Positions 1 to 64,000 of a stretch of DNA of 64,000 bases are shown here, in pieces. Under the pieces are notes generated by a model. That model saw nothing but the letters and a program-made list of their open reading frames with translations. It ran no database searches and was not told the origin of the DNA. How positions within the stretch are numbered: position 1 is the stretch's first letter; the number at the start of each line of letters is the position of its first letter. This stretch comes from Microbacterium keratanolyticum. GTDB taxonomy: Bacteria; Actinomycetota; Actinomycetes; Actinomycetales; Microbacteriaceae. The DNA lies in assembly GCF_016907255.1 (NCBI RefSeq), contig NZ_JAFBBQ010000001.1:1860001-1924000 (forward strand). Direction: 5' to 3'. A program made the position numbers and the translations under genes.

Positions 1-858
1 CACATGGGGCTGCCGATGGCTCGCAATCTCGTCGCCGCCGGCTATGACGTCATCGGATTCGATGTCGTGCCCGCCGCGGTCGACGCGGCTCGCGCCGCAG
101 ACATCCCGATCGCGGAGAGCGGCATAGCCGCGGCATCCGACGCTGATGTCGTGCTCACGATGTTCCCCAGCGGTCGGCACGTGATCGACGCCTACGAGAA
201 CGGTCTGCTGGCAGCCGCGCGGGCGGACACCCTGTTCATCGACTCCTCGACGATCGCCGTGGACGAGGCGCAGACCGCGCACGAGCTCGCGCTCGCCGCC
301 GGACATCGCAGCATCGATGCACCGGTCTCCGGTGGCGTGGTCGGCGCGGAGAACGGCACGCTCGCCTTCATGGTCGGCGGATCCGAAGAGGACTTCGCGA
401 GCGCGCTACCCCTATTGGAAGTCATGGGCCGAAGGATCGTGCACTGCGGCGGCCCCGGACTCGGCCAGGCCGCGAAGGTCTGCAACAACATGATCCTCGC
501 GGTGTCGCAGATCGCTGTCGCGGAGGCGTTCGTGCTGGGGGAGCGCCTGGGGCTGACGCATCAGGCGCTCTACGACGTGGCATCCAATGCCTCGGGGCAG
601 TGCTGGGCGCTGAGCACGAACTGCCCGGTGCCGGGGCCGGTCCCCACGAGTCCCGCGAACCGCGACTATCAGCCGGGGTTCGCCGGAGCGCTCATGGCAA
701 AGGATCTCGGCCTCGCGCTGCAGGCGATCGAGGGCACGGGAACGGATGCCAGGATGGGGCGACTCGCGCAGGAGCTTTACGCCGCATTCGCCGCGGGCGA
801 CGGCGCGAGCCGAGATTTCTCGGGCATCATCACGGACATTCGCGAAGGCACGGTCTAG
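1..858 (+). CDS. mmsB: 3-hydroxyisobutyrate dehydrogenase, 5' partial
   Basis: NAD-dependent oxidation of 3-hydroxyisobutyrate to methylmalonate semialdehyde in valine degradation, cytosolic. The reading frame is open to base 1 and begins inside the Rossmann motif (HMGLPMARNL, normally preceded by GxIGLG), so the true start lies left of the window. DAPVSGG (visible residues about 106-112) is the substrate-binding loop, and K159 in GQAAKVCNNM is the expected catalytic lysine of the beta-hydroxyacid dehydrogenase family. About ten N-terminal residues are missing. The crotonase gene that follows fits the same valine/branched-chain pathway. Other beta-hydroxyacid dehydrogenases (tartronate semialdehyde reductase) are the alternative; the neighbour favours mmsB. 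Confidence 0.88.
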   Translation, partial: HMGLPMARNLVAAGYDVIGFDVVPAAVDAARAADIPIAESGIAAASDADVVLTMFPSGRHVIDAYENGLLAAARADTLFIDSSTIAVDEAQTAHELALAAGHRSIDAPVSGGVVGAENGTLAFMVGGSEEDFASALPLLEVMGRRIVHCGGPGLGQAAKVCNNMILAVSQIAVAEAFVLGERLGLTHQALYDVASNASGQCWALSTNCPVPGPVPTSPANRDYQPGFAGALMAKDLGLALQAIEGTGTDARMGRLAQELYAAFAAGDGASRDFSGIITDIREGTV

Positions 859-870
859 TCGCCGAATCGA

Positions 871-920
871 GTGGTCAGTTTCGGCAACTCTCTGCGCGAA
901 AAGTTGCCGAAACTGACCAC
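871..920. repeat. Perfect 19-bp inverted repeat between mmsB and the crotonase gene
   Basis: Arms GTGGTCAGTTTCGGCAACT (871-889) and its exact complement (902-920) enclose a 12-nt loop. No T-run follows, so it is not a classical intrinsic terminator. It starts 12 bp after the mmsB stop and ends 58 bp before the next start. It could be an mRNA-stabilising hairpin, a factor-assisted terminator or a copy of a dispersed palindromic element. Confidence 0.85.
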
Positions 921-978
921 CCGACGTGAGGTGCGAGATACTGGAGGGGCCGCAGCGTCGCGGCGGAGGGGAGCCGAC

Positions 979-1755
979 ATGGCGGAGTACGAGACTGTCC
1001 TGGTCGAGCAGCGAGGGCGCGTGGGGTGGATCACCCTGAATCGCCCTGACGCACTGAACGCACTGAACGCGCAGGTGTCGCGCGAGGTCTCGCACGCCGC
1101 GGCGGCGTTCGATGAAGACCCCGGCGTGGGGGCTATCGTCGTCACCGGATCCGAGCGCGCGTTCGCCGCGGGTGCCGACATCAAAGAGATGGAGGACATG
1201 ACGGCCGAGCGTATGCTCGCGACCGATCACTTCGGCGAATGGAACACGTTCGCCGCGGTTCGCACCCCCGTCATCGCCGCCGTCTCCGGCTACGCGCTGG
1301 GCGGCGGATGCGAGCTGGCGATGATGTGCGACATCATCCTGGCCGCCGACTCCGCGAAGTTCGGACAGCCCGAGATCAACCTCGGCGTCATCCCCGGAAT
1401 GGGCGGCACGCAGCGACTGATCCGCGCCGTCGGCTACTACAAGGCCGCCGAACTCATCCTGAGCGGTCGGATCATGGACGCCGCCGAGGCGGAGCGCAGC
1501 GGCCTCGTGTCGCGCGTGGTTCCCGCCGCGGATCTGCTCGCCGAGGCATCTGCACTCGCTGAGTCCATCGCCGCGAAGTCACTGCCCTCCGTGTACGCGG
1601 CGAAGGCGGCCCTCGACACCGCGATGGAGACGACCCTCGCTGAGGGACTGGCGCACGAGAAGACCGCGTTCGCAGCCCTCTTCGACACCGCCGATCAGAA
1701 GGAGGGCATGTCCGCCTTCCGTGAGAAACGTCCGCCAGAATTCCGACACCGATGA
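979..1755 (+). CDS. Enoyl-CoA hydratase (crotonase family)
   Basis: Hydrates 2-enoyl-CoA to 3-hydroxyacyl-CoA in fatty-acid or branched-chain acyl-CoA oxidation; cytosolic. The 258-residue product is of normal crotonase length. Both catalytic glutamates are present 20 residues apart as in the rat enzyme: E112 in [12 protein letters not shown] and E132 in [27 protein letters not shown] supplies the oxyanion hole. The start at 979 follows a purine-rich site (GGAGGGG, 964-970); an upstream in-frame start would translate the 871-920 palindrome and is rejected. It overlaps the next gene by ATGA, suggesting translational coupling. Substrate range cannot be read from sequence. Confidence 0.92.
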
Positions 1756-2204
1756 GCATGACGATCGACACGACCCTGCCGGACGACAACGATCTGGAGC
1801 TGCCCGAGCGCGACCGTCGCGCCCTTGTGGAGTGGACAGTCGCGTGCGCGGAACGGCTGCTGCCGCTGTACCTCGCCGCGCGCCCGGATGACACGCGGCC
1901 CCGCGACGCGCTCGACGCGGCGCTTTCGTTCCTCAGCGGCGAGCTGAGCATCGACGAGGTGCGCGAGAGTGCGTTCGCCTGCCATGCCGCCGCGCGCGAG
2001 GTCGAGGATCCTGCGGCTAGTGCCGCCGCACGGGTCTGCGGGCAGGCTGCCGCGGTCGCGCACATGGCCGGCCACAGCCGCCAGGTGCCTCGGCACACGG
2101 CCAAGGCCTTCCCCGACGACCGGTCTCGCCGCGACGAAGAGCTCGCCTGGCAGCGGATGAACATTCCCACGCGTTACGACCGCTACGTCTACGAGGGCGA
2201 CTGA
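1752..2204 (+). CDS. Imm-5-like putative immunity protein
   Basis: 150-residue soluble, helix-rich, Ala-rich protein. The sequence [22 protein letters not shown] followed by [26 protein letters not shown] resembles the widespread actinobacterial family labelled putative immunity protein (Imm-5 fold), with paired helices and conserved histidines. The family name comes from genome-context prediction; no biochemical role is established, and no toxin gene is visible nearby. It begins on the ATGA overlap with the crotonase gene, so it is probably co-translated with it. Family assignment is from pattern memory and is moderate; a general housekeeping role is equally possible. Confidence 0.6.
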
Positions 2205-2218
2205 CCCTTTTCGACGCA

Positions 2219-2224
2219 TAGAGT
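2219..2224 (+). promoter_or_regulatory. Putative -10 element upstream of the C-S lyase gene
   Basis: TAGAGT lies 70 bp before the GTG start at 2295, predicting a leader of about 64 nt. No good -35 was found. The match is to the same -10 class seen before many genes here. Confidence 0.35.
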
Positions 2225-2294
2225 GGACGGTGCGACCCCTCGGCGGCGACTGCGCAGCATCCGCTCGAGCTCATGGCAGACGGAGTGAATCACA

Positions 2295-3449
2295 GTGCAC
2301 AAGGCTTTCGACGAGACCACGATCGCAGACCTGCAGGAGCAGGGGAGCCTGAAGTGGAGCCACTTCCCGGACACGATCGGCGCGTTCGTCGCCGAGATGG
2401 ACTTCGGCACTGCTCCCGCCGTGCGGGATGCGATGCACGCGGCCATCGATCGCGGGCAGCTCGGCTATCTGCCGCAGCACCTGCTCACTGGCCTCGGTGA
2501 GGCGACCGCCGCCTGGCACCGCGATGCCTATGGCTGGGAGATCGACCCGGCTCGCGTGCACCACGCCTCGGATGTGCTGAACGCGCTTGAGGTCACGATC
2601 CGCCACTACTCGACCCCGGGGTCGGCCGTGATCGTGCTGACGCCGTCGTACATGCCGTTCCTGCGCGTGCCGAAGGAGTGCGAGCGCGAGATCATCGAGG
2701 TCCCGATGGTCGTTCGCGACGGTCGCTACGAGATGGATCTGGACGGCATCGAGCGGGCGTTCGAGGCCGGCGCGAATCTCTTCATCCTGTGCAACCCGCA
2801 CAACCCGGTCGGGACGGTGTTCCGCCGCGACGAGCTGCTCGCGCTGAGCGAGGTCGTCGAGCGCCATGGCGGACGCGTGTTCTCCGATGAGATCCATGCG
2901 CCGCTCATCTATCAGGGCGGCACGCACGTGCCCTATGCGAGCCTGACGCCTGAGACGGCCGCGCACACCGTGACGGCGACGTCGGTGACGAAGGCGTGGA
3001 ACATCCCCGGGCTCAAGTGTGCGCAGCTCATCTTCAGCAATGATGCGGATGTCGCGACGTGGAACGAGGGTGCGCAGGTGGCACGCAGTTCGGCGAGCAC
3101 GATCGGCGTCATCGCGAGTATCGCCGCGTACAACGATGGCCGTGAGTGGCTCGACGGTGTCATCGAGTACCTCGACGGCAACCGTCGCGAGCTGCACGCG
3201 CAGCTGGCCGAACACCTGCCCGAAGTGACCAGCACAATGCCGGAGGGTACGTACATCGCGTGGCTGGACGCGCGCGCTCTGGGGCACGAGAACGCTTCGG
3301 TCTTCTTCCGCGAGGCGGCAGGGGTCGCGCTGACGGATGGTGTCGCCTGCGGACGTGGCTACGAGAACTACCTGCGCTTCATCTTCGCGACGCCGCGTCC
3401 GGTCATCACCGAGGCCGTGCGCCGTATGGCGGCGGCCGTTCACGGCTGA
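2295..3449 (+). CDS. PatB/MalY-type cystathionine beta-lyase (PLP aminotransferase fold)
   Basis: Cytosolic PLP enzyme that cleaves C-S bonds of cystathionine or cysteine conjugates (beta-elimination giving pyruvate, ammonia and a thiol). Length 384 is typical for PatB/MalY. The Schiff-base lysine is K233 in SVTKAWNIPGLK, at the same index as in E. coli MalY; CNPHNPVG and SDEIHAPLIY are the PLP-pocket motifs. The GTG start gives the usual MxxFD N-terminus (MHKAFDETTI); a weak CGGAG precedes it. It converges on the MarR gene with a 1-bp gap. Some members also regulate sugar operons by binding MalT-like factors; nothing here supports that. Confidence 0.87.
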   Translation: MHKAFDETTIADLQEQGSLKWSHFPDTIGAFVAEMDFGTAPAVRDAMHAAIDRGQLGYLPQHLLTGLGEATAAWHRDAYGWEIDPARVHHASDVLNALEVTIRHYSTPGSAVIVLTPSYMPFLRVPKECEREIIEVPMVVRDGRYEMDLDGIERAFEAGANLFILCNPHNPVGTVFRRDELLALSEVVERHGGRVFSDEIHAPLIYQGGTHVPYASLTPETAAHTVTATSVTKAWNIPGLKCAQLIFSNDADVATWNEGAQVARSSASTIGVIASIAAYNDGREWLDGVIEYLDGNRRELHAQLAEHLPEVTSTMPEGTYIAWLDARALGHENASVFFREAAGVALTDGVACGRGYENYLRFIFATPRPVITEAVRRMAAAVHG

Positions 3450-3450
3450 G

Positions 3451-3993
3451 CTACGGCGACAGCGGTTCGGGTTGCGGCCTCGGATCGGCGAAGTCGCCCG
3501 CGTTCTTGCGCATGCGCGCGACGATCGCGACGAGGTCGGTGGCGTCGTCTTCGCTGATGCCCGGGTCGGCGAAGACCTCGCGGTTGAGGGCGTCGGTGGC
3601 GTCCTCAACGAGCGTGCGTCCCGTGGGGGTGAGCTCCAGCAGGGCCGCGCGTCCGTCGTGCGGGTGCTTGTGGCGAGCAACCAGGCCGTCGCGCACGAGG
3701 CGGTCGGCCGTGCTCGACACGCTCGTGGCGTGCACCTGCAGACGGGCCACGACGCTCGACAGCGGCAGGCGTCCTTCGCGGCTGAACGCCAGCAGCCGCA
3801 GCACCTCGTAGCGGGCGAAGGACAGCTCGAAGGGCTTCAGGGTCGATTCGACGCGGGCGAGGAGCAGCTGCTGCGCGCGCATGACCGAGACGACGAGAGA
3901 CATGCCGCCCGCGGCATCCGTCCATCCGTGCGCGAGCCACTGCCGCTTCGCCTCGGCGAGCGGATCGACAGGCAGCGGGTGCGATCGGGCCAC
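3451..3993 (-). CDS. MarR-family transcriptional regulator
   Basis: 180-residue winged-helix repressor-type protein. The MarR core spans about residues 35-160: helices around LVVSVMRAQQLLLARVESTLKPFELSFARYEVLRLL, recognition region LQVHATSVSSTADRLVRDGLV, and the wing HPHDGRAALLELTPTGR. The GTG start at 3993 is preceded by TACCGT and a 6-nt gap, matching the leaderless layout seen elsewhere in the window. It diverges from etfBA across 142 bp that include the palindrome at 4079-4093, so etfBA and itself are likely targets. Ligand unknown; acyl-CoA or fatty acid would fit the neighbours. Confidence 0.88.
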   Translation of the reverse strand: MARSHPLPVDPLAEAKRQWLAHGWTDAAGGMSLVVSVMRAQQLLLARVESTLKPFELSFARYEVLRLLAFSREGRLPLSSVVARLQVHATSVSSTADRLVRDGLVARHKHPHDGRAALLELTPTGRTLVEDATDALNREVFADPGISEDDATDLVAIVARMRKNAGDFADPRPQPEPLSP

Positions 3994-3999
3994 GGCTCT

Positions 4000-4005
4000 A
4001 CGGTA
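4000..4005 (-). promoter_or_regulatory. Leaderless -10 of the MarR gene
   Basis: On the minus strand TACCGT is followed by 6 nt and then the GTG start codon at 3993, so transcription probably begins at the start codon. Confidence 0.5.
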
Positions 4006-4078
4006 CCGGCAGGGTGGTCGATTTCTGCGTCGTGGCGAACGGGCGGATGTCTACCTTGAACCTGAGTCGCAGAGTAGA

Positions 4079-4104
4079 TGAGACTGAGTCTCACCGGCTA
4101 GAAT
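4079..4104 (+). promoter_or_regulatory. etfBA promoter with 15-bp palindromic operator
   Basis: TGAGACTGAGTCTCA (4079-4093) is a perfect palindrome around a central G. It ends 5 bp before TAGAAT (4099-4104), a good -10, and so covers the expected -35/spacer region. It lies between the divergent MarR gene and etfB, making MarR binding the simplest reading. A GAGGAG ribosome site sits just before the etfB ATG. Confidence 0.6.
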
Positions 4105-4135
4105 CGAGAATCAAGAGCGTCGTGAGGAGTAGTCG

Positions 4136-4912
4136 ATGAAGATCTTCGTCCTGGTCAAAGAGGTGCCTGACACCTATGGCGACCGCACACTGAGCCTTGC
4201 GACAGGACTCGCTGAACGCGGAGCGAGTGACGCCGTGCTCGACGAGATCACCGAGCGGGCACTGGAAGTCGCCCTCGTGACCGCCGCGGCGAATCCGGGT
4301 TCAGAGGTCGTCGCCGTGTCGATGGCTCCCGAGACAGCGACGGCCTCGGTCCGCCGCGCTCTCGCGATCGGTGCGGATTCGGCGGTGCACATCGCCGACG
4401 AGGCGTTGCGCGGGGCCGACCTGGGCGTCACAGCGAAGGTCCTCGCGGCAGCGATCCGCCGCGGCGCTCCCGACCTCGTCATCACCGGCAACCTCTCCAC
4501 CGACGGCTCGGGCGGTGTGCTTCCGGCGATGCTCGCCGAGCACCTCGGCTTTGCGCAGGTCACGGCGCTGAGCGCGGTGCAGGTCAGCGCGGACGCCGTC
4601 ACGGGCACCCGCGCCACGGACTTCGGCGCGCAGGAGGCATCCGCGCCTCTGCCTGCGGTGATCTCGATCACCGAGGCGCTGCCGGACGCTCGCTTCCCGA
4701 ACTTCAAGGGCATCATGGCGGCGAAGAAGAAGCCGCTCGAGGTGCTGAGCCTCGCCGACCTCGACGTCGATATCGACCCGGCGGTCGCGCCGCAGGCGAT
4801 CCTGACGGCCGTCGCCGAGAAGCCTGCCCGCGCCGCGGGCGTCAAGATCACGGATGAGGGTGACGCCGGCACACAGCTGGTCGAGTTCCTCGTGCAGAAC
4901 CGGCTGGTGTGA
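4136..4912 (+). CDS. etfB: Electron transfer flavoprotein, beta subunit
   Basis: Beta subunit of the soluble ETF heterodimer, which accepts electrons from acyl-CoA dehydrogenases and passes them to an ETF:quinone oxidoreductase. The 258-residue product begins MKIFVLVKEVPDTYGDR, the usual EtfB start, and carries VITGNLSTDGSGGVLPAMLAEHLG (nucleotide-binding loop) and LPDARFPNFKGIMAAKKKPLE, the EtfB signature with the recognition-loop region. Preceded by GAGGAG with good spacing. Followed by etfA after 8 bp and then by a cytochrome-b-like gene, implying one operon. Confidence 0.95.
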   Translation: MKIFVLVKEVPDTYGDRTLSLATGLAERGASDAVLDEITERALEVALVTAAANPGSEVVAVSMAPETATASVRRALAIGADSAVHIADEALRGADLGVTAKVLAAAIRRGAPDLVITGNLSTDGSGGVLPAMLAEHLGFAQVTALSAVQVSADAVTGTRATDFGAQEASAPLPAVISITEALPDARFPNFKGIMAAKKKPLEVLSLADLDVDIDPAVAPQAILTAVAEKPARAAGVKITDEGDAGTQLVEFLVQNRLV

Positions 4913-4920
4913 GGACCATC

Positions 4921-5898
4921 ATGAGCTACCCCGCAGACGCAATCCTTGTTCTCGTCGACGTGACCCCGACCGGTGACGCGGCACCCTCCACGGCAGCCCT
5001 CCTCGGTGCCGCCGCACAGATCGGCACGCCGGTCGCGCTCGTAGCGGCTCCGGCGGGCACCGCCCAGGCTGCGGTCGACGCCGCCGGATCCGCGGGTGCC
5101 GCCGTCGTGCTGACGGCCGACGCGGATGCCACAGCGCTGACCGTTCCCCTTGTCGATGCGCTGCAGGCGGCGGATGCCCTCGTGCGCCCGGACGCCATCC
5201 TGGTCTCGAACTCGATCGCCGGCCGTGATGCCGCCGGCCGCTTCGCGGCCCGCGCCGAGCGTGCACTGCTGGTCGACGCGATCGGCGTCTCCCGTGACGA
5301 TGAGGGCATCGTCGCGCATCACTCCGTCTATGGCGGGGCTTACCTCACGGACTCGGCGGCGACCTTCGGCGCTCCGGTCATCACCGTGCGCCAGGGAGCC
5401 ATCGATGCTCGTGCGGAGGCGCAGCAGGCGCAGGTCGAGGAACTCTCTGTCACCGCTTCCGGTGCCGCCGCAGCGTCCGTCGGCGCGATCGAAGCGGTCG
5501 AGGCGACATCCTCGCGTCCGGATCTCCGCGGCGCAGCGCGCGTGGTCTCCGGCGGACGTGGGCTCGCCTCGAAGGAGAAGTTCGTGCTCGTCGAGCAGCT
5601 CGCCGACGCCCTGGGCGCCGCCGTCGGCGCATCCCGTGCCGCTGTCGATGCCGGGTACATCCCGCAGTCGCATCAGGTCGGCCAGACGGGCGTCTCGGTC
5701 TCGCCGCAGCTCTACATCGCCCTGGGCATCTCGGGCGCGATCCAGCACCGCGCAGGAATGCAGACGGCGAAGACGATCGTCGCGATCAACAAGGATGGCG
5801 AGGCGCCGATCTTCGATGTCGCCGACTTCGGCATCGTCGGCGATCTGTTCACGGTCGTGCCGCAGGTGATCGAGGCACTCGAAGCCCGGAAGAAGTAG
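4921..5898 (+). CDS. etfA: Electron transfer flavoprotein, alpha subunit
   Basis: FAD-carrying alpha subunit of ETF. 325 residues. The C-terminal FAD domain shows [49 protein letters not shown], then [18 protein letters not shown] and [23 protein letters not shown], all canonical EtfA. The ATG at 4921 is preferred over the overlapping GTG at 4909 because GAGG sits 6 nt before it. The N-terminal domain is Ala-rich and divergent as usual. Co-transcribed with etfB and probably with the downstream membrane gene (2-bp gap). Confidence 0.95.
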
Positions 5899-5900
5899 TC

Positions 5901-7517
5901 ATGGTCGAGCGGATGCTGCGCCGAGGCCTGCCACGTGTCGCCGGAGGCGATCCGTGGCCGCCCGCGCTGGCCGTCGAGGTCGGGGTGAGCGCCGACGCGC
6001 CCGCCGAGTCCACCGCGCCTGCGCCTGGGGTCCCGGAAACTCCGGTCTCCGCAGACCTGAGTGCTGCAGAAACGGGACCGCTCGCAGAGCAGAGCCCAGC
6101 GGTCCCGGAAACTCCGCCGGTGCCTGCGAAAGCGGGACCACTCGGCGCGATGCGTCGCGGGCTGCCGCGCGTCGCCGACGGTGAGCCGTGGCCCCCTGCT
6201 GGCGCCGCATCGCCGGCGGGTACGCCCTCGCCAGCGGTCCCAGAAACTCCGGTCTCCGCAGGTCCTGGCGCTGCAGAAGTGGGACCGACCGTGGAGCAGA
6301 GCCCAGCGGTCCCAGAAACACCCGCGGCGGTAGCTGCGAATCCCGCGCAGGCGGGACCGGCCGCGACCATGCGCCGCGGGCTGCCGCGCGTCGAAGGGGG
6401 CGAAGGGTGGCCACCCGCCGGGCTCACCGCTCGCGTCGCGGTGGCCGAAATGGCGACGAATGCGCCGTCCGTGCCGGCATCCGAGGTCGCGGAGGTCCCC
6501 GCTGCCGCACCCGCCGCCGTGGCTCTCACGCGCGATGTCTCGACACCGCTGCCGTTCCGTCGAACGGTCTGGCAGGGTACGGCGCCGCGCCATGCGGTCG
6601 AACCAGAGCCCGAGGCATCCCGCTTCCGCCCCACCTGGCCGCAGGTGCTGGGCGGACTCATGGGAGCCGCCGCCCTGGGCATCATAGCGGGCGCGGGCAT
6701 CGCGCTCGTGCGGGCGCTGCTGAGCATGTCGTTCATGCAGGACTTCCTGGCGGCGTTCCCCGGCGAATACCACCTGCCGGAGGGCACGCAGCCCGGCTTC
6801 CCCGCCTGGATCGGCTGGCAGCACTTCTTCAATGTGTTCCTCATGGTGCTGATCATCCGCTCGGGTCTGCGGGTGCGCAGCGAGAAGCGTCCGACGGTCT
6901 TCTGGGCACCGCGAGGCAACGCGAAGGGCAAGATCAGCCTGACGCTCTGGTTCCACCAGGCGCTCGACATCCTGTGGCTCGTCAACGGTGTCATCTTCGT
7001 CGTCCTGCTCTTCGTGAGCGGCCACTGGGTGCGCATCGTGCCGACGAGCTGGGAGGTCTTCCCGAATGCGCTGTCGGCGCTGCTGCAGTACATCTCGTTC
7101 GACTGGCCGACCGAGAACGGCTGGGTGAACTACAACAGCCTGCAGCAGCTGGCCTACTTCACGACCGTGTTCATCGCGGCTCCGCTCGCGGCGATCACCG
7201 GATTCCGCATGTCGGGGATGTGGCCCAAGAAGGCCGAGAAGCTCTCGAAGGCGTACCCGGTCGAGTGGGCGCGGACGCTGCACTTCCCGATCATGCTCTA
7301 CTTCGTGGCGTTCATCTTCGTGCACGTGATGCTCGTGGTCCTCACCGGGTTCCTGCGGAACCTGAACCACATGTACGCCGCACAGGACGCCGTCACGTGG
7401 ACCGGCTTCTGGGTCTTCGTCGCATCGATGGTCGTCATCGTCGGCGCGTGGATCGCGGCGAGACCGATCGTCCTCGCGCCGATCGCCAAGGTCTTCGGCA
7501 ACGTCAGCGGGCGCTGA
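5901..7517 (+). CDS. Cytochrome b/b6-like membrane protein with triplicated N-terminal motif
   Basis: 538 residues. The first ~245 residues are Pro/Ala-rich and probably disordered and cytosolic. They contain three copies of (M)RRGLPRV-GG-PWPP (residues about 6-20, 84-99, 153-168) joined by VPETP-containing linkers. The last ~290 residues hold about five membrane helices with spaced histidines (WQHFFN, WFHQALD, SGHWV, TLHFPIM, FVHVMLV), as in di-heme cytochrome b subunits of the b561/formate-dehydrogenase-gamma type. It follows etfA by 2 bp, so a role in moving electrons from ETF toward menaquinone is plausible but inferred. RRGLPR..PWPP is a motif I associate with other actinobacterial cytochrome-b-like proteins. 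Ends at a strong hairpin. Confidence 0.8.
6029..6360 (+). repeat. In-frame DNA repeats with GGTCCC/GGGACC pairs in the linker of the cytochrome-like gene
   Basis: The linker DNA holds four GGTCCC(G/A)GAAAC blocks (near 6029, 6111, 6237, 6309) alternating with complementary GGGACC blocks (near 6074, 6133, 6282, 6354), giving nested 6-10 bp inverted repeats such as CGGGACCGCT/AGCGGTCCCG. They encode the VPETP and (E/K)xGP repeats between the RRGLPR motifs. Confidence 0.7.
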
Positions 7518-7532
7518 GCGCACAGACGAAGT

Positions 7533-7570
7533 GAGGGGCGGATGCTGTGCCGCATCCGCCCCTCATTCTT
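7533..7570. terminator. Bidirectional hairpin terminator
   Basis: GAGGGGCGGATGC (7533-7545) pairs exactly with GCATCCGCCCCTC (7552-7564) across a 6-nt loop, followed by ATTCTT. It sits between convergent genes (stop 7517 on +, stop at 7581 on -), so it can serve both. The stem contains the GGATGC/GCATCC word that recurs in this genome. Confidence 0.8.
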
Positions 7571-7580
7571 GCGAAGATGA

Positions 7581-8087
7581 TCAGCGCACGAAGCGCACCT
7601 CGGTGAGCGTCTCGCCGAGGAAGGGCTCGGTGTGCGTGGCGCCGTCGAGGGTCATGCCGTTGCGCGTGTAGAAGCGGTGCGCGCGGGGGTTGTCGTCGGC
7701 CACCCAGAGGTAGACCGGCTCGTCCTTCTCGATCGCCGCATCGAAGAGGCGCTGGCCGATGCCGGTGCCGTGCCACTCCTCAAGCAGGTAGATGAAGTAC
7801 AGCTCGCGGAACGCGGGGGCATCCTTGTCGCGGGCAGGACCCGAGCCCACGAAGCCCACGATCTCGCCGTCGACGAGGGCGGCGCTCATGCGGAAGTCGG
7901 GACCCTGGGCGGCCCAGTGCGTCCAGAGCTCTGCCATGCGACGGGGCGACACGTTCTTCAACGCGGCTTCGCTGATCAGGTGGTCGTAGGTCTCGTGCCA
8001 GCACTGGGCATGGACGCGACCGAGGGCTTCCGAATCGACATCACGGACCGGACGGACAATGACTTCAGGCTGGGCAACGGCGCTCAT
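7581..8087 (-). CDS. GNAT-family N-acetyltransferase
   Basis: 168-residue single-domain GNAT enzyme that transfers an acetyl group from acetyl-CoA to an unknown amine. N-terminal VRPVRDVDSEALGRVHAQCWHETY is typical of the RimI/PhnO-like fold. Beta-4 plus the pyrophosphate loop is LYFIYLLEEWHGTGIGQRLF (Q/RxxGxG/A equivalent), and PRAHRFYTRNGM is the C-terminal motif. The ATG at 8087 has TAGAGT 6 nt upstream on the minus strand, indicating a leaderless message. Substrate cannot be told from sequence or neighbours. Confidence 0.88.
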   Translation of the reverse strand: MSAVAQPEVIVRPVRDVDSEALGRVHAQCWHETYDHLISEAALKNVSPRRMAELWTHWAAQGPDFRMSAALVDGEIVGFVGSGPARDKDAPAFRELYFIYLLEEWHGTGIGQRLFDAAIEKDEPVYLWVADDNPRAHRFYTRNGMTLDGATHTEPFLGETLTEVRFVR

Positions 8088-8093
8088 GCCGCG

Positions 8094-8099
8094 ACTCTA
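8094..8099 (-). promoter_or_regulatory. Leaderless -10 of the GNAT gene
   Basis: TAGAGT on the minus strand, then 6 nt, then ATG at 8087. No ribosome-binding site precedes the ATG. Confidence 0.55.
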
Positions 8100-8213
8100 C
8101 GCTCGCGACGCCCCGACACGAAATCGAGACGAAATCCAGGGCGAGAAGCGCGAGGCCATCGGGTCTCTCTGTGCGTTCTCTACAACGGAATGTCGGTTCT
8201 GTGCGGTGATTGC

Positions 8214-8219
8214 TACGCT
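8214..8219 (+). promoter_or_regulatory. Leaderless -10 of the thioesterase gene
   Basis: TACGCT with a TG extension (TGC before it) lies 8 nt before GTG 8228. The sequence between shows no ribosome-binding site. Confidence 0.5.
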
Positions 8220-8227
8220 CGCACCTC

Positions 8228-8788
8228 GTGAACGTGATCTGGCGCACTCTCCTGACGATCCTCGGCGCACGACGACGTGTGCGACGCGAAGGGCACATCG
8301 ACGCGACCGCCGTCGGCAGCATCCGCCTCACCACCCTGCCGACAGATCTCGACATCCTGCGGCACATGAACAACGGCCGGTACTTGTCGCTGTTCGACCT
8401 CGGACGCTGGGACCTGCTCATTCGCACCGGCCTCTTCGACGCGATGAAGGAGCGCGGCTGGTACGCCGTGGTGTCGAGCGAGACCGTCACCTTCCGCAAG
8501 TCTCTGGAGCTCTGGCAGCGCTTCGATGTCGAGTCGCGCTTCATCGGTCATGACGACAAGGCGCTGTTCCTGGAGCACCGCGCGGTGGTCGACGGTGAGG
8601 TCTATGCGCGCGTGATCGTGCGCGCGCGGATGCTGCGGCGCAGCGGTGGCACGATCTCGCATGAAGAACTCTTCGGTGCGCTCGGACGCCCAGAGGGCGT
8701 CCCCGACATCGACGAGTGGATCCACGACTGGGCCGTCGCCAGCGCCCTGCCGCCGACGAAGAAGCCCGCGCCGAGCGTCTGGGCGTGA
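8228..8788 (+). CDS. Acyl-CoA thioesterase-like protein (hotdog fold)
   Basis: 186-residue 4HBT/THEM6-type hotdog protein, likely hydrolysing an acyl-CoA thioester. The signature LTTLPTDLDILRHMNNGRYLSLFDLGRWDLLIRTG contains the conserved D..RHMNNxxY segment; FRKSLELWQRFDVESRFIGHDDKALFLEHRAV forms the central hotdog strands. The GTG at 8228 (MNVIWRTLL) is chosen since TACGCT lies 8 nt upstream; TTG 8210 would add six residues and is less likely. A short basic, hydrophobic N-terminus may associate with membrane. Converges with the minus-strand envelope genes. Confidence 0.82.
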   Translation: MNVIWRTLLTILGARRRVRREGHIDATAVGSIRLTTLPTDLDILRHMNNGRYLSLFDLGRWDLLIRTGLFDAMKERGWYAVVSSETVTFRKSLELWQRFDVESRFIGHDDKALFLEHRAVVDGEVYARVIVRARMLRRSGGTISHEELFGALGRPEGVPDIDEWIHDWAVASALPPTKKPAPSVWA

Positions 8789-8801
8789 TGCGTCCGCGTC
8801 G

Positions 8802-9221
8802 TCAGCTCGTCGGCGCCTGTCGGCGGGCGAGCGTGCGGCGCAGCGCCGGTCCGAAGAGCGCGACGAGAGTGGCGAAAAACGCCCAGAGCGCGAGGGCGGT
8901 GAGCGCGACATTGCCTGCGAGCGCCAGCCCGTCCACGGTGGTGGGGAGCGGGGCGACGCGATCGCCGATGATCCGGACGACCGTCGGATAGTCCGAGAAC
9001 GTATATCGACTGAGGTCCTGGTGGTACCAGGGGATCGGCCATCCGAACGCGACGCTGCGCATGGCCTCAGCCGAGCGCACCGTCACCGGAACCATGTGTG
9101 CGATCGTCCACGTCGTCGCGAGTGCGGCGAACAGCAACCCGGCGATCATCGCGATCCGCTGCGACCAACGCCCGTGCAGCGCCCGCGTTGATACGCGCTC
9201 GGGGGAGTCAGGCTGCGTCAT
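8802..9221 (-). CDS. Two-helix membrane protein of unknown function
   Basis: 139 residues, no recognised family. It shows a cytosolic basic N-terminus (RALHGRWSQR), a membrane helix (IAMIAGLLFAALATTWTIAHMV), an extracytoplasmic loop with WPIPWYHQDLSRYTFSDYPTVVRIIGDRVAPLP, and a second helix (LALAGNVALTALALWAFFATLVALFG). It starts inside the 3' end of the upstream lipoprotein gene (14-bp overlap), so the two are translationally coupled and probably work together at the envelope. The longer frame reaching 9461 lies within that gene and is rejected. Confidence 0.7.
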   Translation of the reverse strand: MTQPDSPERVSTRALHGRWSQRIAMIAGLLFAALATTWTIAHMVPVTVRSAEAMRSVAFGWPIPWYHQDLSRYTFSDYPTVVRIIGDRVAPLPTTVDGLALAGNVALTALALWAFFATLVALFGPALRRTLARRQAPTS

Positions 9222-10560
9222 TCCAGGCCTCCAGGAAAGCGCGCTTCTGTGGCGTGGCATCGCGGATCTCGGCCGGATCGCCCGCGCGCGCGGCGGAGAA
9301 GCAGAGGGTGTCGCCCGGCCATTCGACGCAGACCCGCTCGTTGCCGTCGGACAGCGCCCGCAATGCCCGCGCGGAGGAGACCAGAGCAGACTCCGACGGT
9401 GGGGTGCGGAGCCCGAGGTCGAGGGAGATTCCCTGCACGGTGCTGACGGAGGTGACGCCATCGTCCGCGGCGAGGGCGTTCACCAGAGAGAGGCGCTCGG
9501 CGAGGTCGTCGGGCGTCGCCGTGACCCGCAGCGACGGCGCATCGGCGGGCCCGACTGTCACTTCGAGGGTGGAGAACTCCGCTGCTTCCGGGGCGTCCGA
9601 GAGAGCTGCGCCGAATGTGCCGGCGCTCTCGCGCGAGTCGAATCGGAACGATGCCGTGCGATCGTCGGTCCAGACCGCGAGGAGCCCCGTGTGCGCGGCG
9701 GCGTCGAGACCGGAGAGCAAGGCTCGCGTGGTGGCCCCACTCGCCCCTGGCGCCAGCGTGACCAGATCGCTCTGCACGAACACGTCGACGGGCGCGCCAT
9801 CGAGGAGGGAGGCCGCGAGAGTCGCTGCGGCGCCCGCGTCGTTCTCGTCGGGCACTTTCAGGGTCAGCTCGGTCGCCGACACCCGGAACGCGCGGAGGGG
9901 CAGGGCGGCGAGGATCCCGCCGTACACCTCGCGCGCCGTCTGCAGCCACGGTCCCGGTCGTCCCTCGACGTGCACGGCGACAGAGGCGTCGCCGGGAGTC
10001 TCCACCGTCAGCGCGGCATTCCGCGCGGCGGCGGGCAGCGCCTTCTCCGACTCGGCGAACAGGGCGAACACGTCCGTGGGTGCGGCGACGACCAGGCTCA
10101 CGTGATCGACCGTGCGCCGAGAGTCCGAGGAGCGAACGGCGCCGGAGACGACACGCGAATCAGAGTGATAGTTCTCGACAAGGTCGAGCACATCCTCGTT
10201 CGCGGGGCGGTCGATCAGAACGGGGAAGCGCCATCCATCGGCGTCGAGGTCGATCCGGTAGCGCGGATCCGACGCATCGCCGATCAGGTCTTCTCCGAAC
10301 CCCCGCACGTCCTCAGAGAAGGCGCGCCTCTGCGCGTCATCCAGGTCGGGGCGAAGGAAGACCGTGCCGCCCACGCCACCGGTGAAGGGCATGTTGTCGG
10401 CGGTCGACAGGTCGAGGCGCTCGACCGCCGGGGCATCCGCGAACTCCCGGGTGAAGTCCGCGACCTCCGCGCTTCCTGCCAGACAGCCCGTGAGAGACAT
10501 CGCGGCTGCGCATGCCACGGCGACGGCCAGCAGGCGTTTCGGTCTCGACATTCGGCGCAT
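9208..10560 (-). CDS. Putative lipoprotein of unknown function
   Basis: 450 residues. The signal peptide ends in lipobox L23-T-G-C26 (MSLTGC), so it is exported and lipid-anchored. The mature part has repeated beta-rich segments (for example VDHVSLVVAAPTDVFALFAE and RTASFRFDSRESAGTFGAALSD) and two late cysteines in NERVCVEWPGDTLCFSAA that could form a disulfide. No family recognised. ATG 10560 has TAGAGT 8 nt upstream; ATG 10551 (MSRPKR) is an alternative. It overlaps the two-helix protein gene downstream, and diverges from the membrane protein gene at 10614. Confidence 0.72.
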   Translation of the reverse strand: MRRMSRPKRLLAVAVACAAAMSLTGCLAGSAEVADFTREFADAPAVERLDLSTADNMPFTGGVGGTVFLRPDLDDAQRRAFSEDVRGFGEDLIGDASDPRYRIDLDADGWRFPVLIDRPANEDVLDLVENYHSDSRVVSGAVRSSDSRRTVDHVSLVVAAPTDVFALFAESEKALPAAARNAALTVETPGDASVAVHVEGRPGPWLQTAREVYGGILAALPLRAFRVSATELTLKVPDENDAGAAATLAASLLDGAPVDVFVQSDLVTLAPGASGATTRALLSGLDAAAHTGLLAVWTDDRTASFRFDSRESAGTFGAALSDAPEAAEFSTLEVTVGPADAPSLRVTATPDDLAERLSLVNALAADDGVTSVSTVQGISLDLGLRTPPSESALVSSARALRALSDGNERVCVEWPGDTLCFSAARAGDPAEIRDATPQKRAFLEAWNDAA

Positions 10561-10568
10561 CCTGCCTC

Positions 10569-10607
10569 ACTCTAAGCGACGAGATCGCGCGCCGTGCGCG
10601 GTAGCGT
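10569..10607. promoter_or_regulatory. Divergent leaderless promoters
   Basis: Minus strand: TAGAGT (10569-10574), 8 nt before ATG 10560. Plus strand: TAGCGT (10602-10607), 6 nt before GTG 10614. The 53-bp gap between the genes leaves the -35 regions overlapping, so the two promoters may compete. Confidence 0.5.
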
Positions 10608-10613
10608 AGGCGC

Positions 10614-11915
10614 GTGCTCTCGATTCTGCCGACGTTCGGTCGCGTGCTGTGGCGGCACTGGCCCGCCCTTCTCGCATGGGCGCTGATCGGTGAGCTTGGC
10701 AGCTATGCCGCGATCGAGATCTCGGGTTTCGTCGGCGCGTACACCTCCGTCGGCGGTCTGCTCCTGCTGCCGCTCGCGGTGCTCGTGCGACTGGTGAGCT
10801 TCGTGGCGATGTTCCTCGTCATCCGCGATGCCCTGCAGAACCTTCAGGCGCTGGCTCCTGTGCCAGCATCGCCCGCGGAACGGCGCAGAACCTTCGTCGA
10901 TGCGCTGCTGCTCAGCATCCTGCCGTTCTTCGCTGTCTATGCGGCATGGGGGATGCTGCGCGATGACGTCACGGCATACTCCGAGCGTGCGCTGGAGGTG
11001 CGGCAGGGGCTTCGCTTCGAGTCGATCCTGAATGGCTCGACGCTGGCAGAGGACGCCGTCACCAACATCGCCTTCAGCCCCCTGACGGTGTCGATCGTGC
11101 TGGTCGCCTTCTCCGCGCGCTGGCTGGTGAAGCGCTTCGCGGAGCGGCTTCCGAAGATCGCCGCGGTCATCTCTGTCTACCTCGAGGCCGCCTGGGTCTT
11201 CTTCACCGCCTTCTTCGTGTCGAACGCCATCGGCTCAGTGACCGGATGGATCGACAGCCGCATCGCCACGCAGTGGCTGGCGGATGCGCGGCAGTGGTTC
11301 AGCGATCAGCTCGTGCCGGTCGCCTGGATCTGGGACTTCGTCGAATGGGCACTGGGCGCGATCGGCGGTGTGATCCTGGAGCCGCTCGCCTGGCTCGCGA
11401 TCGCGGGCGTCATCTACGGTCAAGCGATCGCGCCGGAGCGGCTGCGCGTGAAGTTCCGTTCCGTGGAGGCCGCGAAGGGGCGCTACGAGCGCGTGCCCGA
11501 GGTGGTGCGTGCGCGCATCGATGACGTCGCGGACGACTTCATCGGGCGCTTTCGGCCGATCGGTCGATCGCTGCTGTTGATGTTCCGTTCTGGGCCGCTG
11601 CTGCTTGCGGGTTTCGTGTTCGCGCACGCCCTGCTGATCTTCGTGGAGAACTCCATCAAACCGGCGATCGTGCTGCTGTTCGGACCACAGGACCTCTACA
11701 CGTTCTGGATCGTCGCCGACACCTTGATCTTCACGCTCGTGGCGCTGCTCATGGAGCCGCTGCGCGTCATCGTCGTCGCAGTCTTCTATGACGCGACCCT
11801 GGGCGGTCTGCGCAGGTCGGTCGCCGCAGAAGCGACGAAGGCGGATGCTGCCGCGCAACCGCCCGCCGCCGCGCAACCACCCAGTCCTGCGGGCCCGGCT
11901 ACGGATCGATCGTGA
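10614..11915 (+). CDS. Polytopic membrane protein of unknown function
   Basis: 433 residues with six to eight predicted membrane helices, among them ALLAWALIGELGSYAAIEI, GGLLLLPLAVLVRLVSFVAMFLVI, LLLSILPFFAVYAAWGML, FLGAIGG-type segments near residues 240-265, LLLAGFVFAHALLIFVENSI and FWIVADTLIFTLVALLM. The tail (about 405-433) is Ala/Pro-rich and cytosolic. No family recognised. GTG 10614 fits a leaderless transcript. The 3' end overlaps the convergent gene ending at 11899 by 17 bp. Transport cannot be inferred from the helices alone. Confidence 0.72.
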   Translation: MLSILPTFGRVLWRHWPALLAWALIGELGSYAAIEISGFVGAYTSVGGLLLLPLAVLVRLVSFVAMFLVIRDALQNLQALAPVPASPAERRRTFVDALLLSILPFFAVYAAWGMLRDDVTAYSERALEVRQGLRFESILNGSTLAEDAVTNIAFSPLTVSIVLVAFSARWLVKRFAERLPKIAAVISVYLEAAWVFFTAFFVSNAIGSVTGWIDSRIATQWLADARQWFSDQLVPVAWIWDFVEWALGAIGGVILEPLAWLAIAGVIYGQAIAPERLRVKFRSVEAAKGRYERVPEVVRARIDDVADDFIGRFRPIGRSLLLMFRSGPLLLAGFVFAHALLIFVENSIKPAIVLLFGPQDLYTFWIVADTLIFTLVALLMEPLRVIVVAVFYDATLGGLRRSVAAEATKADAAAQPPAAAQPPSPAGPATDRS

Positions 11916-12516
11916 AGCGGATGAACTCCGGACTCGTGAGTGTGTCGATCTCGACCCAGTAGGGCCCCTCTGCGTCGTCGGGCACGACGAACGGCACGAA
12001 AATGTCGAACGGCGCGGACTGATCGGCCAGACAGTCGGTGGGCTCTTCGGAGTCCGAGGGCAGACCGATCTCGGTGCGGACCTGCGTCCAGCGGCGGCCG
12101 GTGCGCTGCTCGACGAGTTCCGGAGCCTCGCAGTTCGTCTTCTCACCCTGCACATCGACGGGAATCTGCACGAGGATCAGGCTGCTGCCCGGTGGAACAT
12201 CGAAGCCCTCGTCCGTCGCGAACGCCTTGGACTTCACCGGTCCCCAGATCGCGTCGGCGTGCGTGACGACGCCGTCCTCGTCCTGGTCGATCGCGATCAC
12301 GGGCCGTCCAGAGAAGTATCCCCACCATTCGTAGGAGCCGATCACGCCCACCGCGACGGGAAACAGGACGGCCACGGCCCCCAGGGCGAGTCGATTGCGG
12401 CGCCACCAGGTCTCGCGCGGGGGCGCTGCCGGCGCAGCATCCGCGCTCGCCGGTGCTACGAGCGGTGGGGCCAGCGGCGGCGCAAGCGGGTTCTGAGCGT
12501 CTTCGGGAAGAGTCAT
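11899..12516 (-). CDS. Single-pass membrane protein, third gene of a coupled envelope trio
   Basis: 205 residues: Pro/Ala-rich cytosolic N-terminus (PLAPPLAPPLVAPASADAA), basic WWRRNR, one helix (LALGAVAVLFPVAVGVIGSY), then an extracytoplasmic beta-rich domain with a cysteine pair (NCEAPEL and TDCLADQ). IDQDEDGVVTHADAIW resembles a short acidic metal-binding loop. The start overlaps the previous gene by ATGA (12513-12516). Its sister genes have the same topology, implying a complex. Unknown function. Confidence 0.72.
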   Translation of the reverse strand: MTLPEDAQNPLAPPLAPPLVAPASADAAPAAPPRETWWRRNRLALGAVAVLFPVAVGVIGSYEWWGYFSGRPVIAIDQDEDGVVTHADAIWGPVKSKAFATDEGFDVPPGSSLILVQIPVDVQGEKTNCEAPELVEQRTGRRWTQVRTEIGLPSDSEEPTDCLADQSAPFDIFVPFVVPDDAEGPYWVEIDTLTSPEFIRFTIDP

Positions 12517-13073
12517 CGTGCCGACCAGCCGTTCGGGAGCAGCTCGGCGTCGGCGGCGACGGGAAGCGCATCGAGGTCGATGGGCACCTGGATGACCGAG
12601 TCGCCACGGGTGTCGCTGCCGGTCGAGAACGAGAGGACGGCGGTTCCGGTGAGCGCGCCCTCCGGAAGCTCGAACGCGACGCTGCCGGAGCGCGGCACAC
12701 CGGCCACGAGCCGCTGCCCGAAGAACGATTCCATGCGTTCGCTCGCCCGGAATGTCAGGTCGCCGATCTGAAGGGTCACCCCGCGCAGTCCGGCGGCCGA
12801 CGAGACCACGGCGGCGGCGTCGAGGTCGACGACGAGCCAGGTGCCCGGGGCCTGCCAGGTCGGTGTGGACGCCCCTCGCGCGGCGCGCACATCAGTCACG
12901 GTCGCGACGATGTTGCGTCCGCCCGCTTCCTCGCCGATCTGGGCCGTGACCACGTGCGCGGGTTCGATCGCGTACTCCGGCGGAGTCGCAACGCCCACAC
13001 CCCAGGCCGCGACCAGGAGGACCGCCGCTCCCGCCCACGGGGCGGCGCGGCGCAGCCAGGTCTGCGCGGTCAT
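12513..13073 (-). CDS. Single-pass membrane protein, second gene of the envelope trio
   Basis: 186 residues. Short basic N-terminus, one helix (WAGAAVLLVAAWGVGVA), then a beta-sandwich-like exported domain (NIVATVTDVRAARG..TWLVVDLDAAAVVS), weakly reminiscent of DUF4352/immunoglobulin-like lipoprotein domains. ATG 13073 is chosen because it overlaps the upstream stop by ATGA; the longer frame to 13259 is inside the upstream gene. No catalytic motif seen. Confidence 0.7.
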   Translation of the reverse strand: MTAQTWLRRAAPWAGAAVLLVAAWGVGVATPPEYAIEPAHVVTAQIGEEAGGRNIVATVTDVRAARGASTPTWQAPGTWLVVDLDAAAVVSSAAGLRGVTLQIGDLTFRASERMESFFGQRLVAGVPRSGSVAFELPEGALTGTAVLSFSTGSDTRGDSVIQVPIDLDALPVAADAELLPNGWSAR

Positions 13074-13813
13074 GGCGTCGCCTCCACGTAGGCGGTGCCG
13101 AGCCCGATGTCGTCGACCGTCACCGTGACGTAAGCGCCGGTGCGAAGGTCCGTCCAGTACTCGCCGCTGACGACCATCGTGCCGACCGTCTCGACGGCGG
13201 TGGGCAGTCGGAGGCGGATCTCGTCTCCGTCGTGGAGCGTGTCGGCGGCGACCTGCCACGACAAGATGAGGCGTACGGGCACGTTCGGCTGCAGGTAAGG
13301 ATTGAAGTTCGGCTCGTCGATGCGGGCGACGCTGGCATCTCCGTTGAGGATGCTGGTGGTCTCGTCGACATCACGCGTCTCGACATCGACGAGCGTGATT
13401 CCCCGCGCAGCGTCGTAGCCGTAGGACGTTCGTGCTTCCTCGTCACGGTTGACGACATCCAGCACCACCGTCAGCACGCGGTCATCGCCATCGTGTGCCG
13501 GAGAGACGCCTGATCCGCTGCGCTCATCTGCGAGCTCGGCGCTCACGACGGTCATCTCCAGCTCGGCGCCGAGGAACATCTGCCCCGCGCTGAGCTCGGG
13601 GATCGCGGGCTTCGCGACTTCGGCGGCGCCGCCGAAGGCAGCCGTCGCGCCCAGGAAGGCGAGCGTGCAGATCGTCGCGATCCACTTCGTTGGCACGCGA
13701 TCGTTGACCGCGCGCGCCCAGCGGCGGGGCGACCACCTCGGGGGAGCGGATGGCGGAGCAGCAGCAGCGGGGGCTGCAGCATCCGCGCCGCCTGCGCTCT
13801 GCTCACTCGTCAC
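13070..13813 (-). CDS. Single-pass membrane protein, first gene of the envelope trio
   Basis: 247 residues. Ala/Pro-rich cytosolic tail (about 1-35), basic stop-transfer RRWARAVNDRVPTKW, one helix (IATICTLAFLGATAAFGGA), then an exported domain whose LTVVLDVVNRDEEARTSYGYD resembles DUF4352-type beta-sandwiches. The GTG at 13813 is preceded by TAGGCT and exactly 7 nt, so it is probably leaderless; upstream in-frame codons lie in the intergenic region. It leads the three-gene operon 13813 to 11899 with two ATGA overlaps. Function unknown. Confidence 0.72.
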   Translation of the reverse strand: MTSEQSAGGADAAAPAAAAPPSAPPRWSPRRWARAVNDRVPTKWIATICTLAFLGATAAFGGAAEVAKPAIPELSAGQMFLGAELEMTVVSAELADERSGSGVSPAHDGDDRVLTVVLDVVNRDEEARTSYGYDAARGITLVDVETRDVDETTSILNGDASVARIDEPNFNPYLQPNVPVRLILSWQVAADTLHDGDEIRLRLPTAVETVGTMVVSGEYWTDLRTGAYVTVTVDDIGLGTAYVEATP

Positions 13814-13820
13814 GCCACAC

Positions 13821-13826
13821 AGCCTA
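13821..13826 (-). promoter_or_regulatory. Leaderless -10 of the envelope trio operon
   Basis: Minus-strand TAGGCT, 7 nt, then GTG at 13813. It drives all three coupled genes if no internal promoter exists. Confidence 0.55.
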
Positions 13827-13911
13827 AAGCCGCGAGCGTGAGATTCTGCGCGCCGCCGGGGTGTGCAGAGAACAAGGCCGCGACGCAGGGGGATGATGGA
13901 ACCACCGCCCG

Positions 13912-16900
13912 ATGCCGTGCGGACCGTTCGATGAGAAAGACCCGATCGCTCTGATGCCGCAACCACTGTCCGACGAGACCCGAGAACGCGCCGAGAAGGC
14001 GATCGTTCTGACGCAGCGGTGGATCGCGGAAGCATCCGTCGCCGAGGTGGATCCTGCGGCCGAGCGGCTCGCCGGGGTGCTGCACGACCCGCAGGGGCTG
14101 CCGTTCACGGTCGGCTTCATCGACGGCGTCATGCGCCCTGAGAGCCTCGCCGCCGCTGCGACGCAGCTCAGCAGGGTCGCCCCGCTCGCCCCGGGCTTTC
14201 TGCCCTGGTATCTGCGCGCGGCTGTGCGCGTGGGAGGTGGCGTCGCGCCGGTTCTGCCGACGCCGGTCGTGCCGATCGCCCGGCGGATGCTGCGCGAGAT
14301 GGTGGGCCACCTCGTGGTGGATGCCCGCCCGAAGAAGCTGGGGCCGGCTCTCGCGCGGATTCGAGAGAACGGCTCGCGGCTCAACCTCAATCTCCTCGGA
14401 GAGGCCGTGCTCGGCGAGAAGGAGGCGCAGCGTCGACTCGATGGCATCCACGAGCTCATCCGCCGAGCCGACGTGGACTACGTCTCGGTGAAGGTCTCGG
14501 CGATCGCCAGCCGCCTGTCGATGTGGGCGTTCGACGATGTCGTCGAGGATGTCGCCGCTCGTCTGCTGCCGCTGTACCTGACGGCCGCGAGCGATGGCAC
14601 CTTCATCAACCTCGACATGGAGGAGTACCGCGACCTCGATCTGACGATCGCGGTGTTCACGCGGATTCTCGAAGACCCCCGCCTGAAGAATCTCGAAGCG
14701 GGGATCGTCCTGCAGGCGTACCTGCCCGATGCCCTTCCCGCGCTGCGGGAGCTCACCGCCTGGGCCGTCGATCGTGTCGAGCACGGCGGCGCGCGCATCA
14801 AGGTGCGTCTCGTCAAGGGCGCGAACCTCGCGATGGAACGCGTCGAGGCCACGATGCACGGCTGGGCGCGTGCCCCCTATGACCGCAAGGCAGACACGGA
14901 CGCGAACTATCTGCGGTGCCTGAACGAGGCGCTGCGTCCGGAATCGACGAAGGGCGTGCGCATCGGCGTCGCCGGGCACAACCTGTTCGACGTCGCCTAT
15001 GCGTGGCTGCTCGCCGGCGACCGTGGGGTGCGCGACAGCGTCGAGTTCGAGATGCTGCTGGGCATGGCAGAGGGCCAGGTGCGCGCGGTCAGCCGCGAGG
15101 TCGGTCGGGTTCTGCTGTACGTGCCGGTCGTGAAGCCCGCGGAGTTCGATGTCGCGATCAGCTACCTCGTGCGTCGCCTGGAAGAGAACGCCTCAGACGA
15201 GAACTTCCTCTCCTCGGCGTTCCGGCTGCACGCGGATGCTGCGCTCTTCGACCGCGAATGCGAGCGCTTCGTCTCCTCCCTGGAGCGATCCTTCGACACG
15301 ACCCTGCCGATCGGACCGCGGCGTACGCAGAACCGTCTCGCGCCGGTGCACGAGTCCTTCGCACGCCCGCTGGACAACGCCGAGGCGGATGTGGCAGAGC
15401 TGACCGCCGCGGTTCTCGGCATCGGACAGGATGCCCGCGACGACGACGGTTACGTCGAGACCGCCGTGTACTCGTCGCGAGAGCATTCGCCGCTCGTCTC
15501 CGCGTTCGGTGATCCGCTGGCGCTGCCGCAGGGAGCCCCTGGCTTCCTGAACACCGCCGACAGCGACCCCGCGCTTCCCTCGACGCGCGAGTGGGCGCGG
15601 GGAATCCACGCCCGCATCGCGGAGTCCGCACTCGGTGAGGCGACGGTGCGCGCCGCGCGCATCAAGGACGCGGAGACCCTGGAGCGGACGATCGTGCGCG
15701 CCGCTGCGGCCGGCGCCGAATGGGGTGCGCGCCCCGCCGCGGAACGCGCCGAACTTCTCTCCCGCGCCGGTGTGGTGCTGGAAGCGCACCGTGCAGAACT
15801 CATCGAGGTCGCTGCATCCGAGACCGGCAAGGTTCTCTCAGAGGCCGATGTCGAAGTTAGCGAGGCGATCGACTTCGCCCGCTACTACGCAGCGAAGGCC
15901 AAAGAGCTCGACACGATCGCGGGTGCCGCGTTCGTGCCGGCGGCTCTCACGGTGGTCACGCCGCCCTGGAACTTCCCGCTCGCGATCCCCGCGGGCGGCG
16001 TGCTCGCCGCGCTCGCCGCAGGATCTGCGGTCGTGCTGAAGCCGGCGCACCAGGCGCGGCGCTGTGCCGCCCTGCTCGCCGAAGCGCTCTGGGAAGCCGG
16101 CATCTCGCGGGACGTGCTGACACTCGTCGACCTCGATTCGCGCGACCTCGGACAGCACCTCGTCGCGCACCCGAGCGTCGATCGGGTGATCCTCACCGGC
16201 TCGTGGGAGACCGCGGCGCTGTTCCGCAGCTGGCGTCCGGACCTGCCGCTGCTCGCCGAGACGAGCGGCAAGAACGCGATCATCATCACGCCCTCCGCGG
16301 ACGTGGATCTCGCGGTCGCCGACCTCGTCAAGAGCGCGTTCGGGCACGCCGGGCAGAAGTGCTCGGCGGCGTCGCTGGCGATCCTGGTCGGACCCGTCGG
16401 GCGGTCGAAGCGCTTCGCGCGACAGCTGTCGGATGCGGCGCGCTCGATCCGCGTCGGCCTGCCGAGCGACCCGCGGGCTGAGATGGGGCCCGTGATCGAG
16501 AAGCCGACGGGCAAGCTCGCGTGGGCGCTGAACACGCTCGAAGCGGATGAGCAGTGGCTGCTGAAACCGCAGTCGCTCAGCGAGGACGGGAAGCTCTGGA
16601 GCCCCGGCATCCGCGTCGGCGTGCAACCGGGCTCACGCTTCCACCAGGAGGAGTTCTTCGGGCCGGTGCTGGGCATCATGCATGCGCCGTCGCTCGCGAA
16701 GGCCATCGAGTTGCAGAACGGGGTCGCGTACGGGCTGACCGCAGGGTTGCACACCCAGGACCCGGAGGATCTCGGGTTCTGGCTGCGCCGCGTCGAGGCC
16801 GGAAATCTGTACGTCAATCGCGGCATCACCGGGGCGATCGTGCAGCGGCAGCCGTTCGGCGGATGGAAGCGCTCGGCCGTCGGGCCCGGGGCGAAGGCAG

Positions 16901-17640
16901 GCGGCCCGAACTATCTGATCGGACTCGGCTCGTGGAAAGCGACGAGCGGCGGGGCGCCGTCGAGCACACTGCATCTGCGCGGGCTCGACACCCGGATCAC
17001 GGCGCTCATCGAGGCCGCGCAGCCGTCGCTGGACTTCGACGGCTTCGAATGGCTGCGCCGTGCGGCGCTCGCCGATGCCGTCGCCTGGGATCGGGAGTTC
17101 GGGAGGGTCCGTGACGTCTCTCGCCTCGGCGTGGAACGCAACCTCTTCCGCTATCGCCCCGTGCCGGTCGCCGTGCGGGCTGCGGGCGATGCGCCATGGC
17201 GGGAGCTGCTGCGTGTCACGATCGCCGCGATCCGGGCGGGTTCGGACTTCACGCTGTCGACGCCGGTCGGTCTTCCGGCTGCCGTGCGCCGCGTGCTCGG
17301 GGAGCTGAGAGTTCCGGTGTCGGTCGAGACGGACGACGAGTGGATCGAGCGGATGCGTCGTCGCGGCGATGCCGTCGGGATCGATGCGGATGCCACGGGC
17401 GATTCCGTCGTCGCGGTGCCCGCGGCGCGCACTCGCATCATCGGCGGGGCGGCAGCTGTCGCAGCACTCCACCGGGCGCTCGCGGAGGCCGTCGACGGCG
17501 ATCCTGACCTCGCGGTGTACGACGGAGAGGTCACGACGGCCGGCCGTATCGAGCTGCTGCCGTTCGTGCGGGAGCAGTCGATCGCGATCACGGCACATCG
17601 CTTCGGGCATCCGGATGCCTGGTCGGAGGACGTCATCTGA
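13912..17640 (+). CDS. putA: Bifunctional proline dehydrogenase / glutamate-semialdehyde dehydrogenase (first copy)
   Basis: Oxidises proline to pyrroline-5-carboxylate (FAD) and then glutamate semialdehyde to glutamate (NAD). The PRODH barrel occupies about residues 70-470, with YLPDALP and YLVRRLEEN (about 418). The ALDH domain (about 560-1010) carries ETSGKNA, catalytic C817 in GQKCSAAS and FHQEEFFGPVLGIM. A further ~200-residue C-terminal region follows, as in long PutA types. There is no N-terminal ribbon-helix-helix domain, so it is not a self-regulator. Start is uncertain: ATG 13912 or ATG 13954 (MPQPLSDE), neither with a strong ribosome site. A second, clearly paralogous copy lies at 34609. 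Confidence 0.92.
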   Translation: MPCGPFDEKDPIALMPQPLSDETRERAEKAIVLTQRWIAEASVAEVDPAAERLAGVLHDPQGLPFTVGFIDGVMRPESLAAAATQLSRVAPLAPGFLPWYLRAAVRVGGGVAPVLPTPVVPIARRMLREMVGHLVVDARPKKLGPALARIRENGSRLNLNLLGEAVLGEKEAQRRLDGIHELIRRADVDYVSVKVSAIASRLSMWAFDDVVEDVAARLLPLYLTAASDGTFINLDMEEYRDLDLTIAVFTRILEDPRLKNLEAGIVLQAYLPDALPALRELTAWAVDRVEHGGARIKVRLVKGANLAMERVEATMHGWARAPYDRKADTDANYLRCLNEALRPESTKGVRIGVAGHNLFDVAYAWLLAGDRGVRDSVEFEMLLGMAEGQVRAVSREVGRVLLYVPVVKPAEFDVAISYLVRRLEENASDENFLSSAFRLHADAALFDRECERFVSSLERSFDTTLPIGPRRTQNRLAPVHESFARPLDNAEADVAELTAAVLGIGQDARDDDGYVETAVYSSREHSPLVSAFGDPLALPQGAPGFLNTADSDPALPSTREWARGIHARIAESALGEATVRAARIKDAETLERTIVRAAAAGAEWGARPAAERAELLSRAGVVLEAHRAELIEVAASETGKVLSEADVEVSEAIDFARYYAAKAKELDTIAGAAFVPAALTVVTPPWNFPLAIPAGGVLAALAAGSAVVLKPAHQARRCAALLAEALWEAGISRDVLTLVDLDSRDLGQHLVAHPSVDRVILTGSWETAALFRSWRPDLPLLAETSGKNAIIITPSADVDLAVADLVKSAFGHAGQKCSAASLAILVGPVGRSKRFARQLSDAARSIRVGLPSDPRAEMGPVIEKPTGKLAWALNTLEADEQWLLKPQSLSEDGKLWSPGIRVGVQPGSRFHQEEFFGPVLGIMHAPSLAKAIELQNGVAYGLTAGLHTQDPEDLGFWLRRVEAGNLYVNRGITGAIVQRQPFGGWKRSAVGPGAKAGGPNYLIGLGSWKATSGGAPSSTLHLRGLDTRITALIEAAQPSLDFDGFEWLRRAALADAVAWDREFGRVRDVSRLGVERNLFRYRPVPVAVRAAGDAPWRELLRVTIAAIRAGSDFTLSTPVGLPAAVRRVLGELRVPVSVETDDEWIERMRRRGDAVGIDADATGDSVVAVPAARTRIIGGAAAVAALHRALAEAVDGDPDLAVYDGEVTTAGRIELLPFVREQSIAITAHRFGHPDAWSEDVI

Positions 17641-17782
17641 GCCGTGCGCGTGCGCTCCTGCGGGAGCTCTGGCTCGCGGAGGGGCGTGTCGCGTGCGGCG
17701 CGTCGTGCGGCGCGCGTTTCGCCCGCACGGGGACACAGATTCCGGATGGCGCAGTGCGCAGCATCCTGAATCGCGACCCACG

Positions 17783-17852
17783 CATGTAAATAATTCTTGA
17801 CACCTACGCCTGGTTGGGCATATCTTTCTGCATGTAAAGAAACTTTGACATG
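17783..17852 (+). promoter_or_regulatory. Promoter with two related operators (XRE operon)
   Basis: Two 22-bp sites share 16 of 22 positions: site 1 at 17783-17804 and site 2 at 17831-17852, the latter an imperfect palindrome CATGT(A)AA...TTTGACATG. Site 1 contains the -35 TTGACA (17797-17802); TATCTT (17821-17826) is an 18-nt spaced -10; site 2 covers the start of the transcript. This is the classic geometry for an autoregulated repressor, here probably the XRE protein of this operon. Confidence 0.72.
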
Positions 17853-17864
17853 CAGGAGGTTGTC

Positions 17865-18299
17865 ATGGCCTACGAAGAACGCAACGTGTGGGCGTCGCTC
17901 GTCGTGAGCGTCATCACGCTCACGACCTACATCGTGCTCGTGTTCCAGCAGGCTGGCGACGGGCCGCTCACCGACGTCGACTGGTTCCCGCTCATGCTCT
18001 GGACGATCGGCGGCGGCATCGTCGCCGTTATCGTCATCAGCATCCTGTGGGGAATCATCGCCGGCGCGCGTGACCGCGACGGCATCGGCACGGCAGACAT
18101 CCGCGATCGCGACATCAGCCGCATGGGCTCCCGCGTGGAGCAGGCCTTCGTCGTGATCGCAGGCCTCGGCGTGATCGTCCTCTGCGCGGTCAACGCGCAC
18201 GTGTTCTGGATCGCCAACACGATGTTCCTCGGCTTCGCGGTGGCTGCGCTCGTCGGCGGCATCGCCCGGGTCATCGCCTACCGGCGGGGTCTCGTCTGA
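17865..18299 (+). CDS. Four-helix membrane protein, partner of the small XRE regulator
   Basis: 144 residues with four predicted helices (ASLVVSVITLTTYIVLVF, WTIGGGIVAVIVISILWGII, AFVVIAGLGVIVLCAVNAHVFW, MFLGFAVAALVGGIARVIAY) and a charged loop DRDGIGTADIRDRDISRMG between helices 2 and 3. ATG 17865 has AGGAGG 5 nt upstream (17854-17859); an earlier ATG at 17850 would include that site. The stop overlaps the XRE start (TGATG). Such pairs of membrane protein and YozG-like XRE regulator are common in Gram-positive genomes; the membrane protein's function is not established. Confidence 0.78.
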   Translation: MAYEERNVWASLVVSVITLTTYIVLVFQQAGDGPLTDVDWFPLMLWTIGGGIVAVIVISILWGIIAGARDRDGIGTADIRDRDISRMGSRVEQAFVVIAGLGVIVLCAVNAHVFWIANTMFLGFAVAALVGGIARVIAYRRGLV

Positions 18300-18514
18300 T
18301 GGTCAAGCCCACGCTCGTCACCAACGTGATCCGTGAGCACCGTGAAGCCGCCGGGCTCACACAGGCCGAGCTCGCTCGCCAGATCGGCGTCACCCGCCAG
18401 ACCCTCATCGCGATCGAGCAGGGCAGGTATTCGCCGACGCTCGAACTCGCATTCCAGATCGCACGAGCCTTCCGGCTCCCGCTCGACGACATCTTCCAGT
18501 ACCCCGGCGCCTGA
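18299..18514 (+). CDS. Small XRE-family helix-turn-helix regulator
   Basis: 71 residues made almost wholly of one HTH_3 domain: VIREHREAAGLTQAELARQIGVTRQTLIAIEQGRYSPTLELAFQIARAFRLPLDDIF. It belongs to the short YozG-like class that lacks an effector domain. Its overlap with the membrane protein gene and the paired operators at the operon promoter suggest that it represses its own operon. A toxin-antitoxin reading is unlikely because the partner is a four-helix membrane protein. Confidence 0.88.
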   Translation: MVKPTLVTNVIREHREAAGLTQAELARQIGVTRQTLIAIEQGRYSPTLELAFQIARAFRLPLDDIFQYPGA

Positions 18515-18540
18515 ACGCACGACCGAACGAGAGGTGTGAC

Positions 18541-19563
18541 ATGACTCAGAAGACCGCGGCGCTGCCGCACACCATGACCGCCTGGCAGCGTGAAACCTAC
18601 GGGTCCGCAGGGGGCACGCACCTCGCGCGGATACCCGTGCCGACGCCCGGTCGGGGCGAGGTTCTGCTGAAAGTGCGCGCTACCACGCTGAACGCCGCGG
18701 ACGTGCGCATTCTGCTCGGCGACCCCCTGCTCGTTCGGCCCGTGTTCGGGTTGCGGCGGCCAAAGCAACCGGTACGAGGGATCGACGTCGCAGCCACCGT
18801 GGTCGCGATGGGCCCGGACGCCACGGGGGTCACGCGCGGAGACGAGGTCATCGTCGAGCTCCCCGGAGGCGGCGGGCTCGCCCCCTACGCGGTGGCTCCC
18901 GCCGAAAGACTTGTGAAGCGGCCGGCGACGCTCGCCCCGGAGGCCGCGGCGTGCCTGCCGATCGCCGGGGGGACCGCGTGGCAGGCGCTGGATCTGGCGG
19001 GTGTCGACGAACAGACCGGACGGGTGCTGATTCTCGGCGCCTCGGGCGGCGTGGGCACCTTCGCCGTGCAGCTCGCCGCGCTGCACGGTGCCGAGGTCTG
19101 GGCCACCTGCGGTGAACGCAACCGCCCTCTCGTCGAGGGGCTCGGTGCGGTGCGGACGTTCGATCACCGCACCTCACCGCTCGACGACCTCCCCTCCGAC
19201 CATTTCGACGCCGTGATCGACATTGCGGGCGGGGTGTCGTTGCGTGCGCTGCAGCGGCTTGTGGCCCCGGGCGGGACGGTCGTGCTCGTCGTCGGCGATG
19301 GCGGTCACGTTCTGGGACCCGTTCCGCGGATGATCCGTGCGGCATTCCTGTCGATCGGATCGAGGCGACGCATCCGCCCGCTGGCTGCGACGGCCAAGCG
19401 CGAGATCGTGCGTCAACTGGCGGCGCTCGCCGCAGACGGGCGGATCGCTCCGGTGATCGAACGCGAATGGCCGTTCGAGGAGGCATCCGCAGCTCTCGCC
19501 CATGTCGAAGGCGGACATGCCGTCGGCAAGGTCGTCGTGCGGGGCGCAGCATCCGCTGAATGA
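18541..19563 (+). CDS. Zinc-free quinone oxidoreductase-like MDR dehydrogenase
   Basis: 340-residue medium-chain dehydrogenase/reductase, NADPH-dependent by family. The GroES-like N-domain (about 30-140) includes ATTLNAADVRILLGDP, GIDVAATVVAMGPDATG and RGDEVIVELPGGGGLAPYA. The Rossmann domain has RVLILGASGGVGTFAVQLAALHGAEVWATCG (GxGxxG variant at about 165). The structural-zinc cysteines and catalytic zinc ligands are missing, pointing to the quinone oxidoreductase/enoyl reductase branch. It follows the XRE gene by 26 bp on the same strand and is probably controlled by it. Substrate unknown. Confidence 0.85.
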   Translation: MTQKTAALPHTMTAWQRETYGSAGGTHLARIPVPTPGRGEVLLKVRATTLNAADVRILLGDPLLVRPVFGLRRPKQPVRGIDVAATVVAMGPDATGVTRGDEVIVELPGGGGLAPYAVAPAERLVKRPATLAPEAAACLPIAGGTAWQALDLAGVDEQTGRVLILGASGGVGTFAVQLAALHGAEVWATCGERNRPLVEGLGAVRTFDHRTSPLDDLPSDHFDAVIDIAGGVSLRALQRLVAPGGTVVLVVGDGGHVLGPVPRMIRAAFLSIGSRRRIRPLAATAKREIVRQLAALAADGRIAPVIEREWPFEEASAALAHVEGGHAVGKVVVRGAASAE

Positions 19564-19718
19564 ATCGCCCGCCGGATCTGGTGCCTCACAGCACGAGGAT
19601 GCGACAATACTTCTGGCGTGCCTGAGTCGCATCTTCCCCGCATGGTTCTTCGGAGCGCGGGTCGAACTTCCGCCAGGCCCCTGGACAGCGTCCGCCGCGC
19701 CCCTCTCGAGGAGGACCC

Positions 19719-20594
19719 ATGACGACGCCCGAAACTCTCGCCACTCCGGCCACGACGCGGACCGCGCACCACCGCCGGTACCTGATGTGCCGGCCCGAGC
19801 ATTTCACGGTGAGCTACACGATCAACCCCTGGATGGAGCCGGCCAAGCCGACCGACACAGCCAAGGCCGTCGCGCAGTGGCAGAAGCTGCACGACCTGTA
19901 CCTTGAGCTCGGTCACGAGGTCGAGCTGATCGAGCCGCTCGCCGGCTACCCCGACATGGTCTACACGGCCAACGGCGGCTTCGTGATCGGCGGTCGCGCC
20001 TATGTTCCCGAGTTCCGCTTCGTCGAGCGACAGGGCGAGGCGCCGGCGTTCGCCGACTGGTTCCGCGCCAACGGCTACGACACGGTCATGCCCGAAGAGG
20101 TCAACGAGGGCGAGGGAGACTTCCTCCTCGTCGGCGACGTGATCCTCGCCGGCACCGGCTTCCGCTCGACGGGCGACAGCCACCGCGAGGTCGGCGAGGT
20201 CTTCGGCCGCGAGGTCGTCTCGTTGAACCTCGTCGATCCGCGTTTCTACCACCTCGACACGGCCATCGCGGTGCTCGACCCGGTGCAGGGCGTCGAGAAC
20301 GGCGGCCCCGAGCGTGCCAACATCGCGTACCTGCCTGGTGCGTTCGACGACGCGAGCCGCGCGATTCTCGAAGAGCGCTTCCCCGACGCGATCCTCGTCG
20401 CGGACGAGGACGGCGCGGTGTTCGGTCTCAACTCGGCCAGCGACGGCTACAACGTCATCATCTCGCCGCGTGCCAAGGGCTTCGAGAAGCAGCTGCGCGA
20501 GCGCGGATACAACCCCATCACGGTCGATCTCTCCGAGCTGCTGCTCGGCGGCGGCGGCATCAAGTGCTGCACGCTCGAACTGCGCGGTGCCTGA
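19719..20594 (+). CDS. ddaH: DDAH/arginine-dihydrolase-like amidinotransferase-fold hydrolase
   Basis: 291-residue member of the guanidino-group modifying superfamily (dimethylarginine dimethylaminohydrolase, arginine deiminase). PDMVYTANGGFVIG, GEGDFLLVGDVILAGTGFR and FYHLDTAIAVLD supply the acid and histidine catalytic elements, and GGGGIKCCTLELR the C-terminal cysteine; most DDAHs have His-Cys at that point where this has Lys-Cys-Cys. It overlaps rocD by TGATG, so the product is probably made into ornithine-pathway intermediates: either citrulline from methylarginine/arginine or, as in arginine dihydrolases, ornithine directly. Preceded by GAGGAGG with good spacing. Confidence 0.82.
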   Translation: MTTPETLATPATTRTAHHRRYLMCRPEHFTVSYTINPWMEPAKPTDTAKAVAQWQKLHDLYLELGHEVELIEPLAGYPDMVYTANGGFVIGGRAYVPEFRFVERQGEAPAFADWFRANGYDTVMPEEVNEGEGDFLLVGDVILAGTGFRSTGDSHREVGEVFGREVVSLNLVDPRFYHLDTAIAVLDPVQGVENGGPERANIAYLPGAFDDASRAILEERFPDAILVADEDGAVFGLNSASDGYNVIISPRAKGFEKQLRERGYNPITVDLSELLLGGGGIKCCTLELRGA

Positions 20595-21790
20595 TGAGCG
20601 CCGTCGCGGGCGTGAGCGTCGAGCCGCACGTCGCTGAGAACTATCACCCGCTGCCCGTCGTCATCTCCCATGGCGAGGGGGCGTGGGTCACCGATGTCGA
20701 CGGCAAGCGTTACCTCGATCTGCTCGCGGCATACTCGGCCGTCAACTTCGGTCACCGTCATCCCGACATCGTGGCCGCGCTCGAGAAGCAGCTGGGACGC
20801 GTGACGCTCACGAGCCGGGCGTTCATGAACGACCAGCTCGAGCCGTTCGCCGCGGCCCTCGCGCGCCTGTGCGGCAAAGAGCTCGTGCTGCCCATGAACA
20901 CGGGCGCCGAAGCCGTCGAGACCGGCATCAAGGTCGCTCGCGCCTGGGGCTACCGGGTCAAGGGCGTCACAGCGGGACAGGCGCGGGTCATCGTCGCCGC
21001 CGGCAACTTCCACGGACGCACGACGACGATCGTCGGCTTCAGCGACGACGAGACGGCGCGTGACGGCTTCGGCCCGTTCACGCCCGGTTTCGACGTGGTT
21101 CCGTATGGGGATGCGGATGCCGTCGCTGCGGCGATCACTCCGGACACCGTGGCCGTTCTGATCGAGCCCATCCAGGGAGAGGGCGGCGTCATCATTCCGC
21201 CCGAAGGTTACCTGCGTCGCATCCGCGAGATCTGCACCGCGAACAACGTGCTGTTCGTCGCGGACGAGATCCAATCCGGACTCGGTCGCGTCGGCACGAC
21301 CTTCGCCTGCGACCGGGAGGGCGTCGTACCCGACCTGTACCTGCTGGGCAAGGCGCTGGGCGGTGGCATCCTCGCGGTATCGGCCGTCGTCGGCGATCGC
21401 GACGTGCTTGGGGTCATCCGCCCCGGTGAGCACGGTTCGACCTTCGGGGGCAACCCGCTCTCTGCCGCCGTCGGCCATAAGGTCGTCGAGATGCTGGAGA
21501 CCGGGGAGTTCCAGAAGCGGGCCCTGCGGCTGGGCACTCACCTGCGGGAGTCTCTCGAGGCGCTGATCGGACACGGTGTGACCGCCGTCCGCAGTGCCGG
21601 CCTCTGGGCGGGCGTCGACATCGATCCCGCCTACGGGACGGGCCGCGAGATCGCCGAGCGCCTCCGCGAGCGCGGCGTGCTCGTGAAGGACACGCACGGT
21701 CAGACCGTGCGCATCGCGCCGCCCATCGTCATCCGGGCGACAGAGCTCGACTGGGCGGTTGAGCAGCTCCGGCTCATCCTGGAGGGCTGA
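20594..21790 (+). CDS. rocD: Ornithine aminotransferase
   Basis: 398-residue class-III PLP aminotransferase converting ornithine and 2-oxoglutarate to glutamate semialdehyde and glutamate. NTGAEAVETGIKVARAW, GNFHGRTTTIVGFSDD, IEPIQGEGGVIIPPEGYL, FVADEIQSGLGR and LGKALGGG (Schiff-base lysine) are canonical for OAT. ATG 20594 overlaps the ddaH stop, giving coupled translation. The pair ddaH-rocD plus PutA makes a complete arginine/ornithine-to-glutamate route in this window. Followed by a strong terminator. Confidence 0.94.
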   Translation: MSAVAGVSVEPHVAENYHPLPVVISHGEGAWVTDVDGKRYLDLLAAYSAVNFGHRHPDIVAALEKQLGRVTLTSRAFMNDQLEPFAAALARLCGKELVLPMNTGAEAVETGIKVARAWGYRVKGVTAGQARVIVAAGNFHGRTTTIVGFSDDETARDGFGPFTPGFDVVPYGDADAVAAAITPDTVAVLIEPIQGEGGVIIPPEGYLRRIREICTANNVLFVADEIQSGLGRVGTTFACDREGVVPDLYLLGKALGGGILAVSAVVGDRDVLGVIRPGEHGSTFGGNPLSAAVGHKVVEMLETGEFQKRALRLGTHLRESLEALIGHGVTAVRSAGLWAGVDIDPAYGTGREIAERLRERGVLVKDTHGQTVRIAPPIVIRATELDWAVEQLRLILEG

Positions 21791-21802
21791 CGCCAGACGA
21801 GG

Positions 21803-21834
21803 GGCCGGATGCTGCGCAGCATCCGGCCTCTTTC
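21803..21834 (+). terminator. Intrinsic terminator of ddaH-rocD
   Basis: GGCCGGATGCTGC (21803-21815) is immediately followed by its complement (21816-21828), then CTCTTTCG. The 26-bp perfect palindrome folds with a minimal loop; the U-run is short. Confidence 0.8.
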
Positions 21835-21874
21835 GTGTCGTGCGCCTGGCGCCCCTGCGCGCGGCGTCCTTGCA

Positions 21875-21943
21875 CGAGAAACCACATCGAGCGCGAGAAA
21901 CCACGTGGGGACGTGTGTGTCGTGCAGGAAGTGGTTTCTCGCG
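21875..21943. repeat. Palindromic element with three GAGAAACCAC arms
   Basis: CGAGAAACCAC occurs directly twice (21875-21885, 21894-21904) and once inverted (GTGGTTTCTCG, 21931-21941). The second and third copies form a 13-bp perfect stem CGCGAGAAACCAC/GTGGTTTCTCGCG with a 26-nt loop. It lies between convergent genes just past the rocD terminator. No T-run; possibly a dispersed repeat or second terminator for the exporter gene. Confidence 0.7.
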
Positions 21944-21976
21944 GGGAGTGGGACGCGGGCGCGGGGAGCGGACGAC

Positions 21977-23317
21977 TCAGTCGAGCCGCTTCTTCTCCGT
22001 GCGGATCGGGGTCGTCGCGGCGACCTCGTCGCTGAACTCCGCCGGCTCGACTGGCGGGACGACGGTCAGGGACCGCGTCTCATCGATCGTGAGCAGGAAG
22101 CGGCGTCGCTCGCTGCGGTGCAGGCGGCCGGAGGCGATCATCCAGATGAGTCCGAACAGGCAGGCGATGATGCCCGCCGCGGCGCCGACCGTGATCGCGA
22201 CGCGGGGGCCGAAGGCGTCAGCGATCCAGCCGATGAACGGGGCCCCCAGAGGGGTGCCGCCCATGAGGACCGCCATGTACAGCGCGAGCACGCGACCGCG
22301 CAGCGCCGGGTCCGTCGTCGTCTGCACGTAGCCGTTCGCGGTCGTCAGCGTCGTGACGATCGCGAATCCGATGAACACCAGCAGTCCTGCGTAGAGCCAG
22401 TACGACGGCATGAACGCTGAGATCAGCGAGGCGACGCCGAATCCGCCGGTCGCGAAGATCACCACGCGCAGCCGTGCACGATCCCGGCGGGCTGCCATGA
22501 GCGCACCCGAGAGTGAGCCGATCGCGAGGATCGACGAGAGCAGGCCGAAGCCGTCGGCGCCGTGGCCGAACTCGAGCGCCATCGTGGAGGCGTAGATCGG
22601 GAAGTTGAGCCCGAACGCGCCCAGCAAGAACACGATCAGGAAGACCACGAGCAGGTCGGGGCGCTTCGAGACGTAGCGGAAGCCTGCGGCGAGACCACCG
22701 CGGCTTGCGCCGGCGACGCGCGGGATGAGTTCGTGCGGGCGGATCAGGAACAGCGCGATGCCCATGCCGATGAAGGTGATCGCGTTGATCAGGAACACCC
22801 AGCCGCTGCCGAACGCCACGATCAGCACGCCGGCGGCCGCAGGGCCGATCATGCGCGCGCCGTTGAACGACGCGGCGTTGAGTGCGACGGCGTTGGAGGC
22901 GTTCTCGCGGGTGACGAGGTCGGAGACGAACGCCTGCCGTGCGGGGTTGTCGAACGCGGCGACGATGCCGAAGCCGAGCGCGAACGCGTACATCATCGGG
23001 AGCGTCATGACGTCGGTCAGCAGCAGCACGCCGAGGGCGATCGCGAGTGCCATGAGCAGTCCCTGCGTGATGAGCAGAAGCTTGCGGCGGTCGAATCGGT
23101 CGGCGACGTAGCCGGTGACGCTCACGAGCAGCAGGGGAGGGGCGAACTGCAGGGCCATCGTGACGCCCATCGCGGCGGCGTCATTGTCGGTGAGCTGCGT
23201 CAGCACGACCCAGCTCTGCGCGGTCGACTGCATCCACTGTCCGACGTTCGAGACCAGCGCGCCGATGAACCAGACGCGGTAGTTGAAGGACGAGAACGAC
23301 CGGAACATCGCGCTCAT
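21977..23317 (-). CDS. MFS exporter (EntS/DHA3-like)
   Basis: 446-residue, 12-helix major facilitator. It begins MFRSFSSFNYRVWFIGALVSNVGQWMQSTAQSWVV, typical of the MFS_3 group of multidrug and siderophore exporters. GYVADRFDRRKLLL is the loop 2-3 motif, and AAFDNPARQAFVSDLV is the conserved group signature. The C-terminus (about 400-446) is a charged cytosolic tail. Its start overlaps the MarR gene stop by 4 bp, so repressor and pump form one operon, as in inducible drug efflux. Substrate unknown. Confidence 0.87.
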   Translation of the reverse strand: MSAMFRSFSSFNYRVWFIGALVSNVGQWMQSTAQSWVVLTQLTDNDAAAMGVTMALQFAPPLLLVSVTGYVADRFDRRKLLLITQGLLMALAIALGVLLLTDVMTLPMMYAFALGFGIVAAFDNPARQAFVSDLVTRENASNAVALNAASFNGARMIGPAAAGVLIVAFGSGWVFLINAITFIGMGIALFLIRPHELIPRVAGASRGGLAAGFRYVSKRPDLLVVFLIVFLLGAFGLNFPIYASTMALEFGHGADGFGLLSSILAIGSLSGALMAARRDRARLRVVIFATGGFGVASLISAFMPSYWLYAGLLVFIGFAIVTTLTTANGYVQTTTDPALRGRVLALYMAVLMGGTPLGAPFIGWIADAFGPRVAITVGAAAGIIACLFGLIWMIASGRLHRSERRRFLLTIDETRSLTVVPPVEPAEFSDEVAATTPIRTEKKRLD

Positions 23318-23757
23318 CGTTCAGCCACCCTTCGCATCAGGGCGCTTGCTTGGCGCAGGATCTCGAGCTCCTCTTCGCTGAGGTGCAGCTCGGCGAGCGC
23401 CTCCGCGAGTGCGTGGTCACGCAGTCGGATCGTCTCGGCGACGATCTCGGCGCCGCTCTCGGTGATCTCGATCAGCACGCGGCGACGGTCTTGCTCGTCG
23501 GGTGTGCGCACGAGGTAGCCGGTCTCTTCGAGGACGTTGACGGTGCGGTTCATGGAGGGCGCGGTGACGCGCTCGCGCTCAGCGAGTGCGCCGAGTGTCT
23601 GGGTGCCGTGCTGGCGCAGGATCACGAGGACGGCGAACTGCGCGTCGCTCATCGAGTCGAGGGCACGCTCGTGGCGCAGCCTCCGTGCGAGACGGAAGGT
23701 CGCCAGGCGCAGGTCGGTGGCGGCGAGGTCGAGGGAGGGATCAGGCGAATGCGGCAT
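23314..23757 (-). CDS. MarR-family regulator of the adjacent exporter
   Basis: 147 residues. Winged helix about 30-110: SDAQFAVLVILRQHGTQTLGALAERERVTAPSMNRTVNVLEETGYLVRTPDEQDRRRVLIEITESG, with the DxRxxxxxLT-like wing. It leads the operon with the MFS exporter. The start codon lies 3 nt from a palindrome (23761-23777) that contains the -10, so binding would block transcription of both genes; autoregulation is inferred from that geometry. Ligand unknown. Confidence 0.9.
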   Translation of the reverse strand: MPHSPDPSLDLAATDLRLATFRLARRLRHERALDSMSDAQFAVLVILRQHGTQTLGALAERERVTAPSMNRTVNVLEETGYLVRTPDEQDRRRVLIEITESGAEIVAETIRLRDHALAEALAELHLSEEELEILRQASALMRRVAER

Positions 23758-23759
23758 TG

Positions 23760-23778
23760 TTTAGGTAGTCTAACTAAA
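23760..23778 (-). promoter_or_regulatory. MarR operator covering the -10 of its own promoter
   Basis: TTAGGTAG-T-CTAACTAA (23761-23777) is a near-perfect palindrome with one mismatch, of the TTAG/CTAA type bound by MarR/SlyA-like proteins. On the minus strand it contains TAGACT (23767-23772), 9 nt before ATG 23757. Confidence 0.75.
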
Positions 23779-23877
23779 TTTTCTCCGCGGATGCTGGGTG
23801 TCGTCGGATTCCGTCACCGAGAAGGCGCCACGCAGGAGAACCGGCAGAATGGAAGCTCCACTCAGCCAGGAGGATCC

Positions 23878-24615
23878 ATGAGCCGCTCGCTCGCCCTTGA
23901 AGTCGCCGTGCAGGATGCTGCAGGAGTCCGCGTCGCGCGGGAGATCGGCGCCGCTCGTGTCGAGCTCACCCAGGGTCTTGCGCTCGGCGGTCTCACGCCG
24001 TCCGCCGCGACACTCGACCTCGCGCTCGAGGTCTCCGCCGATGGCGGCCCGGAGATCCACGTACTCGTGCGCCCTCGTGCGGGCGGCTTCCAGTACGACG
24101 CCGGCGAACTGGAGACGATCGAGCGAGACATCCGCTTCGCTGTCGAGCGCGGTGCGCACGGCGTCGTGATCGGCGCGCAGGATGCCTCGGGAGGTCTGGA
24201 TGCCGACGCGCTGAAGCGCCTGCGCGACGCCGCCGGGGAGGCATCCGTTACCCTGCACCGTGTCATCGACGTGACCCCGGATCTGCTCGCCTCGCTCGCG
24301 ATCGTGCGGGAACTCGGCTTCGCGCGCGTCCTGACTTCGGGCGGAGCATCCGCCGCGATCGATGGCGTCGACACGCTGCGTGCACTCGTGAGTGCCGCCG
24401 AGGGCGCCGTGCAGATCATGGCGGGCAGCGGAGTGACCTCGGCGAACGTCGTCGAGATCGCCGGCACCGGCGTCGACGCCGTGCACTTCTCCGCCAAGCG
24501 CACCGTCGTGGAGCAGGGCGGCGTGCGTATGGGATCCGCCTCCGACGGTGTCGGCGGCTACGAGGTCACCGACCTCGCCGAAGCGCAGGCCGTCCGCACC
24601 GCGCTCGGCCTCTAG
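23878..24615 (+). CDS. cutC: CutC-family protein
   Basis: 245-residue TIM-barrel protein of the CutC family, named for copper homeostasis though its biochemical role is unsettled. LEVAVQDAAGVRVAREIGAARVELTQGLALGGLTPS matches the CutC start, followed by HVLVRPRAGGFQYDAGELETIERDIRFAVERGAHGVVIG, VTLHRVIDVT and RVLTSGG. ATG 23878 has AGGAGG just upstream; the frame open back to 23350 runs antisense through the MarR gene and is rejected. Diverges from the MarR-exporter operon. Confidence 0.9.
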   Translation: MSRSLALEVAVQDAAGVRVAREIGAARVELTQGLALGGLTPSAATLDLALEVSADGGPEIHVLVRPRAGGFQYDAGELETIERDIRFAVERGAHGVVIGAQDASGGLDADALKRLRDAAGEASVTLHRVIDVTPDLLASLAIVRELGFARVLTSGGASAAIDGVDTLRALVSAAEGAVQIMAGSGVTSANVVEIAGTGVDAVHFSAKRTVVEQGGVRMGSASDGVGGYEVTDLAEAQAVRTALGL

Positions 24616-24685
24616 CCTCCGGCGCGCATCTCGACGGGGGTGAGGGGCTGACGGAGTTCTTCGTCACGGAACGCCCGGGTATCCG

Positions 24686-24691
24686 TAGACT
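24686..24691 (+). promoter_or_regulatory. Leaderless -10 of the alpha/beta hydrolase gene
   Basis: TAGACT, exactly 7 nt, then ATG 24699. No ribosome-binding site is present. Confidence 0.6.
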
Positions 24692-24698
24692 GCATCCC

Positions 24699-25559
24699 AT
24701 GCCCGAAACCCGCACTGCCGAGTTCCGCGACGCCCACGACATCGCCATCATCTATGACGTGCACCCCGCCGAGGGCGACGTCCGCGGGGTCGTGCAGCTG
24801 CTGCACGGCGTCGGCGAACACGCCGGGCGCTACGGCGCGCTGATCGCCGCCCTCACCGGCGCGGGGTTCACGGTCTACGCCGACGACCACCGCGGCCACG
24901 GTCGCACCGGCATGCGCCAGCACGGTGACCCCGAGAAGCTGGGTCGCCTCGGGCCTGGTGGCCTGAACGCCGCGGTCGACGCGGTCTGGCAGCTCACCCA
25001 GATCATCCGTTCAGAGAACCCTGGGCTTCCGCTGATTCTGCTCGGCCACTCGTGGGGCTCGTTCCTCTCGCAGAAGCTCGTGAATCGGCATCCTGAGGCC
25101 TACGACGCCGTCATCCTGAGCGGATCCGCGCACCTCACTCCGAGCGACCTGAACGCGGCGCCGCTCAACGCGCGCTGGGCGGGAGACGATGCCACCGGTC
25201 TCGAGTGGCTCTCGCGCGACCCGGCCGTGCAGGAGGAGTTCCGCAACGACCCGCTCACGACAGAGGTGCCGCTGCTCAAGCTCTTCGGAGTGATCGAGGC
25301 GGCGAAGCTCTACGGTCGTCCTAAGAAGAACCTCGGCCACGACATCCCGCTCCTTCTGCTCGTCGGACGCGACGATTCGGTGGGTGGGCCGCGCAGCGTG
25401 CACAAGCTCGCCGATGCCTACCGCACCCGCTCGGGGCTGACCGACGTGACCACCCTCGTCTATCCGGACGCGCGCCACGAGATCTTCAACGAGCTGCAGC
25501 AGGACGAAGTGCGCGCCGACGTGCTCGCCTGGTTGGACAAGCACTTCCCCCGCGCCTGA
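24699..25559 (+). CDS. Alpha/beta hydrolase, monoacylglycerol-lipase type
   Basis: 286 residues, Hydrolase_4 family. RGVVQLLHGVGEHAGRYGALIAALTGAGFTVYADDHRGHGRT gives the oxyanion-side HG motif. The nucleophile is in LLGHSWGSFLSQ (GHSWG); LLLVGRDDSVGGP gives the acid and YPDARHEIFNE the histidine. No signal peptide, so a cytosolic esterase acting on monoacylglycerols or similar esters is likely. The message appears leaderless. The lipoate ligase gene follows with its own promoter 29 bp later. Confidence 0.85.
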   Translation: MPETRTAEFRDAHDIAIIYDVHPAEGDVRGVVQLLHGVGEHAGRYGALIAALTGAGFTVYADDHRGHGRTGMRQHGDPEKLGRLGPGGLNAAVDAVWQLTQIIRSENPGLPLILLGHSWGSFLSQKLVNRHPEAYDAVILSGSAHLTPSDLNAAPLNARWAGDDATGLEWLSRDPAVQEEFRNDPLTTEVPLLKLFGVIEAAKLYGRPKKNLGHDIPLLLLVGRDDSVGGPRSVHKLADAYRTRSGLTDVTTLVYPDARHEIFNELQQDEVRADVLAWLDKHFPRA

Positions 25560-25575
25560 CACGAGGCGCGCGCCG

Positions 25576-25581
25576 TAGGCT
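25576..25581 (+). promoter_or_regulatory. Leaderless -10 of the lipoate ligase gene
   Basis: TAGGCT, 6 nt, then ATG 25588. Confidence 0.55.
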
Positions 25582-25587
25582 GGGAGC

Positions 25588-26637
25588 ATGCACGGTGAGT
25601 ACAAGGTTCCTGGCGGAAAGCTCGTTGTCGTCGACGTCGATGTGATCGACGGCGCTCTGGCGAACTTCCGGCTCGCCGGAGACTTCTTCCTCGAGCCCGA
25701 CACGGCGCTCGACGACATCAATGCCGCCGTCAACGGCCTGCCCGCAGAGACCGATGCGGTCGGTATCGCGACCGCCGTGCGCGAGGCACTGCCGCAGGGG
25801 GCGCAGCTGCTCGGGTTCTCGCCGGAGGCGGTCGGCACCGCGGTGCGGCGCGCTCTCGTCACCGCGCCCGGCTGGCGCGACTTCGAGTGGGAGATCGTGC
25901 ATGACAAGGCCGTGTCGCCTCGCCTGCACCTCGCTCTCGATGAGGTGCTCACGACCCGGGTCGGCACGGGCGACCGCCGCCCCACGCTGCGCATCTGGGA
26001 GTGGGATGAGTCCGCCGTCGTGATCGGCTCGTTCCAGTCGTACCGCAACGAGGTCGATCCGGAGGGTGCCGCCCGTCACGGCTTCGACGTCGTGCGGCGC
26101 ATCTCGGGCGGCGGCGCGATGTTCATGGCGGCCGGCCAGATCATCACCTATTCGCTCTACGTGCCCGCGGCGCTCGTGCAGGGGATGACGTTCGCGGACT
26201 CCTACGCGTTCCTCGATGACTGGGTGCTGCAGGCGCTGCGCTCGCTCGGTGTGGATGCCACGTATCAGCCGTTGAACGACATCGCGAGCCCGACCGGCAA
26301 GATCGGCGGAGCGGCGCAGAAGCGCCTCGCCAACGGCGGAGTGCTGCACCACGCGACGCTTTCGTACGACATCGACGGCCAGAAGATGACCGAAGTGCTG
26401 CGCATCGGGCGAGAGAAGCTCAGCGACAAGGGAACGACATCCGCTGCGAAGCGCGTCGACCCGCTGCGTACCCAGATCGGACTGGAGCGCTCGGCGGTGA
26501 TCGAGCGGTTCATCGAGACATTCCGTGGGCTGACCGGCGCCGTGGACGGCACGGTCACCGACGAGGAGTACGCAGAGGCGGAGGCCCTCGTCGCGTCGAA
26601 GTTCTCGACGGACGCGTGGCTGCACCGCGTACCGTGA
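25588..26637 (+). CDS. lplA: Lipoate-protein ligase A with accessory domain at the N-terminus
   Basis: Attaches lipoate to acyl-carrier domains (E2 of oxo-acid dehydrogenases, GcvH). Residues 1-90 resemble the LplA accessory domain (HGEYKVPGGKLVVVDVDVIDGALANFRLAGDFFLEPDTALDDI), which is C-terminal in E. coli LplA. The catalytic domain (about 95-345) has VVRRISGGGAMFMAAGQIITYSLYVP (RRxxGGG lipoyl-AMP loop) and the key lysine K238 in SPTGKIGGAAQKR. The total length of 349 is normal, so the domains are rearranged rather than added. The stop overlaps the methyltransferase start by GTGA. Confidence 0.87.
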   Translation: MHGEYKVPGGKLVVVDVDVIDGALANFRLAGDFFLEPDTALDDINAAVNGLPAETDAVGIATAVREALPQGAQLLGFSPEAVGTAVRRALVTAPGWRDFEWEIVHDKAVSPRLHLALDEVLTTRVGTGDRRPTLRIWEWDESAVVIGSFQSYRNEVDPEGAARHGFDVVRRISGGGAMFMAAGQIITYSLYVPAALVQGMTFADSYAFLDDWVLQALRSLGVDATYQPLNDIASPTGKIGGAAQKRLANGGVLHHATLSYDIDGQKMTEVLRIGREKLSDKGTTSAAKRVDPLRTQIGLERSAVIERFIETFRGLTGAVDGTVTDEEYAEAEALVASKFSTDAWLHRVP

Positions 26638-27623
26638 CCGACGCTTCTTCCGCGCCGGCGCGCGGCGCGGTCACCCTGTACGAGGGTGACAACCTTGAGG
26701 TGGCGGCTCGTCTTCCCTCGTCGTCCTTCACGCTCGTGTACCTGGATCCGCCGTTCAACACCGGCAGGACTCAGGGGCGGCAGATAGTGACGGCTCGTCG
26801 CGCGTTCACAACTCCTTCAGAATCGACGTCGCCTGCCGAGCCGCCCGCGGAATCCCGCGAGCCGGCCGCCGCCGCGACGACAAATGGGAGGAGTTATGAA
26901 CCGGAGGACGAGCCGACGGGCGAGATTCGTCACGGCTTCCACGGGCACGCGTACGAGCGCGTCCGGGGGATGCTGCGCGCCTACGACGACCGCTTCGACG
27001 ACTACGGCGCCTTCCTCATGCCGCGTCTGGAAGAGGCGTGGCGCCTGCTCGCCGATGATGGCACGCTCTACCTGCACCTGGACTATCGCGAGGCGCACTA
27101 TGCAAAGGTCATGCTCGATGCGGTCTTCGGGCGGGACTGCTTCCTCAACGAGCTGATCTGGGCCTATGACTACGGTGCGAAGCCCCGCACACGCTGGCCC
27201 ACGAAGCACGACACGATCCTCGTCTACGTGAAGAATCCCGGGGAGCACGTGTTCAATGTCGACGACATCGAGCGCGAGCCGTACATGGCTCCGGGGCTCG
27301 TCACGAAGGAGAAGGCGGAGCGCGGCAAGCTGCCGACGGATGTGTGGTGGCACACGATCGTTCCGACGACGGGCCGCGAGAAGACGGGCTACCCCACGCA
27401 GAAGCCGGAGGGTGTGCTGCGCCGAATCGTGCAGGCGTCCAGTCGCCCCGGCGATCGCGTGCTGGATCTCTTTGCGGGCAGTGGCACGACGGGGGCCGTG
27501 GCTGCGGCGCTCGGTCGCGATGCGGTGCTCGTCGATGACAATCCGGAGGCCATCCGGGTGATTCGAGAGCGGATCCCGGATGCGGTGGTCGGCGCCCCAC
27601 GCGACGCACCTTGGACAGAGTAA
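26634..27623 (+). CDS. Orphan beta-class DNA methyltransferase
   Basis: 329-residue site-specific N6-adenine or N4-cytosine DNA methyltransferase. Catalytic motif IV D38PPF precedes the AdoMet motif F280AGSGTTGAVAAALGRD, the order of beta-class enzymes; TDVWWHTIVPTTGREKTGYPTQKPEGVLRRIV matches motif X and its surroundings. Residues about 50-95 (TPSESTSPAEPPAESREPAAAATT) are a low-complexity insertion right after motif IV. GTG 26634 overlaps lplA by 4 bp; GTG 26616 is the alternative. No restriction endonuclease is near, so a regulatory or solitary role is likely. Confidence 0.86.
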   Translation: MTDASSAPARGAVTLYEGDNLEVAARLPSSSFTLVYLDPPFNTGRTQGRQIVTARRAFTTPSESTSPAEPPAESREPAAAATTNGRSYEPEDEPTGEIRHGFHGHAYERVRGMLRAYDDRFDDYGAFLMPRLEEAWRLLADDGTLYLHLDYREAHYAKVMLDAVFGRDCFLNELIWAYDYGAKPRTRWPTKHDTILVYVKNPGEHVFNVDDIEREPYMAPGLVTKEKAERGKLPTDVWWHTIVPTTGREKTGYPTQKPEGVLRRIVQASSRPGDRVLDLFAGSGTTGAVAAALGRDAVLVDDNPEAIRVIRERIPDAVVGAPRDAPWTE

Positions 27624-27627
27624 AAGT

Positions 27628-27657
27628 TTGCACTGAATCCATAGTTATACGTAGAGT
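27628..27657 (+). promoter_or_regulatory. Putative promoter of the M48 protease gene
   Basis: TTGCAC (27628-27633), 18-nt spacer, TAGAGT (27652-27657). The area is locally A/T-rich compared with its surroundings. AAGG lies 7 nt before the GTG start. Confidence 0.45.
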
Positions 27658-27707
27658 GTGATTCTCCCATCCCGCGGAGAGCCGCTTGCGCATGACAAGG
27701 ATCGTCT

Positions 27708-28586
27708 GTGACCACTTTCACCTCTTCCGCCGCCGGAGCGGTACCCGTCGCTCCTGCGGCCACGCCCACGAATGCGCACTTCCGTCACCGAGCGGAGGTT
27801 CCGATGCTGATCGTCGGCGGGCTGACGACGATCGTCGCCTTCGTCGGGGCGCTCACCTTCGTGACCCGCGGTGTCGACGAGCTGCCGGAGTGGGCGGGGG
27901 CCGCGCTCTCGGCGATGCTCATCCCGGTGCTTGCCTTCTTCCTCATCCGCTACATGTTCTGGAGCACGATGGGCGATGCCGTCCCGGTCACGCCCAAGCA
28001 GTTCCCCGAGCTCTACGAGCTGTACGCCGACCTCGGCGCCGAGATGGGCTTCACGGGTGAGAAGCTGCACGCGCTGCCGCAGCTGTACGTCGTCAACGGC
28101 AACGGTGTGCTGAACGCGGCTGCGGCGAAGTGCCAGGTGCGCAAGGCGTACGTGCAGATCAACAGCGACCTGCTCGACATCGCGTATGAACTGGGCGACT
28201 TCCGCACGGTGCGCTTCGTTCTCGCGCACGAGCTCGGTCACGTGAAGCTGCGGCACATCAGCATCTGGCGCATGATCCTCCGGCCCGTGAACACGCTGCT
28301 GACCCTGGCGCCGAGCATCAGTCGCGCGCAGGAGTACTCGGCGGATCGCGTCGGCTGCTACTACGAGCCCGAGGGGGCGCGCGGCATGGCTGTTCTCTTC
28401 GCGGGCAAGCGCATGTACCAGCGCGTCGATGTCGAGGAGTACTACGACTCGATCCGCACCCACCGCGTCGGATTCTGGTTCAAGGTCGCGAACTACTTCG
28501 CCGACCACGCTCTCGGCTTCCGTCGCATGGCGGCGATCGAGCAGACGGCGACTCAGGGCTGGAACGTGCACGGCAAGATGCTCTGA
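27708..28586 (+). CDS. M48-family membrane zinc metalloprotease (HtpX-like)
   Basis: 292 residues. Two N-terminal membrane helices (MLIVGGLTTIVAFVGALTFV and GAALSAMLIPVLAFFLIRYMFW, about 33-82) are followed by a cytosolic M48 peptidase domain. The zinc site is H174ELGH178 with the third ligand E209 in QEYSADR, both intact. LPQLYVVNGNGVLNAAAAKCQVRKAYVQINSDLLD is the typical pre-catalytic segment. By family it degrades misfolded membrane proteins. GTG start with AAGG nearby. Followed by a hairpin at 28603-28630. Confidence 0.87.
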   Translation: MTTFTSSAAGAVPVAPAATPTNAHFRHRAEVPMLIVGGLTTIVAFVGALTFVTRGVDELPEWAGAALSAMLIPVLAFFLIRYMFWSTMGDAVPVTPKQFPELYELYADLGAEMGFTGEKLHALPQLYVVNGNGVLNAAAAKCQVRKAYVQINSDLLDIAYELGDFRTVRFVLAHELGHVKLRHISIWRMILRPVNTLLTLAPSISRAQEYSADRVGCYYEPEGARGMAVLFAGKRMYQRVDVEEYYDSIRTHRVGFWFKVANYFADHALGFRRMAAIEQTATQGWNVHGKML

Positions 28587-28602
28587 CCCCCGGTTCCCCA
28601 CG

Positions 28603-28630
28603 CGACGCCCGGCCTGTGCGCCGGGCGTCG
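28603..28630. terminator. Hairpin between convergent protease and aztA genes
   Basis: CGACGCCCGG (28603-28612) and its exact complement (28621-28630) with an 8-nt loop; only a weak T-rich tail. It lies 17 bp past the protease stop and 34 bp before the aztA stop. Confidence 0.6.
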
Positions 28631-28663
28631 TCGTGTCTTCGGCGGTGTCTCCTCGGCGGGAGG

Positions 28664-29317
28664 TCAGGGCATGAGTCGACCCTCGTTCAGCTCGATGAGG
28701 TCGTCGACGGCCGTGAACTCGCCGGGATCGTGTGTGGCGGCGACGACAGCGGTGCCGCTCGTGACGAGCTGGTGCACGGTGTCGGCGATGATCTGCCGCG
28801 AGCGCGTGTCGAGTGCTGCCATGGGCTCATCGAGCAGGACGAGGTCGGCGCGCTGCGCGAGTGCCTGCGCGAGCAGTGCCCGCTGGCGCTGCCCGCCGGA
28901 GAGTGTGCTGATCGGGCGACGGGCCTGCGCCGTCAGCTCGACGGTGGCCAGGGCGGATTCGACGATCTGGCGATCGGCCGGGCGGCGTCGGCGCCACGGG
29001 CCGAGCCGTGCCCATGTACCCATCGTGACGACGTCGCGCACGGTGAGCGGCAGGTGCGCAGGCAGCGGTGTCGACTGCGCGAGCAGGGCGATGCGGATGC
29101 CGCGCTGTCGCTCGACGCTGCCGTACTGCGGCTCGCGCAGACCTGCGGCGACGTCGAGCAGAGTGGATTTTCCTGACCCGTTCGGTCCGATGACGGCGCA
29201 GAGGCGCCCGGCGTAGAAGGTGGCGGTCACGTCTCGAAGTGCGGTGTGGTCGCCGCGGGTGACGCGCACCTCTCGCAGAGAGAGCACGCGCGTCGTCGTG
29301 AGCGGTGGTGTCGTCAT
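28664..29317 (-). CDS. aztA: Zinc ABC transporter ATP-binding protein
   Basis: 217-residue ABC ATPase: Walker A GPNGSGKST, signature LSGGQRQRALLAQAL, Walker B LVLLDEP, switch His in VAATHDPGE. The sequence type is the metal (zinc/manganese) importer branch. ATG 29317 is used; the longer frame to 29350 runs through the regulatory box. It diverges from aztB across 54 bp containing a Zur-type box, and AATAAT lies 6 nt upstream of its ATG, suggesting a leaderless message. Together with the permease and binding protein it forms a cluster I identify as AztABCD. Confidence 0.9.
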   Translation of the reverse strand: MTTPPLTTTRVLSLREVRVTRGDHTALRDVTATFYAGRLCAVIGPNGSGKSTLLDVAAGLREPQYGSVERQRGIRIALLAQSTPLPAHLPLTVRDVVTMGTWARLGPWRRRRPADRQIVESALATVELTAQARRPISTLSGGQRQRALLAQALAQRADLVLLDEPMAALDTRSRQIIADTVHQLVTSGTAVVAATHDPGEFTAVDDLIELNEGRLMP

Positions 29318-29323
29318 GCGTTC

Positions 29324-29363
29324 ATTATTGCAAATGAAAATCATTCTCAATAAGTGCTACGGT
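29324..29363. promoter_or_regulatory. Zur-type box between divergent aztA and aztB promoters
   Basis: TGAAAATCATTCTCA (29335-29349) is a near-palindrome and, read on the other strand, matches the actinobacterial Zur consensus TGAAAATGATTTTCA at 14 of 15 positions. The aztA -10 (AATAAT, 29324-29329 minus) is 6 nt from its ATG; the aztB -10 (TACGGT, 29358-29363 plus) is 8 nt from its ATG. The box spans the -35 zone of both, so zinc-loaded Zur would shut off both. Confidence 0.78.
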
Positions 29364-29371
29364 GTCGGACT

Positions 29372-30202
29372 ATGCCCCCGTTTCTCGAGCTCTTCGACGT
29401 CGCCTTCGTCCAGCGCGCCCTGGTCGCCGGCACGCTCGTCGCCGTGATCTGTGCCGTCGTCGGCACGTGGGTCGTGCTGCGCGGCATGGCGTTCCTCGGG
29501 GAGGCGATGGCGCACGGCATGCTGCCGGGGATCGCCGTCGCGACGCTCGTCGGCGCCCCGCCGCTTCTCGGCGCTGCGGTGAGTGCCGCGGCCATGTCCA
29601 CAGGCATCGGCATGCTGCAACGGCGGGGTCGCATCTCGGCCGACACGGGCATCGGGCTGTTGTTCGTCGCCAGCCTGGCGCTCGGCGTCATCATCGTCTC
29701 CGCCTCGCGCTCCTTCGCCACCGACGCGACCGCCATCCTCTTCGGCGACATCCTCGCGACGACGACGGGAGACATCCTCACCCTCGCGGTGGTCGCCATC
29801 ATCACGCTCGTCGCGGCGTGCCTCGGACACCGTGCGTTCGTCGCGCTGACGTTCGATCCCCGTCAGGCGCAGCTGCTCGGTCTGCGTCCGCGTGCGGCGC
29901 AGGTGCTGCTGGTCGCGCTCGTCACGGTTGCCGTCGTCGCCGCCTACCAGTCGGTCGGTTCGCTGCTCGTGGTCGGCATGCTGCTCGGCCCCGTCGTGGC
30001 TGCGGGCCAGTGGACGGGTCGCATCCCCACCACCGCAGCGCTGGCTGCCGTCATCGGCACGGTCAGCGTGGCCCTCGGCCTCCTCATCTCCTGGCACACC
30101 AGCACCGCCGCCGGCGCGACGATCGCGTTCGTCGCGATCTGCTCGGGTGCTGTCTCGACCCTCGCGCACCGGCTCTTCGTGCGCCCGGAAAGGAACTCAT
30201 GA
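29372..30202 (+). CDS. aztB: Zinc ABC transporter permease
   Basis: 276-residue ABC-3 family permease with about eight helices. MAFLGEAMAHGMLPGIAVATLVGAPPLLGA is the conserved N-terminal region and AYQSVGSLLVVGMLLGPVVAAGQW the conserved coupling-helix region of zinc/manganese permeases. ATG 29372 follows TACGGT by 8 nt. The stop overlaps the lipoprotein start at 30199 by 4 bp. It works with AztA and the binding protein AztC to import zinc. Confidence 0.92.
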   Translation: MPPFLELFDVAFVQRALVAGTLVAVICAVVGTWVVLRGMAFLGEAMAHGMLPGIAVATLVGAPPLLGAAVSAAAMSTGIGMLQRRGRISADTGIGLLFVASLALGVIIVSASRSFATDATAILFGDILATTTGDILTLAVVAIITLVAACLGHRAFVALTFDPRQAQLLGLRPRAAQVLLVALVTVAVVAAYQSVGSLLVVGMLLGPVVAAGQWTGRIPTTAALAAVIGTVSVALGLLISWHTSTAAGATIAFVAICSGAVSTLAHRLFVRPERNS

Positions 30203-31401
30203 CCCCCCGCCACGCCACGCGCGCCGCACTCCTGCTGGCAGCGACGCTCACGCTTGCCGCCTGCGCACCCGCCGTCCAACCACCGGACGATCCTGCACCG
30301 CCCGCGGAGAGCGCACACGGAGACTTCGACGGCGCGCGCGAACTCGCTGAGCCCGCGTTGCATCTCGCGACGGTCGACGGCGCGGGAGTGGTCACCCATG
30401 TCGACCTGATCGACGGGAGCAGCGAGACGCTCGCCGAGATCGACCCCGTGGACGAGCTCATCGGTGACGGGCGTTTCCTGTTCGGGGTGCGTGACGGCTC
30501 GGTCAGTGTGATCGACAGCGGCGTGTGGACGTGGAGCCACGGCGATCACTTCCACTACTACGAAGCCCCCTCGCGGGTCGTGGGGGAGATCGTCGGCGAA
30601 GGCATCGCCACGGTCGTCGCGAACGACCACGGGGTGGGTCTGCGCTTCGCTGATGAGGCCGTGCTCCTGGATCAGAAGGCGCTCGGCGAAGCGCGCATCG
30701 TCGAGACGTTCCGCGTAGCGGCGGACGGTGTGCAGGGAACCGTCGTTCCTCTGAGCAGTGGCGCGGCGATGACCGCGACTGCTCCCGACGGCACATCGGT
30801 CATCGAGGTCGTGACAGCCGGGGGAGAACCGCACTCCACCCAGGCGTGCACAGGGGCGGGAGGAAGCATCACGACTACGGTGGGCGTGGTCATCGGCTGC
30901 GCCGACTCCGCCCTGCTCAGCGTCGGCGGCTCCCTCGACGAGTGGGAGCGCATCCCCGCGCCTGCGGATGCACTTCTGCCGACCGATTTCGAGGGACGAA
31001 AGGGTCGGCCCCGTGTGGCGGGTCTCGCCGACGATGGCGCGCTGTGGATGCTCGACACCCGAGCGCGGGAATGGCTGAGGCACGACATCGGCGAGCCGAT
31101 CGTGCGCGCGGCGGCGATCGACGACACCGAAGGGCGGATGGTCCTGCTGGCCTCCACAGGCGACGTGCTCATCCTGCAGGACGGCGCCATCGTGGCACGC
31201 ACGACGCCGCTCGTCACGGCGTCGCTCGCGACCCCGGAACTCGCCCTCGGCATCTCCTTCGTCGTCGATCAACAGCGTGTCTACCTCAACGGCCCCGCGG
31301 AGAACACCGTGTGGGAGATCGCCCCGGCAGACGGTGCCCGCATCTCGCGGACGTTCGACGCCCAGCATCCGCCCCTCCACCTCGCGGGGACGGGGCGATG
31401 A
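30199..31401 (+). CDS. Beta-propeller-like lipoprotein of the zinc cluster, with HGDHFHYY motif
   Basis: 400 residues. Signal peptide with lipobox LAAC22. Repeated short beta-sheet units of WD/YVTN type (VDLIDGSS, VSVIDSGVW, LWMLDTRA, VLILQDGAIVART). H114-G-D-H117-F-H119-YY is a histidine cluster suited to zinc. ACTGAGGSITTTVGVVIGC holds a cysteine pair. It sits between aztB and aztC with 4-bp overlaps on both sides and resembles the AztD-type protein at 32355 in size and fold type. I infer a zinc-binding chaperone or storage lipoprotein; it may be an ancient aztD duplicate or a distinct partner. Confidence 0.72.
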   Translation: MTPRHATRAALLLAATLTLAACAPAVQPPDDPAPPAESAHGDFDGARELAEPALHLATVDGAGVVTHVDLIDGSSETLAEIDPVDELIGDGRFLFGVRDGSVSVIDSGVWTWSHGDHFHYYEAPSRVVGEIVGEGIATVVANDHGVGLRFADEAVLLDQKALGEARIVETFRVAADGVQGTVVPLSSGAAMTATAPDGTSVIEVVTAGGEPHSTQACTGAGGSITTTVGVVIGCADSALLSVGGSLDEWERIPAPADALLPTDFEGRKGRPRVAGLADDGALWMLDTRAREWLRHDIGEPIVRAAAIDDTEGRMVLLASTGDVLILQDGAIVARTTPLVTASLATPELALGISFVVDQQRVYLNGPAENTVWEIAPADGARISRTFDAQHPPLHLAGTGR

Positions 31402-32321
31402 GCGTGCGGCATACCGGAACCATCGCGGCCCTTGCGGCGACAGCACTCGCGCTCGCCATGCTCAGCGGATGCGCACCGGCGGCGCAGAGCGAGCGGCCCC
31501 AGGTGCATGTGACCACGAACATCCTGGGTGACGTCGTCGCCGAACTGGTCGGTGCCGAGATCGACGTCACGACGCTGATGGCGCCCGGAGCCGACCCGCA
31601 TTCCTTCGAGCTGTCCGCCCGTCAGGCGGCCGAGATGCGCAGCGCCGACCTCATCGTCGCCAACGGTCTGGGCCTCGAAGAGGGGCTCAGCCAGCACGTG
31701 ACCGCGGCGGCGGAGGAGGGCGTTGCGATCTTCGAGGCGGGAGCGGCCGTGGAGGTGCTGGCCTACGCCGAAGGAGCCGGTGACGACCCGCACTTCTGGA
31801 CCGACCCGGCCCAGATGATCCGCGTCGTGGACGCGCTCACCCCGCTGCTTGCCGGCCTTGCCGCGGATGCGCGCGGAGCCGAGCGTGTGCGAGCGGCGGC
31901 CGCGGACTACCGGGCGGATCTCGCGGCACTCGACGAGGACATGACCGTGGCCTTCGCGGCGATCCCGCCGTCACAGCGGGCGCTCGTCACGAACCATCAC
32001 GTGTTCGGATACCTCGCGCGTCGCTTCGACTTCGACGTGCTGGGCGCGGCGATCCCGAGCGGCACGACGCTTGCGGCGCCCAGCGCCGCAGATCTTCAGG
32101 GACTCGTCACGGCGATCGACGCCGCCGGTGTGCGCACGATCTTCGCCGAATCCTCGCAGCCCGACCGCCTCATGCAGGTGCTCGCCGAGGAGGCGCACCG
32201 CGACGTGGCCGTGGTGGAACTGCTGACCGAATCACTGGCACCGCGTGGAGAGGAGGGGGACACCTATCTCACGATGATGCGCACGAACACGGCGCGTCTG
32301 GCGGCCGGACTGAGCCGCTGA
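31398..32321 (+). CDS. aztC: Zinc ABC transporter substrate-binding lipoprotein
   Basis: 307-residue cluster A-I (ZnuA/TroA-like) binding protein with lipobox LSGC25. Zinc ligands are recognisable: His in GADPHSFELS, His in DDPHFWTDP, His in TNHHVFGYLARRF, and acidic EssQ region FAESSQPDRL. The long helix VVDALTPLLAGLAADARGAERVRAAAADYRADLAALDEDM is typical. It lacks the His-rich loop of ZnuA, as AztC proteins do, where a chaperone delivers the metal. Start overlaps the previous stop (ATGA). Confidence 0.92.
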   Translation: MSVRHTGTIAALAATALALAMLSGCAPAAQSERPQVHVTTNILGDVVAELVGAEIDVTTLMAPGADPHSFELSARQAAEMRSADLIVANGLGLEEGLSQHVTAAAEEGVAIFEAGAAVEVLAYAEGAGDDPHFWTDPAQMIRVVDALTPLLAGLAADARGAERVRAAAADYRADLAALDEDMTVAFAAIPPSQRALVTNHHVFGYLARRFDFDVLGAAIPSGTTLAAPSAADLQGLVTAIDAAGVRTIFAESSQPDRLMQVLAEEAHRDVAVVELLTESLAPRGEEGDTYLTMMRTNTARLAAGLSR

Positions 32322-32354
32322 AGAACTCTCTCGAACCCACCCAGAAAGGTGACG

Positions 32355-33551
32355 ATGACATATCCCTCACGAATCAACACCCGCGCGCTGCTCGGCCTCG
32401 CCGCAGTGACGGCCCTCGCCGGCGTGGTGCTGGCCGGTTGCGCCGCGCCGGCACCCGCAGCGCCACCCGCAGATGAGCCCGCTCCCGCGGCCGACGGCCC
32501 CCGCGTCGCGGTCGCCTACGAAGGCGGCGTGCTCGTCGTCGACGGCACGACCCTGGAGGTGATCGACGACCTCCCCTCCGAGGAATTCGTCCGAGTCAAC
32601 GCCGCGGGCGACGACCGCCACGTCGTGGTCACGACGTCGGAGGGCTTCCAGTTCCTCGACATGCGGGCCGCGGAGCTCACCGATCTCGTGGTCCCGGCGG
32701 CGGCCGCAGGCCATGTCGTCCGGCACGCCGGTCGCACGGTGCTCTACGACGATGCCACGAGCGACACGACGATCTTCGAGACGGCGGCACTCGCCGACAT
32801 GGACGGTGCACTGCCTGACGCCGAGACCATTCCCGGTGTCACCGCGCATCACGGCGTCTCGGTCGTGCTCGAGGACGGCACACTCGTGACCACCGTCGGA
32901 GACGAGAAGACCCGCACCGGCATCCGCGCCATCGACGACCATGGTCATGAGATCGCCGCCAACGCCGACTGCCCCTCGGTGCACGGTGAGGGAGCGGCCG
33001 CGAACGAGGCGCTCGTCTTCGGCTGTGAGAACGGCGCGCTCCTGTACGTCGACGGCGAGATCACGAAGCTCACCTCTCCGGACGCCTACGGCCGCATCGG
33101 CAACGCGTACACGAGCGACAGCAGCCCGCTCGTGGTCATGGACTACAAGAACGACCCGGATGCCGAGGGTTACCTGCTGACGAACATCGCCCTCGTCGAC
33201 ACCGAGGCCAAGTCACTGCGCACCGTGGCTCTGCCGGAGGGAGTGAGCTACACCTGGCGGGGTGTCGTGCGCGGTCCCTCGGGTGACGCTCTGATGATCG
33301 GCTCGGACGGAAAGCTGCACGTGATCGACCCGGCGACGGGTGAGGTCACGGCGTCGCATGCCGCGATCGAGTCCTGGAAGAGCCCGAGCGAGTGGCAGCA
33401 GCCGCATCCCGCGATCGCCGTCGCAGGCGATGTGGTCTACGTGACAGATGCCGCGGCGCAGAAGATCGTCGCGCTTGACGCGGCCACCGGAGAGCGTCTC
33501 GCCGAGGGCGAGCTGCCGCACGCCCCGAACGAGATCGCCGTCGTCGGCTGA
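32355..33551 (+). CDS. aztD: Zinc metallochaperone AztD-like lipoprotein
   Basis: 398 residues, lipobox LAGC29 followed by a Pro/Ala linker. The rest is a seven-bladed beta-propeller-like pattern: GGVLVVDGTTLEVIDDL, SEGFQFLDMRAAELTDLV, GKLHVIDPATGEV, QKIVALDAATGERL. Scattered histidines (VVRHAG, TAHHGV, SVHGEG, QPHPAI, LPHAPNE) fit zinc transfer to AztC as shown for Paracoccus AztD. ATG 32355 has AGAAAGG 5 nt upstream; GTG 32349 is an alternative. Ends at a strong hairpin. Assignment rests on context plus fold pattern. Confidence 0.85.
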   Translation: MTYPSRINTRALLGLAAVTALAGVVLAGCAAPAPAAPPADEPAPAADGPRVAVAYEGGVLVVDGTTLEVIDDLPSEEFVRVNAAGDDRHVVVTTSEGFQFLDMRAAELTDLVVPAAAAGHVVRHAGRTVLYDDATSDTTIFETAALADMDGALPDAETIPGVTAHHGVSVVLEDGTLVTTVGDEKTRTGIRAIDDHGHEIAANADCPSVHGEGAAANEALVFGCENGALLYVDGEITKLTSPDAYGRIGNAYTSDSSPLVVMDYKNDPDAEGYLLTNIALVDTEAKSLRTVALPEGVSYTWRGVVRGPSGDALMIGSDGKLHVIDPATGEVTASHAAIESWKSPSEWQQPHPAIAVAGDVVYVTDAAAQKIVALDAATGERLAEGELPHAPNEIAVVG

Positions 33552-33566
33552 CCATCTCAGAATCCT

Positions 33567-33599
33567 GGCGGCACCCGGTCTCAAAGACCGGGTGCCGCC
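33567..33599. terminator. Strong bidirectional hairpin after aztD
   Basis: GGCGGCACCCGGTCT (33567-33581) pairs perfectly with 33585-33599, loop CAA. The stop codon of the convergent LysR gene (33581-33583) lies at the loop, so each gene's mRNA ends in this 15-bp stem. No U-run. Confidence 0.75.
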
Positions 33600-34480
33600 G
33601 TGTGCGCGGCGAAGGCATCCGCGAGCGCCTCGCGCGCGGTGCGGATGCTCGCGCTGTCGCGGGATGCGCTGCGCATCGCCGTGAAGACCTCGCGCACGGG
33701 TTCTCCCGGAAGCAGCGCGAGAGTGACCGGCGGTTGCTGTGCGGTCCAGACGAGGTCGGGCAGGACGCCCACGGCGTGCCCGGCGGCGATCAGACGCACA
33801 TGCGCGGCGAGGTCCGCGGCCTCGAATCGCACCTCGGGTTCGAATCCGGCGGCCCGGCACTGCTGCACGGCCCAGTGCCGGGAGGCGGTTCCGTGTGGCT
33901 CCATGACCCAGATCCGGTCGCGCATCTCCGAGAGTCGGGTCTCGTTCTCGCCGGGCGGGAGCACGAGGCGGATCGGGTCGTGGCCGAGCAGCGTGTGCTC
34001 GACACCCTCGTGCCGTTCCCGCGTGTAGCCGGGGTACTGCTCGGCGATCACGAGGTCGAACCGACGCGCCGACAACTCGAAGAGGCCCTCCTCGGGTGGC
34101 GCCTCGGTCAGCTCCACGCGCAGTGCCGGTGCGCGTTCGGCGAGCAGCGTGAGCGCCGGAGGGATGATCGCTTCGGCGGCGGTCTGCATCGCGCTGATGC
34201 GGACGGGGTCGAGGCTGCTGTCGGTGGACGCGAGCGCCTCGCGTGCGGCTTCGTCGAGTTCGAGAGCTCGGGCAGCGTGCTCCGCCAGGAGGCGTCCGTG
34301 CGCGGTGAGGCGGATGCGGCGCCCGTCGGGTTCGAGGAGCGCGACCCCCGCCTCACGTTCGAGCTGGGCGAGCTGCTGAGACACCGTGGATGGACTGTAG
34401 GAGAGATTCGCGGCGACCTCGGCGATCGTGCCGCGCAGGGCGAACTCGTGCAGCAGACGCAGGCGGCGCAGCTCGAACAT
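33581..34480 (-). CDS. LysR-family transcriptional regulator
   Basis: 299 residues. N-terminal winged HTH FELRRLRLLHEFALRGTIAEVAANLSYSPSTVSQQLAQLEREAGVALLEPDGRRIRLTAHG, then a substrate-sensing periplasmic-binding-like domain (about 90-295). It diverges from the second putA across 128 bp, the standard arrangement for an LTTR controlling its neighbour, so proline or another amino acid is the likely co-inducer. The SPSTVSQQLAQLE helix resembles ArgP/other amino-acid-responsive regulators only loosely. Confidence 0.9.
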   Translation of the reverse strand: MFELRRLRLLHEFALRGTIAEVAANLSYSPSTVSQQLAQLEREAGVALLEPDGRRIRLTAHGRLLAEHAARALELDEAAREALASTDSSLDPVRISAMQTAAEAIIPPALTLLAERAPALRVELTEAPPEEGLFELSARRFDLVIAEQYPGYTRERHEGVEHTLLGHDPIRLVLPPGENETRLSEMRDRIWVMEPHGTASRHWAVQQCRAAGFEPEVRFEAADLAAHVRLIAAGHAVGVLPDLVWTAQQPPVTLALLPGEPVREVFTAMRSASRDSASIRTAREALADAFAAHTAAPGL

Positions 34481-34490
34481 CTGTGTCTCA

Positions 34491-34546
34491 ATTCATCGGA
34501 GATAGTGAACGGTATCCATTGTAAATGTGCGCTTTTCTCGGATAGT
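34491..34546. promoter_or_regulatory. Divergent lysR-putA control region
   Basis: TTCA-N10-TGAA (34492-34509) is an interrupted dyad of LysR type. TTGTAA (34519-34524), 16 nt, GATAGT (34541-34546) is a possible putA -35/-10. The region is A/T-richer than its flanks. Confidence 0.4.
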
Positions 34547-34608
34547 CGCGCCCTCCACACTGAGAGGAGCGCTGCCCGCCCGGCAGCCTTCACGAAAGCC
34601 GAGCACCG

Positions 34609-37600
34609 ATGACTGCTTCTCCTGGCGCGCACACGAGCGCGACACCCTCCACCGATCTCAGCGACCTCGCCGACGACGCCGTCGCGCTCGTGCGCCAGTG
34701 GCTCGTCGAGAGCCGGAAGGTGCCGGTGGATGCCGCGGCGGAGCGCCTCGCCGGAGTGCTGCGCGACCCGAACGGCCTCGACTTCACGGTCGGCTTCGTC
34801 GACGGCGTGGTGCGTCCGGAGGACACCCGGGTCGCGGCGCGCGCACTCAAGGATCTCGTCCCGCTCACTCCGAAATTCCTGCCGGCCCCGCTGCGCGGAG
34901 CGATCGCCCTCGGCGGTGCACTCGCCCCCGCGTTCCCCGGCATCGTCGTGCCCATCAGCCGCCGGGTGCTCCGCAGCATGGTGCGCCACCTCATCGTCGA
35001 CGCCCGCGACGCGCAACTGGGCGCGGCGATCCGGCGCATCCGCTCGGAAGACGTGCGACTGAACATCAACCTCCTCGGCGAGGCGATCCTGGGCCAGGAA
35101 GAGGCAGCTCGACGCCTTGATGGCACCCGCCGCCTTCTCGAACGCGACGATGTGGACTACGTCTCGATCAAGGTCTCCTCGACCGTCGCTCCGCACAGCC
35201 CCTGGGCCTTCGACGAGGCCGTCGCACACGCCGTCGACGCGCTGCTGCCGCTGTACCGCATCGCCGCGAACGGGACCGCATCCGGGCGCAAGTTCATCAA
35301 CCTCGACATGGAGGAGTACAAGGACCTCGACCTGACGATCGCGGTGTTCACAGGCATCCTCGATCGCGCCGAGTTCCGCGACCTCGAAGCCGGCATCGTC
35401 CTGCAGGCCTACCTGCCCGACGCGCTCGCCGCCATGATGCGCCTGCAGGAGTGGGCCGCTGCCCGCACCGCCTCTGGTGGCGCGCCGATCAAGGTGCGCG
35501 TCGTCAAGGGCGCGAACCTGCCGATGGAGACGGTCGACGCCGAGGTGCACGGCTGGGAGCTCGCGACCTGGTCGACCAAGCAGCAGTCGGATGCCTCGTA
35601 CAAGGCCGTGCTCGACTACTCGCTGCGCCCCGAGCACATCGGCAACGTGCGCATCGGCGTCGCCGGTCACAACCTCTTCGACATCGCGCTCGCGTGGCTG
35701 CTGAGCGAGCGTCGCGGGGTGACAGCGGGCATCGAGTTCGAGATGCTGCTCGGAATGGCCTCGGCGCAGGCGCAGGTCGTGCGCCGCACCGTCGGCTCGC
35801 TTCTGCTCTACACGCCCGTCGTCCGCCCGCAGGAGTTCGACGTCGCCATCGCGTACCTGATCCGCCGCCTCGAAGAGGGCGCGAGCCAGGAGAACTTCAT
35901 GTCGGCGGTGTTCGACCTGGACGAGAACCCCGCACTGTTCGACCGTGAGAAGCAGCGTTTCCTCGACTCGATCGCCACCGTGCCGGCGGAGGTGCCCGGC
36001 CCGAACCGCGTCCAGAACCGTGCGCTCCCGGCTGCGCCCGCACCGACCGACGCCTTCGAGAACACCCCTGACACCGACCCGTCGCTGCGCGCGAACCGTG
36101 AGTGGGCCGACGGCATCCGCGCCCGCATGCAGGGATCGACGCTCGGCGACGACACCGTTGCGCAGCACACGCTCTCGACGTCCGCCGAGGTCGACCAGAT
36201 CATCGCGGCCGCGGTCGCCGCGGGTGAGAGCTGGCGTGCGCTGGGTGCCGAGGGACGTGCGGCGATCCTGCACCGCGCTGGCGACGTGCTCGAAGCGCGC
36301 CGTGCCGATCTGCTCGAAGTGATGGGCTCGGAAGCGGGCAAGGTCATCGAGCAGGGTGATCCCGAGGTCTCCGAGGCGATCGACTTCGCGCACTACTACG
36401 CGGAGAGTGCGAAGAACCTCGCCGCCGTCGACGGCGCCACCATGCACGCCGTGGGCCTGACGGTCGTCACGCCGCCGTGGAACTTCCCCGTCGCGATCCC
36501 CGCGGGCTCCGTGCTCTCGGCGCTCGCGACCGGGTCGCCCGTCGTCATCAAGCCCGCCCGCCAGGCCCGCCGCTCCGGCGCGGTCATGGTCGAGGCGCTG
36601 TGGGAGGCCGGCGTTCCCCGCGACGTGCTGCAGTACGTGCAGCTCGACGGGCGCGAGCTCGGCACGCAGCTCGTGAGCGACCCGGCGGTCGAGCGCGTGA
36701 TCCTCACGGGTGGTTACGAGACCGCGGAGCTGTTCCGCGGATTCCGTGCCGACCTTCCGCTGCTCGCGGAGACGAGCGGCAAGAACGCCATCATCGTCAC
36801 CCCGAGCGCCGACCTCGACCTCGCCGCGAAGGATGTCGCCTACTCGGCCTTCGGCCACGCGGGGCAGAAGTGCTCGGCCGCATCGCTTGTCGTGCTCGTC
36901 GGCTCGGCTGCCCGCTCGGAGCGCTTCCGCCGGCAGCTCGTCGACGCGGTGAAGGCGTATCCCGTCGGCATGCCGTGGGACGGCTCGACCCGCATCGGTC
37001 CGATCATCGCTCCCGCCGAGGGCAAACTGCTGAGCGCCCTCACGACGGTGCACGCGGGGGAATCGTGGCTGCTCGAGCCGGAGAAGCTCGATGACGCCGG
37101 TCAGCTCTGGCGTCCCGGCATCCGCCAGGGCGTCGCCGCGGGCTCGGAGTTCCACCTGACCGAGTACTTCGGTCCGGTGCTCGGCATCATGACCGCCGGG
37201 TCCCTCGATGAGGCGATCGACATCGTCAACGCGATCGACTACGGCCTCACCTCCGGCTTGCACTCGCTCGACGAGGATGAGATCCAGACCTGGCTCGCCG
37301 CGATCCAGGCCGGGAACGTCTACGTCAACCGCGGCACCACGGGCGCGATCGTGCAGCGCCAGCCCTTCGGTGGCTGGAAGAAGGCCGCTGTCGGTGCCGG
37401 GACCAAGGCAGGTGGCCCGAGCTACCTGGTCGGTCTGTCGAACTGGGCGGATGCTGCGGTGCAGACCACCACGCCGCTCGACGCTCTCGCCCGCGCGGCC
37501 GCCGTCGCGGGTGGCGACGATGAGTGGCTTGGTGCCGCGCTCGCGACCGACATCGATGCCTGGAACACCGAGTTCGGCGTCGTGCGCGATGCGACGGGAC

Positions 37601-38058
37601 TCGTCTCCGAGCACAATGCGCTGCGCTACCAGGCTGTGCCTGTGACCGTGCGCTTCGAGGGCGATCGCATCGCCGACCTCGTGCGCGTCGTCGCCGCGGG
37701 TGCGAGGGCCGGAGCGGCGCTTACCGTGAGCACCGTCGATGCACTGCCGACCACGCTGCGCGCGTGGGTCGCATCCACCGGTGCAACCGCCGTCGTCGAG
37801 GACGCGGCGGCCTGGGCCATCCGCGCTCGCGAACTCGCCGCGCAGGGCGGCCGTGTGCGTCTGATCGGCACGTCCGCCGCCGCGACCGCCGAGGCCGTCA
37901 ACGGCTCGCCGAGCCTTGCGATCTATGCGGCGCCGGTCGTCGCCGCAGGCCGCATCGAGATGCTGACCTTCCTGCGCGAGCAGGCGGTGTCGATCACGGC
38001 GCACCGCTTCGGAACGCCGCACCGCTACGAGATCCCGGTGCTGCAGCCCGCGCGCTGA
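34609..38058 (+). CDS. putA: Bifunctional proline dehydrogenase / glutamate-semialdehyde dehydrogenase (second copy)
   Basis: 1149-residue paralogue of the protein encoded from 13912, co-linear over its whole length. PRODH: AERLAGVLRDPNGLDFTVGFVDG, NLDMEEYKDLDLTI, YLPDALAAM and YLIRRLEEG (about 416). ALDH: VTPPWNFPVAIPAG, ETSGKNA, catalytic C755 in GQKCSAAS, YFGPVLGIM. C-terminal extra domain as in copy 1. No DNA-binding domain. A LysR gene diverges from it, unlike copy 1, so the two copies are probably regulated differently. Converges with the esterase gene 4 bp away. Confidence 0.93.
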   Translation: MTASPGAHTSATPSTDLSDLADDAVALVRQWLVESRKVPVDAAAERLAGVLRDPNGLDFTVGFVDGVVRPEDTRVAARALKDLVPLTPKFLPAPLRGAIALGGALAPAFPGIVVPISRRVLRSMVRHLIVDARDAQLGAAIRRIRSEDVRLNINLLGEAILGQEEAARRLDGTRRLLERDDVDYVSIKVSSTVAPHSPWAFDEAVAHAVDALLPLYRIAANGTASGRKFINLDMEEYKDLDLTIAVFTGILDRAEFRDLEAGIVLQAYLPDALAAMMRLQEWAAARTASGGAPIKVRVVKGANLPMETVDAEVHGWELATWSTKQQSDASYKAVLDYSLRPEHIGNVRIGVAGHNLFDIALAWLLSERRGVTAGIEFEMLLGMASAQAQVVRRTVGSLLLYTPVVRPQEFDVAIAYLIRRLEEGASQENFMSAVFDLDENPALFDREKQRFLDSIATVPAEVPGPNRVQNRALPAAPAPTDAFENTPDTDPSLRANREWADGIRARMQGSTLGDDTVAQHTLSTSAEVDQIIAAAVAAGESWRALGAEGRAAILHRAGDVLEARRADLLEVMGSEAGKVIEQGDPEVSEAIDFAHYYAESAKNLAAVDGATMHAVGLTVVTPPWNFPVAIPAGSVLSALATGSPVVIKPARQARRSGAVMVEALWEAGVPRDVLQYVQLDGRELGTQLVSDPAVERVILTGGYETAELFRGFRADLPLLAETSGKNAIIVTPSADLDLAAKDVAYSAFGHAGQKCSAASLVVLVGSAARSERFRRQLVDAVKAYPVGMPWDGSTRIGPIIAPAEGKLLSALTTVHAGESWLLEPEKLDDAGQLWRPGIRQGVAAGSEFHLTEYFGPVLGIMTAGSLDEAIDIVNAIDYGLTSGLHSLDEDEIQTWLAAIQAGNVYVNRGTTGAIVQRQPFGGWKKAAVGAGTKAGGPSYLVGLSNWADAAVQTTTPLDALARAAAVAGGDDEWLGAALATDIDAWNTEFGVVRDATGLVSEHNALRYQAVPVTVRFEGDRIADLVRVVAAGARAGAALTVSTVDALPTTLRAWVASTGATAVVEDAAAWAIRARELAAQGGRVRLIGTSAAATAEAVNGSPSLAIYAAPVVAAGRIEMLTFLREQAVSITAHRFGTPHRYEIPVLQPAR

Positions 38059-38062
38059 ACCG

Positions 38063-39574
38063 CTAGATGAGGGGAAGCGCCCCGTCGTAGGCATCCACAC
38101 TGAACTGCTCGGCAGAGTAGTCGGATGTCTCGGCGGGGCCGACCCCGAAGTCGCGGGTGCAGCCGGGGTCGGAGCGCCAGCGCGCCCACCCGGGCTCGCC
38201 ATCGGTGATGAAGCGCACGGCCGCCGCGTGCATCGCGGTGGCGAGAGCCTGCGGCGGATTGTCGCCGGTCTGATCGGCGACGAACGCGTCGTCCAGGCAG
38301 TCGAACCAGAACGGCACATCGAGGCAGTGGCTGGCATGGCCCGTCACGGGAGACGCCCAGGCGAAACGATAGGCCCAGGTAGGGGCGTCCTTCCGCGCTT
38401 CGGCAGCCCGCGCGACCAGCGAGCGGAATACGTAGTCGGTGACATAGCGGCCCAGCAGCGCAGGGGTTCCTGCGTGAACGAGGGCGCGGTTGGCGTGCAC
38501 GTAGGCGCGGCGACGGGCGCGATCCTTCTGCAGCTGACCGAGCGCGAGGCGCGGGGGGACCCAGCGCAGCTTCTGACGGATGGGCCCTGCCGGCAGAGCG
38601 AACTCGTCGTCGGCGGCGCCGAGCAGGAGCGGCTTGTCGGCGCCGATGCCCGCCCGCAACGCCTCGATCGTGCGCTGCGGGAGCAGTTCGCCGTCGATCG
38701 TCGGCCCCCAGGGCAGCCCCTGCGTCAGCTGGGTGAGCGCGCCCGCCGGGCCGTGCGCGCCGAGAGAACCGGCCTTGCCCTGCAACTCGTGCACGCGCTC
38801 TTCGGTCAGGGAACGGATGCCGTCGACATGCGCGTCGACGCCCGCGAGCTCGGCGAGCAGTTGAGTGCGCTGCTGCGCGAGATCGAGCGGCACGTCACCG
38901 AGCGCGGACGAGATCGCAAGCGCCCCGTGAAAGAGGTGCTGCGCGCGCTCCATTCCGAGCAGTGTGAGCACGGCACCGCCGCCAGCTGACTGGCCGCCGA
39001 TCGTCACCCGGGCGGGGTCGCCGCCGAAGGCCGCCACATTCTGCTGCACCCACTCAAGGGCGGCGATCCAGTCGAGGACGGCCCGGTTCGAGGGAGCGCC
39101 GTCGATCTCGCCGAAGCCGTCGAAGCCGAGACGGTACGATACCGCGACCAGCACCACGCCATCGCGGTTGAACGTGCGACCGTCGTACCAGGGGCTTGAC
39201 GGTGAGCCCGCGATGAAGCCGCCGCCGTGGATCCAGACGAGCACCGGCAGCGCCGCGCCCGGCGTCGGATCGGGTGAGAAGACATTGACGTTGAGAGTGC
39301 TGTCGCCGGGGATGCTCGGCTCAGGGATGAGCGTCTTGCCCATGTCGCCCCGCTGCGGCGTGGCGCCGTAGGCGGTGGCATCCCTAACCTCCGACCAGGG
39401 TGCGGGCGGGACGGGCGCGGCGAATCGCAGGGCGCCGACAGGAGCCTGCGCGAACGGGATGCCGAGAAAGGCCGCGGATGCCCCGGCGCTGCCGGGGGTG
39501 CCTCGCCACGTGCCCCGCACGGGCCCGGCAGCGGTCTCGACGACGGGGGCGGTATCGGGGTTCGCGACAGTCAT
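38063..39574 (-). CDS. Type-B carboxylesterase/lipase
   Basis: 503-residue alpha/beta hydrolase of the cholinesterase-like family. PVLVWIHGGGFIAGS is the oxyanion-hole motif, FGGDPARVTIGGQSAGGGAVLTLLG carries the nucleophile Ser (GQSAGG), and LRFAAPVPPAPW and NVFSPDP are family marks. The catalytic His is expected near GHASHCLDVPFWF. No signal peptide, so intracellular. ATG 39574 is preferred to GTG 39580 because AAAGG precedes it at better spacing. Substrate unknown; esters of xenobiotics or acetylated sugars are possible given the neighbouring gal genes. Confidence 0.87.
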   Translation of the reverse strand: MTVANPDTAPVVETAAGPVRGTWRGTPGSAGASAAFLGIPFAQAPVGALRFAAPVPPAPWSEVRDATAYGATPQRGDMGKTLIPEPSIPGDSTLNVNVFSPDPTPGAALPVLVWIHGGGFIAGSPSSPWYDGRTFNRDGVVLVAVSYRLGFDGFGEIDGAPSNRAVLDWIAALEWVQQNVAAFGGDPARVTIGGQSAGGGAVLTLLGMERAQHLFHGALAISSALGDVPLDLAQQRTQLLAELAGVDAHVDGIRSLTEERVHELQGKAGSLGAHGPAGALTQLTQGLPWGPTIDGELLPQRTIEALRAGIGADKPLLLGAADDEFALPAGPIRQKLRWVPPRLALGQLQKDRARRRAYVHANRALVHAGTPALLGRYVTDYVFRSLVARAAEARKDAPTWAYRFAWASPVTGHASHCLDVPFWFDCLDDAFVADQTGDNPPQALATAMHAAAVRFITDGEPGWARWRSDPGCTRDFGVGPAETSDYSAEQFSVDAYDGALPLI

Positions 39575-39637
39575 CGTCACCTTTCGCGGCGTCGGGCGTT
39601 TCCGTCAGCGTATCGGCCGCCCGACATGCAGGTGAGA

Positions 39638-40615
39638 TCAGCCCGCGTTGCGGTGCGCCGTCCAGCCGGATGCCACCATCTCGTCGACGGTGTGCCGCAT
39701 GGTCCATTCGAGGTCGCGGGCGGCGAGCTCGCCGGATGCCACGATGCGGTCGGGGTCGCCCGGGCGACGCTGATGCATCTCGGGGACGAACTCGATTCCG
39801 GTGACGCGTGCCATCGCGTCCATGATCTGCTTCACCGAGAGCCCGTCACCTGAACCGAGGTTGTAGGCGGGCTCGATCGGCTCTCCGAGGGAGAGGCGTT
39901 TCGCGGCGACGACGTGGGCGTGGGCGATGTCGCCGACGTGCACATAGTCGCGCACGTTCGTGCCATCCGGGGTGTCGTAGTCGTCGCCGAAGATCCGGGG
40001 CGTGCGACCCTCGAGAAGCGCCGAGAACACGAGCGGGAACAGGTTGTGCGGGCTGGAGTCGTAGACCGTCGGGTCGGACGAGCCGACGACGTTGAAGTAG
40101 CGCAGCGAGGTGTGACGCAGCGGGCGATCGGATGCCTCGGTGGCGACGCCCTGATCGCGCAGCAGCCATTCGCCGATGAGCTTCGACTCGCCGTACGGGC
40201 TCGCCGGGCGCTTCGCGGTGTCTTCGACGACGAGGTCGACATCGGGAGTCCCGAAGACAGCGGCGCTGGAGGAGAAGACGATGTTGCTGACGCCCGCGGC
40301 CTCCATCGCCTCAAGGATCACGCGCGTGCCTTCGACGTTCTGCTCGTAGGTGTGCAGAGGCCGCTGCACCGAGACGCCCGCGTACTTGAACCCGGCGACG
40401 TGGATCACGCCCTCGACGCCGTGGGTGCGCAGGGTGTGCTCGACGAGCTCCCGATCGAGGATGCTGCCGTCGACGAGCGCGACGTCGCCGGGGACGAAGG
40501 ATGCGTGCCCCGACGACAGGTCGTCGATCACGACGGGGGTCATTCCGGCTTCCGCGAGCGCGCGCACGACGTGTGCTCCGATGTATCCGGCGCCGCCGGT
40601 GACCAGCCAAGACAT
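39638..40615 (-). CDS. galE: UDP-glucose 4-epimerase
   Basis: 325-residue extended SDR that interconverts UDP-glucose and UDP-galactose with bound NAD. GGAGYIGAHVVRAL is the NAD motif, FSSSAAVFG and PYGESKLIGEWLL provide the Ser and YxxxK catalytic set, YFNVVGSS and RDYVHVGDIAHAH are GalE signatures. AAGGAG precedes ATG 40615. It lies 82 bp downstream of galK in the same direction, completing the Leloir set. Confidence 0.93.
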   Translation of the reverse strand: MSWLVTGGAGYIGAHVVRALAEAGMTPVVIDDLSSGHASFVPGDVALVDGSILDRELVEHTLRTHGVEGVIHVAGFKYAGVSVQRPLHTYEQNVEGTRVILEAMEAAGVSNIVFSSSAAVFGTPDVDLVVEDTAKRPASPYGESKLIGEWLLRDQGVATEASDRPLRHTSLRYFNVVGSSDPTVYDSSPHNLFPLVFSALLEGRTPRIFGDDYDTPDGTNVRDYVHVGDIAHAHVVAAKRLSLGEPIEPAYNLGSGDGLSVKQIMDAMARVTGIEFVPEMHQRRPGDPDRIVASGELAARDLEWTMRHTVDEMVASGWTAHRNAG

Positions 40616-40697
40616 GTGAGCTCCTTACATCCTCCGCGAGGCTCGCGGTGGTCTTCAGTCTGACAGACGCCCCTGGGGCGCCCCCGGGCGTGGACCC

Positions 40698-41882
40698 TCA
40701 GGCGTCGCGGCGCGGGCCTGCGGAGGGCGCCACTGTGAACAGGTGCGGTGCGTCGAACCCGGACGCCGCGAAGGCGGCGCGCACGGATTCGGCGACCTGC
40801 TCACTGCGATCGTGATCGATGAGGGCGATCGCGGACCCGCCGAAACCGCCGCCGGTCATGCGGGCACCGAGCGCCCCGGCGGACAGTGCCGCGTCGACGG
40901 CCACATCGAGTTCCGGTGCGGAGATCTCGAAGTCGTCCCGCATCGAGGCATGCGATGCCGTGAGAAGCTCTCCGATCGCGCGCGGACCCCGCGCGGCAAG
41001 GGCGTCGACGGTGTCGAGGACTCGCTGATTCTCGGTCACGATGTGGCGCACCCGGCGGAAGGTCACGTCATCCATCAGGCCTGCTGCGCGATCGAGATCG
41101 TCGACCTGCACGTCCCGGAGGGCGGGAACGCCCAGGATCGCGGCCCCGCGCTCACAGGACTCCCGGCGTTCGCGGTAGCCCCCGGTCGAGTGGGCGTGCA
41201 TGACCCGGGTGTCGATCACGAGCAGCTCCAGACCGGAGTCGGTGAAACCGAGGGGGACCGGGCGTGAGACGAGCGAACGGCAGTCGAGGAAGAGGGCGGC
41301 GTCGGGCTGTCCGAGCATCGACGCCATCTGGTCCATGATGCCGGTCGGCGCTCCGACCGCCTCGTTCTCGGCGCGGCGGCCGACCTGCGCGAGGGTGACG
41401 GCGTCGAGTCCGAGGCTCCAGAGGTCGTTGATCGCAGAGGCGGTCGCGCCCTCGATCGCGGCCGACGAGGAGAGCCCCGCCCCGACAGGCACCCCCGAGG
41501 ACAGAGCGATGTCGAGTCCTGGCAGCGCCCCGGCATCCGGCGCATGCGCGAGAAGCGCCCATGCGACGCCCAGCGGATAGGCGGCCCACTCGGTGACCGC
41601 GGGCACCGCGCCGGAGGCCGTCGGGAAGAGGCGGTCGAGATCGTCGATCGCGACTTCGACCGCCTCGGCGGTGAAGGTGGACGTGACCCGGATGCGCCGG
41701 TCGGCACGCGGACCCGCTGCGGCGTAGGTGCGCTGCGGGATCGCGAAGGGCAGGACGAAGCCCTCGTTGTAGTCGGTGTGCTCGCCGATCAGGTTCACAC
41801 GGCCGGGCGCCGACCAGATTCCGGCGGGCGAGGTCCCGGTGACGGCGTGAAAGAGGGTGCGGGCAGCATCCTGAGAAGTCAT
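40698..41882 (-). CDS. galK: Galactokinase
   Basis: 394-residue GHMP kinase phosphorylating galactose at C1. SAPGRVNLIGEHTDYNEGFVLPFAI is the galactokinase signature, SSGVPVGAGLSSSAAIEGATA the GHMP ATP loop, and ARMTGGGFGGSAIALI the C-terminal motif. ATG 41882 has AAGGAAAG upstream. Downstream of galT by 55 bp and expected to be co-transcribed with it. Confidence 0.95.
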   Translation of the reverse strand: MTSQDAARTLFHAVTGTSPAGIWSAPGRVNLIGEHTDYNEGFVLPFAIPQRTYAAAGPRADRRIRVTSTFTAEAVEVAIDDLDRLFPTASGAVPAVTEWAAYPLGVAWALLAHAPDAGALPGLDIALSSGVPVGAGLSSSAAIEGATASAINDLWSLGLDAVTLAQVGRRAENEAVGAPTGIMDQMASMLGQPDAALFLDCRSLVSRPVPLGFTDSGLELLVIDTRVMHAHSTGGYRERRESCERGAAILGVPALRDVQVDDLDRAAGLMDDVTFRRVRHIVTENQRVLDTVDALAARGPRAIGELLTASHASMRDDFEISAPELDVAVDAALSAGALGARMTGGGFGGSAIALIDHDRSEQVAESVRAAFAASGFDAPHLFTVAPSAGPRRDA

Positions 41883-41937
41883 GGTGTCTTTCCTTGTGGG
41901 CGTGCGCCGGAGTCGTGAGGGAGGGTGAGACTGCGGG

Positions 41938-43101
41938 TCAGCTGGTGACCGTGTCGATGGCCGTGCGGAGGCGATCCGCGGTCTCCTCCGGGAGGATCTC
42001 GGCGGTCCACGCCGACATCGCGGCCTCGGACCCGGCGAGGAACTTGAGCTTGTCGGCCGCGCGGCGCGGGCTCGTGAGCTCGAGGCGCAGTCGCACGGAA
42101 TCGCGCCCGACGTGCACCGGCGCCTGATGCCAGGCGGCGATGTAGGGCGTCGGCGTCTCGTACAGTGCATCGACGCCCCGCAGCAGTCGCAGATACAGTG
42201 GCGCGAGCTCGTCGCGCTCGGCGTCGTTCAAGGCGGCGAAGTCGGGCACGTGCCGGTGCGGCATCAGCTGGACCTCCAGCGGCCACCCTGCGGCGAACGG
42301 CACGAATGCGGTCCAGTGCTCACCGCGAAGCACGACGCGCTCAGAGGCCAGCTCGAACTCCAGCACGCGCGCGAAGAGGTCGGGGGAGGTGCGGTCGATG
42401 CTGTCGAGCAGTCGCGCGGTACGGGGAGTGACGTAGGGGTAGGCGTAGATCTGCCCATGCGGATGCGGCAGTGTCACGCCGATCGCCTCGCCACGGTTCT
42501 CGAAGGGGAACACCTGCTCGATGCCGGGCAGGGCGGAGAGCGCGGCGGTGCGGTCGGCCCAGGCCTCGATCACGGTGCGCGCGCGGGTCACGCTCTGGGT
42601 GCCGAACGAGCCGGCGTGCTCCGGACTGAAGCAGACGACCTCGCACCGACCGACGCTCGTGCGCGTGCGACCGAGGCCGAGTGCGGCGAGATCGTCGAGT
42701 CCGCGAGGTGCGTTCGGAGCGGAGGGAGCGCCGCCGACGGCCTCGGCAAGGGCGGGGCCGAACGAGGGGGAGCGGTTCTCGAAGACCGCCACGTCGTACA
42801 TGCTCGGCACCTCCGAGGGGTTGCTCGCGGTCTGCGGTGCGAGCGGATCGGCGTCAGCCCCCGGCATCATGACGCGGTTCTGGCGCTTCGTCGCGAACGT
42901 GATCCAGTCACCGGTCAGGATGTCCTGCCGCATCGTCGCGGTCTCGGGTCGGGGGTCGAGCACGCGAGCGTCCACACCGCGAACGGGGCCGAGTGTCGTG
43001 TCGGCGTCGTCGAAGTAGATGAGTTCGCGGCCGTCGGCGAGCAGCGTGGGGCGCTTGATGACGCCGGCGCTGAGGGGGATCGCCGCGGGAGAGTCGTCCA
43101 T
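41938..43101 (-). CDS. galT: Galactose-1-phosphate uridylyltransferase
   Basis: 387 residues, HIT-superfamily nucleotidyltransferase exchanging UMP between UDP-glucose and galactose-1-phosphate. The active-site HxHxQ is in TLPHPHGQIYAYPYVTP. TFATKRQNRVMMPGADADP, VAVFENRSPSFGP and VVCFSPEHAGSFG are conserved GalT segments; LMPHRHVPDFAAL carries the second His set. ATG 43101 lies inside the 18-bp operator at 43099-43116; the longer frame to 43443 runs antisense through the LacI gene. First gene of the gal operon. Confidence 0.93.
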   Translation of the reverse strand: MDDSPAAIPLSAGVIKRPTLLADGRELIYFDDADTTLGPVRGVDARVLDPRPETATMRQDILTGDWITFATKRQNRVMMPGADADPLAPQTASNPSEVPSMYDVAVFENRSPSFGPALAEAVGGAPSAPNAPRGLDDLAALGLGRTRTSVGRCEVVCFSPEHAGSFGTQSVTRARTVIEAWADRTAALSALPGIEQVFPFENRGEAIGVTLPHPHGQIYAYPYVTPRTARLLDSIDRTSPDLFARVLEFELASERVVLRGEHWTAFVPFAAGWPLEVQLMPHRHVPDFAALNDAERDELAPLYLRLLRGVDALYETPTPYIAAWHQAPVHVGRDSVRLRLELTSPRRAADKLKFLAGSEAAMSAWTAEILPEETADRLRTAIDTVTS

Positions 43102-43119
43102 GTTCACGTGAACATGGTA
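43099..43119. promoter_or_regulatory. Perfect 18-bp LacI-type operator at the galT start
   Basis: CATGTTCACGTGAACATG (43099-43116) is an exact palindrome that includes the galT start codon. On the minus strand TACCAT (43114-43119) overlaps it as the -10, predicting a leader of about 5 nt. Bound regulator would therefore cover the -10, the transcription start and the start codon. The divergent LacI gene begins 54 bp away. Confidence 0.82.
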
Positions 43120-43169
43120 CGCATGGCGGCGTGATAACGTCAACACGACCGAACTGAACGGGGGAGCGG

Positions 43170-44147
43170 ATGCCTCAGCCGCAGCGTGTATCGATGGCGC
43201 AGGTTGCTGCGCTCGCTGGTGTCTCAACCCAGACGGTGTCCCGGGTCGCGAATGACAGTCCGCGGGTCGACCCCGCCACGCGCGAGCGCGTCGAGCGCGC
43301 AATGGGCGAACTCGGGTACCGGCCGAATCGTGCGGCCAGGGCCCTGCGCACCGGCCGCACGCAGACGCTGGGTCTCGTTGCGCAGACGCTCTCCACTGTG
43401 GGGAACGCGCGCATGCTGCAGGCGGTCGCCGAGGCGGCAGCATCCCGTGGCTACGCGCTCACCATCTTCACGCTCGGCGCCGACGGCGACATCGCGGCCG
43501 TGTTCGATCGCCTGCACGACCAGGGTGTCGACGGTGCGATCGTGCTCAATGAAGCGACGGCGCTTGCGCGACACGCGTCGTCGGGAGGCCTGCGCCTCGT
43601 GGTCATCGATTCGCCGCCCGACGATCGCTTCTCGGTGGTCTCCACTGACCACGCAGTGGGCGCCCGGGCTGCCACAGAGCGCCTGCTCCACGCGGGGCAT
43701 CGTGTCGTGCATCATCTGTCCGGTCCCGACGACTCCTTCGCGGCCGCACAGCGTGAGAGGGGCTGGCGTGCCGCGATTGCAGCTGCGGGTGTCGAGGCTC
43801 CCCCGATTGTGCGGGGTGATTGGAGCGCGGCATCCGGCTATGCGCAGACGCGGCAGATGCTGCGCACTGGCGCGGTCACGGCACTGTTCGCGGCGAACGA
43901 CCAGATGGCTCTCGGAGCGCTGCGCGCGATCACCGATGCCGGGCTGCGGGTTCCGCAGGATGTGGCGGTGATCGGATTCGACGATGTCGTGGATGCTGCG
44001 CAGTTCCGTCCTCCGCTGACCACCGTGCGGCAGGACTTCGACGCGTTGGGTGAACGCGCGGTGCAGCAGCTGATCGCTCTGATCGAGGGGGCTCCGGTGC
44101 AGGATCTGCGCTTGGCGCCCGAACTGATCGCTCGGGAGAGTGGCTGA
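43170..44147 (+). CDS. LacI/GalR-family regulator of the gal genes
   Basis: 325 residues. N-terminal LacI HTH VSMAQVAALAGVSTQTVSRVANDSPRVDPATRERVERAMGELGYRPNRAARALRTGRTQTLGLV with the hinge helix, then a periplasmic-binding-like effector domain (about 62-325) ending with DVAVIGFDDVVDAAQFRPPLTTVRQDF. Divergent from galT with the palindrome between, so galactose or a galactoside is the likely inducer. GGGGAG lies 3 nt before the ATG. Confidence 0.9.
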   Translation: MPQPQRVSMAQVAALAGVSTQTVSRVANDSPRVDPATRERVERAMGELGYRPNRAARALRTGRTQTLGLVAQTLSTVGNARMLQAVAEAAASRGYALTIFTLGADGDIAAVFDRLHDQGVDGAIVLNEATALARHASSGGLRLVVIDSPPDDRFSVVSTDHAVGARAATERLLHAGHRVVHHLSGPDDSFAAAQRERGWRAAIAAAGVEAPPIVRGDWSAASGYAQTRQMLRTGAVTALFAANDQMALGALRAITDAGLRVPQDVAVIGFDDVVDAAQFRPPLTTVRQDFDALGERAVQQLIALIEGAPVQDLRLAPELIARESG

Positions 44148-44176
44148 CAGGGGTCGCTATGGTTGCTGTTCCTCAA

Positions 44177-44224
44177 TAGTTGCGAAAGCGCAACTACCAG
44201 CGTATGGTTGATATCCATCAACTT
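44177..44224 (+). promoter_or_regulatory. Exporter promoter with two MarR-type operators
   Basis: Operator A TAGTTGCG-AAAG-CGCAACTA (44177-44196) is perfect; operator B (44205-44224) has GTTGAT-ATCC-ATCAAC at its core. Both fit TNGTTG-N8-CAACT. The -35 TTGCGA (44180-44185) lies in A; the -10 TATGGT (44203-44208), 17 nt on, overlaps B. Centres are 28 bp apart. One or both MarR proteins of this operon are likely binders. Confidence 0.78.
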
Positions 44225-44246
44225 TCTACGCGGGAGCGCCCACCTT

Positions 44247-45899
44247 TTGACTTCACACACAACCACCACGCCCGAGACCGTGCGCTCGGCCCGCGAGGTC
44301 TTCACCGCGATCTCCGGGCTCGTCGTCGGCATGTTCGTCGCTGTCCTCTCGGGGACCGTCGTCTCGACCTCTCTGCCCGTCATCATCGCCGACCTCGGCG
44401 GCACCCAGGCGCAGTACACCTGGGTCATCACGGCCAGCCTGCTGGCCACCGCCGTATCTACGCCGGTCTGGGGCAAGCTCTCCGACCTGCTCGATCGCAA
44501 GATGCTCGTGCAGCTTTCTCTGGGGCTGTTCACGATCGGCACCGTCATCTCGGGCTTCGCGACCGACACGAACATGCTCATCGCGGTCCGCGTCGTCCAG
44601 GGCATCGGCGTCGGCGGTCTGATGTCGTTGGTCATGGTGGCCATCGCGCTGATCATCTCCCCGCGAGAGCGTGGCAAGTACATGGGCGTGGTCGGCGGAA
44701 TCATGGCGTTCGCCACGATCGGCGGGCCGCTGCTCGGCGGATTCATCACCGATGTGTGGGGATGGCGCGCGAACTTCTTCGTCGGCGTCCCCTTCGCGAT
44801 CCTCGCGTTCGTCCTGCTGCAGGTCACCCTGCACCTGCCCAAGCCGCAGAACGCGAAGGTGTCGATCGACTACCTCGGCATCGTGCTGCTCGCCGTCGGC
44901 GTCTCGGGACTGCTGATCTGGGTGTCGACCGGCGGCACGCAGTTCGAGTGGGACTCGATGACCAGCTACGTGCTCGTGATCGGCTCCGGTCTGACTCTCG
45001 TCGCCTTCGTCGTCGCGGAGTTCTTCGTGAAGGAGCCCATCATCCCGATGACGCTCTTCCGCAACAGAACCTTCACCCTGTCGGTGATCGCCTCGATCTC
45101 GATCGGCGTCTCGATGATCGCCACGTCGGTGTTCCTCGCTCAGTACTTCCAGCTCGCCCGCGGGGCGACACCCACCGAGTCGGGACTGATGACGATCCCG
45201 ATGATCGTCGGCCAGATGGGCGCATCGATCATCATCGGCCAGCTCGTGAGCCGATTCGGCAAGTGGAAGGGCTGGATGCTGCTGGGCTCGGTGCTCTCGG
45301 TCGTCGGCATCAGCCTGATGGCGACGCTGCGCTACGACACCTCCTTCGCTCTCGTCGCGGTGTACATGTTCGTTCTCGGCGCAGGCCTGGGCATGGTGAT
45401 GCAGAACCTCACCCTGATCGTGCAGAACGACACCCCGCCGCAGCAGCTGGGCGTCGCCTCATCGGGCGTGAACTTCTTCCGCACCATCGCCGGTACCGTC
45501 GGCGTGACGATCATGGGGTCGATCCTCGCCTCCAACGTGGCCAGCTACATCAAGGACGGACTCGGCGCGTTCGTGCCGACGACGCCCGAGGAGATCGGCG
45601 CACTGAAGGCGCTCGGGTCGGGCAATGTTCCCCACATCGCAGACCTGCCCGACGGCATCCGCACCGTCGTGGAAGCGGCATACGGAAACGGCATCGCCGA
45701 TGCCTTCTTCATCGCCGTGCCGCTCGCTCTGATCGGCGTGATCGCGATCGCCTTCGTCAAGAACAAGCCACTGTCGACCAAGACCGCCGCTGACCAGCTG
45801 CGTGAGCAGGCGGAGGAATCTGTGATCGAGGTCGCCGAAGCCGAGATCGGAGCGTCGCTCAACACGACGGGATCGATCCGCACGGCAGAGGTGAAGTAG
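44247..45899 (+). CDS. DHA2-family multidrug exporter (14 TM MFS)
   Basis: 550-residue proton-driven drug:H+ antiporter of the EmrB/QacA group. GLVVGMFVAVLSGTVVSTSLPVIIADLGGTQAQYTWVITASLLATAVSTPVWGKLSDLLDRK is the DHA2 N-terminal signature; VVQGIGVGGLMSLVMVAIALIISPRERGKYMG and GPLLGGFITDVWGWRANFFVGVPF are motif B/C segments. TTG 44247 (LTSHTTTTPETV) is chosen with CGGGAG upstream; the frame back to 44163 would translate both operators. Followed 7 bp later by a MarR gene in the same operon. Confidence 0.88.
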   Translation: MTSHTTTTPETVRSAREVFTAISGLVVGMFVAVLSGTVVSTSLPVIIADLGGTQAQYTWVITASLLATAVSTPVWGKLSDLLDRKMLVQLSLGLFTIGTVISGFATDTNMLIAVRVVQGIGVGGLMSLVMVAIALIISPRERGKYMGVVGGIMAFATIGGPLLGGFITDVWGWRANFFVGVPFAILAFVLLQVTLHLPKPQNAKVSIDYLGIVLLAVGVSGLLIWVSTGGTQFEWDSMTSYVLVIGSGLTLVAFVVAEFFVKEPIIPMTLFRNRTFTLSVIASISIGVSMIATSVFLAQYFQLARGATPTESGLMTIPMIVGQMGASIIIGQLVSRFGKWKGWMLLGSVLSVVGISLMATLRYDTSFALVAVYMFVLGAGLGMVMQNLTLIVQNDTPPQQLGVASSGVNFFRTIAGTVGVTIMGSILASNVASYIKDGLGAFVPTTPEEIGALKALGSGNVPHIADLPDGIRTVVEAAYGNGIADAFFIAVPLALIGVIAIAFVKNKPLSTKTAADQLREQAEESVIEVAEAEIGASLNTTGSIRTAEVK

Positions 45900-45906
45900 C
45901 GCGGCG

Positions 45907-46362
45907 ATGAGTACCGTCGATGACGCAGATCGGGTTGACCTCGATGAGGTGGTGACCGAGTTCCAGGGGCACATGAGCCTCATGTTCACGCGGGCACGAT
46001 CTCTGTGGCGAGAGTCTGCGGCGATGGTGCACCCCGATCTGCAGCCATCCGGATACAAGCTCCTGACCCATATCGCGCGGGTCGGCAGCTCGAATGCGCA
46101 CCAGCTCTCTGAGTGCTTCGAGATGGACAAGTCGGCGATCAGCCGGCAGGTGCGGATGCTGGAAGACGCCGGTCTCATCGAATCGCGCCCTGACGAGAGC
46201 GACGGGCGGTTGCGGGTGCTCACGGCCACCGCAGCCGCCCGCGACCTGCTGGCGACGGTGCGCAATCATCACAGCAATCGCATTCGCACGGCGATCAGCG
46301 GGCTGACCCCGGACGAGATGCGGGTCGCATCGATGGTCTTCAGTCGCCTCGCTGAGATCTGA
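45907..46362 (+). CDS. MarR-family regulator of the DHA2 exporter
   Basis: 151 residues. MarR core: FTRARSLWRESAAMVHPDLQPSGYKLLTHIARVG..QLSECFEMDKSAISRQVRMLEDAGLIESRPDESDGRLRVLTATA. It lies 7 bp after the exporter gene and very probably binds the paired operators at 44177-44224, giving drug-inducible feedback. It is closely related to the next gene (shared VHPDLQP-GY and DKSA-SRQVR-LE--GLIES). Confidence 0.9.
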   Translation: MSTVDDADRVDLDEVVTEFQGHMSLMFTRARSLWRESAAMVHPDLQPSGYKLLTHIARVGSSNAHQLSECFEMDKSAISRQVRMLEDAGLIESRPDESDGRLRVLTATAAARDLLATVRNHHSNRIRTAISGLTPDEMRVASMVFSRLAEI

Positions 46363-46401
46363 GTCACGACTGCCGCGCGGACCACCGGTGGGCGTTCCCC
46401 G

Positions 46402-46407
46402 TAAACT
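46402..46407 (+). promoter_or_regulatory. Leaderless -10 of the second MarR gene
   Basis: TAAACT, 7 nt, then ATG 46415. The gene therefore has its own promoter although it follows the exporter operon by 52 bp. Confidence 0.6.
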
Positions 46408-46414
46408 GGCGAGC

Positions 46415-46864
46415 ATGGATGCCCAGCCCGCCGACGATGTGGCACTCGATGCCGCCATCGCCCGGGTCGAACAGGAACTCGGACGTCTCTTCGCGCGAAT
46501 TCGCGTCGGCTGGCGGGAAGCCGCGGCCACGGTGCACCCAGACCTGCAGCCTCTCGGCTATCAGGTGCTCACCTCGATCGCCACGGGCAAGGCGACCTCG
46601 GCCGGGGCGATCATCGATCGTCTCCAAACCGACAAGTCTGCAGTGAGCCGCCAGGTGCGCCAGTTGGAGGAGTGGGGCCTCATCGAGAGTGTCCGTGACC
46701 CGAACGATCGACGGGCGCGGCTGCTCGTGGCCACACCCCTCGCGCAGGAGCGGGTAGAGATCGCCCGCTCTCGCTATCACGACCGCATCGGCGAGCGTCT
46801 CCGTGCCTGGTCAGCAGATGACGTCGATCATTTCGCCGAGTTGATTCACGCTCTCGGGGCCTGA
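46415..46864 (+). CDS. Second MarR-family regulator, tandem paralogue
   Basis: 149 residues, paralogue of the upstream regulator: IRVGWREAAATVHPDLQPLGYQVLTSIATGKATSAGAIIDRLQTDKSAVSRQVRQLEEWGLIESVRDPNDRRARLLVATP. The ATG at 46415 follows TAAACT by 7 nt; the upstream in-frame ATG at 46388 would require translating the promoter. Separate transcription suggests that it responds to a different signal or tunes the same exporter. Target otherwise unknown. Confidence 0.87.
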   Translation: MDAQPADDVALDAAIARVEQELGRLFARIRVGWREAAATVHPDLQPLGYQVLTSIATGKATSAGAIIDRLQTDKSAVSRQVRQLEEWGLIESVRDPNDRRARLLVATPLAQERVEIARSRYHDRIGERLRAWSADDVDHFAELIHALGA

Positions 46865-46927
46865 CGCGACGCCGTGCTGGCTACGAGCTGTTCGCGGTCG
46901 ACGGGCGCGACGCCGTCTGAGACACCA

Positions 46928-48286
46928 TTAGTAGGGGCGGGCGAAGATCTCTCGCTGCGTTCCTGCCGGTGCATCCGCGGGGAGCACCAACACCTTGAGG
47001 AAGCCTTGGTCATCGGTGGCGAGGCACCATTCCAGCAGGCGCATCCGCATCTCTTCTCGCATGGCGTCGAAGGCGGACTCGACCGCCAGATTCCGGCGCT
47101 CGCCCGGATCTGCTTCGATGTCGAAGAGCTGCTCGCGGTAGCGACCCCAGCTGTACACGACGTACTTGTAGGCGCCGTGATAGAGCGCCCGCCCGCGGGT
47201 GCGCGGGGGAGCATCCTGATCGAACAGCGTCTCCACGACGATGCTGCGCGACGCCGTGGCATCCGATTCCCCCGCGTGCTCCACCGGGAGTGCATGTCCG
47301 GGCAGGTCCTCCGGGGTCGCTGTCTGCGCCCAGGCGAGCACGCTCGGCAGGATGTCGATGCTCGCGGACACGCGAGCGCGGCGGGAGCCGGGCGTTACTC
47401 CCGGGCCGCTCACGATCAGAGGCACGCGCACGCACTCCTCGAACAGGGCGGTCTTCTGGTTCCAGCGGTGGGCGCCGTCGCCGTCGCCGTGATCGCTCGT
47501 GACGATGACGATCGTGGATTCGGTGAGGCCCGCGGCGTCAAGACCGTCGAGCAGGACGCCGAGAGCGTCGTCGAAGCGCTCGATCAGCCGTCGATAGGCG
47601 AAGCGGTACTGGCGCCAGTCGTCAGGGGAGTAGTCCAGGGTGCCGTAGGACTGCGCGGCACGGGACTGCTCGTCGCGCACGGCCTGCGACTCGAAGGGCG
47701 CCGGCGCGAAGTTGGCCGGCAGCGGTGGCGCGTCGCGCACGTCTCCGAGGACGATGTCGCCGTAAGGGAGTGGCTGATTGCGCGCGAACTCGCAGATCGT
47801 GTGCGGGTCGTCGAACGACGCTACGAGCAGGAACGGATCATCCGTGACGGCGCGACCGGCGATCCAGGACGTGCACGCGTCGACGAGGCCGACGTCGCCG
47901 AAGGGATGGATGACGTCGAAGCCGGCGTCGTGCGGCGGTTCCGGCGTCGTCGCGTGCCACTTGCCCGCGTAGGCGCAGTCATAGCCCGCGCCGGAGAGCA
48001 GGTGCCCGAGGCTGTCCGGTCGCGTGCCGGGCTCGACCACATCCGCATGACGGTTGCTCATGACGCCGACCTCGTGCGGCATCCGCCCGGTCAGCAGGCT
48101 TGCGCGCGCGGGAACACAGAGCGGGAAGGAGACATACGCGTTCTCGAATGTGGCCCCGGACGCGCGCAGCCGATCCAGATGCGGCGTGCGCACTCCGGCG
48201 CGGTCGCGATCCAGCACGTGGGCCCCGAGCTGATCCGCCATCACGAGCAGAACGTTCGGGCGGGCACCGGGGCCCACGCGGGTCAC
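46928..48286 (-). CDS. Sulfatase 1 (Cys-type, family S1)
   Basis: 452-residue arylsulfatase-superfamily enzyme hydrolysing a sulfate ester. C57 in LCVPARASLLTG is the CxPxR residue that must be converted to formylglycine. NVLLVMADQLGAHVLDRD gives the first metal aspartate, VTSDHGDGDGAHRWNQKTALFEECVRVPLIV the second metal Asp and lysine. No signal peptide, so it acts in the cytosol after uptake. Its start overlaps the permease stop by 4 bp, placing it in the operon binding protein-permease-permease-sulfatase. Substrate unknown. Confidence 0.9.
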   Translation of the reverse strand: MTRVGPGARPNVLLVMADQLGAHVLDRDRAGVRTPHLDRLRASGATFENAYVSFPLCVPARASLLTGRMPHEVGVMSNRHADVVEPGTRPDSLGHLLSGAGYDCAYAGKWHATTPEPPHDAGFDVIHPFGDVGLVDACTSWIAGRAVTDDPFLLVASFDDPHTICEFARNQPLPYGDIVLGDVRDAPPLPANFAPAPFESQAVRDEQSRAAQSYGTLDYSPDDWRQYRFAYRRLIERFDDALGVLLDGLDAAGLTESTIVIVTSDHGDGDGAHRWNQKTALFEECVRVPLIVSGPGVTPGSRRARVSASIDILPSVLAWAQTATPEDLPGHALPVEHAGESDATASRSIVVETLFDQDAPPRTRGRALYHGAYKYVVYSWGRYREQLFDIEADPGERRNLAVESAFDAMREEMRMRLLEWCLATDDQGFLKVLVLPADAPAGTQREIFARPY

Positions 48287-49215
48287 TTGCCCATTCCCAG
48301 AGTGAGGCCCTCGGTCAGGCGGCGACCCAGCCAGAGGTAGATCGCCAGCATCGGAAGCACCACGATGCAGAGTCCGGCGAAGAGACCGCCCCAGTCCGCA
48401 CCCGAGTAGGTCTGCTGCTGGATGAACGAGATGAGCGCGACGGGCAGCGTGTACTTCTCGGTGGACTGCAGCAGGGTCAGTGCGAGCAGTGTCTCGTTCC
48501 AGTGCGAGATGACCTGCAGGACGAAGGCCGTCAGGATGCCGCCCTTCGCCAGCGGCAGCGTGATGCGCCAGAAGGTGCCGAACGCCGTCGTGCCGTCCAG
48601 CGCCGCGGCCTCCTCAAGCTCCAGAGGCAGCGATCGGAAGAACGCGGTCAGCAGGAACACCGTGAACGGCATGGAGACGCCGATGTAGACGAGGTTCAGG
48701 CCGATCAGGCTGTCGGTCAGGTAGACCTCGTTGAGCATCACGAACAGGGGGATCACGATGACCTGAGCGGGGATGCCGAGGCCGAGCACGAAGTACAGAG
48801 TCAGCGAGTTCGTGAGGCGGTTCTCGACGCGGCTGAGGTAGTACGCGGCAGGGGCCGCGAGGAGCACGGTGAGGAACGACGAGACGAGGGTCGTCACGAC
48901 GCTGTTCATCGTCGCGGTCGCGAAGTCGCCGACGGTCCAGGCCGTCACGAAGTTGATCGGGTCGAGCGAGGTGGGCATCCCCCACGGGTCGCTGAGGATC
49001 GCGCGGGTGTCGCGGAACGCCTGGATCACCATCCAGACCATCCACGCCACATTCAGGACGACGAACGACCACAGCAGGACCAGACCGACGCCGCGCAGCA
49101 GGCTGCGCTCGTGGCCGATGGCTGCGCCGCGCCGACGGCGCCGCCGCTTCTGAGGCGGGACGACGACGGCCTCTGTGGAGAGGGTCGGGGTGGGGAGCAT
49201 GTCAGTGGTGGTCAC
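48283..49215 (-). CDS. Carbohydrate ABC transporter permease, MalG type
   Basis: 310 residues, six predicted helices, with an RRRRRR basic stretch in a ~35-residue cytosolic N-terminus. The EAA coupling loop is LPLELEEAAALDGTTAFGTFWRITLPLAKGGI; GIPAQVIVIPLFVMLNEVYLTDSLIGLNLVYIG and the C-terminal LFAGLCIVVLPMLAIYLWLGRRLTEGLTLGMGK are typical MalG. GTG 49215 has AGGAGA upstream. Partner of the MalF-type permease 8 bp upstream. Confidence 0.93.
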   Translation of the reverse strand: MTTTDMLPTPTLSTEAVVVPPQKRRRRRRGAAIGHERSLLRGVGLVLLWSFVVLNVAWMVWMVIQAFRDTRAILSDPWGMPTSLDPINFVTAWTVGDFATATMNSVVTTLVSSFLTVLLAAPAAYYLSRVENRLTNSLTLYFVLGLGIPAQVIVIPLFVMLNEVYLTDSLIGLNLVYIGVSMPFTVFLLTAFFRSLPLELEEAAALDGTTAFGTFWRITLPLAKGGILTAFVLQVISHWNETLLALTLLQSTEKYTLPVALISFIQQQTYSGADWGGLFAGLCIVVLPMLAIYLWLGRRLTEGLTLGMGK

Positions 49216-49223
49216 GATTTCTC

Positions 49224-50189
49224 CTAGAACTCCACCGCATCGCGCTTCATGACGCGACGCAGAAGCAAGACGAGCACCGAGACCAGTGCCAGCGAGAGCA
49301 CAGCCGACGCGGTGGCCGCGCCGTATGCGGGGACCGACTCACCGGAGAAGGCGGTCACGTAGGTGTAGACCGCGGTGGTCCAGGTCTGGGTCGGCGGCAT
49401 GCCGGCGCCCGTGGATCCACCGAAGACCCAGATGATCTCGAAGATCTTCACCGAGGAGATCGTCCAGAGCACGGCGCAGGTGCCGAAGACATCCCAGGTC
49501 AGGGGGAGGATCACGTGGCGCAGACGCTGGAAGGCGTTGGCGCCGGCAAGGGCGCAGTCCTCGTAGTAGTACGGGGGGATGCGGTCGACGCCGGCCATAA
49601 GGATCGTCGTGAAGTAGCCGGTCGTGACCCAGGTCATCATGACCATGATCAGCGGGAACAGGTTGTCGTGCGACAGCCAGGCGGGGGGCTCGTTCACGCC
49701 GAAGACGGCGAGAAGCGAATTGACGAGGCCGCCCGGATTGAAGATGAAGCCGGCCAGGACGCCGAAGATCATCGCGTTCACGAGGTGCGGGAAGAAGATC
49801 ACCGACCGGGCGATCTTCCGTCCTGCCATGTCGCGCAGCACGAGCGTGAGCCCGAAGGCGATCACGAAGATCGCGATGCCGACGACGAACAGCAGCAGCA
49901 GCGTGTTGCCGAACGACTGCAGGAAGAGCTTGTCGGAGAACAGGCGGATGTAGTTGCCGAACCCGACGAACTCCATGGGGCCGGCGCCGGCCCACTTGTT
50001 GAAGCTGATCCAGACCGCGTACCCGGCGGGTACGACGAAGAGCAGCGTGTAGAGCAGGAAGGCCGGTCCCACGAAGGGGACGAACAGGCGCTTGCGGGCG
50101 CGATCGATGGCGTTGCCGCCGGTACGGCCACCCCGAGGGGCAGCCGTACCGACGGTCAGACGCTCTGTCGCGGTGGCGACCTGGGTCAT
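49224..50189 (-). CDS. Carbohydrate ABC transporter permease, MalF type
   Basis: 321 residues, six helices. FVGPAFLLYTLLFVVPAGYAVWISFNKW is the first helix, YYEDCALAGANAFQRLRHVILPLTWDV the EAA loop. ATG 50189 overlaps the binding-protein stop (ATGA). The longer frame to 50288 lies within that gene. With the MalG-type subunit it forms the membrane channel; no ATPase is encoded in the window, so a shared MsiK-like ATPase elsewhere is expected. Confidence 0.93.
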   Translation of the reverse strand: MTQVATATERLTVGTAAPRGGRTGGNAIDRARKRLFVPFVGPAFLLYTLLFVVPAGYAVWISFNKWAGAGPMEFVGFGNYIRLFSDKLFLQSFGNTLLLLFVVGIAIFVIAFGLTLVLRDMAGRKIARSVIFFPHLVNAMIFGVLAGFIFNPGGLVNSLLAVFGVNEPPAWLSHDNLFPLIMVMMTWVTTGYFTTILMAGVDRIPPYYYEDCALAGANAFQRLRHVILPLTWDVFGTCAVLWTISSVKIFEIIWVFGGSTGAGMPPTQTWTTAVYTYVTAFSGESVPAYGAATASAVLSLALVSVLVLLLRRVMKRDAVEF

Positions 50190-51481
50190 GAGTTCTGCTT
50201 CCAGTAGTCGATCTGGCCGCTCTTCATCTGGGCGACGAACTCTGCGGCGGAGATCTTTCCGAGCACCAGCTGATCGATGGTCGGCCACAGCAGCTTCTCG
50301 GTGTAACCGGGGAAGCTGATGCCGTCGTTCTGCTGGTAGTAGCCGTCCGCGTTGTCGAGGGCGGCCTTGACGGTCGACATCTCGGTGCTCACGGTCGCAT
50401 CGCTGCGGATCGGGATGATCTTCGCGTCACTGCCGAGGCTGTCCTGGTAGGACTTGCCGAGGAAGTATGCGGCGAACTTCTGCGCGCTGTCGGCGTTCTT
50501 TGCTCGCGTCGGAACAGCGAACCCGACGAAGTCTGCACGCTGGGCGTTGCTGCCGCCGTCGACCGTCGGGAACGGGAACGACGAGTACTCGAATCCGTCG
50601 GCGGCGTAGGGGCCGGTCTCGGTGGGGATCCAGGTGCCGTTGAAGAGCAGCGCGGCCTTGTTGTCGGCCCAGGCCTGCTGCTGCGCCGGCCACTTGCTGG
50701 CGTTGTAGCCGGAGATGAAGTAGCCGCCCTGGACGAGCTCCTCGACGAGTTCCGCGGCCTTCAGGGCCTCCTTCGAGTCCCAGCCCTCACCGCTCGGGTC
50801 TTCGGCGATCTCCTTGAGCGAGCCGGGGCCCGCGACGCGCACCATCGCGGTCGTGTACCAGTAGGCGTTGTAGCCCGAGACGTCGCCGTCGACGGCGAAT
50901 GGGGTCTCGCCGCCGGCCTTGATCGCGTCGAGGGTGTCGATGAATCCGTCCCAGTCGGCCGGCGGAGCGTCGACGAGCTCGGGGTGGGCGGTCGCGTTGA
51001 ACCAGATCGCATCGCTCGTGAGCGAGTAGGGGAGCATCCACGGGGCGTCGCCGCCCTCGACCGACAGCGTGTCGACGTCGAGGTAGGCGCTCGGGATGAG
51101 GTCGGACACCTTCGAGCCGTCGACCTCGGCGTCGTAGGCGGCCTCGAGCGACTTCGCCTGACCGGTCTCGGCGAGGATCGGCGCGAGCTTCGCGAACGAG
51201 CCATCCACAAGGTCGGGCACCTTGTTCGTGTTGAGCGTGGGCACGACCTTCTTGATGTTGTCACGCCCCTGCCACTGCACGTTGACCTCGATGCCGGTCT
51301 CCTTCTCGAAGTCGGCGATCGCGGCGGCCACGACCTTCTGCTGCGCCTCGCCCTCCTTCCACATGGACCAGTAGGTGAGGGAATCACTCGATGAGTCGCC
51401 CGCGGCGGAAGCGCATCCGCTGGCGGTGACCGCCAGAACGCTGACGAGGGCGAGTGCAGAGAACGTACGGATCTTCGCCAT
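50186..51481 (-). CDS. Sugar-binding lipoprotein of the ABC importer
   Basis: 431-residue family 1 extracellular solute-binding protein with lipobox ASGC23. LTYWSMWKEGEAQQKVVAAAIADFEKETGIEVNVQWQGRD is the typical N-terminal lobe start; NKAALLFNGTWIPTETG, FPFPTVDGG and LGKISAAEFVAQM follow. Aromatic-rich stretches (NAYWYTTAM, GYYQQND) suit carbohydrate stacking. ATG 51481 has AAAGGA upstream. First gene of an operon ending with sulfatase 1, which implies that the ligand is a sulfated or partly sulfated oligosaccharide (inference). Confidence 0.92.
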   Translation of the reverse strand: MAKIRTFSALALVSVLAVTASGCASAAGDSSSDSLTYWSMWKEGEAQQKVVAAAIADFEKETGIEVNVQWQGRDNIKKVVPTLNTNKVPDLVDGSFAKLAPILAETGQAKSLEAAYDAEVDGSKVSDLIPSAYLDVDTLSVEGGDAPWMLPYSLTSDAIWFNATAHPELVDAPPADWDGFIDTLDAIKAGGETPFAVDGDVSGYNAYWYTTAMVRVAGPGSLKEIAEDPSGEGWDSKEALKAAELVEELVQGGYFISGYNASKWPAQQQAWADNKAALLFNGTWIPTETGPYAADGFEYSSFPFPTVDGGSNAQRADFVGFAVPTRAKNADSAQKFAAYFLGKSYQDSLGSDAKIIPIRSDATVSTEMSTVKAALDNADGYYQQNDGISFPGYTEKLLWPTIDQLVLGKISAAEFVAQMKSGQIDYWKQNS

Positions 51482-51550
51482 CGGATTTCCTTTCGTGTCG
51501 AGGGTGCCTCTTCGCCCCTCGGAGCCTCGACTCAAACAAGCACTAGAGAG

Positions 51551-51643
51551 AGTATTCAAGGAGTAATTCAGAATCGATTTCTCTGGGTTTGGCGCGAGAA
51601 CGAACAAAACCCGAGATATCCGAGAGTCCTTCCCTCAAATACT
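51551..51643. promoter_or_regulatory. A/T-rich divergent control region with inverted AGTATT sites
   Basis: AGTATTCAAGGAG (51551-51563) and, inverted, TCCCTCAAATACT (51631-51643, complement AGTATTTGAGGGA) are related 13-mers about 80 bp apart. They lie in a markedly A/T-rich 220-bp gap between the importer operon and the GntR/LacI hybrid gene, so they are candidate half-sites for that regulator. Confidence 0.45.
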
Positions 51644-51702
51644 TCTTTATTCCTCTCTTCTGGAGAGGCAGACTCGGAGAAGTACGTAGGAGGGGAGAAG
51701 CC

Positions 51703-52821
51703 GTGGCGACACGACGATCTGTGATTCGCGATGCGGATTCGAAGGGGCTGAAGTTCGAGGCCCTTGCGGATGAATTGCGCCGCGGAATCCTTGCGGGCAC
51801 CTGGACGGCGGGGCAGAAGCTCCCGACCGAGCAGCAGCTCGCAGAAGAGACCGGATACTCCCTGACAACGGTACGCCGTGCATTCGACGACCTGGTGGCG
51901 GAGGGCGTCGTCGTGCGTCGTCAGGGCGCGGGCAGCTTCGTCGCCCACACCCGTCCGCGCGAGCAGCGGGCGCGACGTCGCATCGGCGTGCTGCTGCCCG
52001 ACACTCAGCTCTACTACCCCCGCGTGCTGCAGGGCATCGACGAGTCGCTGTCGGCTGCAGGTGCGAGCCTGCAGCTCGCGACCTACCGCTACGACCGGAC
52101 CAAAGAGGATGCGGCGATCGAGTCCCTGCTGGATGCCGGTGTCGACGGGCTGCTGCTTTCTCCGACTCTCACCGAGATCGACGACCCGGATGCGCGGGCC
52201 CAGACGCTCATGCAGCTCCCCGTACCTGTCGTGATGGTCGAGCGCAGCCTTGTGGACCTCGGGCCGCGTGACCGCACAGAGCACGTCTGCTCGGACCACC
52301 GCGGTGGCGCCTACGACGCGGTGCAGCACCTTGCGGCCCTGGGTCATCAGCGCATCGCTCTGCTCATGCGCGAGCGGACCCCCACTGGACCTGCGATCAT
52401 GAACGGCTACCGCCACGCGATCGCCGATCTCGGTCTTCCCTCGGGGCTGGAGTTCACCCAGGCGAAGACCGCCTGGGAGGTCGACTCGGCGCAGGGCGCC
52501 TTTGATCGGCTGCGCGAGCTCGAGGCGACGGCGGCGCTCGTCTTCGGCGACCGTGAGGCCACGCTGCTGCAGGGCGCCATCCGCCGCAGTGGCCTGAGCG
52601 TGCCCGGCGACATCGCGCTCGTCTCCTATGACGATGAGGTCGCCGACCTCGCGGAGGTGCCGCTGAGCGCGGTCGCCCCGCCCAAGTACCGCATCGGACG
52701 GATGGCCGCCGACGTGCTGCTGCGTCGCCTCATCGAGGGCGATGACTGTCCGCTGCATCAGATCAGACTTCGGCCGCGCATCGTCATCCGCCGCTCGTGC
52801 GGCGCTGTCGTGGCCGAGTAA
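51703..52821 (+). CDS. GntR/LacI hybrid transcriptional regulator
   Basis: 372 residues. N-terminal GntR winged helix (about 15-85): LKFEALADELRRGILAGTWTAGQKLPTEQQLAEETGYSLTTVRRAFDDLVAEGVVVRRQGAGSFV. C-terminal LacI-like sugar-binding domain (about 95-365): RRIGVLLPDTQLYYPRVLQGIDESL, GVDGLLLSPTL, ALVSYDDEVADLAEVPLSAVAPPKYRIGRMAADVLLRRL. This is the AraR-type architecture. GTG 51703 follows AGGAGGGG. It diverges from the importer and leads the Gfo/Idh-sulfatase genes, so it probably controls both arms in response to a sugar. Confidence 0.9.
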   Translation: MATRRSVIRDADSKGLKFEALADELRRGILAGTWTAGQKLPTEQQLAEETGYSLTTVRRAFDDLVAEGVVVRRQGAGSFVAHTRPREQRARRRIGVLLPDTQLYYPRVLQGIDESLSAAGASLQLATYRYDRTKEDAAIESLLDAGVDGLLLSPTLTEIDDPDARAQTLMQLPVPVVMVERSLVDLGPRDRTEHVCSDHRGGAYDAVQHLAALGHQRIALLMRERTPTGPAIMNGYRHAIADLGLPSGLEFTQAKTAWEVDSAQGAFDRLRELEATAALVFGDREATLLQGAIRRSGLSVPGDIALVSYDDEVADLAEVPLSAVAPPKYRIGRMAADVLLRRLIEGDDCPLHQIRLRPRIVIRRSCGAVVAE

Positions 52822-52836
52822 CGACGAAGGAGTTTC

Positions 52837-53835
52837 ATGCGTATCGGACTGATTGGCGCCGGGGCAGTCGCCAAGTACCACGTCGAGGCCGCGCTGGCGC
52901 TGCCCGGCGCGCGCTTCACGGCGATCTGCGATCTCGATGAATCCGCCGCGGCGCGCGCCGCGAAGGACGTCGAAGGCGTGCAGTTCTTCACGGACTACCG
53001 GGCGCTCGTCGAGAGTGACGATGTCGATGCGGTCATCGTGAACACTCCGCATGCGCTGCACCTGCCCATGGCGATCGACGCGGCGCGCGCGGGCAAGCAC
53101 GTTCTCGTGGAGAAGCCGATGGCGACGAGCCTCGCCGACTGCGACCTCATGCAGGAGGAGACGGCCGCTGCCGGGGTGAAGCTGGCCGTCGGCCACATCC
53201 AGCATTTCCTTCCCGACAAGGTCGCGGCGCGCGCCCTTCTGGAGCAGGGCGAACTCGGCGAGGTCGTGATGATCCGCGACCAGCGCAGCACTGACTATCG
53301 TCCCGGAACCCGTCCGGAGTGGTTCTTCTCCCGACCGATCGCGGGTGGCGGCGCGCTCATCAACATCGGAGGGCACTGCCTGGATCGCGCGCTCTGGTTC
53401 GGCGGCGCGCCGGCGGTCGAGGTGAGCGCCAGCGTGGCGCAGCGCTTCGGTGTTCCGGTCGAGACGGATGGCACGATCGCGCTGCGCCTGGCCAACGGTG
53501 TCGGCGTGACGATCGCCGTCGTGAGCGATCCGCCCGCGCGCAGTGACCTGCTGGCGATCGTGTGCGAGCGAGGAGTGATCGAGGCAGACCCGCGCGTGGG
53601 GACTCTGGTCCGCGTCGACGGACACACCCGCGTCGTGCGCGACCCGGATGCCGGCGACATCCAGCAGGCCTTCACCGCGCAACTCGCGGACTTCCTCGGT
53701 GTGATCGACGGCGACGCCCCTGCGGTGCCGCTCGAACACGCACGGCACGTCGTCGAGCTCGTTCTCGCCAGCTACGAGTCCGCCGCCGCGCAGCGCTCGC
53801 TGCAGATTCCTCTCCGCGCAGAGGTGCCGGCGTGA
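52837..53835 (+). CDS. Gfo/Idh/MocA-family oxidoreductase 1
   Basis: 332 residues. MRIGLIGAGAVAKYHVEAALALPGARFTAICDLD is the NAD(P) Rossmann motif (GxGxxA); VEKPMATSLADCDLM carries the EKP lysine, and GGGALINIGGHCLDRALWF the catalytic His region. It oxidises a hydroxyl of a sugar or sugar derivative. AAGGAG precedes ATG. The stop overlaps the GTG of sulfatase 2, so the two are coupled: the sugar is probably both oxidised and desulfated. Confidence 0.92.
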   Translation: MRIGLIGAGAVAKYHVEAALALPGARFTAICDLDESAAARAAKDVEGVQFFTDYRALVESDDVDAVIVNTPHALHLPMAIDAARAGKHVLVEKPMATSLADCDLMQEETAAAGVKLAVGHIQHFLPDKVAARALLEQGELGEVVMIRDQRSTDYRPGTRPEWFFSRPIAGGGALINIGGHCLDRALWFGGAPAVEVSASVAQRFGVPVETDGTIALRLANGVGVTIAVVSDPPARSDLLAIVCERGVIEADPRVGTLVRVDGHTRVVRDPDAGDIQQAFTAQLADFLGVIDGDAPAVPLEHARHVVELVLASYESAAAQRSLQIPLRAEVPA

Positions 53836-55286
53836 CCCAGGAGACACGGCGGCCTCCCCACATCGTCTTCGTCATGAGCGACGACCAGGGCCCCTGGGCC
53901 TTGGGAGCGGCGGGCAACGCCGAGATCCAGACCCCTGTGATCGATGCGCTCGCGGACCAGGGCATCCGCCTCTCTCGTTTCTTCTGCGCATCGCCGGTCT
54001 GCTCTCCGGCGAGGGCATCGCTGCTGACGGGGCGGGTTCCCTCGCAGCACGGGGTGCACGATTACCTCGACGGGGCGCATGCGGGACCGGACAGTGCCGA
54101 CTATCTCGGCGGAATCCCCACGTTCACGGATGCGCTTGCGGACGCCGGGTATCGCCTCGGCCTCAGCGGCAAATGGCATCTTGGTTCGAGTGATGTGCCG
54201 CGTCGCGGCTTCGTGCACTGGTTCGCGCTCCACGGAGGTGGCAGCAGCTACGACCGCGCGCTCATGTATCGCGACGGCGTGGCCGAGCAGGTCGAGGGCT
54301 ATCTGACGGACATCATCGCGGATGATGCGATCTCGTTCATCGAGGCGGAGGCGGGCGGATCCGCGCCGTTCTTCCTCGCGGTGAACTTCACGGCACCGCA
54401 CAAGCCGTTCGCGGGGCAGCATCCCGAGCGGTTCACCGACCTCTATCGTGACTGCGCGTTCGAGAGCTGTCCGCAGGAGTCGCCACATCCCTGGTTGCAG
54501 ACGCTGGATGGCGGGCCGATCGGCGGTGAGCCGGACGCGCGCGAAGCGCTGATCGGGTACTTCGCGGCGGTGACCGCGATGGATGCCGCGATCGGCCGCA
54601 TTCTGGATGCGCTCCGCGCGCAGGGGGACGACCGAGAGACGATCGTGGTCTTCACGAGCGACAACGGCTTCAATGCGGGCCATCACGGCATCTGGGGCAA
54701 GGGCAACGGCACCTTCCCGCTCAACATGTACGACGAGTCGGTCATGGTGCCGTTCGTGCTCCGCGCTCCGGGTCTCGTGCCGGAGGGTGTCGTCGACGAT
54801 GCGCTCGTGAGCGCCTACGACATCGCTCCCACGCTGCTGGATCTCGTCGGCATCGACCCGACGCGCTTCGAGAGCGGGCCGGGGCGAAGCCGGGCGCCGC
54901 TTCTGCGTGGGGAGACCGGGAGGGACACGGACGCAGAGATCGTCGTGCACAACGAGTATGGTCCGGTGCGGATGATCCGCACCGCCGATCGCAAGTACGT
55001 GCACCGCTTCCCCTACGGCCCACATGAGTTCTACGACCTCGCAGCCGACCCCGGAGAGCGGGAGAACCTGGTGGACGATCCCGCACGTGCGGACGAGGTC
55101 GCCGACATGCGGCGACGACTGGCCGACTGGTTCGCCACCCACCGAGGTGATGCGCGCTATGACGGTGCGCTGCTGCCGGTGACGGGAGCCGGGCAGATCG
55201 CTCCGCTGGCCGAGGATCCGCAGTCCGCTTTCGGTATGCCAATGTGGGATGGCGCGCTCGCGCAGAACTCCGAAGGAAGAACTTGA
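53832..55286 (+). CDS. Sulfatase 2 (Cys-type, family S1)
   Basis: 484 residues. C57 in PVCSPARASLLTGRVPSQHG is the formylglycine site; HIVFVMSDDQGPWALG holds the first metal pair, KWHLGSSD the conserved KWH, and TSDNGFNAGHHGIWGKGN the second metal site and lysine. FYDLAADPGERENLVDD is the usual C-terminal sulfatase motif. The GTG start overlaps the oxidoreductase stop; the frame reaching 53562 is inside that gene. No signal peptide: cytosolic. Confidence 0.92.
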   Translation: MTQETRRPPHIVFVMSDDQGPWALGAAGNAEIQTPVIDALADQGIRLSRFFCASPVCSPARASLLTGRVPSQHGVHDYLDGAHAGPDSADYLGGIPTFTDALADAGYRLGLSGKWHLGSSDVPRRGFVHWFALHGGGSSYDRALMYRDGVAEQVEGYLTDIIADDAISFIEAEAGGSAPFFLAVNFTAPHKPFAGQHPERFTDLYRDCAFESCPQESPHPWLQTLDGGPIGGEPDAREALIGYFAAVTAMDAAIGRILDALRAQGDDRETIVVFTSDNGFNAGHHGIWGKGNGTFPLNMYDESVMVPFVLRAPGLVPEGVVDDALVSAYDIAPTLLDLVGIDPTRFESGPGRSRAPLLRGETGRDTDAEIVVHNEYGPVRMIRTADRKYVHRFPYGPHEFYDLAADPGERENLVDDPARADEVADMRRRLADWFATHRGDARYDGALLPVTGAGQIAPLAEDPQSAFGMPMWDGALAQNSEGRT

Positions 55287-55288
55287 GC

Positions 55289-56674
55289 ATGAACCAGAAG
55301 CGGCCCAACATCGTCTTGATCGTGTCGGATGATCACGGGTACGCGGATCGGTCGGCGCTGGGAACCCCGGGGGTCAGCACCCCCGCTCTTGATCGGCTGG
55401 CCGCGGAGGGCGTCACCTTCTCCGACGCCTATGTCACCGCGCCGATCTGCTCGCCGTCCCGCGCGGGCCTCATCGCGGGGCAGTATCAACAGCGCTGGGG
55501 TGGGCTCTGGTTCGACTCGGCGGAGATCGGTGACGTCGACACGATCGCCGAGCAGCTCGGTGCTGCCGGGTACGCCACCGGCTACTTCGGCAAGGTGCAC
55601 TATGGCACCGAGACCGAGAGGGATCGAGGGGCCCCTCCCGGGCACGGCTTCCACGAATCCTTCTACGGGCTGGCTGGCCAGTCGATGGGGCGACTGCACT
55701 ATCGACACCACAGCGCCGAGTCCGTCGAGACCTACGGCGACGCCGCCGAGGCGATGGGCGTGCAGCCTTTCTGGTCGGGCACGGAACCGGCCGAGTTCGA
55801 CGGCTTCACGACGGATGAGATCGCCGATCGCGCGATGGACTTCGTCGAGCGGCACCAGGACGAGCCGTTCTTCGCGATGGTCGCCTTCAACGCGGTGCAC
55901 AACTTCTGCTGGCAGCTTCCGGACGAGGAGCGGGAAGCCCGCGGCCTGCCGGACTTCGCCGACTGGAACCCGGGGGCGAGTGAGTACCTCGACTGGTACG
56001 ACGGCGCGATCAGCCCGAACCTTCCGGACGGGCGTGCGTTCTACCTCGCCCAGCTCGAGCTCATGGACCGGGCCATCGGGCGCATCCTCGGCCAGCTCGA
56101 TGCCGCGGGCCTCGCCGACGACACGATCGTCGTGTACCTCACCGACAACGGCGGCTCGCACTGCAACTACGGCGACAACGGCACCCTGCGTGGTTCCAAG
56201 TACACGCTCTGGGAAGGCGGCATCCGTGTGCCCTTCCTCGTGCGCTGGCCCGGGGTCTCGGCACCCGGCGTGACGATCGACGCCCCCGTGAGTGCGCTTG
56301 ACCTTGCCCCGACCTTCGCGGCGGCGGCCGCAGTCTCGCCGGTGCCGGACACCGATGGCAGGGATCTCCGTGCCGTGCTGGAGGGCGCGAAAGCAGAAGA
56401 GCGAGTGCTGCACTGGGACTGCGGATGGCAGTGGGCGGTGCGCCACGGCGACTGGAAGCTCAGCTGGTTCGACGCTGCCGATCCGACCGCGGCGTACATC
56501 CGCAGCGTCGAGCACACCGAGCCCGGAGACGGCCTCATGCTCTGCGATCTGGCGAAGGATCGCAGCGAGCAGCACGACGTCGCCGCGGAGCATCCGGACA
56601 TCGTCAAGAGCCTGCTCTCGCAGCATCAGCGGTGGCGGGCCGAGGTCGGACTGCCGACACCCGGACCCGCCTGA
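55289..56674 (+). CDS. Sulfatase 3 (Cys-type, family S1)
   Basis: 461 residues. C54 in PICSPSRAGLIAGQYQQRWG is a CSPSR site; NIVLIVSDDHGYADRSALG gives metal residues, GYATGYFGKVHYG has KVH in place of the common KWH, and YLTDNGGSHCNYGDNGTLRGSKYTLWEGGIRVPFLVRWPG is the second metal/Lys region. This pattern resembles N-acetylgalactosamine/heparan-type sulfatases, but subfamily cannot be fixed by eye. GAAGGAAG precedes ATG 55289. Converges with sulfatase 4. Confidence 0.92.
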   Translation: MNQKRPNIVLIVSDDHGYADRSALGTPGVSTPALDRLAAEGVTFSDAYVTAPICSPSRAGLIAGQYQQRWGGLWFDSAEIGDVDTIAEQLGAAGYATGYFGKVHYGTETERDRGAPPGHGFHESFYGLAGQSMGRLHYRHHSAESVETYGDAAEAMGVQPFWSGTEPAEFDGFTTDEIADRAMDFVERHQDEPFFAMVAFNAVHNFCWQLPDEEREARGLPDFADWNPGASEYLDWYDGAISPNLPDGRAFYLAQLELMDRAIGRILGQLDAAGLADDTIVVYLTDNGGSHCNYGDNGTLRGSKYTLWEGGIRVPFLVRWPGVSAPGVTIDAPVSALDLAPTFAAAAAVSPVPDTDGRDLRAVLEGAKAEERVLHWDCGWQWAVRHGDWKLSWFDAADPTAAYIRSVEHTEPGDGLMLCDLAKDRSEQHDVAAEHPDIVKSLLSQHQRWRAEVGLPTPGPA

Positions 56675-56683
56675 GCACCTCCG

Positions 56684-58117
56684 CTACGAGATGACGGGGG
56701 AGAGAGCTCGAAGAGCGTCGGCCCCCTCGAAGTCATCGTCGGTCGCGTCGAGCGCGGCGATGAGTCGTTGCGCGAGCAGACCCGCCGCGGCGGAGTCTGC
56801 CGCATTGCGCGCCTCGAACGGGTCGCTCGTCAGGTCGTAGTACTCCACGCGCAGCCCAGTGGTCGGCTCCCACGTCGTGATCAGCTTGTCGATGCGGGTG
56901 CGGATGCCGCGGGCGCTGCTGTGATCGCTGCGTGAGGGGTAGCGGTAGTAGAGAGCCGCGGGATCAGCAGATTCCGGGGCCTCTCCGCGGAGGGCCGCGG
57001 AACTGTCCTGACCGACCATCTGCGGGGGGATCGCGTGCGCGAGGCCCGCGAGGCCGAGCAGGGTGGGTGCGAATCCGAGGGAGTCGATCAGCTCGCCGCT
57101 CTCCTGCGCCGGCAGCAGCCCGGGGGAGTGCACGATGAGCGGAATGCGCATCGACTCCTCGTAGCCGACGTTCTTGTAGAGCAGCCCGTGGCTGCCGAGC
57201 TGCATGCCGTGGTCCGAGGTGAACACCAGGATCGGTGCGGGAGAATCCGGGTCGGATGCGTCCCGGAGGTCGTCGAGTGCGGCGACAAGCCGGCCGATCT
57301 CCGCGTCGACGCCGGAGACGGCGGCGAAGTAGTCTGCGGCGACGGAAGCGGCCTCGTCCACGGCGGCCGCTTCGGCGGAACCGGGCGCGGCGTCGTGTGG
57401 CACGTTAGGGCGCGTGAGGAGATCCGCCCCGTCGACGTCGGCATAGAGCGCGCGGTATTGCTCGGGCACCTGATCGAACGGCTGATGCGGAGGGTTCAGA
57501 GAGACCATGAGGGCGAACGGCGACGCATCCGCGCTGTGCCCGCGGATGAAGTCGATCGCGATGTCGATCTCGTGCTCGGCCGACCACTGGTCGACATCGA
57601 TGCGCTCGCCGCGTTCTGCATCCCCATGCCAGTAGTGCGGCGCCAGATGGCGGTCAGCGGCACCGTAGGAGTACCAGAAGTCGAACCCGAACCGACGCGC
57701 GGGCGGCGACCAGGCGTCCCACACCTTGCCGTCCGGGCGGCGCCCCTCGCCGTGCGTCTCGTCATCGGGGGTGGGCGGTTCGAGGTGCCATTTGCCGATG
57801 TAGCCCGTGCGGTATCCGTGCGCGCGCAGGACGCTCGCCCAGGTCGGAAGCCCGTCGCGCAGGCCGACGCCGTCTGCTCCGGTCTCGGAGTTGACGTTGA
57901 GCGTGACGCCGTTGTCGACCGGGCGCAGTCCGGTGAGGAACATCGCCCGGTGCGGGCTGCACACGGGATAGCTGCTGACGGCATGGCGCACGAGACGCCC
58001 CTCGCGCGCGAGACGATCCAGATGGGGTGTGCTGACCGGATCCTCTCCGAGAAGTCCCAACGCCGAAGCGCGGAACTGATCGGCCATGACGACGACGATG
58101 TGCGGGTGTGCAGGCAT
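56684..58117 (-). CDS. Sulfatase 4 (CSPHR variant)
   Basis: 477 residues. C53 in YPVCSPHRAMFLTGLRPVDNG is the modifiable cysteine with His at the fourth motif position where Ala or Ser is usual; CxPxR itself is intact. HIVVVMADQFRASALG, GYIGKWHLEPP, LMVSLNPPHQPF and FTSDHGMQLGSHGLLYKNVGYEESMRIPLIV complete the site. ATG 58117 has GAGGAG upstream. It is transcribed away from the DUF2264 gene across 108 bp with a 9-bp inverted repeat, so it may be under separate control from sulfatases 2 and 3. Confidence 0.91.
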   Translation of the reverse strand: MPAHPHIVVVMADQFRASALGLLGEDPVSTPHLDRLAREGRLVRHAVSSYPVCSPHRAMFLTGLRPVDNGVTLNVNSETGADGVGLRDGLPTWASVLRAHGYRTGYIGKWHLEPPTPDDETHGEGRRPDGKVWDAWSPPARRFGFDFWYSYGAADRHLAPHYWHGDAERGERIDVDQWSAEHEIDIAIDFIRGHSADASPFALMVSLNPPHQPFDQVPEQYRALYADVDGADLLTRPNVPHDAAPGSAEAAAVDEAASVAADYFAAVSGVDAEIGRLVAALDDLRDASDPDSPAPILVFTSDHGMQLGSHGLLYKNVGYEESMRIPLIVHSPGLLPAQESGELIDSLGFAPTLLGLAGLAHAIPPQMVGQDSSAALRGEAPESADPAALYYRYPSRSDHSSARGIRTRIDKLITTWEPTTGLRVEYYDLTSDPFEARNAADSAAAGLLAQRLIAALDATDDDFEGADALRALSPVIS

Positions 58118-58165
58118 GGGGCTCCTCTGTACGGCGGGCTCTCTTCGATCAAAGCGGCTGCGCAC

Positions 58166-58201
58166 CAGAGGATTCCACGACTTTTGGTCTGTAATCCTCT
58201 G
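58166..58201. promoter_or_regulatory. Inverted repeat between sulfatase 4 and the DUF2264 gene
   Basis: CAGAGGATT (58166-58174) and AATCCTCTG (58193-58201) are exact complements 18 bp apart. Placement between divergent starts suggests an operator for a dimeric regulator shared by both genes. Confidence 0.55.
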
Positions 58202-58225
58202 CTCGTCTCCGCGGACGATGGGGAC

Positions 58226-60172
58226 ATGCCCTCTCGTCTGCTCGCTTCTGCCCTCACGGCAACGCCGTGGATGCCCGCCTTCGACCCTGACGCGTCCCCG
58301 TTCACCGGGTACACGCGTGCGCACTGGGAATCCGCTGCCGATCGGCTGCTCGCCGGCGCACGTGCGCACGCGCTAGAGGGTGGTGCGCTGATCGATTTCT
58401 CTGCGGCTGCGTCGTCGGCTCCGGTCGATCGACTCGAAGGGTTCGCCCGGGTGTTCCTGCTCGCGGCGCTGCGGATCGCGGGTGACCCGTCGGCGCGGGC
58501 GGAGGACGCGGAGTACTGGCGCGAGGCGCTGCGCCGAGGCGTCGCGGGTCGCCTCTGGTTGCCGTTGACCGATCACAGTCAGCCCACCGTGGAGGCATCC
58601 GTGGTTGCGATCGGCTTGCATGTCGCGCGCGCCGAGCTCTGGGAGCCACTGGACGAGGCGACGAAGATCGGCATCTGCGAGTGGTTCGACGGGGCGGCGG
58701 GCACCTGGTGCGCCGACAACAATCACGTGCTGCTCGGCGCGACGCTCGCCGCCTTCACGACAAGCGTCGGCTTCGGCGATCGGCGCGCCCTCATCGAGAA
58801 CGCGCTCGACCGCATGGAGGACTGGTATCGCGGCGACGGCTGGTACACGGATGGCGACGGTCGGCGTTTCGACTACTACAACGCCTACGCGTTCCACTGG
58901 TATCCGTTCTTCATCGCCCGCATGCTCGGCTCTCGTCTGGATGACCGACGGGCGGAGTATCGCGGGCGACTTGCGGCGTTCCTCGATGGCTATCAGCACC
59001 TGTTCTCGCCGAGCGGTGCGCCCATCCTGATGGGGCGCTCGCTCATCTACCGCTGGGGGATCACGGCTCCGTTCTGGATGGCTCGCTGGGAGGGTGTGGA
59101 GTCCCTGCCGCCGTCACGGATGCGGCGGATCGCCAGCGGAACGCTGCGGTACTTCGCCGACCAGGGCGTGCTCGATGACGGGGCGCTCTCACTGGGCTGG
59201 CGACGAAACGCATCGCGCGACATCGTGCAGTCGTACAGCGGATCAGGCTCTCCCTACTGGTCGAGCAAGGGATTCCTCGGGCTGCTCCTCCCGGCCGATG
59301 ACGCGGTCTGGACCGATGTCGAGGCGCCGATGGTCTCGGAGGAGCGGGATGTGCGGGTGCCGTTGCATGCTCCGCGTTGGTTCATCGAAAGCCGGGACGG
59401 GCTCGTCACGCTGCACAACTTCGGCAGCGACGGTCACCCCACGCGAGACGACCACCTCTACCGGCGTCTGCTGTTCTCCTCGGCGACGGTGCCGGTGCGC
59501 GGCGAGAGCATGCGCGACGCCGATCTGACCGTGGAGGGGGCAGTGCACCGGGCTGTGGACACCGCGACCGTCACGCCCCGTGGCGGAGCGGTGACGCGCG
59601 CGCTCGACGCCGCGGGGCGGCACGTCGACACCTCCGTCTGCGCACACGTGACCGGGGATGCGACCGTGTATCTCGCGCGCGTTCGCGGCGCTGTCGGGCT
59701 GTCGGTGACGGTGAGCGGCGCAGCGGTGTCGTGGGACGACGCGGATGCGCTCGATGTGCACGATCGTGTCTCATCGGCCGGCGAAGCCGCGGTCGCCACG
59801 GCGGGACTGCGATCGGTGATCCGCTGGCTCGGAGCCTGGCACGCGGAGGCGGGACCCAGCCCTGCGGAGGCTGCGCTTCTCCCGGTGGAGGCACTGATCG
59901 AGCAGGCTCCCGAGGGAACCGCGTTGGGCGACCATGCGGCGTTTCCGCGGGTGCGCACGTCGCCACTCCGCGGTGACGTCGTGATCGCCTGGGCGGTCTC
60001 GCTGCGTGCAGGGGCGAACGGGGGCGCGGAGATTCGCTCAGAGGTCTCCGACGTGCACGTCGCCGAGGACCATGTGCGTCTGCGTCTCGACGGTGAAAAG
60101 CGCGTGTTCCGATGGGCGGCGTCTGAGCGATTCGACGGTGATCGTCGCGCACAGCAGGTCTTCCGTCCCTGA
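58226..60172 (+). CDS. DUF2264-domain protein
   Basis: 648 residues. The N-terminal ~370 residues match the DUF2264 pattern, an alpha-helical toroid-like region (FLLAALRIAG, EYWREALRRGV, NNHVLLGATLAAFTTSVG, YRGDGWYTDGDGRRFDYYNAYAFHWYPFFIARM). The C-terminal part is beta-rich. No signal peptide. The family is uncharacterised but recurs in polysaccharide-use clusters; the fold resembles (alpha/alpha) barrels of unsaturated-glycuronyl hydrolases and lyases, so action on an oligosaccharide is a reasonable guess. ATG 58226 is chosen because the frame further upstream is antisense to sulfatase 4. Confidence 0.82.
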   Translation: MPSRLLASALTATPWMPAFDPDASPFTGYTRAHWESAADRLLAGARAHALEGGALIDFSAAASSAPVDRLEGFARVFLLAALRIAGDPSARAEDAEYWREALRRGVAGRLWLPLTDHSQPTVEASVVAIGLHVARAELWEPLDEATKIGICEWFDGAAGTWCADNNHVLLGATLAAFTTSVGFGDRRALIENALDRMEDWYRGDGWYTDGDGRRFDYYNAYAFHWYPFFIARMLGSRLDDRRAEYRGRLAAFLDGYQHLFSPSGAPILMGRSLIYRWGITAPFWMARWEGVESLPPSRMRRIASGTLRYFADQGVLDDGALSLGWRRNASRDIVQSYSGSGSPYWSSKGFLGLLLPADDAVWTDVEAPMVSEERDVRVPLHAPRWFIESRDGLVTLHNFGSDGHPTRDDHLYRRLLFSSATVPVRGESMRDADLTVEGAVHRAVDTATVTPRGGAVTRALDAAGRHVDTSVCAHVTGDATVYLARVRGAVGLSVTVSGAAVSWDDADALDVHDRVSSAGEAAVATAGLRSVIRWLGAWHAEAGPSPAEAALLPVEALIEQAPEGTALGDHAAFPRVRTSPLRGDVVIAWAVSLRAGANGGAEIRSEVSDVHVAEDHVRLRLDGEKRVFRWAASERFDGDRRAQQVFRP

Positions 60173-60257
60173 GTTCTTTTGGGCCGGTCCCAGGCGATTT
60201 CTTCAGGTGCTGCTCGGGGTCTCTGTTGCACGCCATCAGAAACTGTGACACCATCTC

Positions 60258-60271
60258 GGAAAGCGCTTACC
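60258..60271 (+). promoter_or_regulatory. LacI-type operator upstream of the DUF993 operon
   Basis: GGAAAGCGCTTACC is a near-perfect palindrome around CG, the classic LacI/CcpA-like half-site AAGCGCTT. It lies 77 bp before the oxidoreductase ATG; TTGCAC at 60226-60231 could be the -35 of the promoter just before it. The cognate LacI protein is not in the window next to this operon. Confidence 0.62.
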
Positions 60272-60347
60272 CGAATCGACGCCGCGACGCGATCGATCCG
60301 ACGAACTCCCTCCCGCGGCTCAGCCGCCCCACAGAACGGACCTCCTC

Positions 60348-61511
60348 ATGTCTTCCACCCAGACCCGCGAGATCGGCATCATCATGAACGGCGTCTCCGG
60401 ACGCATGGGCTACCGCCAGCACCTCGTGCGCTCGATCCTCGCGATCCGCGACCAGGGCGGCATCGTGCTCTCCGACGGCAGCCGCGTGACCGTCCGCCCG
60501 CTGCTCGTCGGCCGCAACGAGCAGAAGCTCGCCGAGATCGCCGCAGAGCATGGCATCGAGGACTACACGACCGACCTCGACGCCGCCCTCGCCGACCCGA
60601 TGTGGGAGATCTACGCCGACTTCCTCGTCACCAAGGCGCGCGCCACGGCGATCCGCAAGGCGATCGCCGCAGGCAAGGCGATCTACACCGAGAAGCCCAC
60701 GGCCGAGTCCCTCGAAGAGGCACTCGAACTCGCGAGCCTCGCGAAGGCGGCCGGCATCAAGACCGGTGTCGTGCACGACAAGCTCTACCTGCCGGGCCTG
60801 CAGAAGCTCAAGCGCCTCATCGACTCCGGCTTCTTCGGACGCATCCTCTCGGTGCGCGGCGAGTTCGGCTACTGGGTCTTCGAGGGCGACTGGCAGCCCG
60901 CGCAGCGCCCCAGCTGGAACTACCGCACGGAAGACGGCGGCGGCATCATCTCGGACATGTTCCCGCACTGGAACTACGTGCTGGAGAACCTGTTCGGCGA
61001 GGTCAAGAGCGTCTACGCCCAGGCCGCCGTGCACATCGCTGACCGCTGGGACGAGAACGGCGAGCACTACAACGCCACCGCCGAAGACGCCGCCTACGGC
61101 ATCTTCGAGATCGAGGGGGGCATTGTCGCCGAGATCAACTCCAGCTGGACCGTCCGCGTGAACCGCGACGAGCTCGTCGAGTTCCAGGTCGACGGCACGC
61201 ACGGCTCGGCCGTCGTCGGCCTCTTCGGCTGCAAGATCCAGCCGCGCAACGCGACGCCCAAGCCGGTGTGGAATCCCGATCTGGAAGACACCCGCGACTA
61301 CGACGCCGATTGGCAGCAGGTGCCCACGAACGACGTCTTCCTCAACGGCTTCCGTCAGCAGTGGGAGGAGTACCTGGAGTCGTACGTGCTCGGCACCGAC
61401 TACGCCTTCGACCTGCTGGCCGGTGCGCGCGGCGTGCAGTTCGCCGAGGCGGGACTCAGCTCCAGCGCCGAGGGTCGCAAGATCGTTCTCAACCCGCTGA
61501 GCCTGGCCTGA
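60348..61511 (+). CDS. Gfo/Idh/MocA-family oxidoreductase 2
   Basis: 387 residues. The N-terminus EIGIIMNGVSGRMGYRQHLVRSI carries a GxxGRMG nucleotide loop unlike the GxGxxA of oxidoreductase 1 and reminiscent of dihydrodipicolinate reductase. YTEKPTAESLEEALELA contains the EKP lysine; TEDGGGIISDMFPHWNYVLENL the catalytic Asp/His region. The unusually conserved tail (LGTDYAFDLLAGARGVQFAEAGLSS) marks a subfamily that travels with DUF993 and sugar isomerase genes. First gene of the final operon (stop 61511, next ATG 61516). Confidence 0.9.
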   Translation: MSSTQTREIGIIMNGVSGRMGYRQHLVRSILAIRDQGGIVLSDGSRVTVRPLLVGRNEQKLAEIAAEHGIEDYTTDLDAALADPMWEIYADFLVTKARATAIRKAIAAGKAIYTEKPTAESLEEALELASLAKAAGIKTGVVHDKLYLPGLQKLKRLIDSGFFGRILSVRGEFGYWVFEGDWQPAQRPSWNYRTEDGGGIISDMFPHWNYVLENLFGEVKSVYAQAAVHIADRWDENGEHYNATAEDAAYGIFEIEGGIVAEINSSWTVRVNRDELVEFQVDGTHGSAVVGLFGCKIQPRNATPKPVWNPDLEDTRDYDADWQQVPTNDVFLNGFRQQWEEYLESYVLGTDYAFDLLAGARGVQFAEAGLSSSAEGRKIVLNPLSLA

Positions 61512-61515
61512 TCCC

Positions 61516-62688
61516 ATGACCACTCTTCGCTTGCTCGCGGCATCCGGGGCCACCTCGGATGTGCCGCTCAACGACTCCGGCGTCTACACGCGCCCGACGT
61601 CGCCGCTGCGCAGCCGCGTCGCCTACGCGGCCGCGCACGTCGTACCGAAGACGCACGCCGACAACACCCCGGGTCAGCCCGCCGACATCGACTGGGATGC
61701 CACGCTCGCGTTCCGCCGCAATGTGTACTCCTGGGGTCTCGGCGTCGCCGATGCCATGGATACCGCGCAGCGGAACATGGGTCTGGATGCCGCCGCGACG
61801 CGCGAACTGATCGCGCGCAGCGCCGAGGTCGCCCGTGAGGAGGGCGGATCCGTTGTCGTCGGCGTCAACACGGATCAGGTGGACGAGACGCACATCTCGC
61901 TCGACCAGGTCATCGATGCCTACAAGGGGCAGCTGCATTTCACCGAGGAGCAGGGTGCGGGGCCGGTGCTCATGGCCTCGCGTCACCTGGCGCGCACCGC
62001 GCAGAGCGCCGACGACTACCGCCGCGTGTACCGCGAGGTGTTGGCCAGCGCGACGACTCCGGTCGTGCTGCACTGGCTCGGCACGGCGTTCGACCCGGAG
62101 CTCGCGGGATACTTCGGCGCGGATGATTGGCAGACGGCCTCGGCGGTTCTGCTCGACATCATCAACGAGAACCCGTCGAAGATCGCGGGCGTGAAGATGA
62201 GCCTGCTCAACGCCGAGAGCGAGATCTCGGTGCGCGAGCGCCTCCCCGAGGGAGTGCGCATGTTCACCGGCGACGACTTCAACTACGTCGGACTCATCGG
62301 CGGCGACACCGTCGGTCAGGATGAAAGCCACTCGGATGCCTTGCTCGGTGCTTTCGCGGCGATCACGCCGGTCGCCTCCGCGGCGATCCAGGCGCTGGAT
62401 GCCGGCGATCCCGCGCGCTACCTCGAGATCCTCGGCCCGACCGAAGAGCTCAGCCGGCAGGTGTTCGCCGCACCCACCTTCTACTACAAGACGGGTGTCG
62501 CGTTCCTCGCCTGGCTCAACGGGCACCAGCCCGCGTTCCAGATGGTGGGCGGCCTGCACTCCGCACGCAACCTGCCGCACCTGAGTCGCATCATCGAGTT
62601 GGCCAACGCCTCGCTCGCCCTCGAAGTTCCGGAGCTCGCGCGCGAGCGCTGGCACGGGATGCTGCGCCTGAACGGGATCGACGCATGA
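61516..62688 (+). CDS. DUF993 protein, DapA-like TIM barrel
   Basis: 390 residues, annotated in related genomes as dihydrodipicolinate-synthase family/DUF993. PVVLHWLGTAFDPELAGYFG and KIAGVKMSLLNAESEISVRERLPEGVRMFTGDDFNYVGLIGGD are the core; the lysine in GVKMS is placed like the Schiff-base lysine of class-I aldolases of the DapA fold. That suggests retro-aldol cleavage or dehydration of a keto-sugar acid. It overlaps the next gene (ATGA). The family has no established reaction known to me. Confidence 0.85.
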   Translation: MTTLRLLAASGATSDVPLNDSGVYTRPTSPLRSRVAYAAAHVVPKTHADNTPGQPADIDWDATLAFRRNVYSWGLGVADAMDTAQRNMGLDAAATRELIARSAEVAREEGGSVVVGVNTDQVDETHISLDQVIDAYKGQLHFTEEQGAGPVLMASRHLARTAQSADDYRRVYREVLASATTPVVLHWLGTAFDPELAGYFGADDWQTASAVLLDIINENPSKIAGVKMSLLNAESEISVRERLPEGVRMFTGDDFNYVGLIGGDTVGQDESHSDALLGAFAAITPVASAAIQALDAGDPARYLEILGPTEELSRQVFAAPTFYYKTGVAFLAWLNGHQPAFQMVGGLHSARNLPHLSRIIELANASLALEVPELARERWHGMLRLNGIDA

Positions 62689-63551
62689 GCGCCGTGGATC
62701 CTCGCCTGTCGATCAACCAGGCGACCATCAAGTACGCCGATCTCGCCACGGCCCTGCGGGTGACCGCAGACGCCGGCGTCGAGGCGATCGGCCTGTGGCG
62801 CGAACCGGTGAACGAGGTCGGACTCGATGTCGCGACGAAGATGCTCGCCGACTCCGGTCTGCGGTTCACGACGCACTGCCGTGGAGGCTTCTTCACTCTC
62901 CCCGCGGGGGCGGCGCGGGATGCCGCACTCGACGACAACCGTCGTGCGATCGACGAGACCGCGGCGCTGGCCGCCGCGGGTGCAGAGGGATCGACCGCTG
63001 TGCTGGTGCTCGTCGCCGGCGGCCTTCCTGAGGGCTCGCGCGACATCGTCGGCGCACGAGAGCGCGTGCGCGACGCGCTCGGCACGCTCGCACCGTATGC
63101 CCAGAGCGCCGGCGTGACGCTCGCGATCGAGCCGCTGCATCCGATGTTCTCGTCCGACCGCTGCGTTGTCTCGACCCTCAGCCAGGCGCTCGACATCGCC
63201 GCGGACTTCGCCCCTGAGGTCGTCGGTGCAGCCGTCGACACCTTCCACATCTGGTGGGATCCGCAGGTCGAGGAGCAGATCGCCCGCGCAGGGCGCGAAG
63301 GTCGCATCGCCACCTATCAGGTGTGCGACTGGGCGACCCCGCTGCCTGCCGACGTGCTGCTGTCACGGCACTACATGGGCGATGGCGTGATCGACTTCAC
63401 CGCGCTGACTCGTGCGGTGATCGCGACCGGATACGACCGCGACATCGAGGTCGAAATCTTCAACGCTGACATCTGGAGCCGCCCCGCCGACGTCGTCGTG
63501 CGCGAGACGATCGAGTCGTTCGCGCGGACCGTGTCGCCGGTGCTGCGCTAG
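62685..63551 (+). CDS. Sugar phosphate isomerase/epimerase-like TIM barrel 1
   Basis: 288 residues, AP-endonuclease-2/xylose-isomerase-like fold. LSINQATIKYADLATALRVTADAGVEAIGLWREPVNEVG is the first barrel unit; TLAIEPLHPMFSSDRCVVST gives metal Glu, VGAAVDTFHIWWDPQVEEQI gives Asp/His, and VEIFNADIW the last metal Glu. By family it could isomerise, epimerise or eliminate on a keto-sugar. The start overlaps the DUF993 stop, so the products likely act in sequence. Confidence 0.87.
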   Translation: MSAVDPRLSINQATIKYADLATALRVTADAGVEAIGLWREPVNEVGLDVATKMLADSGLRFTTHCRGGFFTLPAGAARDAALDDNRRAIDETAALAAAGAEGSTAVLVLVAGGLPEGSRDIVGARERVRDALGTLAPYAQSAGVTLAIEPLHPMFSSDRCVVSTLSQALDIAADFAPEVVGAAVDTFHIWWDPQVEEQIARAGREGRIATYQVCDWATPLPADVLLSRHYMGDGVIDFTALTRAVIATGYDRDIEVEIFNADIWSRPADVVVRETIESFARTVSPVLR

Positions 63552-63585
63552 GAACCGGCCACACACGACGTGAGAGAGTGACACG

Positions 63586-64000
63586 ATGACCACGATCCGA
63601 CCCGGCCTGTGCTCGGTGACCTTCCGCGCGCACACGCCCGAGCAGATCATCGAGGCCGCCGCCGCGGCGAAGCTCGAGGTCATCGAATGGGGCGGTGACG
63701 TGCACGTGCCGCCCGGAGACGTCCGCACGGCGGAGCGGGTTGCGACAGCGACCCGCTCCGCCGGGCTGCTCTCCTGCTCGTACGGTTCGTACTATCGGGC
63801 GACGCCGTCCGACGAACTCGCTCCCGTGCTCGACAGCGCAGAGGCGCTGGGTGTCGATCGCGTCCGGATCTGGGCGGGGCGCACCGCCTCGAAGGATGTC
63901 AGCGTCGCAGAGCGCGACGCCCTCGCCGATCGGCTGCAGGACGCGGCTGAGGCAGCCGCGCAGCGCGGCATCCGCCTCGCCCTCGAATACCATGCGCGCA
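63586..64000 (+). CDS. Sugar phosphate isomerase/epimerase-like TIM barrel 2, 3' partial
   Basis: Open from ATG 63586 to the right edge (138 codons, no stop). MTTIRPGLCSVTFRAHTPEQIIEAAAAAKLEVIEWGGDVHV is the start of a second xylose-isomerase-like barrel, followed by ALGVDRVRIWAGR and GIRLALEYHAR, where the expected metal Glu (LEYH) is seen. GAGAGAG precedes the ATG. It is 34 bp after the previous gene and belongs to the same operon. Confidence 0.85.
   Translation, partial: MTTIRPGLCSVTFRAHTPEQIIEAAAAAKLEVIEWGGDVHVPPGDVRTAERVATATRSAGLLSCSYGSYYRATPSDELAPVLDSAEALGVDRVRIWAGRTASKDVSVAERDALADRLQDAAEAAAQRGIRLALEYHAR

Follow-up and report, generated by a model that had tools for sequence, protein, structure and literature searches.

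The last 17 kb of the window (the 64,000-nucleotide stretch of Microbacterium keratanolyticum DNA analyzed here) carry genes for four S1-type sulfatases, a sugar importer, a regulator, two Gfo/Idh oxidoreductases, DUF2264 and DUF993 proteins and two AP_endonuc_2 TIM barrels, a gene content reported in a preliminary description and borne out by Pfam, open reading frames (ORFs) and genome search. That description treated the region as a single 17-kb island; its inventory stands, its unity does not, because two units with different distributions make it up. Unit 1 (46928-60172) comprises sulfatases A-D, an ABC importer, a GntR/LacI regulator, Gfo/Idh-1 and DUF2264, and sits inserted directly upstream of unit 2, which comprises Gfo/Idh-2, DUF993, TIM1 and TIM2. 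TIM2, previously placed inside the window, runs to 64362, past the window end, and is followed there by genes for LacI (64405-65484) and glycerate kinase (65481-66593). At five of the 79 named loci that have Gfo/Idh-2 (L023, L031, L034, L035 and L044), this gene follows a MarR gene at a distance of 118-281 bp; the window has 13.5 kb in that place.

The importer of unit 1 is encoded on the minus strand by a MalG-type ABC sugar permease (48283..49215, PF00528), a MalF-type permease (49224..50189, PF00528, start shifted to 50189) and a solute-binding lipoprotein (SBP; 50186..51481, PF01547, start shifted to 51481) with a hydrophobic N-terminal stretch and an ASGC lipobox; the cassette holds no ATPase gene for it. 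The MalG-type permease recurs at 90-95% identity, with 91-100% of the query covered, in genomes G126, G036 and G706. The regulator (51703..52821, plus strand, start shifted to 51703) joins a GntR helix-turn-helix (PF00392) to a LacI-type sensor domain (PF13377). The divergent SBP/regulator promoter region contains putative operator element 1 (ATTACTCCTTGAATACT, 51551..51567, minus strand), with one match in the window against 0 expected; it is identical in G126 and G251, has 1-2 mismatches in G706 and G036, and gave no hit at up to three mismatches in G887, G909 or G918. Putative element 2 (AATACTTCTTTATTCC, 51638..51653, plus strand) likewise has one match in the window, and its motif, with two mismatches, lies ahead of sulfB and of a PL8 gene in G887, with three operator-like matches in L177 against 0 expected. 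The putative operator was not found in G909 or G918, nor in the PL8 locus of the own genome. G251 has the regulator, Gfo/Idh-1 and DUF2264, but no sulfatase lies in the 32 kb retrieved and no PL8 was found; the regulator may therefore respond to an unsulfated ligand.

The four sulfatases (all PF00884) are A (46928..48286, minus strand), B (53832..55286, plus strand, start shifted to 53832), C (55289..56674, plus strand, start shifted to 55289) and D (56684..58117, minus strand, start shifted to 58117), and their C-x-P-x-R motifs read CVPAR, CSPAR, CSPSR and CSPHR. In all four no more than about 10 residues separate the chosen start codon from the sulfatase domain, and inspection of the sequences found no strongly hydrophobic N-terminal segment, in agreement with the earlier statement that they lack signal peptides; they are therefore presumably cytoplasmic. 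Sulfatase A has 3b5q and 5g2t (the latter named a 2-O glycosaminoglycan sulfatase) as its best full-length PDB matches (E 5e-42). Against the published 2-O-sulfatase signatures it scores 4/5 for signature B, 10/12 for C and 10/12 for D and carries the C-terminal signature E, compared with at best 3/5, 6/12, 9/12 and none among sulfatases B-D and the four other sulfatases of the genome. Signatures C and E set sulfatase A clearly apart, D does so barely (L002 scores 9/12), and signature A, at 4/7 against as much as 6/7 in the others, fails to separate it. Sulfatase A thus probably fits the delta-4,5-hexuronate-2-O-sulfatases (S1_9-like). The best PDB matches of sulfatase D are 2qzu (1e-91, named only a putative sulfatase), 6j66 (1e-88, a chondroitin/dermatan sulfate [CS/DS] 4-O-endosulfatase), 8di0 (3e-79, an arylsulfatase) and 6s21 (1e-63, an endo-4-O-sulfatase); the chain ranked after them (2e-34) is 29 orders of magnitude weaker. 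With two of these best four chains named CS/DS or endo-4-O-sulfatases, it is probably a GalNAc-4-O-sulfatase of chondroitin/dermatan sulfate (S1_27-like). No subfamily can be assigned firmly to sulfatases B and C: B is nearest to a HexNAc-6-O-sulfatase, 5g2v (S1_11-like, weak), and C to carrageenan sulfatases (exo-4S) and to 7stt, named a GalNAc-6-sulfatase. A chain of S1_15, the Bacteroides GalNAc-6-sulfatase subfamily, is the best match of none of the four.

Unit 1 is a conserved, portable cassette. All ten of its genes are syntenic in two other Microbacterium genomes (G126 and G036), and partial cassettes occur in three other families (G706 with seven of the genes, G887, G909 and G918 with eight each); the search in other genomes that had been proposed earlier thus finds the gene content of unit 1 conserved. 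Sulfatases B and D are present in all seven cassettes, across four families, each time accompanied by this sugar ABC importer and a sugar-type regulator.

The preliminary description recognized neither a polysaccharide lyase nor a formylglycine-generating enzyme, which holds for the island and not for the organism. A PL8 gene lies outside the window (G000:C1:1037334-1038161), has the Asn-His-Tyr spacing of a characterized Microbacterium glycosaminoglycan (GAG) lyase and adjoins a paralogous ABC importer and a regulator 53% identical to that of the cassette. A formylglycine-generating enzyme is encoded at G000:C1:1985108-1985941 (PF03781, E 2e-82), with a second, weaker PF03781 match (5e-28) at 3000616, so that C/S-x-P-x-R sulfatases and their maturation enzyme are both present in the genome. 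PL8 was found in six of the eight genomes tested, the own included, with weaker matches (~1e-15) in G909 and G918, and was not found in G126 (a 50-contig draft) or G251. In G706 it neighbors the cassette (L176:9301-11703), and two PL8 genes, one of chondroitin-ABC-lyase type and one of Lyase_8_N type, lie beside that of G887; an IS110-type transposase gene stands between these two, so this neighborhood may be partly accidental. Lyases for hyaluronate and xanthan, both unsulfated chains, also belong to the PL8 family.

DUF2264 (58226..60172, plus strand, PF10022), an (alpha/alpha) toroid plus beta-sandwich, has the fold and catalytic residues of a beta-D-glucuronate dehydratase (GH154), the activity itself being a prediction. 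Its PDB matches are 8oi4, 9o4u and 9nwf, and in its AlphaFold model (pLDDT 91.2) Foldseek ranks 1-9 are all GH154/dehydratase chains (TM 0.70-0.77 over the target). Eight of the ten active-site residues of BcGDH (E74, R78, N176, N177, W178, F181, Y229, R285, Y289 and Y354) are identical, as E71, R75, N165, N166, Y218, R271, Y275 and Y337 (placed by alignment, except for E71 and R75, which were placed by spacing); the tryptophan is replaced by H167 and the phenylalanine by L170. DUF2264 is absent from the cassettes of G706, G887, G909 and G918. The earlier impression that no known carbohydrate-active enzyme family was represented does not hold, as DUF2264 groups with GH154, its fold being that of uronic-acid lyases. 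Several seemingly missing parts thus exist, since PL8 and the formylglycine-generating enzyme are encoded elsewhere, DUF2264 is of GH154 type and relatives have PL8 beside the cassette.

The canonical next enzymes of such a route are GH88/GH105 and KduI. Pfam finds no match to GH88/GH105 (PF07470) or KduI in the whole own genome; G126, G036 and G251 are not among the 55 genomes with a PF07470 match, and tblastn with one Microbacterium GH88-like protein found none in 32-36 kb (own genome, 95 kb) around the cassettes. This lack of Pfam GH88/GH105 hits in the own genome leaves room for an unconventional cleavage, and Gfo/Idh-1 (52837..53835, plus strand, PF01408) is the best candidate in the cassette for splitting an unsaturated uronyl-GalNAc bond. 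It is present in five of seven cassettes and was not found in those of G909 and G918. Across the genus, 40 of 51 GH88-like places have a same-strand DUF2264 gene 4.3-5.2 kb upstream of them, one such Microbacterium operon reading DUF2264-SBP-permease-permease-DUF624-like-GH88-FAH-SDR-KduI.

Unit 2 has a LacI-type operator (GGAAAGCGCTTACC, 60258..60271, plus strand, read directly), the same or nearly the same site preceding Gfo/Idh-2 in L023, L031, L034 and L044. All on the plus strand follow Gfo/Idh-2 (60348..61511, a relative of PDB 3oqb), DUF993 (61516..62688, PF06187, DHDPS-superfamily aldolase-type), TIM1 (62685..63551, xylose-isomerase-like, a relative of SMc04130 and PDB 3ju2) and the ORF of TIM2 (63586..64362, AP_endonuc_2, xylose-isomerase-like). 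By sequence and by Foldseek, DUF993 matches PDB 4dnh (SMc04132) first and then DHDPS chains, the model used for the fold comparison being of moderate confidence (pLDDT 68.7). Class I aldolases of the DHDPS/NAL superfamily are (beta/alpha)8 barrels with a Schiff-base lysine on strand 6, a role that may fall to Lys227 of DUF993, which is invariant in a GVKMS (G-V-K) motif. Unit 2 recurs in 80 fetched loci (Gfo/Idh-2 in 79 of them), and none of these, over the 3.6-21 kb examined at each, has orthologues of sulfatases A-D. A conserved context on a non-sulfated substrate, which the preliminary description took as counting against its reading, is thus seen in part, for unit 2 only. Three other genomes again have unit 2 near the sulfatase cassette; no copy was seen within the 32 kb that surround the G887 cassette.

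Gene content, signatures and the PL8 genes of relatives suggest that the cassette probably uses fragments of CS/DS-type GAG, and its likely substrate is a fragment with a 4,5-unsaturated uronate end. The earlier proposal, uptake of a sulfated oligosaccharide followed by cytoplasmic desulfation, is supported, as an inference from sequence. Sulfated oligosaccharides would be freed by an extracellular PL8 lyase, encoded at the other locus, or by other organisms, and taken up by the SBP and two permeases with an assumed shared ATPase. Formylglycine-activated cytoplasmic sulfatases would then strip the sulfates: A would act on the 2-O-sulfate carried by the 4,5-unsaturated uronate, D on the 4-O-sulfate of GalNAc, and B and C on the GalNAc/HexNAc sulfates that are left. 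By dehydrating a terminal glucuronate that is still saturated, DUF2264 would bring it into the 4,5-unsaturated form and let non-lyase ends join the same route. The unsaturated uronyl-GalNAc bond would be split by an enzyme not recognizable as GH88/GH105, perhaps Gfo/Idh-1, and the uronate remnant would pass to Gfo/Idh-2, TIM1/TIM2, the DUF993 aldolase and glycerate kinase of unit 2, while the imported fragment may signal to the GntR/LacI regulator. Counting against a GAG are the lack of GH88/GH105 and KduI matches in the own genome, the failure to find PL8 in G126 and G251, the frequency of unit 2 without the cassette and the four relatives' cassettes without DUF2264.

Another sulfated uronate glycan (for instance an ulvan-like one, sulfated arabinogalactan, or a glucuronide of plant or microbial origin that carries sulfate) would involve identical chemistry of import, cytoplasmic desulfation and terminal uronate dehydration. 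Such a substrate would accord with the carrageenan sulfatases nearest to sulfatase C, with the G251 genes that have no sulfatases nearby and with the spread of DUF2264 relatives, found in 101 of 295 Microbacterium genomes (a close copy in only four) and on many rhizobial plasmids; we nevertheless consider it unlikely, given the PL8 genes that adjoin the cassette in members of two families, the signatures that sulfatase A shares with enzymes acting on GAG-lyase products and the CS/DS 4-O-sulfatases nearest to sulfatase D. Far less probable still is a role of the sulfatases in sulfur scavenging, with aryl or alkyl sulfates as substrates and the sugar genes as chance neighbors. S1 sulfatases also hydrolyze aryl and choline sulfates, and there are sub-threshold matches to choline-sulfatase and arylsulfatase models, but these fall far under the curated cut-offs, and the constant company of sulfatases B and D with the sugar importer and regulator in all seven carriers argues otherwise.

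In the oxidative cleavage that the preliminary description proposed, Gfo/Idh-1 would oxidize C3 of the sugar and TIM2 would break the glycosidic bond by 3-keto beta-elimination, with DUF2264 as a side enzyme. The genome has no GH88/GH105 match and the cassette no other recognized glycosidase, Gfo/Idh-1 matches glucuronide-3-dehydrogenase 8tdi (7e-20) and DgpA-type chains (1e-25 to 4e-22), and TIM barrels recur in other genomes: TIM2, 70% identical, directly after DUF2264 in G251, TIM2 relatives after the sulfatases in G909 and G918, and another barrel between permease and PL8 in G706. We still judge this route rather unlikely: Gfo/Idh-1 reaches 51 bits against the NCBIfam glycoside-3-dehydrogenase cut-off of 750, scores for the NCBIfam glycoside/disaccharide 3-dehydrogenases and the BT_2158 and BT_2159 families are far under the cut-offs and no 3-keto pathway model reaches its own, many other Gfo/Idh enzymes match Gfo/Idh-1 equally well or better, the G909 and G918 cassettes appear to do without it, and TIM2 was found in 33 of the 80 unit-2 loci, which have no cassette. 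It is similarly doubtful that DUF2264 is an exo-acting oligosaccharide lyase that itself breaks the chain in the cytoplasm. From Foldseek rank 10 onward its best matches are to lyases of alginate, xanthan, heparin, hyaluronate and chondroitin (TM 0.3-0.56) over most of its length, and its beta-sandwich extends beyond the region that aligns to the 400-residue dehydratases; the dehydratase family is nonetheless best by both sequence and fold, its catalytic residues are kept, and BT3677, a member with a predicted second domain, also dehydrates according to a passage of PMC12269599.

The cassette may be viewed as a new actinobacterial form, with cytoplasmic desulfation, of an already known pathway type, and the earlier view that it has no obvious described equivalent gives way to a functional parallel in Bacteroides. 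As far as the portions of PMC6994673 and PMC10154612 used here describe it, the CS/DS/HA locus of B. thetaiotaomicron contains PL8, PL29, GH88, S1_27 and S1_15, with the S1_9 enzyme BT1596 encoded elsewhere; the present system resembles it in a PL8 lyase, a probable 2-O-sulfatase of the S1_9 kind, a putative 4-O-sulfatase close to S1_27 and the predicted desulfation of unsaturated disaccharides. It differs in its ABC importer (SusC/D there), its four presumably cytoplasmic sulfatases, its GntR/LacI regulator (a hybrid two-component system there), the GH88 not found in the own genome, the DUF2264 dehydratase within the cassette and the lack of any sulfatase with an S1_15 best match. DUF2264 also links it, by fold and eight of ten active-site residues, to BcGDH of the chondroitin PUL25 of Bacteroides caccae, where the passages of PMC12269599 drawn on here describe BcGDH paired with PL35 and GH88 in a PUL without a CS-specific sulfatase. 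That PUL also contains a GH109, a family with a Gfo/Idh-type fold; the cassette differs from it in having sulfatases, in the GH88 not found and in the extra C-terminal beta-sandwich domain of DUF2264. Gfo/Idh and AP_endonuc_2 proteins adjoin here as they do in the 3-keto-glycoside systems (BT_2158 family, DgpA), which differ in that no 3-keto pathway model reaches cut-off here. For the genus itself, the main texts of PMC6950261 and PMC12666371, as far as available, concern lyases only, with "sulfatase" and "GH88" appearing 0 times, and describe HCLaseM of Microbacterium sp. H14 and TT16 of WS15 as PL8 enzymes active on hyaluronan and chondroitin sulfates, the same family as the PL8 encoded in the own genome.

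The window lies in the single-contig, 3.07-Mb genome of Microbacterium keratanolyticum (G000), and open reading frames, Pfam matches and inspection of start codons (which were shifted for seven genes) bear out the gene content of the preliminary description: all genes named there are present as described. The C-x-P-x-R motif is found in all four sulfatases, whose catalytic domain begins directly at the start of the protein with no strongly hydrophobic leader, unlike the SBP of the importer. The genes form two units: a cassette at 46928–60172 (sulfatases A–D, SBP, two permeases, a GntR/LacI regulator, Gfo/Idh-1 and DUF2264) and unit 2 (Gfo/Idh-2, DUF993 and the barrels TIM1 and TIM2, followed past the window end by a LacI regulator and a glycerate kinase). 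The accompanying interpretation is supported in part, and its single 17-kb island is rejected in view of the occurrence of unit 2 alone. The Gfo/Idh-2–DUF993–TIM1 block recurs at 80 loci, mostly in Microbacterium, with 74–92% identity; Gfo/Idh-2 accompanies DUF993 in 79 of these, TIM1 in 80, TIM2 in 33 and glycerate kinase in 42, contig ends cutting some loci. Across these loci, which span 3.6–21 kb (nine are shorter than 15 kb), no orthologue of sulfatases A–D was found, and three (L017, L061, L073) hold a different sulfatase with 26–32% identity. One of the 80, L044, belongs to M. commune, whose cassette lies elsewhere in the chromosome.

Directly before Gfo/Idh-2, in 5 of the 79 named loci (all five from Microbacterium), come an MFS gene and a pair of MarR genes (a single one in L034), the gap being 118–281 bp. 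Their window counterparts, MFS then two MarR-family regulators, occupy 44163–46864, and 13.5 kb separate the end of the last MarR gene (46864) from Gfo/Idh-2; 46928–60172 is therefore best read as an insertion beside a genus-wide locus. Base composition is uninformative about acquisition (G+C 0.677 in the cassette, 0.685 in the window). There is no tRNA gene in the window, the cassette ends carry only 8-base chance repeats, and no integrase or transposase domain was found among the genes scanned (43841–66590). A galactokinase-like GHMP kinase gene (490 aa), which might bear on the use of galactose or GalNAc, lies further upstream, at 40698–42170.

A close copy of DUF2264 is present in 4 of 295 Microbacterium genomes, our own included (58–75% identity in the others; the remaining genomes reach at most 43%). 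Gene-content conservation, which the preliminary description had suggested looking for, holds for the cassette: two of the other three genomes, G126 and G036 (M. commune), carry the full set of ten genes, which share 54–95% identity with ours and agree with them in order and relative orientation, and the 32 kb fetched from G251 hold only the regulator, Gfo/Idh-1, DUF2264 and a TIM2-like gene. This DUF2264-based count is too low for cassettes that lack DUF2264, since relatives of sulfatase D (60–81% identity) occur, among the matches listed, in further Microbacterium, Agromyces and Isoptericola. When 73 of 120 DUF2264 hits were compared with 117 of 120 sulfatase D hits, for 16 of the 73 the contig had the same length as one bearing sulfatase D, whatever the distance between the two genes. 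At E <= 1e-90, sulfatase D is found in 6 of 396 sampled genomes of the order (own included), in four genera. The cassette of G706 comprises sulfatases D and B, Gfo/Idh-1, regulator, SBP and two permeases; that of G887 sulfatase B, Gfo/Idh-1, regulator, SBP, two permeases and sulfatases D and A; and those of G909 and G918 sulfatase C, regulator, SBP, two permeases and sulfatases D, A and B. A plasmid search with sulfatase D returned only records of Proteus, Vibrio, Aureibacter and Bacteroides, all below 60% identity. In G126, the gene adjoining sulfatase A (L124:1313-2920) encodes a protein of 536 aa whose sole match, to Melibiase_C, falls below the threshold.

We read the cassette as probably serving the use of chondroitin/dermatan-sulfate-type glycosaminoglycan (GAG) fragments. 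In G887, two PL8 lyase genes, one with the domain make-up of a chondroitin ABC lyase, separate sulfatase B from Gfo/Idh-1 and flank an IS110-type transposase gene (L177:5685-6824); a gene of the same type also lies inside or beside the G909 sulfatase cassette (L180:7667-8959). In G706, a PL8 gene is found 0.9 kb past the permeases, from which a TIM-barrel gene separates it. A putative 16-base operator element in the SBP/regulator promoter region of the window (51638–51653) recurs in G887 before sulfatase B, before the second PL8 gene and before the SBP, giving three matches with at most 3 mismatches in the fetched locus (L177) and none in shuffles; searches of G909, G918 and our genome's own PL8 locus did not recover it. 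Among the eight carriers and near-carriers of the cassette, PF02278 (PL8) matches six, own genome included, the matches in G909 and G918 being weak; it was not found in G126 or G251. The own PL8 protein starts with a leader that by eye resembles a twin-arginine signal, and its Asn, His and Tyr residues are spaced as in TT16, a characterised GAG lyase of Microbacterium WS15. Its gene lies in a second GAG-type locus (L194, G000:C1:1027001-1047000) along with an SBP and two permeases, which share 34–42% identity with their cassette counterparts, genes for a 2-hydroxyacid dehydrogenase and an FAD oxidoreductase, and a GntR/LacI regulator with 53% identity to the one at 51703–52821.

The sulfatases themselves bear on the substrate. 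Sulfatase A carries published signatures of delta-4,5-hexuronate-2-O-sulfatases, with signature C at 10/12 (P-H-x-I-C motif) and the C-terminal signature E; in sulfatases B–D and in four further ones that the genome encodes, signature C reaches at most 6/12 and E is found in none. Signature D separates less (10/12 in sulfatase A, up to 9/12 in the others), and signature A does not discriminate. By PDB comparison, the nearest group of sulfatase D includes chondroitin/dermatan sulfate (CS/DS) 4-O-sulfatases, and B and C have no confident placement. Sulfur scavenging was rejected as the main reading: models of choline sulfatase and arylsulfatase score far under their cut-offs, and the sulfatases have the sugar importer and the regulator as constant partners.

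Among solved structures, the relatives of DUF2264 are 8oi4 (GH154) and 9o4u and 9nwf, both the beta-D-glucuronate dehydratase BcGDH of Bacteroides caccae; 8 of 10 residues mutated in BcGDH are identical in DUF2264, and seven of these eight are invariant in 50 aligned sequences, the other, N165, being kept in 45. GH154 enzymes have been proposed to be dehydratases (PMC12269599). GH154 gives the best fold matches to the DUF2264 model (pLDDT 91.2); lyases of alginate, xanthan, heparin, hyaluronate and chondroitin come next, with matches that cover most of its length. In the genus, 40 of 51 GH88-like places follow a DUF2264 gene on its own strand, 4.3–5.2 kb downstream (51 of 57 GH88-like places were used, the six weakest being left out, and 130 of 134 DUF2264 places, without our own copy and three others that were fragmentary or weak). 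The one operon read gene by gene, in Microbacterium G269 (L172, 9468–19088; the 39 further places were taken by coordinates), runs DUF2264, SBP, permease, permease, DUF624-like, a divergent GH88-like hydrolase, FAH, SDR and KduI and is likely a glucuronide pathway; this genus context lends independent support to a uronate dehydratase role for DUF2264. No mention of DUF2264 or of DUF993 was found in the literature within our search scope, outside which most subscription journals fall.

The canonical unsaturated uronyl hydrolase was not found. Neither GH88/GH105 nor KduI/IolB has a Pfam match in our genome; G126, G036 and G251 are not among the genomes with GH88 matches; and tblastn with one Microbacterium GH88-like query found none in the stretches around seven cassettes. 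GH88 was likewise not found in five of the six unit-2 loci with DUF2264 upstream (the five searched being L014, L015, L022, L029 and L036); an 848-residue frame in L014 was considered and rejected as not a clean gene. A divergent GH88 could be missed, since the Microbacterium GH88-like proteins are themselves only modest Pfam matches, many near 1e-14. One particular GH88-free route we consider unlikely, though worth setting out. PL8 or dehydration by DUF2264 would supply a 4,5-unsaturated uronyl disaccharide, which would be desulfated in the cytoplasm, its allylic C3 hydroxyl oxidised by Gfo/Idh-1 to an enone and GalNAc lost by beta-elimination; the product would pass into a uronate pathway of general type, formed by Gfo/Idh-2, TIM1/TIM2, the DUF993 aldolase and glycerate kinase, with unit 2 taking the place of KduI/KduD/KDG kinase. 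If so, dehydration and oxidation would jointly substitute for a glycoside hydrolase. Gfo/Idh-1 is the only recognised redox enzyme of the cassette and is kept in G251 with no sulfatases nearby; it was not found in the G909 and G918 cassettes, both of which have a 2-hydroxyacid dehydrogenase gene, close to TIM2 in G909 and to the regulator in G918.

The use of sulfated GAGs is best described in Gram-negative Bacteroides, where sulfate is removed in the periplasm and the disaccharide is split by GH88. A conserved actinobacterial cassette in which as many as four sulfatases work in the cytoplasm and no GH88 can be detected would imply desulfation inside the cell in another phylum, where the disaccharide may also be split by a different reaction. 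The enzyme set parallels that of the B. theta CS/DS locus, which comprises PL8, S1_9, S1_27, S1_15 and GH88 (PMC6994673, PMC10154612, PMC9067506), whereas the cassette has presumably cytoplasmic sulfatases, an ABC importer, a GntR/LacI hybrid regulator and no GH88 that we could find. Microbacterium PL8 lyases are already published (PMC6950261, PMC12666371); no description of the cassette was found in the accessible portions of the literature on Microbacterium sulfatases and GAG lyases, actinobacterial GAG loci and actinobacterial GH88. On the GAG reading, DUF2264, DUF993 and two orphan Gfo/Idh enzymes would gain a concrete substrate class, and the four new sulfatases may become tools for GAG analysis.

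We rejected the view that unit 2 has no bearing on the cassette, because only 3–9 kb separate the two in G706, G909 and G918 and because 14 of 80 unit-2 loci have a DUF2264 gene within about 10 kb (0.19 expected, a figure that cannot be turned into a P-value since the loci are related). It lies elsewhere in G036, is not beside the G126 cassette and was not seen in the 32 kb around the G887 cassette. It might plausibly act downstream of uronate release. DUF993 is predicted to have a DHDPS-superfamily fold (model pLDDT only 68.7; nearest solved structure 4dnh, SMc04132), with Lys227 in a G-V-K motif. Glycerate kinase accompanies unit 2 in the window genome and in 42 of 80 relatives and adjoins DUF993 in Glaciihabitans and on two rhizobial plasmids, and G706 has a Dak-type kinase; together these kinases suggest that the product is a C3 compound. 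In rhizobia, CoA-transferases and enoyl-CoA hydratases are further neighbours of DUF993, which the uronate model leaves unexplained: both genes accompany it on the Sinorhizobium meliloti plasmid loci L133 and L134, the former with acyl-CoA dehydrogenase and glycerate kinase genes in addition. On a plasmid of Glaciihabitans sp. INWT7 (L130, 6655–13186), DUF2264 directly adjoins Gfo/Idh-2, DUF993, a TIM barrel and glycerate kinase, close to which lie genes of the CoA-transferase and enoyl-CoA hydratase types, and in G909 a GH95-type glycoside hydrolase (L180:13559-15895) adjoins Gfo/Idh-2 and DUF993.
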